Origin: Cenococcum geophilum 1.58
Lineage: Eukaryota > Ascomycota > Dothideomycetes > Gloniales > Gloniaceae
Reading direction: 5' to 3'
Assembly: GCA_001692895.1 (NCBI GenBank)
Contig: KV748176.1
Coordinates: 310,001-374,000 of the forward strand
DNA: 64,000 nt
Positions 1 through 64,000 of this stretch are shown piece after piece; within the stretch, counting starts at the first letter, position 1; every line of letters begins with the position of its first letter. The notes beneath the pieces were generated by a model that worked only from the letters and a program-made list of their open reading frames with translations, had not been told where the DNA came from and made no database searches. The position numbers were made by a program, and so were the translations under genes.

Positions 1-3000
1 TACCTCCTAGAATACTGCTATAAATCTTAGATCTCTATCCAATATAATTTTACTTAGTGCTCTATACCTTGCGAACACTTCTTTAATATAGATTCTAGCG
101 ATATCTTCCGCTGAGATTTCTTTTATACATGCTATAAAGTATCCCCACTTTATAAGCTTGTCTACTATTACTAAGATCGCATTATAATCTTATCCGGTGA
201 TAGGATTTCTTAACTTTAGTAACTTAATAATAAAGTCCTATAATATGACCCCCTATAGTCTCTCTGGTATTTTAATAGGTTATAGCCCTCTATATAGCTT
301 ATACCTTATTAGTTTATTTCTTTAGCAATTTAGGTATTCTTTTATAACCCTCCTAGCTATTCTTTAGATTCTATTAATAATGTACTTCTCTTAGAGTCTT
401 AATACTAAGCCTATAGCTCCATTATATCCTTAAGTTAATCCCTTATAGAATTCTTCCATAAATTACTTTACTATGCTTCTTAGGATATATATTACTTCTT
501 AGTTTTTATATATATCCGTTTATAGATCTTTTAGCTATGCTTCTAGAATCCTTTATACCCAAAAGCTTTCTAGTGTCTTATAGACTTTCTCTAGTTTATT
601 ATCTTCCTAAGTTGCTACAATTTTTGGATAATTGTACCTAATTAATCCGTCTATGTCTTTTCGCAGTAAAGCCCCTAATGGCTTTTTATCGTTCTGTAGT
701 TTAGCTTTATAGCTTAGAGCGTCTGCCCGCGTATTATCTGTACCCTTAGTATACTAAATCTCGAAATAGTATTCTATAAGTATCTCTACCCATCTAACCT
801 ATCTTTAGTTAAGTTCCTTTGTTATTAGGAATCCTATTAGGTTCTTATAATCCGTCTTAACTATAAATGGTTTCTTTATGCCTTGCAAGAATACTCTCTA
901 TTTCTTTAATGCTGTAACTATACCTAATAACTCCTTATTATAAATGTTATAGTTTAACTCTAGTGGTGTTATCTTCTAACTATAGTATGCCACTAGGTGC
1001 TATTTATTTTGATATTTTTATATAAAGCACGCCCCTAGTATATAGTCTAATGCATCCGTCTCTATAACCGTCTCTAGTCCTAGTTAATAAATCTTAAGAA
1101 CTGGCTCTTAGGTAAATAACTCTTTAACTTTCTTAAAGAGTTCCCTTTATTCCTCTCCCTATACCTATAGTTCTTCTTTCTTTATTAACCACGTAAACGG
1201 CTTAGTGTCCTTTAACCATTATACTATAAACCTTCTATAGTAATTGCAAAACCCTAAAAACGATCTTAACTGCGTAACGTTCTCTAGTTCTTACTAATTT
1301 ACTATAGCCTTGATCTTTTTTAGATCTATACTAAGTTGGCCTAGTTTAATAATAAATTTAACGAAATTAGTCTTTTTGGTAAAGAACTTGCATTTCTTAA
1401 TTACTACTAGCATCTATTCTTCTTATAGTCTCCTTAAGACCTATTTAACGTATTCCCCGTGTTCTTCCTTAGTTATTAAGTAGATAATAATATCGTCGAG
1501 ATATGCTATAATAAATTTATCTAAGTGTTCTCCTAATATATTATTAATACGCTTTTAAAACGTTGCTAGTGCGTTTATAAGCCTAAATTGCATAACTAAT
1601 AGTTTATATAGTCCTTCCTTNNACCTAAAGGCTGCCTTCTATTTGTNGCCTTCNTTAATTCTAATCTNATGGTANGCCTATNTTAGATCTATCTTTATAA
1701 AGATTTACGCATTACCTATCCTATCTTAAATTTCGCTAATTAAGGGTAAAGGATATCTATCCTTTCTAGTAATGCTGTTTAACTGCCTATAGTCGATACA
1801 TAGCCTTAGTTTGCCATTTTTCTTTAGTATAAACAGTACTAGATAACCCGCTAATAACTATAATAGTCTAATATATCCCTTTCATAAGTTCTCCTAGATA
1901 AACTCTTTTAGTGCTCTACCTTCTTCTTTAGTAAGCTTGTAGATTGGAAAGAACTTTAAACTTATTCCTAGTTCTAATTCTATCTTATAGTCCCAAGCTA
2001 TATACTCTAATAGCTTTTCACTTTTCGGTAACTATAGTTTCTTGCTATACTTGTGGTATCTCTTTAGTACGTAGCTTAGCCCTTTCTCTGTTTCTTTATA
2101 GGTCGCCCCTACTTAGTACTATACTAACTTAGCTTATTGTCGCATCTTGCGGCGTTAAGTATCTTTAATATTAACCTAACCTGTAATCCAATTGATCCTT
2201 AGATTGTATTCCTGTAACTAAGGCATCCCTAATACTGCCTTATTCCGTACTAATAGTAGGATATTAAAAGACATCTTAATCTATCTCCCTTTAATGGTTA
2301 TCTAAATAGGTCCTATTTTAAGATTAATAATCCCTCCTCTGTAGGCTATTAGATCTCCTAAAATTATAACTAATAGGTAAGGTTTCTCCTTCTGTCTATA
2401 AGGTAGTCCTATTCTTTTAACTACTGCTAGTAAGATATGGTTCCTTATTACTCCACTATCTATTAGCGCTTTAAACTGCTAATCTTGCTATTTAACTTGT
2501 AAATTTAGGTGCCGTCCTTAAATTCCTTTAAAGGTCTAAGGCTCTACTACTGGCTCCCTCTAGTTCTATAGGCCTCTACTTTTCCTAACTATTAGCTGCT
2601 TAATCCTATTACACTTAGCTTATTCTTTAGCTAATACTTAGTTTACTTTTTGTCTTTAATATACTATAGACACGTATTCTCTAGGTATTTTTACTACTAT
2701 TATCCGTTTAAGCATTCTTCCGTAAGGAATCTTCCTAGTTAAAGTATTAAACTTCCTTCTTCTTAGACTTCTGCTAGATGCCATCTATATATGTATTTAG
2801 CATTCCTATACTATTACTCGTCCGTTATCTAATATATCCTTATAGGGTATTTCCAATTCTTTTCCTTTAGATTCTTATGCATCTCGTATATATTGTCTAT
2901 ATACGCGATCCATGATAACGTGTAGTGTGCTAAGTGCTTTAGGTTAACTCTTAACTTATTCTCATCTTTAAGTTTAAACCTTTATTATGCTGATTTAAAT

Positions 3001-5569
3001 GTTATAACTTTATTCGCAGGTACTAAGATGCGTTACTTACTTCTTTAGTCCTCTAATCGTTCCTCTAGATCCTTTAACGTTATAATTAAGGCTCCTTTAA
3101 TATGCGTTATAGCCTTTTCCGTAATTAGGTGGTCCTGGATAACTCGTTTATCTAACTATATATAGAAATCTTCCCACTTATCGTTATGCCTTTGCCTATA
3201 CTACTTTTGGTATAGCTGCTAGAGTATATATAGCTTGTCCATAAGGAAGTATCTTCTTATTACTACGTTATAATAGCCCTTAGTATATTGTTTTTTGAAC
3301 CTAGTTAGGATTCCTAGATCCTCTTCGTCTTCTAGTTTAGTAAGCCACTTAGCTCTTAGTGTGCCTACTCTTAGCCTATTAGTGATTTTTCGTACTAGCG
3401 CTCTGTCCTTTATATATCCTAATATGCTAGATCTCTTATCTAGTTTCTGTTCTTACTATATGATGATTCTTTGCCTAAACTCTTTTATAATTTCTTTTAG
3501 TTTGCGCCTTACGCTCTAATCCTTAAAGCCGTCTTACTTTTTAATCCTAGTATTGACTTTTTAATCTTTAGTTCAAACACTTTATTTAACTAGTAAGTCT
3601 TCTAGGTTTATATATTCGTCTCCTAGTTTGATTACTATTTATGTCACAGATTCTCTAATCTATAAAGAAGCTCCTTACCTCTTGCCTATAGGTGTCTTAA
3701 TTCGTACTCCGAATTCTTAATCCCTTAGATTTCTTAATCCTAAGCTCGCTTTTAACTTAAGCTTAGCTCTAGCCTTAGTCTAACTAGGCTTACTTAGTGT
3801 TCTTATCTCATCTTAAGAGTTTTAAATCTTATTTATCTTATCTTAAGAATCTTGTGCCTGTAGGAAACTTCGTCCCAAGCTTATTTATATATCTTTAAAC
3901 TAAGCTGCTGCTCTACTCTATTAGTTTTCGTCTATTATAGGTCCTTGAGCTTACCTTATCTTATTTTAAGAATCTTAGTCATCTCTTATCTTGTCTTGAG
4001 AATCTTAAGCCTTTAGCTTCTTGCCTTTATTAAGTGCCAAAGTGGCTCGCTGTCCTACTTCTCTTGCGTCTTACGAAGCGATAGATATTATATCTAGTAG
4101 GGTCTTAATCCCTACTAATATTCCTTATTTTATAGTGGAATTATCCTCTGCCTCTAGTATAATATCTTTAATAGCTACGTGTTCCTAGTAAACCGCCCTT
4201 ATTGCCTTATCGTTACGAAATATTTCGCCTATGTTAAAGTTATTGTCTTTAATGTCCGATCTGCAAACTAGTTCATTGGTTCCTCTATATCCTATAGGTG
4301 CTAGCTCCTATAGCCAATAGCTTGCGCCGTACTTGGCGTCCTTATAAATTTGGTATACGTTATTATAATAAAACGCAAAACTTTTAATTAAACACTCTTT
4401 TGTTCCTCGTAGTATATTATCGTCCCTCTATACGTATATATCGTCTGCTATTAGTCTGGTTCCCTTTATTGTATAGTATCTCTAACTATCTTTACAATCC
4501 CTTACAAAGTGACCTTATTTCCCGCAATTTATGCAAGCTCCCTCTCTAAACTATTGCTTTTACTATAGAGTCTGCCTAAACGTCTTCTGCTGCTAAGATC
4601 CCTAGTTTAGCCTCTGCTCCTTAGTCCTATAATTACTAGATCCTTAACCTCTAGGTTTCTACGGTTTCTTACTCTATCTCTTATAGGCTTCTTTAGTACT
4701 ACTTAGGTCCATTAGCTCTGCGCTATACTATAGTTTCTAACTTAGCTTTAGTTGTTGCGTACTTTACGCCTTATATGACTATAGAACTCTATTCTAACCT
4801 TTCTTAGCCTGTTCCCTTTAGTAGATTTAATTATTAATCTTAATTACTTAATCTATTAGTTCCCTTAGGGTATCCGCATCTTCCATTAGAATAATCGCGT
4901 CCTAGACTTTAGCTTTAAGTCCCTGTTTATACTATGCTATAAGCGCCCTATTATTCTACTTAACTTATATACTTAATTACTAAGGTTTATTACGTAATAT
5001 CTTAGAGTTTTCTTTTCGCCGTGGTTACTACCTCTGGGTCTCTAAACATTTATATAAGTTATTCTATAAATCCATTCCAGCTTAAGAACATAAACCGTAC
5101 CTCTTAGTTCGTTATTGTTATTCCATTTGTCTGGATTTCTATAAGGTAAGGCTTAAACTACTTAAGTGCTCTTCCTGTTAGAAACAATCCTGCGTATACT
5201 ATTTAATCTATAGGTATTGCCAGCTTAGCTCCCTCTTACGCCACTTTAAAGTGCATTTGCGTAAGAAATCCTTTAAGCTTTAATCTCTCTCCTAAGTATC
5301 TTTTAATCGATAGTAACTTAACCTTTACTACGCCTATCCCGTTAATCCTATTTTCTAATATTATATTATTTTCTATTAACTAATTAACTATCTTTTATAG
5401 TTGTCCGACCGTTATAGGTTGCTATAAGTTAGTATCTACCATACTAGTGTCGTTACCTAACCTCAATGTAGTTGCTGCCGTTAATAGCGTTGTAGTGGCT
5501 GCTTTTAGTGGCATATTGTCCAACTTCTTATATTAATACTATAACTAGGTAGTGATTGTGTAACGGAAC

Positions 5570-5815
5570 TATTAGTATAACTTTTACAACGTGCAGAATA
5601 CATATATCACAATGATATATACTATGCGGTGTTGTAGATGGATGATTAATTCTTTAAGATCTACGAGTCGCAAGAGGTAAGGCTCATTACGTGTTCTCCT
5701 ATGACCTCTGTCAACCAATTACGATTTTCTATACCCGGCATAGAAAATCGCCATTAGCTCGCTTACCACTAGCGCCTTAGCCACCCTCACGATGTGTCTA
5801 ATACTTCTAGCTACA
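5570..5815 (-). repeat. 3' LTR of B
   Basis: Starts tattagtataac and ends ctagctaca, 246 bp, matching 11326-11571 base for base in length. It contains a strong hairpin at 5722-5750 with arms of 11 bp (cgattttctat / atagaaaatcg). Confidence 0.9.
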
Positions 5816-8800
5816 CTAGAAATACTTTAGAAAACGTAAAGATCCGATATCCTACAACTATGCAATCTAAAAATCTATATACGCACTTCTCCTTCCTTCC
5901 TTACTGTTATAGCACAGGTTGTAATAGTACTAGGTAGTGTTATAGGTACAGGCAGATTACTATAGGTTGCCGCAGATTTCTATAGATTGCGGTCATGTGA
6001 CACAGAGATTGTATACACCCTCTTTACCATATTCACACGTCGATTAACTAGATTACTAACATAGTGCGTTCTACCCATTCCACTATCTTTAACTCAATTC
6101 GGTTTGTGTTAATAAGTCGTTTAAGGGCTAATAATGGTTTGCTTTTAGTTATAGCGTCCGCAGGGTTACTGTCTCCGTTAATTTATTTAACTTCCGCTAT
6201 TTCGCGTCTTTTATATAACTAGCGTAGGCATATAACATCAATTATAAGTCTCTTCTCTTATATAGTTCCTAGTTTAACAAGGCATTTATAAATTAACTTA
6301 GAATTAGTATAAAGAATAAGCGGGAGGCTAATATTAAGTTGCAATTTAACTATAGCTTTAATTGTAGCGCCGATGTCAAAACCATAGGCTATAGCATATA
6401 ATTTAAAGGCTAGTACGCTTTTAGTAATTCTCTTACACTTAACTAAGAACTAGTAGACAATATTCGCCTTATTTAATAAGTCTACTAGTACTAGGATATA
6501 TCCAATCTGTAATAAGAGGTCCTTATTATTTACGAATAAGGAATTAGTAAATATAAGTAGTTGAAGTATCTTTATATCAAGCTTAACAAAGCTTAAGCCT
6601 CTTATTAGGTTCTCAATTTACCACTAAATTCTCTTATTAAGTAGTTTTACGTCTTTCTCGTTAGGGTTAATCACCTAGGCAGCGTAGAATAAATTAAAAA
6701 AAGCTTTAGGCTAGTATACGGACGCAATATAAGCTCCTCTTACTCATTAGGCAATATATTGGTCCTTAGGTATAAGTACTATACAAATAGTGCCTCTAGA
6801 ACTAGTTATTATAGTAGCTTCCTTAATATTAACAAGGGTCAAGTTCTGGTATTGGCGCTCTTATATAAGCGTAATTACATAATCCTATTATTAGACAATG
6901 CCTCCGTTAAACTTAATTAGGTATTCCGGTGTAAGTTACTCACATTCTTTAGTTAGGAACTTAGCTTTCTTAATCTTCTCCTATTCCGAAGCTGCAAAAA
7001 CTAAATTAGCTAGTAGGAGGGTGTTATTAGTCTGTAAACCAACTATTCCAAAACTTATAGGGTTATTAAGGTAAAGTAGGCAGGGGTCATAAGTGGATTA
7101 GCTTATATTTAGTTCTTTAATATAGTGGTTATAGTAAGTCTTAAACCAATAATTGCCTACCTTAGGAATACCGTATAAAGGTCTAACGACCTTTAAAATT
7201 GTGCCTTATAAGACTCCAAATACTATACTAAGTTTAAGAGGTGCTTTAATATAAAAGTCTCGGTTTAGTTTTATAGTTAATTATATATAGGCCTATAAAA
7301 TATCTCGTAAGTAAAGATATGTACCATCGTTCTAAGTTATAGCTATAATGCAAAGAATAAGGCGTTGGCTAACTCGTTAAATTGTAGGTAATTAGGTTAG
7401 TACGAGGTCTTTCTCTAGGTCGTTATAGGCCTATATAACTAGTCTTAACTTCTTAAAGGCTTTATTAGTGCCGGGGTTCTTAATCTCGTTAACAAATCTA
7501 GAGTTAAATACTCTATTGCCTTATAGTATATCCTTAAGGTTAACTAGTTTAAAAACTCCTTTCTTAAGCAATCCCTTAATCTCCTTCTAGCATAATGCTG
7601 TAAACTAATTAGGATTTATAAGTTAATTATTATCCTTATCCTGTAGATAAATTAAGATATTCGCGGTATTTGCTTTAATAGAGTACTTACGTAGTCTACC
7701 TCTTTCGCATTTAACGGGTTAAGGTCTAGGCTCAGTTTAAGGTTAAGGTTTAGGCTTAGTTTAAGGTAAAGGTAGTTTAATATCGTTATCTTCTAATTAC
7801 ATATCTTCTATAATTTCGGGGTCTACTATATATAGTTTTATAACTATACTACAGAAGTTAGTAGGTCTATAGGGAAGTTATATAGTATAGGTCTTATTTT
7901 TAATGCTAAGTAGGTTATACGGACCAGACCAGTAGCCAGGTTGGCCTATAAGTCCTTCTCTCCATACTAATATAGGTAAGTTAAGTAGTAGGTTATAAAT
8001 CGCGGTTATCTTAGGTCTGTTGCGCATATTAAGGGCATCTACCACTTAGCGCTCAGCTCTAAGCTTCTTAACTTCTTCTATAGCCTTTTTAAGAGCTACT
8101 ACTCGTTTTATAACCGTAGGATTGGGTATATCAGATTCCACTATACGTAGGTAAGCTCTAAATACTAACAAGGTAGGTATAAGACTATTAGGGCCTATAG
8201 AGTCGTTAATTGCTTTAAAAGCCATTTACAAAGCTATATCTTTATCAATATCTGGTAGTTCCGTAATAATAATATAGTATATACAACGGAGGGGGCTATA
8301 GTAATATTCTACCATTCTAACTAAATTATGGGCTTCGATAGGTACGCCTTTTATAACTATTCTAAGTATTATAGCGTATTATTTAAATTCTTTACTCACG
8401 AAGTTCTTGCCTACATCGTGTGTAATAATATTAGGGGGTCCTAGGTATATATTAATCCAGCACATTCGTAGTACATCCTATATATACTTAGCGCTAATGC
8501 TTTACAGCTATCTACCGGCTTAAAATCGTATTCCTTTATCAATAATGTATAGCAGAGGTGTGCCATTAATATACATAATATTAACTATAATTAAGTAGTT
8601 AAAATTAATATTATTATATAAGGTAAATCTAAATCTACCAGGCGACTTTCCATGTTTTTAACAATAGTGGCAGTAACGTATGAGATAGTCTAAAGTCTTA
8701 CTATCAATGTCGTGCCCTAAGCGTTTAAGTATTCATACAAAACGCTTAACTAAAGGGTAGCCAAAGCAACGATATAGTCGTCTCAATTTAATGTCAGTTA

Positions 8801-11133
8801 AGTAGCAGGGGTTTTAATTAAATAATATAGTTAAGTAGTTGCACAGGGATGTGTTTTAAAGGAGGAATAGATGGCCAAAGCAACGTATAACTGGTACTTC
8901 GCTCTAAGGGGTAATTAGCATATTTTTTAGGTTGTTGAAGTATACTTGTAGTTAATCTATATTTGCCAGGCAGAGTAAAAATAGGGTATCGACTTTAATA
9001 ATATAAAACTCAATTATGCCGATTAGGGTAGTTACTTTAGTTAATCCAATTAATAAGGTTAATCCAATACTAAATTGTATATTAACCATGCCTTATATAG
9101 TAGTATTAAGTTGTATACCAGTATCAAGTCTTTAGAATGCTAGGAATTGGCCGTATCCTACTATAGATCGTTTAGATGCTCCTATATCAATTATTATGCC
9201 TATAAAGTAGTCTATAGTATAGCGGGACGTAAATATAGTTGCATTATAGGTAAAGGGGTCCTGGTCGGTCATAAAAGGTATTATATTATCTATAGTTGTA
9301 ACCAAATAGCTAAAGGCTTTATTAGCTAGGGTAGCAGCTATAGAAGTTGCTTTATACTGTTTTACTTAGCCAAAAGAGGTATAGAAGTGGTTAATATCTA
9401 GTTAAGAGTTCTTACCGGTTGCCTCATAATTTATATTAATAGTTAGTGCTTGGAAAGCTTCCTTAAGCTCTTCTTCTAAGTCAATATCGTTATCCTTATA
9501 GTCCATAATATATTAATTAAGTTGTTTGTTAAATCGGTTATTAAATTTACCAAACTTATCTCTATTAGCGGTTCTAAACTTAGCTTTAGACTCTTCTTAT
9601 TCTTCTTAGGTGTAGTTTTATAATCAGCGGCCTTCCTTGTTACATATAAAGCAACGTAGTTTATAACGTGGAGAGGAATAAGGGCGGGTGCGGTCGCGGT
9701 TGTAGATTTAGTCATAAGTTCGGTTTCAATATTAGTTATAGTTTTAATACCAATTATAGCTATTCTCCCTTCTAAAGTACTAACAATCTATATAGTAAGC
9801 TTAAGTTTAAGCTTACTCTAGGTTCTGTTTTTCATAAGCCGTAATTAAGGACTGTAGTTTGTTAATAAGGGGGCCTAGTTTTTAAGGTAGGTCTAATACA
9901 GCGAATTAGTATGCGTGAATTCCCTAGCAAGACGTAACAAGTTTATTAGTTAGGAATAGTATTGTTTATAGTTCTAGGGTAAGGCCATGCTATAGTTGGG
10001 AGAGTATATTAATTAATATTTGGAGGCAATTACTGGTTAATTTATCTATATTCTTATCCATTATTATCCTTAATGAGATTATATTCTATTTACTAAGGTT
10101 CTTACATTCTAAGCCAGGGCCTTTAAAGAAATTACGAAGGTGCCTATAAGCGTCTTCAAATAAGAGATTACTAAGTCTACTGTTAAAGTACTAGTTTAAG
10201 GCTAGACCTATTAACATAATTAGTAAAGCTTTATTATAAGCCTCTTATAGAACATTAGATCGGCTATAGATACTATAGAAGATAGTAAGTTTATAATCAA
10301 AGCTGCCATTTATACCATTATATTTAAGTTCCTCTGTATACATCTTTACTACGTTAAAAATCTCTTTGCCCTATCCTAATATAATTAGCATCTATAGGAG
10401 GGGAGCGGTTTAGGGTCGTGGAGTTATATACGGTAAAGGTCCTACTAGTGTTCCTCCGGATAGTGGTAGGGTTATAGTCTAAACACTTAATAGTTGTTAT
10501 AGTTAAAATGGGGTTATATAAACTATTAGGTTTTATAATACTTTATAGTTAAGACCGCGCTTAAGTATATTATTTATTTTATTTAACTAAAACCCGTTTC
10601 TATCTAGCTCATTATACACCTTATCCAAGTTCTCTTAAGTCTAGGAATATTAACGTTCTTCCTAGGTTAATTTAAATAAGAGTTACGCATATATTGTACG
10701 TTTCTCCTTTATACGTATATATACTCCTCTATATCGCAGGAAGGTATATATACTTTAAAGGTGCTATGCATTTACTTTTAAAAATATATCAACACTAAAT
10801 ATTTCAAAATCGTCTTAGAAGGAAGACTAAAATCCATTATCCATTAGCTTATACTCGTTATATTCCCATAACTTAAACAATATAAAGTCTATAAGGTCTT
10901 TACTAGTTGCCATTTATACATTAATCCCATTTCTCTATTATTCTGCTTCTACTTTCTAGTCCGTGGGTATAGCCATTTTAGAAGGGATAAGGACGCGTAG
11001 AATGGTTTAGGGGACGGTTTAAGTAGTCGTTTAAGGGACAGTTTAAGTAGTAGTTAGGGTGGTCGCGTTCTTAGTGTAGTCGCGTTCTTAATATAGTCGC
11101 GTTAACTACTGGTACAGTAGTCTGTCTCTAGTT

Positions 11134-11283
11134 AAGGTGGAGCGTTAGACGTCTTCCAAATCTAGGGTAGATTTAAGGTATTTCTAGGTAAGGTAGAGCG
11201 TTAGACATCTTCCAAATCCAAAATACTTTAATTCTCTTTAACTAAAATAGGGCCTTTATAAGGTAGAGCGTAAACGTCTTCTA
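11134..11283. repeat. Three spaced repeats in the leader of B
   Basis: A 24-bp word beginning aaggtagagcgttagacg occurs at 11134-11157, 11190-11213 and 11260-11283, between B's 5' LTR and gag. Another short repeat (gtagtcgcgttctta) lies at about 11060-11105. The position is that of the untranslated leader, where LTR elements usually keep packaging or priming signals; that role is inference. Confidence 0.6.
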
Positions 11284-11325
11284 AGCAAGTACGTATCTCC
11301 TAATCTATACGCGCTCACTAATTAG

Positions 11326-11571
11326 TATTAGTATAACTTTTACAACGTGCAGAATACATATATTACAATGATATGTACTATACGGTGTTATAGATGGATA
11401 ATTAATTCTTTAAGATCTACAAGTCGCGAGAGGTAAGGCTCGTCACGTGTTCTCCTATGACCTCTATCAACCAATCACGATTTTCCATGCCCGGCATGGA
11501 AAATCGCCATTAGCTCGCTTACCACTAGCGCCTTGGCCGCCCTCACGATATGTCTAACACTTCTAGCTATA
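11326..11571 (-). repeat. 5' LTR of B
   Basis: 246 bp, the partner of 5570-5815. The internal hairpin at 11478-11506 is perfect here: two 14-bp arms (cgattttccatgcc and its complement) around a single base. This copy is less mutated in the hairpin than the left LTR. Confidence 0.9.
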
Positions 11572-11991
11572 GGAACCTTATAGTAAGAACTACGGTGGGT
11601 CCTGTTATTAGGCTAGGTATATAGGAAATGCAAGTATAATAGTTAATAAGTAATAATAACTGGTGGAGTAGTTGCCTAATAGATTAACTCTAATTATATT
11701 CTAAGAATTACTATAAGGAAGGAACTATCTAGATAGGGATTAAGGGTCCTTAAATACACAACCGTACTCCTATAAAATCCTTCTTGTACGTAATGTATAT
11801 ATACTCTATCTACTCTATTACAGATTACGCAGATTATATAGATTATATAGATTATATTATATAACCTTGGTTACCATTCCTCGTCATATAGTTCTATTGG
11901 CTCCATCCTAGACCGTGCCTATATTAACCAACTAGCTTCTTTTATCTCTTCTCCAAGTAGTCGTAATATCGTACTTAAAGCGTCCGTAATA

Positions 11992-12334
11992 GAGGTAAGG
12001 CCTTTAAGATTATAGAGACTATATACTATAAGCACGTGCCTTTAGTATATAACTGGCGACTATTTAAAGGGCATCTAAGGATTGTTCTAAGGGCAGCCCG
12101 AGGTGACCGCAATAATATCCCTTACAATTAATTTATTTACATTATTCAGCAAATAGTTTATCCGCCCATTGCCCCTATATAGATTTAGCCGCAGCTATAT
12201 TCCTTTTAAGCCTTTTAGCAATCCTTTTAAGTCTCTATAACAGCTATATATAGCTACTAATTCTTTAAATCTAATACTTGTTTATCTAGCGTTTGCATAT
12301 AATACTTCGTCATCGTAATACTTTATTAGATTAA
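11992..12334 (+). pseudogene. pogo/Fot1-like transposase N-terminal remnant
   Basis: A short stretch between the end of A and the start of C. Read in one plus frame with RIP-type stops ignored, it resembles the DNA-binding region of fungal pogo-family transposases: a segment like V-YNWRLFKG (compare VPxxTLxxRLKG), then FIYIIQQ--YPPIAPI, then a VS--x--Y-FFK pattern. No catalytic domain or terminal repeats remain, because A and C cut it off on both sides. The reading rests on spacing and a few residues, so it could also be another helix-turn-helix transposase or chance. Confidence 0.35.
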
Positions 12335-12674
12335 TGTTATAGACCTAATATTAGTAGTAGTATAACTATTAAGGGGGGATATAAACGGACTAGCAGTAGA
12401 AGTGCAAGAGGCGCTATAATTAGTCGAGCTATAAAATAAGGGTTAGATAAGCTATAATTATAACAAGTTATAGGGCTTACGTACTTAACGTACTAAGTGT
12501 ATTAATATACTACGTATTAATATATTAAACGTACTAACGTACTAAACAAATCTTTTAGGAGTTAGGCTATGTATTTAAAGGACTATAGTTCTCTTTTAGT
12601 AGTAAATCTTAAAATATAATTAGAGTTAATCTATTAGGCGACTACTCTACTATTTATATTTACGTTATTAACTA

Positions 12675-13478
12675 GCGTGGTTTTCAATAATCGAAATTCC
12701 AGGCAATTAAATATTGGTAACAATTTAAATAAAATTATTATAATAGAAATATACTTACTCTAGGATAAAGATTATATAAATTATTGGCATAGATTGGCAG
12801 TTTTATAATATAATTAAGCTCGTGGGGGTAAGCTGTGCACGGAGCTGTGCACGGAGCTGCGCACGAAGCTTTGCGCGGAGCTCTACCAAGGCTCTGCAAA
12901 AGCTCTACACGAAGCTCTACTCGGAGCTCTACTCAAAGCTCTACTCGAAGTTCTACTCAGAGCTCTACTCGGAGCTCTACTCGAAGTTCTACTCGAAGCT
13001 CTACTCGAAGCTCTACTCAGAGCTCTACTCGAAGCTCTGCTCGAAGCTCTGCACGAGGCTCTACTCAAAGTCCTATCATAGGTCCACTTAAAGCTCTGCT
13101 TAAAGCTCTACTCGAAGCTCTACTCGAAGCTCTATTAAGGCTCTACACGGAGCTCTACTTAAGCTCTACTTAAAAGCTCTACGCGATGCTCTGCTCGAAG
13201 CTCTACACGACACTCCACTCTAAGCTTTACTAACACGCAATACTAATATACTAGGAAGACTCTATAATCGTCTATACGAACGGCTCTATAATTAATCGAT
13301 TTATCAATTAATTGCCTACACGAACGCCTATACGAACGTCTATATAAACGCCCGTACGATATTTAAGTTAATTTTTTAAAGGGGCGCCAAGAGGATCTGC
13401 AAATATTACAAATATCGCCAATACTGGCCAATACTCGCCAATATTGATTAGTGCCAATATTGAAAATAAAAACCACGC
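12675..13478. mobile_element. Element M: 804-bp TA-flanked inverted-repeat DNA element
   Basis: Inside C's LTR the sequence ta|gcgtggttttcaat opens and attgaaaataaaaaccacgc|ta closes a segment absent from the A and A' LTRs. The ends are imperfect inverted repeats of about 20 bp and the flanking TA fits a Tc1/mariner/pogo target duplication. There is no transposase gene; most of the interior is a minisatellite. Repeated words (gccaatact, acgaacgcctat) fill the right side. Probably a non-autonomous element; the mobilising partner is not in the window. Confidence 0.65.
12830..13215. repeat. 12-bp minisatellite inside M
   Basis: About thirty units close to gctctactcgaa, with variants such as gctctgcacgaa and gctctactcaga. 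Because the unit length is a multiple of three and lacks stops, it opens reading frames on both strands (for example 12822-13091 and 12883-13068). These have no gene-like composition and are treated as a by-product of the repeat. Confidence 0.9.
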
Positions 13479-16400
13479 TATTATTAACTTCTTATTTACC
13501 TATATACTTAGCCTATTAATAAGTCTATTGTAGTATTTACTACAAGGCTTTATTATATATTTACTACCTAATTACAATATTAACAAAGTTAAATAATATA
13601 CTACCTAAAACAGCACCTATAATAACGCTAGGAGGATTAACTATTAGGTCTTAGGGAGATATAAATATAGCAGAAAGCGGCGACTTATAGATAGTTATAA
13701 TGGATAGACTTAGGGAAGTAATAAATCGCATTAATATTAACTAGGTAGGCTTTAAAGTAAAGCTTAACAATTTTAGAATAATAAAAAAATTAAAGCTTAA
13801 AGGGTTTCTTATATAGATAAGACTTAAGATATAATATAAAGGAGCTAAGTTACCTATAGTATCGGACCAAGTTACGTACGTAGGGTTGTTCTTAATAGGT
13901 TGGGCGTTAGAATGGTTTAAACCCTATTTAATAAAGGTATAAGCTAATAGGATGAGCAGAACTAATAAGTTAGAAGTTTAGTATATATTCTTAACATAGA
14001 ATAGATTTATAAATAGATTTATATAAATATATAAAGATCTAGAATTAATAGTAATAGTAGAATAAAAGTTATCTAAACTTATATAGAGATTATTAGTAAC
14101 AAACTATATAATGTAGTTCTAAATATTAATAGTGTAGACTAAGTGGAATAAAGGGGCGTTAATAGCATAATACTAAAGAGGATATAATAACTATCAGGGA
14201 ACTAATTAACTAAGCGATTAAAGTTAATAATAGGCTTTATTAGTCTAAAAGAGGCGATAGAAATATAGTTAGACTAGTATAGACAAATTAAGCATCATAG
14301 TAGGTATTAAAACTATAGTATAGCAGACTAGAACTAATAGGCCTAAGTAGTATTAAAGAGTTAAGGCGATAAAATAAGAAATTATAGAAAACTAGAAGTT
14401 AAAGATTAAGTAATTATAAAACTAAGGGGTATAAGAGAGTTAGATTTTTTAAAAAAAGGATTAACTTTATAAACTAAATTAGGACCTAAAAGGAATATAT
14501 AGTTAAAGGTTAGCAGAGAGAGTTCTTATAAATTAGTTTTAAGAAATAGTAATAGTGCTAAAGGATCTATAAAACAATTAGACTATTAATAGCGATAATA
14601 AGAAAATAAAGGCGACTTACTAGGAGTATATAGATATTAAGGACGTAGAAATAGAGGTAGAGACTAAGACCGCTATAGAGTAAGGTTTAATAATAGGCAT
14701 TATAATTCAATTAAACACGGTGTTTATTACTTTATAAGATAGAAGGAGATAAGGCTAAGATGGTCTAAGTAAGTAGATAACTGCTAGTGCTAGCTTACTA
14801 CTTAATAAAGGCAAAAGGCTAAAGGCTTAAGATTCTTTTAAGATCTAACTAGGTTTAAAGAACAATATATAAAAGGCTATTATAATATAGTAATAAAAAG
14901 ATACTTTTTTATAGATAGATTGTATACGCTTAAGAATTTATACTAAAGGTAGTATGGGTAGCGCAAGAACGATAAATAGAAAGACTTCTATATATAGTTA
15001 GATAAGAGAGTTATTTAAGACTAATTAATTTTAAAAAGATAGATAAGTTATATTAAAGAAGTATTAGTTATAACGTCTAAGGATCTAAAGGAGTAATTAG
15101 TAAACTAGAGAAGCGATTAGCGTATTTTAGTACTAGCTAAAGATATAATAACGCTTAGATTAATACGTAAAGGTTTAAACTTATAGGGGGTAGTAAGCCT
15201 AGAGTTAACCTAAAGTACCTAGCGTATTATACGTTAGTATAGATTATATATATATATAAAATATACAAAGTATTAATGGCAAAAAAATAGAAAGTACCTA
15301 ATTAGGATATAGTAGGCGCTAAATAAAAAACATATAGGAATACTAAGTGTGTATATAGCTAGTATCTAGTAGAAGTTTAGAAGTTAAATAACTTAATACT
15401 TTAACTAGAAAGATTCCTTACAGAAAAATGCCTAGAGAATATATATTTATAGTATATTAAGGAAAATAAATAAATAAAGTATTAGCTAAGGAAGGACTAA
15501 GTATAAGTAGGATTAAGCTAATAGTTAGAAAAAGGGAAGGCCTATAAAACTAAAGGGAGCTAGTAATAGAGCCTTATACCCTTAAAGAAATTTAAAAATA
15601 ACACCTAAATTTATAAGTTAATTAGTAGGATTAATAGTTTAAGGCGCTAATAAATAGTGGAGTGATAAGAAACTATATATTACTAGTAGTATTTAAAAGA
15701 ATAGGGCTACTATATAAGTAGAAAAAGTATCTATATCTATTAATAATAAATTTAGAAGATCTAATATCCTATAAAGAAGGTATTATTAGTCTTAAAATAG
15801 GACCTATTTGGATAACTATTAAAAGGAGACTAATTATAATATCTTTTAATCTCTTTTTACTAGGGCGAGATAAGGCGGTTTAAGGAATACCTTAGTTATA
15901 GAAATATACCCTAAAAATAAATTAGGTTATAGGTTAGGTTAATATTAAAGATATTTAACGGCGTAAAATATAATAAGTAACTAAGTTAGTATAGTACTAA
16001 GTTAGAGTAATATACTAGGAAACTAAGTAAGGCTTAAGTTATATACTAAAGAGATACTATAAATACAGTAAAAAGCTATAGAGCCTAGAAAGGAAAATGC
16101 TATTAGAATATATAGTATAAGACTATAAGATAGAGTTAGAACTAAAAACTAATCTAAGGTTCTTTCTAATATATAAGCTAACTAAAGAAGAGTTAAGAGT
16201 ACTTAAAGAGTTTATTTAGAAAATTTTATAAAAAGGAGATATCCGATTATTATAGTTATTAGTAGAATATCTAGTACTATTTATACCAAAGAAGAATAGA
16301 AAACTTAGGCTATATATTAACTATAGATAGTTAAATAGTATTACTAGAAAGGATAGATATCCTTTATCCTTAATTAGTAAATTTAAGATAGAATTAGTAG

Positions 16401-16965
16401 TGCGCAAATCTTTATAAAGATAGATTTAAGATAGGCGTATTATTAGATTAGGATTGAGGAAAGTAATAAATAAAAGGCAGTCTTTAAGTTTAAGAAAGGA
16501 CTATATAAGCTATTAGTTGTATAATTTAGGCTTATAAACGCACTAGTAATGTTCTAAAAGTATAGTAGAACACTTTAATAATAATATTATATACTTAATA
16601 ACTAAGGAAGAATATAGAGAGTGTGTTAAATAGGGTTTAAAGAGACTATAAAAAAATAGATATAGTACTAATTAAGAAATACAAGTTCTTTACAAGGAAG
16701 ACTAAATTTATTAGATTTATTATTAAACTAGGAAGGATTAGTATAGACTTAAAGAAAGTTAAAGCTATAGTAAGTTGGCAAGAACTAAAGAACGTTATAT
16801 AGTTAAGATTACTCTTAAGGTTTTATAACTACTATAGGAAGTTTATAGCATAATAGTTAAAGAATATTAAGCCGTTTATAAGGTTAACTAAAAAAGAGGA
16901 ACTATAGGTATAGGGTAATAGGTAGAAGAGGCTATTCTAATAACTTAAAAAATTATTTAACTAGG

Positions 16966-17240
16966 ATCTACTAAAGACTATTAAAAACCATTAAAGACCG
17001 TATACGTATATATGTATACATTTACCGCTAAGACCCTTAACTATTTAATTACAAGATTCCTATATTCTTTTCTTTTCTTTATATAATATCTTATCCTTTA
17101 CAAGAGCTATATTACTAGATTTAGATAAAATTTACATTATTCCTTTAAATCTACCTCGAAGTCTCTTCGCGCCCTTATATTTAGGTAGTATGTTAATACT
17201 ATATTAACGGGAGGAAAAATACCATTAGGTCGCTGCTCTA
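16966..17240 (+). repeat. Fragment of a D-family LTR plus start of interior
   Basis: From about 16985 to 17197 the sequence follows the 3' two thirds of the D LTR (ttaaagaccg, then taagacccttaactattta, then gcgcccttata). It continues for some 40 bases into what matches the start of D's interior (gttaatacta). It is more diverged than the two D LTRs. The 5' part and the rest of the element are missing. Confidence 0.65.
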
Positions 17241-17508
17241 AGACTTCTATAAAGGAGTATTTTAATTACCTATCTTACCCTATCTACCTTTTAGTACTAT
17301 ACTTCTACTTAAATTAAGATTACTATAAAATTTAATATTATATACCCACCCTTGCTCCCTTAATTGCCCTATATATATATATATATATACGCCTACGGCA
17401 CTCCTACTTATAGTATAAATCCAGTCCTATATAATCTTTTACTCTAAAGAAATAGCGGGACGAGAAGAGAACTAGGTATTTTATCTTAGGGCCCTAACCT
17501 AGGTCCCT
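17241..17508. other. AT-rich stretch, nothing recognised
   Basis: I see no gene, and only one simple repeat: a run of TA dinucleotides near 17364-17385. It may be decayed interior of the preceding Gypsy fragment, but I could not align it. Confidence 0.5.
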
Positions 17509-17510
17509 TA

Positions 17511-19088
17511 TAAGGGGATAACCTAAGCGGGCTACTCGCCCTCCCTACTGGCGCTAGTGTGACTTTAGCTATATATAGCGTATTATAAATCTATAGAAGC
17601 TACTAGAATAGCCAGATAATATAAAACAACGGTAAGGGGGCCTTATATCTTATATCCTATATCCTAAAATTGCAATGCCGAATCTAGTACGCTGGCAGCG
17701 TGGTAACTATCTACCAAAAATTTAATACCTAATTCTTCGAGATCTAGGCACCTGTCTTTCCTACCATAAGCGTAATATTACTTATTCCCTCTCTTAATAC
17801 GCTAGTTGGAATTACTAAAGGATTAATGCCCCCCTTAGTATACCTTATAGAACTATATTAAATTCTCTCTAGAATCTATAGACCCCTTAAAAATAGAGAG
17901 AAAGAAAGCCGAATCTTAATACCCTAATATAACAGCGTTTAATCGCACGAGTAAAGTAGGACCGTTGGCACCGACAGAAATCCTTTAAGAAGATTGCCTT
18001 TCTTAAAGGAATCTCTGCCTATAAGCGATCCTTATATAAGGCCTTTAAAAAGGAGGGCTACTTCCGCCGCATTGTAATAGAGAAGCCCCTTATTACACCT
18101 AAACAATAAGATACTTAGCTAGGATGGGCTTATTCTTATTTTAAATAGACTCCTAAAATATAGATAGCGGTTATATAAACTAATAAGGTGTTAATTTAAA
18201 CTAGCAGAGGCTAGATCTTTATTACTAGAAGAGCTAAGGAGAAATATAATATTAATTACTATATCCCTAAATTTAGGAGGTATTTAAGCTAGATAATTTA
18301 TAGTAGTATCTCTTATAGGAATAAAGTGTTAGAGACTTAGTCAATCGAGGTATAAGTACGGCAAAAGGGACGCGCAAGCCTATATAATTAGATTGTCTAT
18401 AAACGAGGATCTAAAGCTAGAGAAAGCAAAGGAGAAGAAGAGTAGCGCCGCTCGATATTTTATACGATCTTTATATCACGTGACCGCAATCTACGGCAAT
18501 CTATAGCAATTTGCTAGTACCGTAATAGGAATAAAGGGCCTCTGGTTATTTTTTAAAAAAATTAGTTAATTAGGCTAGGATATAAGAGGAAGATAATAAA
18601 TGGCGACGTCTACCGGACATATATATGCCCCAATATTAAGAAATTTGCATAGGAATTATAGTAAATACTATAACACTAGCCTATTCTTATAGAGGATAAT
18701 GCCTTAATTTACTTAGTAAAAGCAATACGCCTAGCCTAGGAATAGAATAGCATGCTTATAACGGAATAGCTAGCAAATTCCCCTAATTTAAATCTAATTA
18801 AGAACGTCTAAAGGCTGTTAAAAGGGAGAATATAATGCCGGTTCCCTATAACAAAGGAGGAAGTATAGTAATAAGCTAAGGAGGAATAGGAGAAGCCTAA
18901 GCCTAAAGAATTTAAAAAGTATATAGGCAATATAAGGGAGCGCTGCCTTGTTGTAATTGCCGCAGATAGAGATATAACGAATATTAGTTATAAAATAAGC
19001 ACTATTTTTATATAGCGATATAGCAATTATAAGTACTAATAGAGGCGCTTATAGGGAGGGCGAGTAGCCCACTTAGGTTACCCCCTTG
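17511..19088 (+). mobile_element. Element N: Tc1/mariner transposon with solo LTR inside
   Basis: Terminal inverted repeats of about 40 bp (left taaggggataacctaagcgg, right ending acttaggttacccccttg) are flanked by TA duplications (17509-17510 and 19089-19090). Without the 201-bp solo LTR and its duplication it is about 1.37 kb. The plus strand holds a transposase relic: a helix-turn-helix part near 17950-18060, a stretch reading SISYRNK then GPL either side of the LTR, and a C-terminal part near 18700-18800 resembling the EDNA...NSPDLNPIENVW block with the final acidic residues of the DDE/D triad. Many CAG/CAA-type stops break it. Confidence 0.85.
18327..18527 (+). repeat. Solo LTR of family E inside N
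   Basis: 201 bp beginning tgttagagacttag and ending taccgtaata, colinear with the 227-bp LTRs of E (40124-40350, 45770-45996) but lacking about 26 bp near the 3' end. It interrupts the transposase frame of N. The nine bases ggaataaag occur directly before (18318-18326) and after (18528-18536). No interior sequence remains, as expected after recombination between two LTRs. Confidence 0.85.
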
Positions 19089-19090
19089 TA

Positions 19091-19899
19091 TTTTCTCCCT
19101 AGCTAAAGGATATAGAGAAAGATAAAATGCTACGCAGTAAGTCTAGGCTGCTAGGTAGGGTAGTATATAAGGCGGGTAGTTAAAAGGCTTATTATAGACT
19201 TCCTAAAGCGTATTCAGTTCGTTTAGTTACCGTACTATATAGGTGCCGTATAGTATAATTATATGCCATATAGGAGGAAGGGAGGACGCCGGATATAGAT
19301 GCCGTGATTTGAGTAGCTTTCGATGTATAGACATAGTGGTCGTTTTTAAGCTTTCCGTTAGGGCTTACCCTCCTAGCGAAAAATTCTCCACGCTACTACT
19401 ATGTCGTAGCGCCGACGCTGCGCTGCTGTATATACGTCTCTACGTTTACTCTAGTAGTCTATTAATACGACCCTAATAAAACGCTAATATAACTGCTAGA
19501 TTCCTAGGCTCTACTACGTAAAGGTATAGAGGTCGAATTTTATAGAATCTAATAGAAGTAATTAAATATAGCTACTATTAGACTATCTTAGAATCGCCTT
19601 ACCCTTTATTATAACTACTTTAGCCTTAGTATTAATTACTTATAAGCCTTTTAAGTAGAGTAGCCTATATAAAAGTAATTAAGTTAATTTTTTTAATACT
19701 AAAATAAGTTAACCTTCTCTATAGGAGTAAAGTAGTTCAATTTACTAAAATATAACTACTTAATTAGTATATTAAGTTCTTAAATAAGTTTTATTTAGGA
19801 AATATCCTCTACTAATATATAACTAATGAATTAAAAAGCTATATAAATCTTTACTTGTTTTAAAGTAAAATATAATAATAAGATTTACTAACTAATATA
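19091..19899. other. Unassigned spacer with a less AT-rich patch
   Basis: Bases about 19130-19460 have clearly more G and C than the neighbourhood and few RIP marks. The longest open frame (19243-19476, 77 codons) has no recognisable domain and I do not call it a gene. From 19480 to 19899 the sequence is very AT-rich and holds nothing I recognise. It continues beyond element G at 25973. Confidence 0.5.
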
Positions 19900-19904
19900 G
19901 AGGC

Positions 19905-20120
19905 TGTTGGGAATAAAGGTAAATGGTCACTATATAAGGCATATTGCCGTCACGTATAGCAAGTTGCCGTTACGTGCGGCAAGTTGCCATCACGTGCCGC
20001 CGCGGCACTAGCGTGGTAAGGAACCTTAAGTTCCTTACCCCTTTCTTTAAGAAGAATATAGAATAATTATCATACTATCTACGAACCATAGCTATGTGAT
20101 ATCCCCTTGTGTAACCAACA
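19905..20120 (+). repeat. 5' LTR of G
   Basis: 216 bp, tgttgggaataaagg to gtaaccaaca. It holds tandem GC-rich words (caagttgccgttacgtgcgg type). It is about 20 bp longer than the 3' LTR because one such word is present once more. Confidence 0.9.
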
Positions 20121-20226
20121 CTAATTAGTGGTTAACTTCACTATTATACTATAAAACAGCTAGGTATCACTAAGAAGAGACGAGCCACTATACCAGTGCT
20201 ACTCGTGCTAAAGGAAGCTATCTTTT

Positions 20227-20398
20227 AAGGTCAGAACTGGTCCTAAACCTTAAATAAAACTCTTCTATAAATCTAAGGATCTAAAAGGCTAGAACTAGTC
20301 CTAAGCCTTTTTAAGATTACGGATTCTTATGTCCATTATATAGAATAACACGCTTTATAAGTCTTCGCGATTTAAGGCTAGAACTGGTTTTAAGCCCT
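20227..20398. repeat. Three near-palindromic repeats in the leader of G
   Basis: A 25-bp word that starts aaggctagaactgg and ends taagcctt occurs at 20227-20251, 20285-20309 and 20374-20398. Each can fold, the outer aaggct pairing with agcctt. They lie between the 5' LTR and gag, the usual place for packaging or dimerisation signals; that function is inference. Confidence 0.6.
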
Positions 20399-23300
20399 AT
20401 AATTACAAATATATGTCTAAACGTATACCAAATAATAAACGCGTACTAAATAACAAATATATATCACGAACGCGTACTAAATGACAATCCCTATACTAAT
20501 AACACTTCTCTCCCTCTGAAAATATAGCTACGCCTACTTTAAATAACTAGAAAGACTCCTTACTACTAGGGGTAGCTAAGCACGCGAAACTTATTAATAA
20601 AGATTAGGACGAATTCGCCTTTAATATAATAACTTATACCATAAAACAAGTTAACGGCTTTCTCCTATACTATATTATATTCTACTAAAATAGATACTAC
20701 ACTAATTTATAACTATAGGAGTATTTTAGGGAGGATTTTATAGGATAGACTGCTAATACCTGGGCACTTAGCAACGTTAATATTGTTTAGGATTTTTAAG
20801 ACTTCCTCTATAGAAATAGGGTATACGTTACTAAGAATAGTAACCTAATTACTAGTAATATTTAGGCCGTTATTGCTAGTATAAAAGAACTAATATAGAC
20901 AAAAGCTAAGATTATACGTTAACTACGGAAACCTAAAAACAACCTATATTCTTTAGAAGGCAACTTTAATTTGTATTAAAACCCCCAGAACACTAACCCC
21001 CTATCTAAAGCTACTCTCCTACCTAGAGGTGCTCTCCTACTTAGAGTTACTCTGCCTCTACCTTCTCTACTCTAGCTAACCGGTAAGCCTTTACTATAAG
21101 AAGTTACGAATCTAATAAAGGTATATTTGGACAAAGAAAAGAAGTTTAGAGGAGAACTGTACGATATACTTAGAGTAAAACTATAGGTCTTTTATAACTA
21201 TTATAATAAGGTTAAAATTTAACGCCACTAGTACTATTACGCTTTCTCTATTATATTAAAGGGACGGGCGGCAATATTCTATTATAACTATATTACGGGT
21301 AAAAACTATAACTTTAATATAATGCTTTAGCTTACTAGAGCCCACTTTAAGACTAATAAGAATCGCCAACTTTATATATCCGAATAGCGGGAAACTATAT
21401 TCTAGAGAGTTATTACTTCTAACCTAATAAAGACTTATTTAAAGTGCCTTTAACTACTCTTTAATAAACTCTAGAAAATCTAATATAGCCTTACTAAAAC
21501 TTACTAAAATAAGAACAGTCTAAGGGACTAGGTTATCTTAGCATACTATAGCGTTCCTAAGTATAACTTAGCGCTATATAAACCTGTAGATACGTTTAAA
21601 GGAGTATATACTAAGCTACGCTCCGCTATAGGTACTATAATACAAACATAAGAATCTTAACAGTTCTATACCGAAAACCCCACTTAACTAAGTATTCCCG
21701 ACTAACACGATTATAACTAGACTAATTAAATATATAATAGCCGTAGTAGGGAATACGGAAGAGGGTATAATTAATATTAACTATAAGGTGGTTATAGAGG
21801 TCCTTATAGAGGTTCATTTTGAAGTAATTACTAAAAAAAGTGCTACATTTATAAGAAGCCAAATTACTAGTTAACTAAACACTCCCTTAATAAGCAAAAA
21901 GAGGTATATAATAAGTTCCGTCAGAGTATAAGAAACGTTAAAAATTATAAGGTTACTACGGCCTACTTCTAAAGCTTCCTAGTTTAATACAAAGGCGTAA
22001 AAGATCTTAAGGGTAAGGTTAATAAGGTCGAATAGCTCCTTATAAATATAGAAATTAAGGACTACTTACCTAACCAATACTTTACTAAGTATGGTGAGGT
22101 AAATAGCATATAAACCATTGCTGTTCTTAATAACCAATCTACGCTCCATTTTATTACAAAGTTAGATATCTTTAATAAGCTAAAGGAGAGCTCCGCGTTT
22201 TCCTTTAATAATAGATACTCGGCGAACGTCTTCTATAGTATTATACCGGATACTAGAGCCGCAGAAGTATCTATAGTAGGAGAACCTTAAGTTTAAGCCC
22301 TTTAGCAGCTTAATAGCTCTATTTAGATTAACTATTTAACGGCAGGCTAATATACAATTTGTTTTAGCAAGGGTACTGCAATCTCTCTTAGCATAATTAG
22401 GGTTTAAACCCCCTTAGGGTATATTACTTTTTACGTTATTCTTATAAACACCCTATTTTTATTTTGCATTAGAGATATAAATAAACTAGGCGTTAAGCTT
22501 AATAACCTTAAGAATATACTTATGCAGGGAGATAATCGGGTACCTATTATACGCAAGTAGGGTCACCCTTAGCTACTCCTTTAATAACTAGAAAAGAGTG
22601 TTGCTTAGAGCTATTTAACTAAGTTAGAGTTACGTTAACTACACCGTCGTTTTAGCCACCTATCCGTTTATTAATTACTTAGGGTTCTTTAGCGAGTAGG
22701 CTATAAAGTTAAGGTTAAGGCAATTAAGCATCTTATAAAGTACTACTATTACTACTAAATAAACCAGAAGTCCCCTAGCCGATTTAAGTTTACCCTTAAA
22801 AATAACTATAACTTTAACTTCTATATTATTGTCGACGTTATATATCTTAGCGTCAAGCTAGTACTCTAAGTTATTAACTTCTTAACCTTCTTTTAAGCCG
22901 CACGATTCTTAAAGGATATATTAGCTAGAAACGCATAGGATACCCTTTAGTTATACTAGATTAATATCTACCTAGGACCCCCTAATTAAATTATCTATAA
23001 CATAGAAAAGAACTTCTTATTTATAGAGTTTTAATAATAAATAAAGGTAATAGCAATTAAGGTTAAGGAAGTCCCTATTAAAGTATATAATAGTATTAGA
23101 AAAGTAAAGCGATATTACGCGCCATTACGCTGCGTATATAAGATTATCTCTTTAGAACTAAAGGACGCTAGCGAAGAACTTACCTTATAAATGGCTATTA
23201 AAGCTATTAACGATTCCGCTGGCCCGGATAGACTTATACCTATATTACTAGTCTTTAGCGCCTACCTATAAATAACTAACAATTCTCTACTATCTCCCTC

Positions 23301-25450
23301 CGTTATATAATAAGCTAAGGCAATTCGTAAGGCAATAAAGGAGGTATAACGCCTCTATACTACACGCTAGGTTAATAATATACTAGGAATAAGAAATAGC
23401 CTAAACACTTTAACTGCGCTTAATCTGCCACTCTAGTCTAAAGTACGCGTATAGCGTAAAAGGGAAGGATAGTTAGGCCTACATTAACTCATTATAATTA
23501 ATGGTTAAACTTATACTATTTAGATGCCTTACAGACCCACCTAATTCCGTTTAACTATTATTAAACCCTACTATAAAGATAATAATTCCAAGCCTTTATA
23601 GGATGCCCTAGAAGATACCTTAAAAGAAAACTACGATTAATATGCTCTAGAAGGCGACTACAATCCCAATATAATTATAGTAGATACGCCACAACTATAA
23701 CGCGGTAGAGGTCGCCTAAAGGGATTACAAAATCGCTAATACCTTATTAATTTTAAAGAATAATTTGTTACCGCCATTAAGAATAAAGTTAAGTTATTAA
23801 TGGCCTTTATAACAGCTAAAGAGAAGGCTAACTTTAAGCTTGCAAAACAGCTTTAAAAAAAAGGTCGTATTATAACCCTAGGAGCTCCTTTCTAAGCATC
23901 TAATAAGTAGGAGATCGACGGTCTTATTACAAAAGAAGTCTTTAAATTTGAGAAATATAACCCTACTAAGTTTAATGAAGTTCGTATCTTTAAGTTAAGA
24001 ATAGTTAATAAGATTAAGGGCAAAGCTACTAACGCCCCATTTAAGAAATTAAGGCTTATTATCTAAGGTTATAACAATAATAGCAAAGAGATAATTCTTA
24101 TATAATCTCCCACGATTCAACGAGCTAGTTAGCGAGTTATTATTATATTAGCTCCCTCCTTAATAAAGAATAGAATGGCGGTTTATTTATAAGATATTAC
24201 TTAAGCCTATACCTAATTAGAGACGCACCTTTAGCGCTTAATATTAGCATACCTTCTAGAGCAAATTTGCTACCAGTATTCTAAAGATATAATTATAGTT
24301 GTGCTTAAGCCATTATATAGAATCGCAGAGGTAGGAACTTATTAGTAGGCTACCTACAGCAAGCACCATAAAGAGAAGCTTTTAATAACTACTTCTATAT
24401 TTAATCCCTGCTTCCTTATTATAACCACAGAAACCCTATTCGGAATTATTAGTATATAAACTAATAATATAATCATCTTAGAAGACAACCAATTCTTAGC
24501 TCTTAAAGAGGATAAGCTAGTAAAGGTAAATCTTATAGCAAAGCTAAAGGAAAAGCTTAACTTAATAATACCATTACTCTTTAATAAATATATCCTCTCC
24601 CTAAACGAGGATTCTATTGCTTTACGCTAGAAGGGTTAAGGTAAGAAGATTAACGTTATTAACGTTAATTCTCTAAAGTAAGGATATATAGAGCAACGTG
24701 CTCGCGAAGCTTATATTACTTCTATCTATTAACCTAAGGCTTTATTTAATCTCTCTATTACGGCTTAACACTAGGAACTAACTAAGGATAATATCCTTAC
24801 CCTAAATAAGCGTCTTTTCTAGTAAATAAACCATCTTAATTAGGGACTACTCTACGTGCCTATTAATCTTCCCACCACTAAGCTCTTTATATTTATTAAT
24901 AGATCGTTTATAAATAATAAAGATTTTAGCTTTTAGTTAGGATATAAAATTATTATCGTAAACGAATTTACTAAAAAGAATAACTTTACAATCTACGGCA
25001 ACCTTATTTATTAGAGCTTAACTAAGAGCAAGTATATCATTTAAAGCGTTTTAGCGTTAAAGATATATAGAATAGTTGGCGGAGTTAATATAGCAATTGC
25101 AATTGGAACTACCCTAAAGATAATTATAGATCGGCTCGAACTTCCCGTTATCCCTATAATTATATACACCGACTTATATTCCCTCTACGAGTATTTAGTT
25201 AAGCTTAGTACTATAAAGAAAAAGCGCCTTATAATCGATATTATAGTACTTTAGCAATCCTACAAGCGCTAAGAACTCTTTAAGATTTAATAAATTAATA
25301 GCCAAAATAACCTAGTAGATATAATAATAAAGGCGAACCCAAATAAGGCACTAGAGACGTTTATTAATATAAATACTCTACGTATACGAGTTAAAGGTTA
25401 GGTTAAAAGGGAGTCCCTAGAAATTTTTTAGTTACGTAAGGTCTTAAGAT

Positions 25451-25640
25451 ATTTAGGAACTTTAACCGGCGGTTAAAGTTATCTAATTGGTTAGATTCTG
25501 CAGACCCTAACTTAAACTAGCTAATTAGGATTTTCTATCCCTAGGATAGAAAATCGCTATTAGCTCGCTTACCGCTAGCGCCTTAGCGGCCCTACTAATA
25601 AGATACCTACCCATAACTTATAAGTAAGAAAGCACCACAT
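25451..25640 (+). repeat. Double-hairpin repeat in the 3' region of G
   Basis: Two palindromes in a row: aactttaacc / ggttaaagtt around ggc at 25458-25480, and gattttctatcc / ggatagaaaatc around cta at 25529-25555. The downstream text (gctcgcttaccgctagcgcc) matches B's LTR just after its own hairpin. Related copies lie at 38029-38190 and 47232-47400. Confidence 0.7.
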
Positions 25641-25771
25641 GCTAAGGGGCAAATTTTAAGATAGTAAGACTTATATTATAATGGCAATAGTAAGTAAGAA
25701 GGATTAATTTTTATTCCGCTAGTTAAGCGGTATATATATATAGATGGTAACTATAAAAGAAGAGTTACTAG

Positions 25772-25967
25772 TATTAGGAATAAAGGCAAATAGTTACTAT
25801 ATAAGGCATATTGCCATTATATATAGCAAGTTGCTATTACATGCCGCCGCGGCACTAGCGTGGTAAGGAACCTTAAGTTCCTTACCCCTTTCTTTAAGAA
25901 GAACACAGAACAATCATCATACTATCTATAAACCGTAGCTACGTGATATCCCCTTATGTAACCAACA
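25772..25967 (+). repeat. 3' LTR of G
   Basis: 196 bp, tattaggaataaagg to gtaaccaaca, followed by the duplicated gaggc. Apart from the missing tandem word it differs from the 5' LTR mainly by transitions. Confidence 0.9.
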
Positions 25968-25972
25968 GAGGC

Positions 25973-26130
25973 TATCTAATCTATTATTAATACCCTTTAT
26001 AGTCTATACCTTAAGAAATTACTTAATATTAAAGTTATTTTGCCACTATAGTATTTATATTACCCGTAGCTTTTAGCGTAAAAAAATAGTTTTACTATTT
26101 TTTAAATCGCCTTTAGTAATTAGTAAGGGG
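25973..26130. other. Short AT-rich spacer
   Basis: Continuation of the sequence interrupted by G. Nothing recognised. Confidence 0.5.
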
Positions 26131-26132
26131 TA

Positions 26133-26559
26133 ACGTAGTCTGTGGGCAAGTGGGCCATGCGGGCAAGTGGGCCACCACATCAAAACTTACCAAATATTAG
26201 AAAAGTCATAAATTGATATCTTAACAACCACTTAATAATAAATTCTAAAAATTTAGATTTAGGCATTTATATATACTCTACAGCTTCTATTAAATTTGCA
26301 TAGTAAATAGTTTTGTAGTTTTTAAGATATAGTAATCTAGCCTCGTTTCGGCCCCCAAATTTTAATATTTTAAAAACCACTAAACTATTTACTATATAAC
26401 TTTAATAGAAGCTATAGAGTATATATAAAAGTCTAAATCTAAATTTTTAGAATTTATTATTAAGTGGTTGTTAAGATATTAAGGCATGAATTTACTAATT
26501 TTTGGTGAGTTTTACTATGGCCCACTTGCCCGCATGGCCCACTTGCCCGCAGACTACGT
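26133..26559. mobile_element. Foldback element 1 (427 bp)
   Basis: Nearly the whole element is an inverted repeat with arms of roughly 190-200 bp around a short centre near 26335-26365. The ends are acgtagtctg, then two direct copies of gggcaagtgggcc four bases apart; the right end mirrors this. TA flanks both sides (26131-26132, 26560-26561), and a 6-bp duplication is not seen. The outer 45 bp are GC-rich and unmutated; the arms are AT-rich. No coding capacity. Confidence 0.8.
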
Positions 26560-26591
26560 TATAGTTATTTACCTTTAAGGTAATAGAGATA

Positions 26592-27025
26592 ACGTGTTTC
26601 ACAAGCGAGTCGGCAGCCCAAGCGAGTCGGCAACCTCAAAACTCACCAAAAATTAGAAAAATCGCACCTTAATATCTTAACAACCACTTAATAATAAATT
26701 CTAATAATTTAGATTTAGGCTTTTATATATACTCTATAGCTTCTATTAAAGTTATATAGTANATNGTTTNNTAGTTTTTAAAATATNNNAANNTNNNNNN
26801 NNNNNNNNNNNNNNNNNNNNNNANNTTNNNATATTTTAAAAACTANNAAACNATNTACTATATAACTTTAATAGAAGCTATAGAGTATATATAAAAGCCT
26901 AAATCTAAATTATTAGAATTTATTATTAAGTGGTTGTTAAGATATTAAGGTGCGATTTTTCTAATTTTTGGTGAGTTTTGAGGTTGCCGACTCGCTTGGG
27001 CTGCCGACTCGCTTGTGAAACACGT
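26592..27025. mobile_element. Foldback element 2 (434 bp, centre unresolved)
   Basis: Its inner arms match element 1 closely (for example cttaacaaccacttaataat and tatatactctatagcttcta), but the ends differ: acgtgtttca followed by two copies of caagcgagtcggca, mirrored on the right. Flanked by TA. Alternatively, if taacgtg is the true terminus, a 6-bp duplication tagaga flanks it (26584-26589 and 27028-27033). The centre, about 26762-26847, is largely N, as might happen when a hairpin blocks sequencing or collapses in assembly. Confidence 0.78.
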
Positions 27026-27027
27026 TA

Positions 27028-27552
27028 TAGAGAACAGTATTAAAGGGGAAAAGGAGTTAATATTAAAGAGTAAGGAGAATAAAAATATATTAGTGTCTAT
27101 TAAAATATTAAAAGTATATTACTTATAAGAAATATTTCTATTATAAAAGAGTTATTAATTATAGAAAAAATTAGTTTAACTTAACTTATTAGATTAAATA
27201 TGTATTATTAGAGGGTTAAATTATAGAAAAGAGTATTTCTTATATAAAATTACTTAGATTAAAGTTAAGCGCTATAGAGTTCCGCACTAAAGGCTCTTAG
27301 ACAGCAGGATAGACTTAAGGCCAGTACTAGCTGATTGGTTAAAAGAAAGTGGCGTTTTCTTAGGTGGACACTAGTGACACTTTAGTATTAGTGAGTGCAC
27401 ATTAAGCTCTGCCCTTGCCGTCTGAGTCGCTTACTGAGATAAAAAGCTTTAAAGCTCAAATTACTATCGTGCACCATCACCAGACGCACCATCGAGACCT
27501 GCTCGAGTCTATCTTGAGATCACAGATCCTCTTCCTGAAGGTGCTGGTTACT
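27028..27552. promoter_or_regulatory. Upstream region of the host gene
   Basis: AT-rich to about 27250, then a sharp change to ordinary composition. About 150-200 bp of normal sequence with a ccagtactagctgattggtt (CCAAT-like on the minus strand, aaccaatc) near 27320-27340 precede the coding start. I see no clear TATA box. The reading frame stays open upstream of the ATG for 46 codons without an in-frame ATG, so this part is taken as 5' untranslated. Promoter assignment is inference. Confidence 0.4.
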
Positions 27553-28143
27553 ATGAGTCGAAAAGCTGGACCAGACGTCCCGCAACCTCCACCCTTTCGG
27601 CTGACGGGCCACTATCCTCAGCCACTACTAGCGGACAACACGTCTCCCTTTCTCAACAGTCTTGCCTCTGCGCCAGAGAATTACCTTACAGACATCCCAG
27701 ATACGCCGTACAAGCCTCCCGTATACGAGCCAATCTACTACTTCTTTTACGGCACATTGACACAGTCAGAGATACTCTCGAGTGTTCTTGACCTTACTGA
27801 GCCGCCGGAACTTCGGCCAGCGCGGATAGTAGGCTACTCTCTAGCGAATTGGGGCCAGTATCGTGCTCTTATAGACGGCCCCCAAGGTGCCGTAGTCGAA
27901 GGCTCGGCATATAAAGTTAGGTCAGCAGAAGATGAATACAACCTTGCGCACTACGAAACGAGTGCCTATCGTGTGGCACCCTGCCGCATCACAATTATCG
28001 ATGGAGTCCAGCCTGCCGAAATCAGGGGAAATACCTTTAAGTATGCAGGCGATGCACAGGCTTTGCGAGAGGGGAGATTTGATCGTAAATTGTGGGAACT
28101 GCAAATGGGCCAGCGACTGCCACGAACTTGGGACAAGAAATGA
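27553..28143 (+). CDS. AIG2-like / gamma-glutamylcyclotransferase-fold protein
   Basis: 196 residues, no visible intron. The first in-frame ATG (MSRKAGPD) is chosen; the upstream extension starts only at TTG. After a proline-rich, probably disordered N-terminus of about 58 residues comes the GGCT/AIG2 fold: FFYGTL at 64-69 (the substrate-loop YGTL signature), NWGQYRAL at 99-106 where the family usually has GxYP, VVEGSAY at 114-120, and LAHYE with Glu135 as candidate general acid/base. The C-terminal GRFDRKLWELQMG (174-186) is typical of fungal members. Family enzymes release 5-oxoproline from gamma-glutamyl compounds, but fungal AIG2-like substrates are mostly unknown, and Arg104 in place of the usual proline advises caution. 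The gene shows no RIP and stands alone between repeats. Probably cytosolic: no signal or membrane segment. Confidence 0.9.
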   Translation: MSRKAGPDVPQPPPFRLTGHYPQPLLADNTSPFLNSLASAPENYLTDIPDTPYKPPVYEPIYYFFYGTLTQSEILSSVLDLTEPPELRPARIVGYSLANWGQYRALIDGPQGAVVEGSAYKVRSAEDEYNLAHYETSAYRVAPCRITIIDGVQPAEIRGNTFKYAGDAQALREGRFDRKLWELQMGQRLPRTWDKK

Positions 28144-28919
28144 GTCGACTAGTCTGCATCAGATTGGGAAGCTATTTTCAACAGAACGACCCAAATCGGT
28201 ACTATCGCGCCTATGGCATACAGTCCATTGTGCGCCTTTGATGGCAGATCTTGACGACACTTCAATATCCGGAACATAGTGAAGATTAGGGAAGTTGAGG
28301 AGAATCGCTATTCCAGGGTAAAACGCTGCATCTAAGGTGCTTCCTTTAATAGGCTATCATGGGCTGTAGATATTCAAAGAAAATGTTAGTTGCTATGGCA
28401 CTGACTTACTAAAAACCGAAGCGCTTAGTTACGTCAAGGTCCAGTCGAAGGCGTGTGATCTTTGGATTGTTCCGTGAACATCAACTTAGTGTTTTGCCTA
28501 AGCGGTGTATGACATGAATTTTATTTTACTTGGAAAGCGTACAGCCCAGTCAACTCCAGTATCACCGCTGTGATCACTGGCTATCTGTTCAACAGCTGCA
28601 AAAGTTGCAATTAATATCCCCACCTGCCGTGATGAACTAGCTGCCTATTGCATATTCCGTGAAGAGGTCGCCCTGAAATATTCTGTACTACCATGCCATG
28701 ATGAAGCCAACAGTGGGAATAACTACCTAGACACCGTTCAGAGTCCAACTATGAGGGACGATGGTCAGGTTGGGTCTCAGAACTTCAAGTTTAACTTTCT
28801 AACCATGTTTAGCTTCTAACCACGCTGAGCTTTATACATATACAGCACATATATAAAACATTAATTCTTTTAGAATTTAAAGTATTTAATAAATAAAGAA
28901 TATTATATAGCGCTTAAGT
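28144..28919. other. Downstream region of the host gene
   Basis: Ordinary base composition to about 28830, then AT-rich. It must contain the 3' untranslated region and terminator; an attaattc/aataaa cluster near 28862-28900 is a possible polyadenylation signal but lies far downstream. Overlapping open frames here are shadows of the CDS or too short. No second gene recognised. Confidence 0.45.
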
Positions 28920-29126
28920 TGTGTATGTCCCGTGTCGCGGATCGACTGAGCAGTTGCAAATAAGCTTGATTGCTAGCTATTGACCGTGCTAAGTACATTG
29001 ACGCGTGATGGATCAAGACGTTCAACAGAGAATAGAACAGATTTAGGGAAACGTGGTCAAGATATAGGGGCTGTCGTGGTATGTGCGCACGGGTTAGGAA
29101 CGTAAGAACGGGTAAGTTCCGTGACA
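28920..29126 (-). repeat. Possible solo LTR, not RIP-mutated
   Basis: A 207-bp segment of normal composition between AT-rich flanks. On the minus strand it begins tgtcacggaacttacccg, a common opening for fungal LTRs, and ends catacaca, giving TG...CA ends. No target duplication is visible (taagt before, cccca after) and no partner copy is in the window. It could instead be unique sequence. Confidence 0.33.
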
Positions 29127-29560
29127 CCCCATATATACTTCCCCTAACTATAGCGTTAAATAAGCGAGCTAGGTTATTATAGAATAGTAAGTATATACGT
29201 TGTATACACTCGATCTATACACCCTACTGTTTCTATATAAGATAGGTTGCGCTATTCTATGCGCTGTTAAGATATGGCCCATGCGCGAACTAAAATTCTC
29301 TACTATAGAATCTAAAGCTTTGCACCGCTCTGTAAAGAAGGACTTTGCTAGCAAAAACACCTTAACTTAATCTAATTACGATTAAATCAATAATATAGCA
29401 TATTTATGATTTATTATAATGATTTGGGGCCTTATTAATTAATAAAATCTAAACGTTAAGTTTATCAAGACTCTATTTAATCTAGAGCCTCTAGCTCGTC
29501 CACTTAGACGCATATCTTAATAGCGTGGGATAGTATCTGTATATACTTAGTATATATAAC
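29127..29560. other. AT-rich spacer, nothing recognised
   Basis: Very AT-rich with no gene. The open frame at 29169-29360 (minus) has no domain or gene-like composition. Confidence 0.5.
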
Positions 29561-29812
29561 TGTAACCGACTACCGACACTGCTAAGACACAAGATTACCG
29601 CTTGGAAGGCTCTAAGACAGCGTCAACACCACCCTATATATTAATTGCAGATCAATATTACTTACAGATCACTATTCCCATTTCAGTTACCTATTACCCT
29701 TTTATGTCTTATTACCTCTACCTTCTTCGTATATATATATAGAGGCTTTAGAGCTACATTTACAATTAAGTCGTTTATTTAATTTACTATACTATAAAGC
29801 TTATAGTTATAA
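29561..29812 (+). repeat. Probable 5' LTR of Q
   Basis: Starts tgtaaccgactaccgac and ends near ttatagttata, just before aagcccggaccgcaccacc, which may be the primer-binding region. The 3' LTR lies outside the window, so the borders are not confirmed. Confidence 0.4.
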
Positions 29813-32070
29813 GCCCGGACCGCACCACCTACTAAGCAATTAATCTACTACCTTATTTAAGAAGTTACTACTTTTACCACCTTTATAGTATCTTAAGCTT
29901 CTTTACCTATTAAATAAACGGATAATTAACCTTAACTAATAACTATATAACTAACCAATGAACGAACTAACAAATTAAATCAAAAGTTTAAAACGTTAAA
30001 ATAAGGTTTTTACTAAGACGCTAATTGGACCCTACCTAACCTATTAAATTCTAAAAATAACAACTATTACTAAATTAAAAGTTAACCTTATCCTTAACCA
30101 GCCATCTAATTAGATTTAATAGTTCTTTATTATTTAAAACACAGCTAAAATAAATAAGGTATAGCAATATATCGACCCATTAAAGAAGGAAAAGGATCTT
30201 TTAATACTAGAACTACTAAGTTAACCTATACTAAGAGATGTACTACTAGCGGCTATATTAATAGCGAAGCTAGACCTAAATTAGCTTATCGCCTATAACC
30301 AGCTCTATTCTAAATACAAGGACGATCTTTAAATATATTAAAAGTAAGAATAGGCCATTAATAATATCAGTAACTATATTATACGAACAACGTCAGTAGC
30401 CTATGTTCCTCTTATTAATGGCCTAGATATAGTATACAGATGGCTATAAGCACTTAAGAGGGCTCTAGCTCCTACTACATTAGGTTAAAAGTATAACGTC
30501 CTTATTTAATATACGGCTTTAAAAGCCTACAATAAAAAGTAGAGTATTAATAAATAGTTAAACAACTAGCGGAACGTCTATAAGCTTACTAAGTAATTAG
30601 AACTACTAAATATATAAGGCTTTAGGCTACACTATAACTTTATTTAAGTAATTAAGCCTATCTCTTCTAGCTTTGCAGGAGCTCTAAAAGTAAACCTTAT
30701 TTATAAGGAACGCAAGGACAAAGAAGCCCTATCTATTATTAACCTAATTAAAGAATTTAAGGAGCACTACCATATATAGCAAGTAGCATTATTATCTACT
30801 ACTGCTAATAGCTCTGCCTTTATAACCCTATAAGGCAATTCTAATTCTAATTTAAATTCTAACCCTAATGTAAATTCTAATTTAAAATGGTATAAGAAAT
30901 GCATTTACAGTTATAAACATCAATACAGCAACTGCTACTATATCGCTGAGTAGAAGCGCCCTTAAGGGTAAAAACTAAGGCTAGACGTCCTTAAGAAAAT
31001 AGAAGAAATAATATCTTCTATACCCTAGGTTAGACGTATAGTTAACCACATTTAAAAAGAAGAATAGGAAGTAAAGAGTATAGAATTTATAATTAATTTT
31101 AATTCTAAAACCCTACTATCTAAGACCCCAACTAGCTATACTGCCGTATTTAGTACTAGTTAATTTCTATTTAAACTTTAGAATACCTAGATACTTAACC
31201 CTAGTATAGATACCTACGTCTATAATAACTAAGAAGACTTTACCTTCTCCTACCTAGCTGTAGAGGATAACTACCTAATTACTAGTGGAAATTTAAAAAA
31301 TATATAAGCCTACAGAATAGTAACCATTACTATTAACACACCTACTAGGAAGTTAAAAATAAAGCTATCCTATATAGCACTAGTACCTACTATATTTACA
31401 AATATTATAGCACTATTAAGGGCTACAGATAATAATATCTATTTTAACTTAGGACGAAACTTACTCTACCGTTTAGTAACTAGCAAAATAGCATGCTATA
31501 TAAAATAACTAGGGGGCTATTAGGCGCTAATGCACAGACAGCCTAAGCCTATAAATATCCTAGATTTAATAACTTAATTAACCTTCTTAATAAGAAGATT
31601 TTAACTAGGTAGAATAGCCTATAAACTAGTTAGAGCTATAGCTACAAAATAGTATAAAATTCTAAGCTATATAGGACCTAACGCTATTAAGCAGCTTCCT
31701 AAGTATATTAATAGCGTAGAGCTTAAAGGACTAATTGACGAACGAGTACCGCTTAAAATTAAATATAAAGTCTGCTTATTAGCAAAGTATATGTAGTAGA
31801 TCTCTTAAAGACGAGAATATAAATATCTAGCTACTCAACCATTTAAACGGCTAGCATTTAATATTATTAGCCTTAAAGAACTAGGATATAACGGCGATAG
31901 ATATATTATATATTTCTATTATATATATTCTAAATTTAACTTTATATATACCGCCAAGAACAAAAACAAAGCTACTATCCTACCTACTATTCGCAAGACT
32001 TACCAGCTAATTAAAATACGATTCTATTAAGACGTTGTCTTCTTCTAAAGTAATAATTAGGCATAGCAGT

Positions 32071-32178
32071 AAGCCTTTTAAGTCTTCTAACAACCTTAGA
32101 CTTAAATTAAATTGCTTGGCGCTTTAAAATCATTGAATTAAATTAACTCGGGCTAGTTCCGGAAGATTTAAAAGGCTT
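32071..32178. repeat. Subterminal inverted repeat at the hAT left end
   Basis: aagccttttaagtcttc (32071-32087) and gaagatttaaaaggctt (32162-32178) pair with one mismatch across 74 bases. The right end of the hAT has related text (aattcgggcttaattggaag), so this is likely part of the subterminal structure where transposase binds rather than a separate element. Confidence 0.5.
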
Positions 32179-32646
32179 AAATTGTTAAGATAGTATATAT
32201 AATCTCTATACAAAGTCTTAGTATAATGTAGCAACTAAAAGTCGTCTAATTCGCCTAAATCTTGCCCGCAGAGCCTTTACATAAGCCCCTCTGTGTAGGT
32301 CCTCTGTGTAGCGCCGCTGGCTATAAGAGGAAATCCGCAATATATAATATTACTAGCGTAGTGTTAAGGTTTCGATGGTAGGATCGAGTCGTTATCTGCC
32401 ATCTATTAGTCCTCTATTCATTACTAAAGCCGTTTTATATCTACTTACTAACCTTAGCGGCTTATATTAATAACGCCGTTCTTATCCTATTGCCCTAAAC
32501 ATATAGCAGCACCAATTACGTTAGCTTTAAGCCTTGCCTTATTCGGCCGCACTATATTTCCAGTAACACTAAACACTTATTCTAGCTTATCGCTTATTAC
32601 TAATGCACTAAATTAATTAATCGCGAAGCGTAAGAGGCGTGGATAG

Positions 32647-32948
32647 TGTAACGGGACTAGCCTAGTTATAGTAGGAATGTCTTGGTGAAACACTTGACAG
32701 ACGAATTCCGACGCTTTGACCGAATTCTGCCAGATTAATCGAATTACCGAAGTCCGTCGAAGACCGCGTGCGTATATGCGCACGCATTAACCACCAAGCC
32801 CCTAACTATTTAATTATATAATTCTCTTATTATTCCCTTCTCTTCTTTACGCAATGTCTTGTTCTTAGCAAGAGCTATATACCCTTAGATTTAGATAGAA
32901 TTTATATTATTCCTTCGAATCTTCCCAAAGTCTCTCCACGCCCTTATA
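32647..32948 (+). repeat. 5' LTR of D
   Basis: 302 bp, tgtaacgggactagcc to gcgcccttata. Same length as the 3' LTR, with differences almost only C/T and G/A. Confidence 0.92.
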
Positions 32949-35900
32949 TTACGTTGTGTTAATACTAATACCCTTAAAATGGCAAACGAACTTAAATCCG
33001 CCACGATAACTATTATAGCCCTAGTTAGGGAATAAATAACTATAATGTAATAGTCCTTTATAGATGCCTTAGCCCAGCAACAAACTATACTAGAAGCTTA
33101 GTATTAGCAATCAATTAAAGTAATATATAAAGAACTCTATAACGCTAAAGTACTTGTGTTAAAGACCCTAATAGCAACACCTGTAAATAAAATTAAAATA
33201 ACTATATGTAAACCTAACCTGTTAAATATAAACCCTAAACTAGTAACGGCAACTTAACCTATACCTATAATAAACCTAGTGCCTACTACGAAATCTAAAA
33301 AGCTCCCTAACCCTCTAATGTTTAATAGAAATTAAAATAACCTATATCCCTTTATAACTAAGCTCTATTTTAAACTTTTAATAAATTATAACTAATACCC
33401 TACTAAAGCTAGTAAGATTAGCTATGGAATATCTTGTTTAAGTAAAGACGCTACACGAACTATAGACCCATTCTTCTATAACGGCACCTTTATTAATTTT
33501 AAAATCTTTATCTCTCTACTAGAACAAATATATAATAACGCTAGCCGCGAATATATAGCTGTTACTAAATTTAAAAACCTATAATAACGGAACCGAGACT
33601 TTACTAGCTTCTTTTTGGAATTTTTAGGCCTTATTAGTGAACTAGATTAAAATAAAGCCGCTAGAGTTACTGCTCTCCGTTAAGCTATTTTAGATAAAAT
33701 TAGAGCATAGTTAGTAGGTAGAGAACTACTAAAGGACTTACCCAAATTTACTATAATATATTAACGAATTAATAAGGACCTTTAATATAACAAATAAACT
33801 TATTCCCTAAAGCCAACTATACTTTATATTTAAAACTCCACGAAACTAATATATACCCTAAAGCGCGACCCGTCTCTAAGACCTAAAAGCCCTATATATA
33901 ACCCTATAGACCTTAACGCTACTTAATTCTATGCACCCTTAAGAACTAATAAACGAAAAACACAAGCCGTAAATAGAGAATGTTTTAAATATAGAAAAAA
34001 GGGATATATTTAAAGGGATTGCCAAACTTACCCTTTTAAAAAAGTCCGCCGTAGCTCCTCTTAGTCCTTAAGTCGCACTTATTTTATAAATTATACTTAG
34101 TTGCCATAAAGCATCTTACCTTTAGTTAATTTGGAAAACGAATTATCCTAAGACTAAGTCGCGCCTTAGGATAAGAAGTAGAAGAGTATAAGTGTCTAGG
34201 CTCTTCTAGCGCTAATATATAACACGACTCCCTTAATATACTTAGCGAAATTTAAATACTTAGAAAATAGAAGGAAGTATAAATCCTTATAAATAGCGGA
34301 GCTACTAGTATAGGCTTTATTAATACGAACTACGTAAAAACTTAACGCTTAAATTTAAAGAAACTTAATAAGCCCTAAGGCCTATAAGGCTTTAATAGTA
34401 AGCCTTTAATATACGGCGAATTAACATACTACGCTCTTATAAAGATACGGATAGGCAAATACCTTAAATACGTTTCCCTATTTATAATACCCTTAAAGTA
34501 TTATAAGGTAATACTTAGATATAGATAGCTAAAACAATACAACCCTTTAATTAGCTAGGTTAAAGAAATACTAAAATTCCGTATAACCTACTGCCGAAGT
34601 TATTACTTAAAATACTACTTACCCTACAAATATGCACACAACTATTTAAATTTAATATAATATAAATTACCCTTACTATAAACCTTAAACCAATATAATA
34701 AAGGTATAACTGCTAATTGTGGTAAAGAATGCGAAGATAATATATTAAAACCCCTTAAAATTTATATAGTATAAGCCGTACCCTTTTACTTATTAGTAAG
34801 AAAATAAGACTATAAGATCTTTGCTATAATACTAAAAGACATTAAGAAAGCGTTGGAACTAAAGCAATATATTAACCCTCGACCCCTTATACCTAAAGAA
34901 TATTACAATCTAATTAATACGTTTAAGAAACAATTTATAGACTAACTACCCCCGTATTAAGACGAGCACGATTTTAAGATAGAACTTAAACCTAGTATAA
35001 TGCTAAAGTTCGGCCCGTTATACGGTATGTTATAAGAAGAACTGCTTATAATATAATAATACCTTAAAGAGCACCTAGAGAAAGGATTTATTCGCCCTAA
35101 TTAATTACTATTCGCCTTACCTATATTATTTATTAAGAAACCTAAAGGAGGCTTAAGGTTCTATATTAATTATTAAGCCCTAAATGCGATTACGATTTAA
35201 AACTAATATCCAATTCCTCTGCTTTAAGAAACGCTTAACCGCTTAGTAAAAGTATAATACTTTACAAAGCTTAACGTAGTCGCTGCCTTTAATTAAATCC
35301 GTGTTTATGAAGGAGATAAGAAGTATACGGCTTTCCGTATATAATGGGGACTTTTTAAATACCTAGTAATGCCGTTTAGTGTAAAAAACGGTCCTAATAC
35401 GTTTTAGTAATATATTAACGATATACTTCGCGAATTCCTTAATATATTTGTTACCGCGTATATTAATAATATCTTAATTTACTTGTCTTTGCTTTCTAAG
35501 CATTGGAAGCACGTCTAATTAGTTCTTAAACGCCTATAAGACGCGGGCTTATAATGTAATATTAAGAAATACAAGTTCTATGCGTCCGAAGTTATATACT
35601 TAGGCCTAATTATATCCCATAATGGAATTAAAATAGACCCTAAGAAAATCGCTATAATTATAAACTGGGAAAGTTCTAGTAGTGTATAAAACATCTAAGG
35701 ATTTTTAGGATTCGTAAATTTCTACCGTCGATTTATTAATTACTTCTTAAAAATTATTTAGCTATTAGTAAACTTAATAAGGAAGAATATAAGATTTAAA
35801 TAGACTACTAAATGTAAATAAGCTTTTAACGACCTAAAATATTGTTTTATAACTGCTTTAATTTTTACCTACTTTAATCTAGACCTTAAATACATCGTTA

Positions 35901-38028
35901 AAATAGACTCGTCTGATTATATACTAGGAGGAGTGTTATCGCAATATAATAAAAACGGCGAGCTGCGCCTAGTAGCCTTTCTCTCCTGGAAACTTACCCC
36001 TATTAAATTAAACTATAAGATATATAATAAGGAACTACTTATAATTGTTAGATGCTTTAAATAATGGCGTTTAGAACTTAAAGGATTGTTGTTCCTAATA
36101 CGCGTATTAACAGACTATAAAAACCTATAGTACTTTATAACTATAAAGCAATTAATATAGCGCTAAATTCGTTGGGCCGAATACCTCTTATAATTTAACT
36201 TTAAGATTATATACCGACCTAGTAAACTTAATTAGAAGCCTAACTTATTAATATAACAATTATAGGACTTACCTATAAACGCCTTTAATAAACGGATTAT
36301 AAATTAATTGTGAATTCTACTACCTTCTAAACGCTTTAAGAAACTACGCCCTATGTTTTTAGACGCGGAGCTTAATAGAAATAAATTGGAAATTAATAAG
36401 TGGGATATAGAAATTAATAAATTAATAGAGCACGAATATAAGAACAACCCCTAGATAGTAGATATAATAAAAGCGATTTAAATAGGGAAAAGGCAATATA
36501 AGGATATTACACTCGCTAAATGCAAAATCCGCAATAATTGGTTATACTATTAATAGAAGATTGTAGTCCCGAATTCCAAACCCTTATAATTTAAAATACT
36601 CGAATTCGTATATAATTCCCCTATAGTAGGGTATTCTGGCTATATAAAGACCTATAAGATTATCTAACGAGCATATTACTAGCCTATAATGCACGACTAT
36701 ATACGAAAATACATTTAAGTATACAGAATGTGCGTATGTGGGAAGACCTCTTATGTGAAGAAGTAAGGAGTACTTTAACTGTTGCTAATTTTAATGTAAA
36801 GATAGCGAGATATTTTTATTAACTTTATAGTTAACCTGCCTAATAGTAATAGGTTTATAAATGTTATAGTAGTTATTAACTATTTTATAAAAATGCGACA
36901 TATAATTCCTATAGACTCTATTAATACAATATTAGTAGCCGAATGTTTTATTAAGTACGTCTTTAAGCTATACGGACTTTTTAATTTAATAATATCCAAC
37001 CGCGGAAGCTAGTTCGTTTTAGACTTCTAGTAAGCCCTATATAAATAATTAAGTATATAAATACGACTCTTAACTATATTTTATTTAGAGATAAATAGTT
37101 AAACTAAAATTGCGAACGCGATTATAGAATAATACCTATAAATATACTGCTCCTACCTATAAGACGACTAGAAAAAGTGGCTACTATTAACTAAGTTTAC
37201 TGTGAATAATACGAGAAACGAATTAATAGGCGTAACGCCGTTCTACGCAACCTACGGATAAGACCCTTAACTTAGATTTAAACTATAACCCGAAATTAAT
37301 ATAATAGGACCTATAATTAAGAGAATTTAACTAATTAACGTATATAACTTTGCTAATTAAATAAAGTAGTTAACGGAACTATTATAAAGTAAATTAGCGT
37401 ACGCTTAAACGGTATAGAAATAGCATATAAATAAAGGACGAGCTCCCGTGTGGGACTTTAAGGAAGGTAATATAGTTTACTTAAATATACGAAACCTAAA
37501 GACTTAATAACCCTTAAAGAAACTAGACTGGAAGTTTACGGGCCTATACTAAGTTAAGAAGAAACTAAGCCTATACGCTTATAAACTTAAACTACTAACT
37601 AAGATAAAAATATATCTAACGTTTTACGTAAACTTGCTATAACCCTTAAAGGGTAAACCTATAACTCGCGAAGTACTACTACTACCTTCCGTAATTGTTA
37701 ATAACGGTAATAGCTTTTACTTTATTAACTTAATTAACAATATACAATAGAAGATATAATCTAAATAATTTAAACTTCTTATTAAATGGGAAGGATATAA
37801 AATATAAACTTAGGAAACCTATAACCAGATTAAGACTGACGCGCCTTCCTTAGTAAAAGAATTCCATAAAGACCATCCTTTATAGCCTACTTTGGCTGGA
37901 TGGACACGATATAAAAGTAAATAATTGCTACCTAACACGAATATATAAAACACGATAGTAGGAAGCTTGAAATTAAAAAGAACTTAAAATACGTTATAAC
38001 GTTTATAATACGATTACGTAATACATAA

Positions 38029-38190
38029 GATATTAAGGAACTTTAACCACTGGTTAAAGTTGTCTAATTGGTTAGATCTGCCTTACTAAGACCTACTGTA
38101 AAGATATTAGTTCTGCTTACCGCCTTAACTAAGCTAATAGCGATTTTCTATCCCGGGGATGGAAAATCCTAATTAACCTATTTAATAATA
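38029..38190 (+). repeat. Double-hairpin repeat in the 3' region of D
   Basis: Palindromes at 38039-38061 (aactttaacc / ggttaaagtt, one mismatch here) and 38142-38168 (gattttctatcc / ggatggaaaatc). Same order as in G and L, between the chromodomain and the 3' LTR. Confidence 0.7.
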
Positions 38191-38300
38191 GAATTGGCAA
38201 AACTCTATACTGCTATATAACGCGAAAATATAATACGCGATAAGTTATAAGTCTTAACTAAAATTAAATTATTTAGACCTTCGGCTAAAAGGGGGGGTAC

Positions 38301-38602
38301 TATAACGGGACTAGCCCAGTTATAGTAGGAATGTTTTAGTAAAACACTTAATAGACGAATTCCGACGCTTTAACCGAATTCTACTAGATTAATTGAATTA
38401 TCAAAGTCCGTTAAAGACCGCGTGTGTACGTATGCACGCATCGACCACTAAGCCCCTAACTATTTAATTATATAATTCTCTTATTATTCCCTTCTCTTCT
38501 TTACGCAACGTCTTGTTCTTAGCGAGAGCTATATACCCTTAGATTTAGATAGAATTTATATTATTCCTTTAAATCTTCTTAAAGTCTCTCCGCGCCCTTA
38601 TA
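38301..38602 (+). repeat. 3' LTR of D
   Basis: 302 bp, tataacgggactagcc to gcgcccttata, followed by gatag. Confidence 0.92.
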
Positions 38603-40123
38603 GATAGTTAATGCGGAGAGCCTACTAGTACTAAATTGGGTTAAAGACCTTCTTTTCCCTATATGGATTATTCTTTATCTAATCCTTATACTTATCGCGA
38701 GTCTTATTTTTATTAGAGTCGTCGCTAAAGCCTTTATTTAGGAAGGCTCTTAAGCCCTCCTCCTTGCGCCGCTAGCGATTAGCTAGCCGAGCTTTTTTAT
38801 CTATAGGTAGCTTTATATTCTTATACGTAGCCTATTACCCTTTAACGTGTTCCTCCGCAGTATTAATCTACTCCTACTTACTAGCCTATTTATCCTTAAT
38901 GTACTTCCATTTATATCGCGAGTAGAGGATAACTAAAGCGACGTAGGTAGCGCAGTTATTAGTAAGCTTATAGTACTTATTAAGCTTCTCCTATCTAAGC
39001 TAGAGACTAGCGTGGAAATAGGACTTAGGATTGTCCTTATATTAATGCACGAATTTATTAAGCCTTCCAATTAGGTAGAATATTAAGGGGGGGACCTCCT
39101 ATAGAGCGCCGTTTTTGCCTAATATTAGTAGTTAGTAGAAAGGTAATAAACGCTACTAAAGAAGCTTCCCTTAAGCAGCCCTACTTTCTAGAAGCTTAGT
39201 GGTTTCTTTAAGCGGCTTTAAGATTTATATATACTCTTTTAATATATCCCAATCCTTACGGCTTAACGCGTTATCTATAATTAACGGCTTCTTTTTACCT
39301 TTAGTTAGATAAGGCTTTATCCTATCCTTTATAACGCGCTTATAGTAGGCCTTCTACTCTTACTCCTCCTTTTTAATAAATACATTAATGGCCAACTTTA
39401 GGTGGATCGTCTAATTAATTATATCGTATATAGAGTTCTAGCGCGTGTTAATATTAAGGATAAGCTTCTAGCTAGTTTGTATAGTGCTACTTTTAATAGC
39501 TAACGGTATAGAGGTGCTAAAGATTTGCTAAAACTCTTCGAATTGCTATTTGCGCTATAAGGAAGTTAAGCTAATGTAGATAATAATATTATAAAGCTTT
39601 CTAATAGGGCCTTATTTCCGCCAGAGCTCCAGCTACTTAATCTTATCTTTAGCCTTCTCTAGTCTAGTTTATAATGCGTTTTTATCCTTTCTATAGGGAA
39701 TCGCTTAAGCTATAAAATTAATAATATGGCCCGCGTACTATAGTTAACGTTTTTTTACAGTTAAACTGGAGCTTCTCTATAGGTGTTATTATTTAACGCG
39801 TTATCCAGTATAAAGTGGCCCAGCTTATTACTAATATTAAACTCGGTAAGGATCGCGGCCACACTATTAGCAATATTAACCCTAGTATATCGGCTAGCGA
39901 GGTCTAGAATACTAAGTAAGAAGCTCTAATATTGCCTAGTATTATTAATAAAGTAAATAACAATTCTATAGAGACTTAGTAAGCTTTAAAAGGTCTATAT
40001 ATCTATAGAAATATAAATTCTACTATACACGCGCTTAAGCAACTTTATTACTACGCCTTTATACCGCTTAAAATCCTTATATATTTATTCGCGCAGTATA
40101 TTCCGGGTAGGAAGGACATATTT

Positions 40124-40350
40124 TATTAGCGACTTAGTTAATTAAGGCATAAGCATAGTAAGGGAGACGCGTAAGCCTATACGATTGGATTGTCTATAAA
40201 CGAGAATCTAAAGCTAGGGAAAGGAAAGGAGAAGGAGAGTAGCGCCGCTCAATGTTATATAAGATCTTCGCGTTACGTGACCGCAATATATGGCAATATA
40301 TGGCAACTTGCCAATGCGAAGATCTGCTAAGTTCTGCCAGTGCCGTAATA
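40124..40350 (-). repeat. 3' LTR of E
   Basis: 227 bp, tattagcgacttag to gtgccgtaata. Contains a CACGTGA-type word near 40275 followed by repeated ggcaat words. Confidence 0.92.
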
Positions 40351-43300
40351 TTACCCCCCCCCCCTTTAGTAAAGCCTGCCCTTAGGCTTTATGTGTCCGT
40401 ATTACTCCTATAAGGCGTTCTTATCTTTATATTCTTCCGGTAGCCTATTATCTTTACTATACTAGCACTCTATCCACTCGTCTAGGTACTTTAGGGGTCC
40501 TAGTTTATTAGGGTAATAGCTATAGAATTTTTAAAGCTTATAGGGACTGCTAATGAAGTTCTATATAGGGTACTAGGTAGGGTTTAGGTTATAGCCTTTC
40601 TAACTAACGCGGTACTTTAGCGTTTTCCTTACTAGTTTACAGGCTAGTACTTCTTTAATCTTCTATTTGTCGTCGCTACTAACTTAAATTAGTAGGGGAG
40701 GTTCGTTCTTTTGTCCGGGCAATAGGTTATTTATAGCTTTTTATAGCTTATCCGGCGAGAAAATAGGGTAAACCTTAATCAAATCTAGAAGCTCTACTTT
40801 GTATAAGTTATCTATCTTCTTAAGGACCTTATATAGTCTCGCTATCTAATAGTTTAGCTTATAGCTAAGCCGTTCCGTCTTTTAGTTCTTTATTATAACC
40901 TAGACTATATTACCTATAGTAAAGTTAGGTTCGCGCCTATGCTTATTTACCTACTGTGCTATTAATTTTTAGGCCTTTTCTAGATTTGTACGGGCTACCG
41001 TCTAGGCTTCCTCTAAGCGCTTAGCGTACTGCTAGGCTTTCTTATAAGACAGTTTCTTGCGTACAGTTTATAGTCCTTCTAGTCTATCCTAGTTAAAGCT
41101 TATTTAGGGTAAATACCCTATTTCTAGTTGGATAGGTGTAAATCCCGTAGAGTTATAGGGTAGGGTTACCTAGGCGTAGTCTATTAGGGGTAGTAGTTTA
41201 CCCTAGTTATTTTAGAAGTAGTTAATAAAAGGCCAGAGTCTCTAATCTAAATATTAATTTATAATCTCTGTCTAGCCGTCTATTTAGGGGCAGTATACTA
41301 TAAAGAGCTTTAGCCTAATACCTAGGATCTAGGTAAGCTCGTTCTAAAAGGCCAATATAAATTACGGGCTATAATTGGATACTATAGTATCTAGTGGTCC
41401 GTAAATGCAGTAGACGTAGTAGATATATAGTCGGGCCGCCTTCTTAGCATTAATATTCTTATAATAGGGAATTAAGAATAGGCGCTTACTAAAGCGGTTA
41501 ACTAGAATTATAACTATATTATATCCGTCGCGGTTTATAGGTAGCTTATAAAAGTCTATAGAGATATACTAATAGGGGTGGTTAGGTATTAAGAGAGGTT
41601 TTAATAATCCTAGGGTCTTATCTTGTGGAATTATAGACCTACGGCAGTTATTACAGTTCCGTATATAACGGTTAATATTTATAACTATTTCGGGCCAGTA
41701 GTAACGGTTACTAATAATCTTATAGGTCTTATTTTTTTAGGGTAGGCCGTAGAGACCTAGGTATATGCTTTAGTAATAAGCCGGGTTTATAAGTTCCGTT
41801 CCTCTACTACTACTAGCTATTTCTAGTGCTTAAGTAGTCCATTTTTAAGGGACTATAAGCTAGTAATATCCTTTACCTTTTTATGGTATTTCTGTAGAGA
41901 AGGGTCCGTACGGTTTATTTATAGTAGTTTATTAATAAGGTCGAATTCCATAGGGTTAATAGAATATATCTCGGCGCTTAGAGATTTAGTAATTAGTTCT
42001 TCCCATATCTAATGGTTAAGGTGCTTTAGTTATAGTAGCGTCTAGGTCCGTAATAAGATCTTCGCGGCTATCTAGTTATTTAAGTCTTATTTACGTCTTA
42101 TAAGAGCGTCCGCATAGTTAGTAGCGCCTAGCCTATATATAATTAGGAAGTTAAATTAGGATAGAATGTCTACCTAGTACGCTTACCGGGCTATAAGGGC
42201 CTTAGTTATTATAAAGTATTCTAGGGCCTTATAATCTAAAACTACCTAAATAGGCTTAGGGGTCCCTTTTAGCTATACTCGCCAGTGCTAAAAGCTAAAG
42301 ATAATAGCCAACATTTCTTTATTATGGATTGGGTAGTTTAGCTCAGCATTTATTATAGTCTTTAAGTAGTAAGTAATAGGGTGCTATTCTCTGTCCGTCT
42401 ACTTCTGGGAATAAACGCTAGCAATAATACTATCTAAGGCATCCGTTTCTAGCATTAAGGGCTATTTTAGGTTAAAGTAGGTAAGTAAGGGAGCGGAGAC
42501 CAGTCGTTTCTTAAGCTTATTAAAAGCCTACTTATATACGGTATTAAAGTAAAAGGGCTAGTCCTTTATGGTAAGGCGGCTAAGGGGCTAAGTAATTTTG
42601 CTGTAGTTTTTAATAAAGCGTTAGTAGAAGTTATAGAAGCCTAAGAATAACTATATCCCTTTTATAGTCTATAGTAGTTCTCACTAATTAATTACAGCCG
42701 TCTTTTCTAGGTTAGCCTTAATTCCGTCTATACTAATAATAAACCCTAAGTACTTTATACGCTTTATACTAAATTCTAAATTCTTAATATTAGCCTAGAG
42801 GCTAGCCTTATAAAGTTATTATAGAACCTTATAAACGTGCTCCTTATATTCTAACTCGTTCTTAGAGTAAATTATAATATTATCTAGGTAGGCTATATAG
42901 AAGTTATTAAGGTAGTTAAAGAGTATATCGTTTATATATCGTTGGTATATAGCCGGTCTATTAGTTAGTCTAAAAGGAAGTACTTTATATTTATATAATC
43001 TATATTAAGTCCGAAATATAGTAAGATTTATAGATTTAGGGTTTATTCTAATTTAGTAGAAAGCCTAACGGATATTAAGCTTTGTAAATATCTTAGCTCT
43101 ATTTATTTAGGCTAGTGTCTTATTAAGTAGGGGTAGCGGATAACGGTCTTTACGGGTTATATTATTAAGCTTATAGTAGTTAATATAGAAATAAAGTCCT
43201 CTATTTAGCTTTTTTGTAAAGAGAATAGGGGAGGTAAAAGGGCCTAGCTAGGCTTAATAAACCCCTTTACTAGGTTATTAATAAGGTACTACTTAGTAGC

Positions 43301-45769
43301 CTATAACTTGGCAATAGATTGTTTATAAAGGGGGGTATAGCTAAGGGCGTTTTCCTTATCTAATTTAATCTTAATCTTATAGTTATATAGTTAATACAGT
43401 AAAAGTATATCGGATACTACCTTAGAGAATATATCCTTAAACTTTTAGTATTAATAGGGTAGTTTTTATTTTACTAGCTCCTTATCTATAAGCTTACTTT
43501 CCTTTTCCTTAAGTATTTAGTTAATTTTATATAAGCTAGTTATAAAAATAATAGTATTAGGCTAAACCAAGTTCCGGTAGAATCCTACGGCGCTAATATA
43601 GTAGATATTAACTAGTAGGAGGTCCGTAGGTTTCCTTATAGCCGTTTACTAGACCGTATTTTACGGTCTAGAGTTTATAATCTTTCCTAGCTCCTATTTT
43701 ATCTTCTATAAATTATCCCTCTGGTCTATTAGTTTAGTATAACGTTTAATATTCTTATTATTCTTTATAGCTATATAGGGCCTAAGCTCTCTATAGGGGG
43801 CTTTTTTAGGTTATTACTAACTTCCTAGGTCTTTAATGCGGGTAGCGTAATATAGGTAATCTAGGGGCGGCGTAGTATATAGATTTGTTGTAGATTAAGC
43901 TATATATCTTTCTTAAAGGCCTAGTCCCTACGTATAGCATTAGCCTAGTAAATAGTATTAATCTAGGGCCGTATAAGATTTTCTATTATAATGCTGATTT
44001 CTTTTATAAAGAAAGGAGTTGGGGGTAGGGTTTTAGGCTAAATAAGCCATCTATTCCGTATATCTAGCCATAAGCCTAAATAGGCTAGCTATTTTCTCCT
44101 TAAGATTATATTATAGCTTCCTAGGTCCGTAATAAGGAAGGGGATATTATATTACCTTTATCCGTTAACACGAAGGTAAATCCGTAATATAGTTATAATG
44201 GGTAGTTCTGCCTATCCGTTATACCTATAAATAGGAATTAACTTAGGCAGTTCTTTTAAAGACGCGTTTAAAAAGTTAGCTAGTTTTATAGCGCACTTTA
44301 TATTAATTAAGGTAAAGGTATTTACTCTTAAGTTAGCTAAAGTAGAGGTTAAAACTTAATATCTATTGCGGAATAAAGTATAAGGGATAGTATAGCTTCT
44401 TTTACTAATTAGCTGACCCAGATTAATATATAACATATTAATTCCTTTTAACCCTAAGGTTCCTCTTTTTCCGACTTTATACTATCCTCCTAAATTAATA
44501 GGACCTTATTTATCTTTACCTTTATTAAGCAGTTCCTTATAGGGTAGCTAGGTTAACTATATAAGAAGTAAGCTCCTTAATTACTAAGGGCCTATATATA
44601 GGGGTCGCTGTATATAGGCCGGGTGTACACTAGACCTATAGTAGGGGTAGCTGCGCGGCTAGCTGCTAGGTTAACTATAGGCTAGGTAGCCGGTTCTATA
44701 GGGGTTACTAATTATACTAGGGCATTATAGGCCGTTCTTATAGTACTTATAGCCTGGTTTATAAGGTTTCTAGTTTTTAGCCAATTGGCGCGTGCCTTAA
44801 TTTAATAAAGGCCTTAGTTAATAGCTAGGCAATAATCCGTAAGTTCTTTTAGCGTCTATACTGTAGTATAAGCTAGTAATATAGCCCGCTATAGGTCTAG
44901 GGTAAGCTTATTAAAGAGGTCTGGTAGTAGGTCTTTTTGGGGGATCTAGGCCTATCTAGTTAGGTATAAAAAGCGGGTCTAGAAGGCTGAAAAGGTCTCC
45001 GCTGTTTTTATATTTAGGCTTTTATAGTTAAGGCGGGCGTTTTATACTTTAAAAGGGTCTTTATAAATAAAAGATAAGTATTTAATTATTTCTTCTTTAG
45101 AGATAAAGAGGTCTACTAAGTCTTTAATATATTACGGACGTAAATATATCTAGGCGTCTTTGCTAGTACGGCTAAAGATATAGGCTATCTTGGCTTAGGG
45201 GGTAGGAAAGTAGTTAGTATTAACTTTAAGCTTATTCCGTAATTAAAGCTTTTAGTTATTAAATATCGGGTCTATTCCATTTATAAGTAATAGGGGATCC
45301 ACAACCTTTACTAACCGCTTTAGTGCTATATAGGCCTTAGTAGATCTACTAAGGCGCTAAAATAGGGCCTAAAGGACTATAGTATGTCTTTAGTTGTCTA
45401 ATAATAACTTATTATTAGATATAGGGGTATCTCTAGCTTTAAGTAGCTCTCGCAGTCGTTTAATTTTAGTATTAGCTGCCGTAAGCTCTGCCTAGGGGGT
45501 TAAAATATTAATTATTTCTTTATCTAAGGTATTTAAGGGTTCTATAGCTACTTTACCTACTACTATGTTTTATAGCATAGTAGTAGGGGTATTAGGTAAT
45601 TCCGGGTAATTTCTTTAGGGGTTTTAGTTTGTGTATATCTTGTAGGTCCTTTCCTTAGGGTTCTATTCTTTTCCTTAGGGTTTTATTCTATATTCTTGTC
45701 CTACTCGTAGTCTTATAGATATATTTAAGTTCCTTCTTAGGAAGAGAGAGTAGAAAGAGCTTTAGATAA

Positions 45770-45996
45770 TATTAGCGACTTAGTTAATTAAGGTATAAGC
45801 ACGGTAAGGGTGACGCGCAAGCCTATATGATTAGATTGTCTATAAACGAAAATCTAAAGCTAGGGAATGAAAAGGAGAAGGAGAGTAGCGCCGCTCGATA
45901 TTATATAAGATCTTCGCGTCACGTGACCGCAATATGCGGCAATCTGTGGCAACTTGCTAGTGCGAAGATCTGCTAAGTTCTGCCAGTGCCGTAACA
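45770..45996 (-). repeat. 5' LTR of E
   Basis: 227 bp, tattagcgacttag to gtgccgtaaca, with tcacgtgaccgcaat at about 45919. Any open frame running through it is a chance opening. Confidence 0.92.
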
Positions 45997-46848
45997 TATT
46001 TAGTATTAGCGTTAAGGTAAAAAATAAGGTCCTAAAAGTAGTTACAATTAACTTAATTAAATGCAATCTAGTCCTAAATAATCTACCTAGTTAGGAGCTT
46101 CTTAAATCAAGTTTTGTTAAACGCCCTCCGTTAGCTGTTAATAGCAGCTTATTCCTCTAGAGTTTTATTTATTATACTAATAAGCGTATTAGGACCTTAT
46201 TTTAGCAGCTTAATTATTCCATCTTTACTAATATTATGCTTCTCTTTAAGGTGCTCTGCGTATCTGCTAGTTAAACTATTAAGCTAGCGATAGCTAGTAG
46301 CGTATTTTGTTTTTGTCTTCTTATTATAAGCTTTATATACCGCGTAGATCTTCTATATATCCGTCTAGTATATCTTATAATAGTGTTACCAAATATGCGA
46401 TCGTCGGTCTCGTTTAAAAGGTGGAGGAATTTAGAAGCCAGGAAATAGCTTCTAGTTATATATCTACTTCTAAATTCGCTAAATCCCCCCCTAAGTCTGT
46501 GTTGGAGGCGTAACTGTTAAAATTAGGAGTCTTTTAAGGCTTTATAGGAGCCTGCAAATTACTAAGGCCCGTAGAAGGTATGGATAGGGTGGTTTTTATA
46601 TCCATATAGATGGAAATAGATAGTGGTATTAATTAGTAGATAAATGATAAATTTTAAAATAACCTTTGGCGGGTATAAACTCTATAACTTTGCCAAGCTT
46701 AGTAGCTTAAATATTCCTCTAAGGTGCCTATAGAGGACCTATAGGATAAGCGGAAGTTACTAAATATTAGTATAGGACCTAAGAAAAGTAACCGAGCACT
46801 TACTTACTAGATCCTTTGTTAGTACCTTAAAGGCATTCTAACTAAAAA

Positions 46849-47073
46849 TATAAGGTAAGGATATGGATAGGGAGTCTAATAATAGAACAATAGGTATATT
46901 GTATGGACAGAGACGAATCCTTAAGGGAAAAGGAGGAGTTTATGTGCGAGGTAGGAAGGGTTTTCCCTAGGTATATATAGCGCACGTACCTTACAGGCGA
47001 GTTACTCCTAGGTTGCCCTAGGGTCGCCCGTACCTTACGGCTATATAACTATCTACTTAGGTTTTACCTAATA
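46849..47073 (-). repeat. 3' LTR of L
   Basis: 225 bp, tataaggtaaggatatgg to ggttttacctaata, equal in length to the partner and differing mainly by transitions. Confidence 0.92.
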
Positions 47074-47231
47074 ATGCCCCCCCCTTTAAAAAGGGTTGTC
47101 CCTAATCCTTTATATACTTAAGCCTTAATAAAACCCTATAAAAACCTTAGTAAGGAAAAAAAATTTAGAGGGGAAAGAGCGTCTTAATTTTGCGTATAGA
47201 GAGACAGGTAGTACACATGTGCGGCGCGAAG

Positions 47232-47400
47232 ATGTTAAGGAACTTTAACCGGCGGTTAAAGTTATCTAATTAGTTAGATTTGCCTTACTAAGACTCCCCC
47301 GCATTTAACTAAGCTAGTAGTGGTTTTACATGCCCGGTATAGAAAATCCTAATTAGTCTATTTAATAGGTAAAGCTAGTAGAGCTTAATACCGTCGCCTA
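47232..47400 (+). repeat. Double-hairpin repeat in the 3' region of L
   Basis: Perfect palindrome aactttaacc-ggc-ggttaaagtt at 47241-47263, then a weaker one at about 47322-47348 (ggttttacatgcccggtata...). It lies opposite in orientation to L's coding strand. Confidence 0.65.
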
Positions 47401-47462
47401 AATTTAGTAGACCAGAAATATTCCAAAAGCTCACTTGCGTAGGTAGGTCGCTAATACCTCTC

Positions 47463-47683
47463 GGGTTAGTCATAGGTTATTTATATGCAGCCAGATTTAT
47501 AAATAATAAGGCTATATACCTATTAAACCCGCCGCTAACCCTACTTTAGCCTTACGCTATACTGGCGTAGCGCCGTATATACTTTACGGGTAGGTTATAG
47601 GTTACTTATATATAGCTAGGTTTAGGACGGCAAGGCTATATGCCTATTAAATCCGCTACTAACCTATACTTTAGCCTTACGCA
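47463..47683. repeat. Tandem duplication in L's 3' region
   Basis: Two diverged copies of about 95 bp, 47463-47557 and 47588-47683, each opening with gggtaggtyataggtt-like text and closing ctttagccttacgc. No coding sense found. Confidence 0.65.
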
Positions 47684-48342
47684 TTATCTATATAGTATAT
47701 ATATAAAATAGTGTAAGTTATTAGTATAGGTTATCACTAGTAGGTCGCTAGTAGGTTATAAACCTTAGTTAAATAGACACCGGTTATAAATAGGCCTATT
47801 CTCTAATATATAAGTAATCTGCTTAGCTAGTATAGAGTAACGGACTAAGTTTAGGAAGGGTACTTTCTAAATTAAGCTTTATTACCAGCATACGCCGTAG
47901 CCTCGCCTACGAGTCACTAGCATCGCTAGGTTGCGTTAGAGTGTAGCTTATATAGGATATTAATAAATTAAAACTTCACCCTATATATACGCCGCAGTTC
48001 TTATAGCAATTGTTACTTATTCTTTAATCCCTTAGGACGTCCTCTACTCCGCTTTAATATAGGTTATATTTTAACAGCGGCGCTTACTTTTCGCCTACGC
48101 TTCGGCTATAAGGCTAGGGTGTCCCGCTTACGGTACTTATCTAGCAGTTATTAACAATTCTTAAGTTCTGTCTTGTATTTCTATTTATTATACTTATTTA
48201 GCCATCCTAGCCATTTAATAAGGTACTACGGTTGTCCAGTACGATCCTAGTAGGTAATAATTGCTTTTACTTCCTAGCTGCCTTCCTTAAGCTCTTTTAC
48301 TGCTAGGGGTTAAAACTTAGGGCGTAACCTATAAGGCTCTAG

Positions 48343-48767
48343 TGTAACGGAACCTTGTAGCAGGAACTATGGTAGGCTCGTCAATAGGCTAGGTGTGTAG
48401 GAAATGCAAGTATAAAAGTTAACAACGTAATAATAACTGGTGGAGTAGTTGCCTAACAGATTAACTCTAATTATATTCTAAGAATTACTATAAGGAAGGA
48501 ACTATCTAGGTAGGGACTAAGGGTCCTTAAATACACAACCATACTCCTATAAAATCCTTCTTATACGTAATATACGTCTTATACATAAGGTACGTAAGTT
48601 CCTCTCGTTCCTCCCGTTTAATATATAGCATATTATATAACCTCGGCTACTATTCCTTATTACATAGTTCTATCGGCTCTATCCTAGACCGTGCCTAAAT
48701 TAACCAACTAGCTTCTTCCGACTCTTCTCCTAGTAGTTATAGCATTGTACTTAAAGCGTCCGTAACA
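48343..48767 (-). repeat. 3' LTR of A'
   Basis: 425 bp, tgtaacggaaccttgtag to gcgtccgtaaca. Confidence 0.93.
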
Positions 48768-51700
48768 CTATCTCTTTCCTCTTTATCTTTATCCTCAAAA
48801 ATTCGGAATATCTTTAGGTCGTTTACTAGAGGTATAATATCCGTCTAATTAATTTAGTTAATATTATTGCTTATTATACCTAAAGTAATTTCTTCTTTAT
48901 ACGCCCAACGTTGTGCTTACACTATAGCTGCAATATTGTCTCTTAGTGAGATTATACCGTCTCTATATTCTCGCTGTTCGAAAGAGGGGTTGGTTTATGT
49001 TACGTTAGCAAGTCCATCTTCGCGACAACCGTTCTCTTATTTAGAGTGCACTAAAGTGAATATTTATTCGTCCTGTGACGTTTACTCTACCTCTAATACT
49101 AAATATACGCGACCTATAACTCTTAATAGTCGTCTAGTTCCCTAATTAATTTATCTTAGGGTCTCGTATTTAATCTACTACTGCATAACTAGATAGTAAA
49201 CTATCTTAAGCCCTTACTAAGTTAGAACGTTCTTATAATACAGAATAGAAGGCCCTAAATACTTAAATTACAACATCTACTCGTTTACTTCGTCTTAAGA
49301 AGGTTCGTAAGAAGGTTTGTTTTAAGGAGTAGAAACTTATAGAATAAGGTTTACAGGAACTTAGTAATAAAAAAACGGATTCTCTTTCAATAGAGAAGGA
49401 AATAGATCTAAATAGCTTGGCAACTGCTCTTCTTAGGTCCCCCTTAGGTGACTTATTTTTTAGCGATCCTTCTTTATTAATACTACCTAACCTAATCTCT
49501 TCCGATACTCCTATACCTTTCCTATAGTATTCTTTAAATTTTCTAGTAGCTCCTAGGTAGTCTCGTTATAGCCTATCCACTTAACCTTATACTATATTTT
49601 ATCGTCAATATTCTTATAACTAACGATCTTTAAAACTTACTATTTGTCTTCTTCCTATTCTTTATACGTGTCTGCTTTATAGACTAGTGGCTTAACATTT
49701 CTATATACTGGCTCTAGCATTGCGATATGCTATATAGGGTAGATCTTTATTTTAGCTAGTAGGTTTAACTTAAACGTAACTAGTAAAATCCTCTACGTAA
49801 TTTTGAAAGGTCCTAGTCTAACATAGTCTAACTTCTTGCTTAGTCGTTAACTCTTAAAATTTTTGTATAGTAGCTATACTTTATCTCCCTCCTTAAGATC
49901 TAATCCCTTAGATCTCTTAGTATTATAGTACTTTTTTATTCTCTTTTATACTTTCTTTACTAATTCCATAAGGTCTATATAAAGATTTATTAACATCTTT
50001 ATTCTCTCTTTAGCTATACTACTTATTTTCTTCACTTACTATAGTAATAACGATATTCTTAGCTTATATCTATAATTCGCCTTAAATAGTAATATACCTA
50101 TTCCTTCTTAAGGTGTTATATTATATGTAAACTATATAACTAGTAATAGTAATACCCAATTATTCTGTGCATAATTAATATAATACCTTAGATACTGCTC
50201 TAGTGTCTAATTTAGTCTTTCCGTTTAACTGTCTATCTACAGATAATATACGGTGGAAGTTACTGCTTAAACTCCTTACTCCGCTAAGAATACCTCCTAG
50301 AATACTGCTATAAATCTTAAATCTCTATCCGATATAATCTTGCTTAGTGCTCTATATCTTATAAATACTTCTTTAATATAGATTCTAGCAATATCTTCTA
50401 CTAAGATTTCTTCTATACATGCTATAAAGTATCCCCACTTTATAAGCTTATCTACTATTACTAAGATTGCGTTATAATCTTATCCGGTAATAGGATCTCT
50501 TAATTTTGGCAACTTAATAATAAAGTCCTATAATATAACCTCCTATAGTCTCTCTAGTGTTTTAATAGGTTGTAGCCCTCCATATAGCTTATACCTCGTT
50601 AGTTTATTTCTTTAGCAATCTAGATATTCCTTAGTAACTTTCCTAGCTAAGCCCTAGATTCTATCAATAATATACTCCTCCTAGAGTCTTAACACTAAGC
50701 CTATAGCTCTATTATATCCTTAAGTTAGTCCCTTATAGAAGTCTTCCACAAACTGCTTTGCTATACTTCTTAGGATGTACTTAGCTTCTCGATTTTCGTA
50801 TATATTTATTTATAGATCTTCTAGTTATACTTCTAGAATCCTTTATACCTAAAAGCTTTTTAGTATTTTATAAACCTTACCTAGTTCTTCCTAGGTTGCT
50901 ATAATCTTTGGATAATTATACCTAATTAATCCATCTATATCTTTTCGCAGTAAAGCCCCTAATGGCTTTTTATTATTTTATAATTTAGCTTTACGGCTTA
51001 GAGCATCTGCCCGCGTATTATCTATACCCTTAGTATACTAAATCTTGAAATAGTATTCTATAAGCATCTCTGCCCATCTAACCTGTTTTTAGTTAAGTTC
51101 CTTTATTATTAGGAATCCTATTAGGTTCTTATAATCCGTCTTAACTATAAATAGTTTCTCTATGCCTTATAAGAATGCTCTCTATTTCTTTAATACTATA
51201 ACTATACCTAACAACTCCTTGTTATAGATGTTATAGTTTAACTCTAGTAGTGTTATCTTTCGACTATAATATGCTACTAGGTGCCATCCATCTTAATATT
51301 TTTATATAAAGTATGCCCCTAGTATATAGTCTAATATATTTGTCTCTATAACCGTCTCTAGACCTAGTTAATAGATCTTAAGAACTGGCTTTTAGGTAAA
51401 CAACTCCTTAACTTTCTTAAAGAGTTCTTTCTATTCCTCTCCCTATGCCTATAGTTCTTCTTTCTTTATTAATTGCGTAAATAGCTTAATATCTTTTAAC
51501 CACTACGCTATAAACCTCCTGCAGTAATTATAAAACCCTAGAAACAATCTTAACTGCGTAACGTTCTTTAGTTTTTGCCAATTCACTATAGCCTCGATCT
51601 TCTTTAGATCTATACTAAGTTAGCCTAGTTTAATAATAAATCTAATAAAATCTGTCTTCCTAGTGAAGAACTTATATTTCTTAATTGCTACTAGCATCTA

Positions 51701-54700
51701 TTCTTCCTATAGTCTCTTTAAAACCCATTTAACGTGTTCCCCGTGTTCTTCCTTAGTCATTAAGTAGATAATAATGTCGTTAAGGTATACTATAACAAAT
51801 TTATCCAAGTATTCTCCTAATATATTATTAATACGCTTCTGGAATATTACTAGTGCGTTTATAAGCCTAAATTATATAACTAATAGTTTATATAGTCCTT
51901 CCTTTAACCTAAAGGCTGCCTTTTATTTATTGCCTTCCTTAATTCTAATCTAATAGTACGCTTATCTCAGATCTATCTTTATAAAGATTTACACGTTGCC
52001 TATTCTATTTTAGATTTTGCTAATTAAGGGTAAAGGATACCTATCCTTCCTAGTAATGCTGTTTAACTATCTATAGTTAATATACAGCCTTAGTTTGCTA
52101 TTTTTCTTTAGTATAAATAGTACTGGATATCCTACTAATAACTGCGATAGTCTGATATATCCCTTTTATAGATTTTCTTAAACAAACTCTTTTAGTACTC
52201 TATTTTCTTCTTTAGTAAGCTTATAGATTGGAAAGAACTTTGGACTTATTCCTAGTTCTAACTCTATCTTATAGTCCTATGCTGTATACTCTAATAGCTT
52301 TTTACTTTCCAGTGACTATAGTTTCTTGCTATATTTATGGTATCTCTTTAGTATATAACTTAGTCCTTTTTCTGTTTCTTTATAGGTCGCTCCTACTTAG
52401 TATTATACTAACTTGGCTTATTATTATATCTTACGGCGTTAAGTATCCCTAATATTAACCTGACCTATAATCCAATCGATCCTTAGATTATACTCCTATA
52501 ACTAAGACATTCCTAATACTGCCTCGTTCTGTCCTAATGGTAGGATATCAAAAGACATCTTAATTCGTCTTCCTTTAATAGTTATCTAAATAGGTTCTAT
52601 TTTAAGATTAATAATCCCTCCTCCGTAGGTTATTAGATCTCCTAAAATTATAACTAATAGGTAAAGTTCCTCCTTTTGTTTATAAGGCAATCCCATTCTT
52701 TTAACTACTGCTAGTAAGATATGGTTTCTTATTGCTCCACTATCTATTAGCGCTTTAAACTGTTAATCTTATTATTTAACTTATAAATTTAGGTACCGTC
52801 CTTGAATTCCTTTAAGGGTCTAAGGCTCTACTACTGGCTCCCTCTAGTTCTGTAGGCCTTTACTTTTCCTAACTATTAGCTGCTTAATCCTTATACACTT
52901 AGCTCGCTCTTCGGCTAATGCCTAGTTCGCTTTTTATCTTTAATATACTATAGACACGTGTTTTCTAGGTATTTTTACTACTATTATCCGTCTAAGCATT
53001 CTTCTGTAAGAAATCTTCCTAGTTAAAGTACTAAACTTCCTTTCTCTTAAACCTTTGCTGGATGCCATCTATATATATATTTAGCATTCCTATACTATTA
53101 CTTATCCATTATCCAGTATATCCTTATAGGGTATTTCCAATTCTTTTTCTTTGGATTCTTATATATCTTATATATGTCGTCTATGTACGCGATCTATAAT
53201 AATGTGTGGTATACTAGGTGCTTTAGGTTAACTCTTAACTTATCTTTATCCTTAAGTTTAAACCTCTATTATGCTAATCTAAACGTTATAACTTTATTTA
53301 TAGGTACTAAAATATGTCTCTTATTTCTCTAGTCCTCTAAACGCTCCTCTAGATCCTTTAACGTTATAATTAAGGCTCCTTTAATGTAAGTTATAGCCTT
53401 TTCTATAATTAGGTAGTCCTAGATAACTTTCTCATCTAACTATATATAGAAATCTTCCTACTTATCGTTATGCCTTTGCCTATACTACTTTTGGTATAGC
53501 TACTAGAGTATATACGGCTTATCCGTAAGGAAGTATCTTCTTATTACTACGTCGTAACAGCTCTTTATGTGTCGTTCTTTAAACCTAGTTAGAATCCCTA
53601 GATCCTCTTTATCTTCTAGTTTAGTAAGCTACTTAGCTCTTAGTATACCTACTCTTAGCCTATTAATGATTCTTTATACTAGTGCTCTATCCTTTATACG
53701 TCCTAATATGCTAGATCTCTTATCTAGTTTCTGTTCTTACTATATGATAATTCTTTATCTAAACTCTTCTATAGTTTCTTTTAGTTTACACCTTACGCTC
53801 TAATCCTTAAAGTCTTCTTACTTCTTAATCTTGGTATTAACTTTTCGATCTTTAGTCCGAATACTATATTCTACTAGTAAATCTTCTAGGTTTATATATT
53901 CGTCTCCTAATCTAATTACTATTTGCGCCGCAGATTCTCTAATCTATAAAGAAGCTCCTTACCTCTTACTTATAGGTGTCCTAATTCGTACTCCGAATTC
54001 TTAATCCCTTAGATTCTTTAATCCCAAGCTTGCTTCTAACTTAAGCTTTGCTTTAGCCTTAGTCTAACTAGGCTTACTTAGTGTTCTTATCTCATCTTAA
54101 GAGTCTTAAATTTCACTCATCTCGTCTTAAGAATCTTGTGTCCTTAGGAAACTTCGTCCTAAGCTTATTCGTATATTACTAAACTAAGCCGTTACTCTGC
54201 TCCATTAGTTATCGTCTATTATAGGTCCTTAAGCTTACCTTATCTTATCTTAAGAATCTTAGTTATTTTTTATCTCGCTATAAGAATCTTAAGCTTTTAG
54301 CCTTTTGCCTTTATTAAGTGCCGAAGTAGTTCGCTATTCTACTTCTCTTACGTCTTATAAAGCGATAGACATCGTGTCTAGTGGGGTCTTAATCCCTACT
54401 AATATTCCCTATTCTATAGTGGAATTATCCTCTACCTTTAGTGTAACATCTCTAATGGCTGCGTGTTCCTAGTAAACCGCTCTTATTACCTTATCGTTAT
54501 AAAATGTTTTGCCTACGTTAAATTTATTATCCTTAATGTCCGATCTGCGAACTGGTTTATTGGTTCCTTTATATCCTATAGGTGCTAGCTTTTATAGCCA
54601 ATAGCTTATACCGTACTTAGCGTCCTTATAAATTCGGTATATATTGTTATAACAAAATGTAAAACTTCTAATTAAACATTCTTTTGTTCCTTATAGCATA

Positions 54701-55861
54701 TTGTCGTCCCTCTATATATATATGTCGTCTACTAGTCTTATACCTTTTACTATATGGTAACTCTGCCTACTTCTACAGTCTCTAACGTAATAACCCTGTT
54801 TTCCGCAATTTATATAAGCTCCTTCTTTAAACCATTTTTCTTGCTATAGAGTCCGCCTAAATGTCTTCTACTATTAAGATCCCTAATTTGGCCTCTGCTC
54901 TTTAGACCTTTAATTACTTAATCCTTATCTCTAGGTTTCTATGGTTTGCTCCATCTCTTATAGGCTTCTTTAGTACTACTTAGGTCTATTAGCTCTACGC
55001 TATACCATAATTTCTAACTTAGCTTCTATTATTGCGTACTCTGCGCCTTATATAACTATAGAACTCTATCCTAACCTTTTTTAGCCTGTTCCCTTTGGTA
55101 GATCTAATTATTAATCTTAATCGCCTAATCTATTAGTTCCCTTAGGGTGTCCACATCTTCTATTAGAATAATTACGTCCTAGACTTTAGCCTTAAGTCCC
55201 TATTTATACTGTGCTATAAGCGCCCTATTATTCTACTTAACTTATATCGCTAACGTCTGGAACTGCGTTGTATACTTAATTACTAAGGTTTATTACATAA
55301 TGTCTTAGAGTTTTCTTTCTGCCGTAGTTACTGCCTTTGGGTCTCCAAATATTTATATAAGTTGTTTAACAAATCTATTCTAGCTTAAGAACATAAACCG
55401 TACCTCTTAGTTTGTAGTTATTATTCCGCTTACCTGAATTTCTGTTAGGTAAGGCTTAAACCATTTAAGTACTCTTCCTGTTAAGAATAATCCTGCATAT
55501 GCTATTTAATCTATAGGTATTACCAGCTTTGCTTCTTCCTATGCTACTTTAAAGTGCATTTACGTTAGGAATTCTTTAAGCTTTGATCTCTCTCCTAAAT
55601 ACCTTTTAATTAATAGTAACTTAACCTTTGCTGCGCCTATCCCATTAATCCTATTTTCTAACGTCGTATTATTTTCTATTAACTGGTTAACTATTTTTTA
55701 TAACTGTTTAACCGTTATAGGTTACTATAAGTTAGTGTCTGCTATACTGGTGTCGTTACCTAACCTTAATATAGTTGCTGCCGTTGATAGCGTTATAGTG
55801 GCTGCTTTTAGTAGCATGTTGTTCGACTTCTTATATTAATACCGTAATTAGGTAGTAATTG

Positions 55862-56286
55862 TGTAATAAAACCTTATAGCAGGAACTACGGTAGGCTCGT
55901 CAATGGGCTAGGTGTATAGGAAATATAAGTATAAAAGTTAACAACGTAATAACAACTGGTGGAGTGGTTGCCTAATAGATTAACTCTAATTATATTCTGA
56001 GAATTACTATAAGGAAGGAACTATCTAGGTAGGGACTAAGGGTCCTTAAATACATAACCGTACTTCTATAAAATCCTTCTTATACGTAATATACGTCTTA
56101 TATATAAGGTACGTAAGTTCCTCTCATTCCTCCCGTTTAATACGTAGTACATTATATGACCTCGACTACTATTCCTCGTTACATAGTTCTATCGGCTCCA
56201 TTCTGGACCGTGCCTAAATTAACCAACTAGCTTCTTCTGACTTTTCTCCTAGTAGTTGTAGTATTGTACTTAAAGCGTCTATAATA
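55862..56286 (-). repeat. 5' LTR of A'
   Basis: 425 bp, tgtaataaaaccttatag to gcgtctataata, followed by tctag. Same length as its partner; the differences I read are transitions. Confidence 0.93.
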
Positions 56287-59200
56287 TCTAGTAGGGAGAT
56301 ATAGAAGACTAGGTGGAGCTATACTATAGTAGGTAGGAGCTCTAGCTTATATACTTACTGCCCTACGCGCTTTAGGATCTAAAACAGTCCTATAAACTTA
56401 TAGTCAAGCTTTTTATAAGGACGTTTCGTGTGGATATTCTTGGAGGAGAGCAGGACTCGTTCACCGACGGCGAAATACTTAGCCAGATAGTGACGATTGT
56501 AGTATTTTACCTAAAGCTTTTAGGCGTACATTATTAACGCCGCCGCTGCCTTATATATAAGGCGCAGGCGTTATAGGTACGTCTCTATAAGTTAGATATT
56601 TATTAATTTAGACCCCTCCCCACCTTACCGGGCGTTTTAAATACTGTCCAGAACTCTATCCGGGACGTTTAGTAGCTAGCTATAGGCAAGCTTAATAGGG
56701 GAACGCTTTATTATAGTATAGACCTTAGAGTTATAGGTAAAGGCTGCTTCTTTAAGTAGGGAGGCCTAATTAGACTATTTCCAGTTCCTAAATATATATA
56801 GGTATACCTTAAGCTCCTAGTTTTAACGCTCCGTCTAACTATCTATCTGCGGGTAGAATATAGTGCTAAGTTTACGTTAAACGCGAAGATAGTAGCATAT
56901 AGTGCTCTAGTACTCGCTTATAAATATACTACCCCTATTAGAGACAATATTATCTAGAGGCCCTATTTATATAAAGACTTTAAATAAGAGTTCTGCAAGT
57001 TACGTAGCATTAATTATCTTACGTACTAGATAGTAGCGCACTAGCTTTATAAAACGGTCTATAAGGACAAGGACGGAGTTATACTCTACGCTATTAGGAG
57101 TCTTAGACTCTAGGAGATCCGTAATAAAGTTAAGTAAATAATACCGCTAGGCTCGGGTGGGGGCCTAAAGAGGCTGCAGCTTACTATAGGGTTTATAGCG
57201 GCGCAATTTGGAGCGTTAGTAGGTATTATAATTATCTAGATATTTACGGAGGTCCTAGGTAAGGCCGTTCTAAGTATACTTTCGCGCGATTACCTTAAAG
57301 GTACGGTTAAAACTATAGTAGCCGCCCATAGGATCGTTATAATTCCGCTTAAGGATCTCCTATTATAGTAATATATAATTCGGCACCTAGACCTTATTAT
57401 TTTACCTTAGGAGTCCTTAATTATTAAGGGTGTAGTCCTTATTACTAGTAGGAACTTATTCCTAAGTTAACTAATTATATATAAAGTGTGTAAAGGCGTC
57501 CCTTTTTTATACTCCGCGAATAAAATTAACTAGTGACTTAGGGGGGTATTCTATAAACGCCGTTTCAGCTAAAGCAGCTACTACTACCTCTTGCCATAGC
57601 ACGAGACTTTACGTAAAGTTAGTGCTAGTAAGGTAATATATAATGCGTAGGTAACTTGCCGGGTTGTTATAGGGGACCGTAGCATAGGCTAAGGGGTCTT
57701 CCCTAGGGTTAAGCGCTATTAGGTTAGTTAAAGTGGTCTTAAAGAGAATAGTAGGACGCTCTAGTCCGCCGGCGCCAAGTTCGCGAGGGTCGCTTGTATA
57801 CTGCACGTATACTACTTACTAGTTTAGTATAATAGCACTAGGGCCGCCTATAAGGCCTATAACCCGCAACTTTTGCTATAATATAGGCAGCATAGTATTA
57901 AGGATTGTCCTTTTACTACTATCTTTAAAGCCTTTAGCATAATCCAGGCGCCAGGATAGTATATTAGTAGGATTTATCTTACCTAGCTTATATTTAATCT
58001 TAAAATTAAACTTAGCCAGTTTCTTAGCGTACTAGGCCTAATAAGTAGATAAGCTCTTAGTGGTTATAAAGTACCTAAGATTATTGTAATTATAGAGCAC
58101 GCGCGTTACATACGCGGCATATTTAAGGTAATGGCGCTATGTTTTAAAGCATTACACTATAGCGAGTAGTTCTTTATTATACATATTATACCGTATTTTT
58201 AGGCTAGTAAGCTTATAACTGCAATAGGCGATTAGGTACTAGTAGAGTTAATCTCCTTACCCTAAAGGCTGCAGAAGTATACCGCTATAGGCATAATTAG
58301 AAGCGTTAGTAATTACTATTAGGGGTAGATTAAGGTCGAAATGGCGAAATAGAGGAGCCTATATAAATACAGCGCGTAGCTTATAGAAAGCCTACTGCGC
58401 GTCGTCGGGCTAGGACTAGGGTTAATACTATTTAGTAGGCCCTTTTAACTTACGCTTCTTCTTCTTCTCCCTATCTAACGTTGGGTTATAATATACCTAT
58501 ATAAGATATACGTATAGGGGGTATACAGTATCCGAGTAGTTTTAGATAAATCGCCTATAGAAGTTAGCAAAGCTAAGGAAGACCTAAATGTCCCTATAGG
58601 ACTTAGGCTTAGGCTATTCCTTAATAGCTTTTACGCGGTTAGGGTCCATTATAATACCCCTAGGGGTAATAATAAAGCCTAGGAACTTAACGTTCTTAGT
58701 ATAAAAGATATATTTTAATAGTTTGGCGTATAGGCCTTAAGCGCGGAGCTGTCGTAGTACCTACTTAACGTGCTTAACATACTTATCCTTATTATTTAAG
58801 TAGATAAGAATATTATCTAGGTAAACTATATAGATAGTATCTACTAGGGTTCCTAGAGCTTTATAAATATAGCTCTAGAAAGTCGTAGGGGTGTTAATAA
58901 AACTAAAGGGCATTACTAGGTACTTAAAGTAACTATAACGTGTCTTAAATACGGTCTTTCATTCGTCTCCCTTTTTAATACAAATCCTATAGTACGCATC
59001 ACGAAGATCTAGCTTTATAAATATCTTCGCATAGCTAAGCCTATTAAAGAGTTCGCTGACCAGCGGTAGGGGGTACCGATTTTTAATCGTGATCTTATTT
59101 AGGCGTCTATAGTCAACGCATAGCCGCATTATACCGTCTGCTTTCGGCATGAAGAGGATAGGCGCTTTAGTAGGCGACTTATTAGGCCTAATCCAGCCCT

Positions 59201-61502
59201 TTCTAAGAGCACTGTCTAGGTACTTTTATAAGATCTACAACTCTTTCTATAAGAGGTTGTAGAGGGGCATTTACAGTAGCGTCTTGCCTTCTTTTAAGTC
59301 GATTATATAGTTATACTCAGAGTTCTACAGTAGCATGCTTGCTAGCTTATTAGAAAAGATATTAATTTCCTCCTTATATATATCTGGCAGGCTAGGGGCT
59401 ATAGAGGTTAAAGCAACTATTATATAGTAGTGTACTTCCAGAAGCTAGTGAAGAGAAGAGTATAGCCGATATGCGTTTTGTAGGTATGCTCGTATTAAGA
59501 GTATATATAGCTCTGCTGCAGTATACTTAATAGTTTTAGGGTTTTAATTACCTCCCCCTTATATATAGGTAATCTACGCCAGCACCAGAGGGTCTCTATA
59601 GGTACTCGCTGCCGGTAACAGTAGGTCCTCTACTATGTTTATAACCGGTGTCTCTATATCTAGAGGGTCTGTATAGGTACTCGCTGCCAGTAATAACAGG
59701 TCCTCTATTATATTTATAACTGGCGTAAAGAAGGAGTCTTCTAGCTATAGCGAATAGACTATTTTGTCAGCCTTAATATCTACTAGAAGAGCGTTAAGGG
59801 TGACTATTTAGAGGCGTCTGGGGTCTAAAGTACCCTAGATAAACTATTTAGAACGGAAGCTAATTAATAGATCTACTTCCGCGAGCCAATCCTATCTAAG
59901 AACTATATTATAACTATTAAATAAGCCGCCCTAAAAGGTCTGCGGGCTAATAGTGCGAGAGGTACCCTAGAAGTCGCTAGTGGTAACTATTAGATTATAA
60001 GCATCCTAGATTATTATCTAGTTGCTATTAAGGAAACGTATAATAGGTTTATATAAATATAGCGTATAGCGTATAGGCAGGTTAAACCTACGGACGATAT
60101 CTTAATTAATGAGGTTAATTTAGCACCTATTGTTATATAAAGTATATAGGCGGACTTCGCCCTAGGGTATATCTATTACGATGTATACCATAATATATTT
60201 CTTTTCTCCCTCTATATTAGGCCCTAGTTATAGTTAAGAAAGATGCGCTATTAGGGCTTTAGGTTTTCCAAAGCCTAAGCTAACTTCTCTTTATTAGCCT
60301 ACTTCCAGTATTTCTTACGGTGGCCGCCTACGGTCCTTTAACTTACTTGCATAGTACTAGTGTCCGGGGGGTCCCCTAAGCTATCCAGCTTTTAGGTAAT
60401 CTCCCTAGGAGTTTACTTAGAAAAGCGTCGCCCTTTTTAGGTTCTATTCCCTAAGCCTAACTCTATAGAGCCTGTGCTGCGACCACGCTTTATACGCGAT
60501 AATTTACCGCTACCACTTACGCGATCTTCCGTAAGCTTTGTGGTATTAAGCAATTACTCTATACAGCGGATTTCATTAAAGAGGTCTTTGGCGGTTCTTA
60601 CCTATTAGGCGAAGTTCTGGCAGAAGAGCTCTGCTTATAGGTGGGCTAGGAGATATAAGAACTAAAAGTCTACCTATTATTTAGGATTGATAAAAGGGGT
60701 ATATAAGAAGAGGTCCTCTAAGCTACGCATATGGGCTAGAAAGACGTTAAACCTCTAATTCTCCTTTATAACAGCTATATAATACGCTATAGCGTTATTA
60801 AAGCGTCTTACTATAGGGTTTCTAATCTAGTCTTAGACTATAGTCTTAAATTTATCCTATAGTAAAGGACCCTTGTCCTTAGTGCCTAACCGGCAATAAA
60901 CTAGTTAGGCGATTGTCTTCTCTTTTATAAGACCTTTAATGGCCTAGCGCGTGCGTCGCTTATAGTTATAGTTAGCGTTATTAACCTTAAATCGGTTCTT
61001 AACTGCGGCAATCCACCGGTTAAAATGCTATTAAGTAGTACCGCTAATATTGGGTAGTAACTTCTTAACCAGGGCGTTAAGATTTAATTAGTGTATACGT
61101 TTGCTATATAACTTATACTCTTCGCTAAAGAGGCGACGGGAGGGCTTTATTAAATTAATAATGCTCTATAAGTTAGCTATTTTCTTAGCTAGCTTATCTA
61201 GCTCCTTTATATTAGCGGTATTAGGTAAGACGCTAGTAACCTTACTAAGCTCCTATTAAGCCTAGGTATATAAGTTAAACTAGTCTTTAGCGTTCGTAGA
61301 TATCTAATCGTTTTAAGATTTAGAAAATGGCTTAAATGCTACTAGTGTGCTTCTAGCGGTTTCGTCTATACTAGATTTTAAGGCGTTTTACGATCACATC
61401 GCCAGCGTATTACCATTGGGTATAGGCGTCGGTTTTCTTTTCAGAGGCATTGTAGAAAAATTAAACCGGCTATCCTCCTAAGGGGATTAGTAAGGATTTG
61501 AA

Positions 61503-61727
61503 TGTAAGGTAAGGATATGGATAGGGAGTCTAATGATAGAACAATAGGTATATTGTATAGACAGAGACGAATCCTTAAGGGAAAAGGAGGAGTCTGTGTG
61601 CGAGGTAGGAAGGGTTTTCCCTAGGTATGTGCAGCGCACGTACCTTACGGGCGAGTTACCCCTGGGTTGCCCCAGGGTTGCCCATACCTTGCGGCTATAT
61701 AACTATCTACTTAGGTTTTACCTGACA
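61503..61727 (-). repeat. 5' LTR of L
   Basis: 225 bp, tgtaaggtaaggatatgg to ggttttacctgaca. The better preserved of the two copies. Confidence 0.92.
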
Positions 61728-64000
61728 AAAAACCTTACCTATTTTATTTAAACAATTTAAGCCGCCCTACCCCTTTGCACTAGAATTGTCGCCTAACGCT
61801 ACTTCGTAAATTGTATTGATTTGAATTAATTTATAATCAATTTAAGTCAATTCGGGCTTAATTGGAAGACTTACTGCTATGCCTGGTAATAATAAATATA
61901 TATTTAAATAAACCGAAGACATACTATAGACGTAATGCGTAGACGAAGGCATTACTTTTAAATGCTAAGCCCCGTATATTGAAGAACAAAATAGTAGAGC
62001 TAAATAATCTAGACGAACCCTTATAGAATAATTAAGTGCTATATAGCTAGAAGCTTCCTTACCCCTATCTCTAGGACTAGAGGCTTTCCTTACTACTAGC
62101 TATACACTTAATTAAACGCCAAATAAGTAACTAGGATGGAAAACTCCGTACGAGATCGCTTACGGCAAGCCGCTATTACTTACCTATATATATATATACG
62201 GCTGCAAAACCTATACACTAGATAAATAAATTAAAAGGGGAGATAAACTAGCTCCTTATATATTAATTAGACATCTAGTCGGCTATAATTTAACTAATAT
62301 CTATTAAATCTGGATTCTAAGTCTCCGCAAGGTTATTTAAACTAAAGACGTCATATTTAACGAGACCTTATTCTATAACCCTAAGGGTTAAGATATTAAC
62401 TACCTGCTAAGGGAAGCATTAGAAGACACTCTCTAGATAATTAGTCTACCAGAACCTCTCTATAAGGATAAATCTAAGGATAAATCTATTCTATATAGAC
62501 CTACCTTAAATATAAATTAAACGACTATACCTAAATCAAATAATGCGGTAGAGCCTTGTATAAAGGATACCAAGTAGTTACCAACTCCTAGCAGAATAGT
62601 ATCTCCAGATTTATTAGAAATAAATACTATACCAGAAGGACTTTAAGACGATATCTTAAATATAATTAAAATAACCCCTACCTAGCTAAGTTCGCTAGAG
62701 CTATTTAATATAGCTCTATAAGCTAATAAAGTCTTAGCTAAACCTTTTGCCAACCTTATCCTACTAAAAGGGTTAAAACGAATTTAACGTTAAGCGTATA
62801 TAGCAGCACTAGCCAATCTATCTACCCTATTTAATTACTACGCTGGCTTTATTATAGGACTAGTAAAGGATATTAACCAAACTAGATCCTTATCTCTATA
62901 TTAGGACAACCTTTCTCCTAAACTAAAGAATCTTAAAGATCTAAGAAAGCATCTATTAACTACTAGCTTCTAAAAAGCTATAGAAAAAGAATACAATAGC
63001 CTAAAACGTTAAGGGATATTTAAAATCGTACTAAAGGAAGAGGTAAGTAATAAGCAGATCCTTCTACTAAAATAGGTCTTTAAATATAAGCTTAATAGCA
63101 ACGGCTACCTATAAAAGCTTAAAGCTTAACTATATATCCGTAAAGACCTATAGATTACTAAAGAAGAGATCTATACAGTAACCCTAGCTGCTCGAATATT
63201 CCATACTCTTATAGCTATAGCAGCTGTATTTAATTTAGAAATTTAATAGTATAACGCTGTAAACGCGTTTATAAATGCTAAGCTTAGTAAACTAGTCTAC
63301 TGCTACTACCTAGAAGGATTTAATTAAAAAGGACATATCCTAAAGCTACTTATAGCGCTATACGGATTAAAAATCTCACTACTACTTTAGTATAAAAAGC
63401 TTACTAATACACTGTCTAAATTTAGATTAAAGCCTATCCTAGGTACTAACTGCCTATTTACTAATAAATAACTTATTATCTTCTTTTACGTAAACGATAT
63501 TGCCGTTTTATTTGCCAAAAAGGACCTTCTAAAACTAGAAGAATTTAAAGCCAAACTACTACACTAATACGAGATCCGTGTACTAGGAGACCTATAATAG
63601 TTCCTAGGTATTTAAATCAAACGAAATTAAGTAAGCAGGAAGCTCTGGCTCTGCTAAGACTCCTATATTAAAAAGATAGCCAATTAATTTAATATTTAAC
63701 TACTAGAAAGATTCCCTAAGTTACTATTTCCTAAAGAACTAATTCCATCTAACCAGCAGACAACCCCTTAAAGAACGCTAGCCTACTAGCAATAAGTAGG
63801 GTCACTTACACACCTTACCGTATTTAGAAAACCTAATATTACTAAGATGTATTCTAAGCTGGCCGAATTCCTAACTAATCTAAATTAAAAGCACCTTAAT
63901 ATAGCAAACTAAGCAATTACCTATTACCTTAGAACAAAATCTATAGCTATTAAATACTCTAGCGAAGTATTTAAAGCATATATCTACTTTAGAAACCCTA

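Follow-up and report, generated by a model that had tools for sequence, protein, structure and literature searches.

How did a single hAT element come to hold several retrotransposons, and can the order in which these elements arrived be read from the locus? The question was raised by a window of 64,000 nucleotides (positions 310,001 to 374,000 of contig KV748176.1) in the genome of Cenococcum geophilum (177.19 Mb in 162 contigs). A preliminary description had proposed that a copia element (Q) contains a hAT element, which contains a Gypsy element (L) that is itself entered by another (A'), and that two more Gypsy elements (D and E) lie in the hAT. We assign a probability of roughly 0.96 to the reading that the stack results from ordinary transposition events and later RIP, possibly helped by heterochromatin-directed Gypsy integration. 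The boundaries, target duplications, order of layers, unoccupied sites, and element classes of the stack are documented below; coordinates beyond 64,000 carry the window numbering on along the same contig. Plain gene calling is uninformative in this region, because positions 29561–64000 contain four stop-to-stop frames with 90 codons or more. A comparison with Rfam at gathering thresholds returned no match in 76 kb.

The whole stack comprises 45,992 bp (46.0 kb) and is built on Q, a plus-strand element with 5,527 bp of its own sequence, which begins at 29561, reaches the end of the window at 64000, and continues to 75552. The LTRs of Q are located at 29561–29805 and 75310–75552. They are flanked by the duplication ATAAC at 29556–29560 and, outside the window (in locus L061), at 75553–75557. 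The hAT occupies 32058–61885, with remains of the transposase on the minus strand, and its ends are TAGGCATAGCAGTAAG and CAGGCATAGCAGTAAG. It is flanked by the duplication GTAATAAT at 32050–32057 and 61886–61893, which fits the pattern nTnnnnAn. The claimed expansion of this element holds: 3,105 bp of own sequence (pieces 32058–32646, 38608–40123, 46002–46848, and 61733–61885, one copy of each guest's duplication counted) are now stretched over 29,828 bp. Gypsy D extends from 32647 to 38602 on the plus strand (LTRs 32647–32948 and 38301–38602; duplication GATAG, 32642–32646 and 38603–38607), and Gypsy E from 40124 to 45996 on the minus strand (LTRs 40124–40350 and 45770–45996; duplication TATTT, 40119–40123 and 45997–46001). 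Gypsy L, also on the minus strand, has 6,930 bp of own sequence and covers 14,879 bp as it lies (46849–61727; LTRs 46849–47073 and 61503–61727; duplication AAAAA, 46844–46848 and 61728–61732). Inside L, Gypsy A' was located at 48343–56286 on the minus strand (LTRs 48343–48767 and 55862–56286; duplication TCTAG, 48338–48342 and 56287–56291).

Identical copies are present for all five duplications claimed before (hAT, D, E, L, and A'); two random positions of the stack agree by chance in about 0.26% of cases over 5 bp and in about 0.009% over 8 bp. The LTR pairs of D, E, L, and A' were recovered by comparing the window with itself and are 90–93% identical. LTR ends are of the type TG..CA or CA-to-TA, and the hAT carries inverted repeats. 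Together with the duplications, these ends show that each element was inserted by its own machinery.

The junctions were compared with other copies of the host elements in the same genome (66 loci besides the window's own). The flanks of each site were aligned separately, without joining them, and a copy passed if the two flanks overlapped in it by exactly the length of the duplication; copies with one flank were left uncounted. At the hAT site in Q, the overlap was exactly 8 bp in all 34 fetched copies with both flanks, that is, in 34 of the 36 Q loci other than that of the window (40 of 957 and 40 of 350 candidates scored, 36 other loci fetched). In locus L008, an A-family LTR lies a few bases from the hAT site and one flank aligned, and the match of locus L006 ends at 31541, ahead of the site. 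For the hAT, the search scored all 21 candidates, and the 20 besides the window's own copy were fetched. Exact 5-bp overlaps were obtained at the D site in 13/13 copies with both flanks (one-flank copies L021, L025, and L029 excluded) and at the E site in 12/12 (L022, L026, L027, and L028 excluded). At the L site, a 5-bp overlap was found in the one copy that reaches the junction, the close copy L010, which contains the whole hAT uninterrupted at all three sites (D, E, and L); the alignment of nine more distant copies ends short of the junction, and L011 covers the left side only. The A' site in L gave an exact 5-bp overlap in five of five copies with both flanks (40 of 853 L candidates scored; of the other 39, five were retrieved around the A' site).

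In a region this dense in dispersed repeats, recombination between repeats or a misassembly could in principle have brought the elements together in place of insertion. However, identical duplications are present at all junctions, and the overlaps had the exact length in 34/34, 13/13, 12/12, and 5/5 copies with both flanks at four of the sites, which renders such an origin exceedingly improbable. The copies had been searched for failures to align across the proposed junctions, and the flank alignments passed. Duplications and unoccupied sites thus confirm the nesting of A' in L, of L, D, and E in the hAT, and of the hAT in Q. Because of containment and target duplications, the proposed order is supported as well: Q came first and the hAT second, the hAT was next entered by D, E, and L in whichever mutual order, and A' came after L.

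Within the window, the preliminary description of the stack stands. It was incomplete because the window ends before a second insertion in Q, Gypsy M, and before the right end of Q. The Q-like sequence breaks off at 64,495, before its end in other copies; past the window, the contig continues with M and then with the tail and the right LTR of Q up to 75552. M (64495–75119, 10.6 kb) has LTRs that are 90–91% alike and the 4-bp duplication ACAT, which is short, as two random places agree over this length 0.8% of the time. An exact 4-bp overlap at the M site was found in 5 of 25 Q copies with both flanks, whereas the length of this stretch varies in the remaining 20 (L035 and L057, with the left side only, were one-flank copies). 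A palindromic block common to D, L, and M was considered as an extra small insertion and rejected. The alignments of the D copies L077 and L078 and of the L copies L073 and L074 run on across the block without a break, which makes it part of those families; L075, with 71 bp aligned, and L076, with no alignment, were uninformative in this check. A fifth level around Q was considered, too. A short repeat in the left flank (approximately 29270–29548) is also found inside other elements in the loci L065 and L066. In the search for an element enclosing Q, none of five fetched copies matched the right flank. Since the left-flank repeat lies in other elements and the right flank is unmatched in these five copies, Q is the lowest layer that can be demonstrated.

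The class names given before hold, with RVT_2 in Q and RVT_1 in D, E, L, and A'. RVT_2 exceeded the cut-off both in the Q of the window (63001–63600, 51.0 bits) and in the Q copy L042. The reverse transcriptase motif in the window is FFYVNDI (YVDD-type). Copy L058 retains a 500-codon open frame that spans the unoccupied hAT site; in this frame, Pol_BBD and SH3_retrovirus exceed the cut-off, and rve, with 17.5 bits against a cut-off of 32.6, stays below it. Because the frame with these domains spans the site, the hAT lies in the part of Q that encodes the integrase. In Q, the integrase precedes a reverse transcriptase of the RVT_2 type, which is a Ty1/copia feature.

The assignment of the second layer to the hAT superfamily is sustained by the 8-bp duplication, the short terminal inverted repeats (15 of the first 16 bases agree between the two termini), and a dimerisation domain in a relative. 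In the window, the match to this domain (PF05699) is weak (13.9 bits, cut-off 21.4). In the relative, it reaches 43.2 bits at C7:547413-547625, over the cut-off, and overlaps the match of the relative L020 (C7:545959-547455). The D site maps inside the dimerisation domain of L020.

In D, E, L, and A', RVT_1 is followed by a gypsy-type RNase H, all over the cut-off, as in Ty3/gypsy elements. Among these four, the integrase zinc domain exceeded the cut-off in E only, in a frame that differs from that of E's RNase H; it scored 25.0 bits in D, just under the cut-off of 25.5, and 19.5 bits in L, and was not found in A' by the profile search. SH3_Tf2-1 was just under the cut-off in D, reached 29.6 bits in A' (cut-off 30), and reached 43.5 bits in L, where it ends at the A' junction. 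On the other side of A', at approximately 48124–48273, L matches Chromo with 22.9 bits (E-value 7.9e-5), just under the Pfam cut-off of 25.1. As SH3_Tf2-1 and Chromo flank A', this element splits the integrase end of L from a chromodomain-like stretch. The profile search for Chromo gave no more than 13.1 bits in A' and no match in D or E. In M, RNase H and integrase zinc were over the cut-off and RVT_1, with 16.1 bits, was below it.

In terms of events, Q integrated first, generating the 5-bp duplication ATAAC, and the hAT followed into the integrase-coding region of Q with its 8-bp duplication. D, E, and L each integrated in the hAT. A' entered L between the SH3 stretch that ends the integrase and the chromodomain-like stretch, and M integrated in the 3' part of Q. 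The concentration of guests raises the possibility that the hAT is a preferred target of Gypsy elements, rather than an older layer that gathered more hits. Three of the five Gypsy insertions lie in 3.1 kb of hAT sequence, and at least three of five would fall there with a chance of about 0.003 if the seven elements were equally exposed (hand arithmetic on lengths). Exposure was unequal, however, since older layers were exposed longer; for the four Gypsy insertions into the two oldest layers, Q and the hAT (8.6 kb together), the chance that at least three lie in the hAT is about 0.14, again by hand arithmetic. Moreover, all fetched copies with both flanks lack an insertion at the D and E sites. 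A preference for the hAT is therefore unlikely, and target size and age alone also explain the pile-up. Integration of chromodomain-type Gypsy elements into heterochromatin on RIP-mutated repeats may have aided it; this is a guess from one sub-threshold Chromo match, that in L.

After insertion, RIP (repeat-induced point mutation, C to T at CpA) would have mutated the layers in this filamentous ascomycete. Both parts of the RIP signature, C to T at CpA in repeats and an excess of TpA, were found. Decay of this type is heavy: TpA/ApT exceeds 1.5 in every layer of the window but one, the right hAT end of 158 bp, where it is 1.20; the second index is 1.0 in that piece and 0.31–0.73 in the other layers. 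TpA/ApT ratios above 1.5 and second-index values in this range are typical of RIP. The substitutions between LTRs were counted in seven pairs, those of Q, D, E, L, A', and M and that of B, an element in the left half of the window. Over 1,944 sites, 165 transitions were counted vs. 3 transversions, and all 3 transversions are in E. C/G sites in a CpA/TpG context differed between the LTRs in 98 of 184 cases, other C/G sites in 41 of 573 (odds ratio 14.8, nominal P = 4e-39; sites where both neighbours agree, taken as independent). From this mutation pattern, we infer that RIP made nearly all of the LTR divergence.

Under an ordinary clock, the LTR identities of 90–93% would imply age, and the layers could then be old and spread over a long time, with the 8–10% LTR divergence as their true age; the transversions in E (3 in 227 sites) fit such a history. 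Against it stand the almost exclusive transitions in the LTR pairs, compared with transition/transversion ratios of 1.4 to 2.4 in distant hAT copies, and the concentration of the LTR differences in CpA/TpG. In addition, the K2P distances of the LTR pairs (Q 0.090, D 0.111, E 0.096, L 0.082, A' 0.093, M 0.108) do not rank with the nesting: the ranking disagrees with the known order, although single gaps, for example between L and A', are small. We regard old, long-spread layers as very unlikely. The LTR divergence is a poor clock here because of the 165 transitions vs. 3 transversions.

Transversions were also counted among copies. Over 47842–48337, 1,854 sites compared in five L copies contain 144 transitions and 3 transversions (matches of the second L piece were too short for a count), and Q copies show approximately 1–5% transversions. 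For the hAT, the close copies L010 and L011 show 1.1–2.5%, the fragment L023 2.9%, and ten distant copies 6.9–9.9%, the last with the low transition/transversion ratios given above. These levels therefore place the lower layers in families with an older spread, in line with the order of insertion. The LTR pairs themselves point to insertions that are recent when measured by transversions. The excess in E over the other six pairs (3/227 vs. 0/1,717, P = 0.0016, a comparison chosen after looking; E vs. Q, P = 0.11) hints that E is older; the order of D, E, and L is not settled by transversions. The chances are about even that all four levels of the stack arose within a single short burst, after which RIP hit all layers similarly.

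Tools for ordering nested LTR retrotransposons reportedly exist, such as REANNOTATE. In plants, nested LTR retrotransposons are known, and the parts of PMC6911290 that concern them describe elements within elements and an order deduced from containment, as in the stack presented here; unlike the plant nests of that account, it lies in a fungal-type genome, shows RIP-like decay, and has a DNA transposon as its second layer. Nested insertions in a fungus are also described for Mycosphaerella graminicola, where they consist mainly of LTR retrotransposons in gene-poor heterochromatic clusters; the account in the relevant part of PMC4522978 is one of distribution, whereas a single stack is dissected here. 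A survey of copia elements in filamentous ascomycetes includes Cenococcum geophilum (177.57 Mb, RIP-like 'Probably'; PMC5445492). According to its sections on fungal GalEa elements, these have QTDD in the reverse transcriptase and, right after the left LTR, a Conserved Hairpin Site (CTGATCAGT, CTAATTAGT, or a derivative). Q lies within the ranges stated there in total length (5,527 bp), LTR length (245 bp), TGT...CA ends, and the 5-bp duplication, but its motif is of the YVDD type. By the reverse transcriptase motif in that part of PMC5445492, where QTDD is expected, Q is not a fungal GalEa element. The sequence right after the left LTR of Q is GTTATAAGC; judged by eye, it has five of nine letters as in CTGATCAGT and does not form a palindrome together with the final A of the LTR. 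For crapaud in Podospora, a fungus with RIP, LTR divergence is not a plain clock in the pertinent section of PMC10787394, and LTR dating is unsafe there as in our stack. For crapaud, that section points to gene conversion and diversifying selection, whereas RIP-type transitions dominate here and the nesting orders the layers independently.

Nested stacks and RIP are both well known, and this stack adds a clear example to them without being new in kind. The phenomenon is ordinary in repeat-rich genomes; the four-level stack is unusually legible and complete, with unoccupied sites for every junction from the hAT inwards, all within one genome. It can be used as a worked case of ordering insertions without a clock. 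As the order of layers is known independently, stacks of this sort are a natural test of dating under RIP: here, the all-substitution LTR divergence misses the layer order, and transversions are nearly absent in every layer. The stack is thereby also a warning that ages from LTR divergence in RIP-affected fungi may mostly measure RIP.

The Gypsy families represented by the elements D and L, both located within the hAT, carry a near-palindromic motif of 33 bp (GGAACTTTAACCnnyGGTTAAAGTTnTCTAATT), which is followed by a second hairpin. The motif was identified at positions 25456-25488 of the window, at 38037-38069 in D, where it has the same direction as pol, and at 47239-47271 in L, where it is orientated opposite to pol. 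Allowing up to one mismatch, it occurs at 2,201 places in the genome, whereas the reversed pattern was found at none. Both CpA and TpG are absent from its fixed letters, which therefore contain no target for repeat-induced point mutation. The exact motif was absent from all four D and L copies aligning through the palindromic block. Matches to the second hairpin were also detected in M and in the LTRs of B. M (64495-75119 in window coordinates; L060, L061) is a Gypsy element inserted in the copia element Q just past the end of the window and, with 10.6 kb, is larger than all other Gypsy elements here.

The window's left half contains an A copy whose right-hand LTR holds the LTR element B (stretch 5565-11576; LTRs at 5570-5813 and 11326-11569), with GGAAC at both sides of B. 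B and this A copy form another nested pair. The left half also contains an array of tandem and inverted repeats (12842-13233), which is related to an array just right of Q (75982-76267 in window coordinates; L061, L062).

In another copy of Q (L008, about 3955-3960), an A-family LTR starts a few bases from the position held by the hAT in the window. To the left of Q lies a short repeat (29270-29548) with a length of roughly 250 bp. The same repeat is hosted by other elements in L065 and L066, and the host flanks overlap by 2 bp. Judged from these flanks, the repeat may be a small DNA transposon, since the overlap fits a 2-bp duplication.
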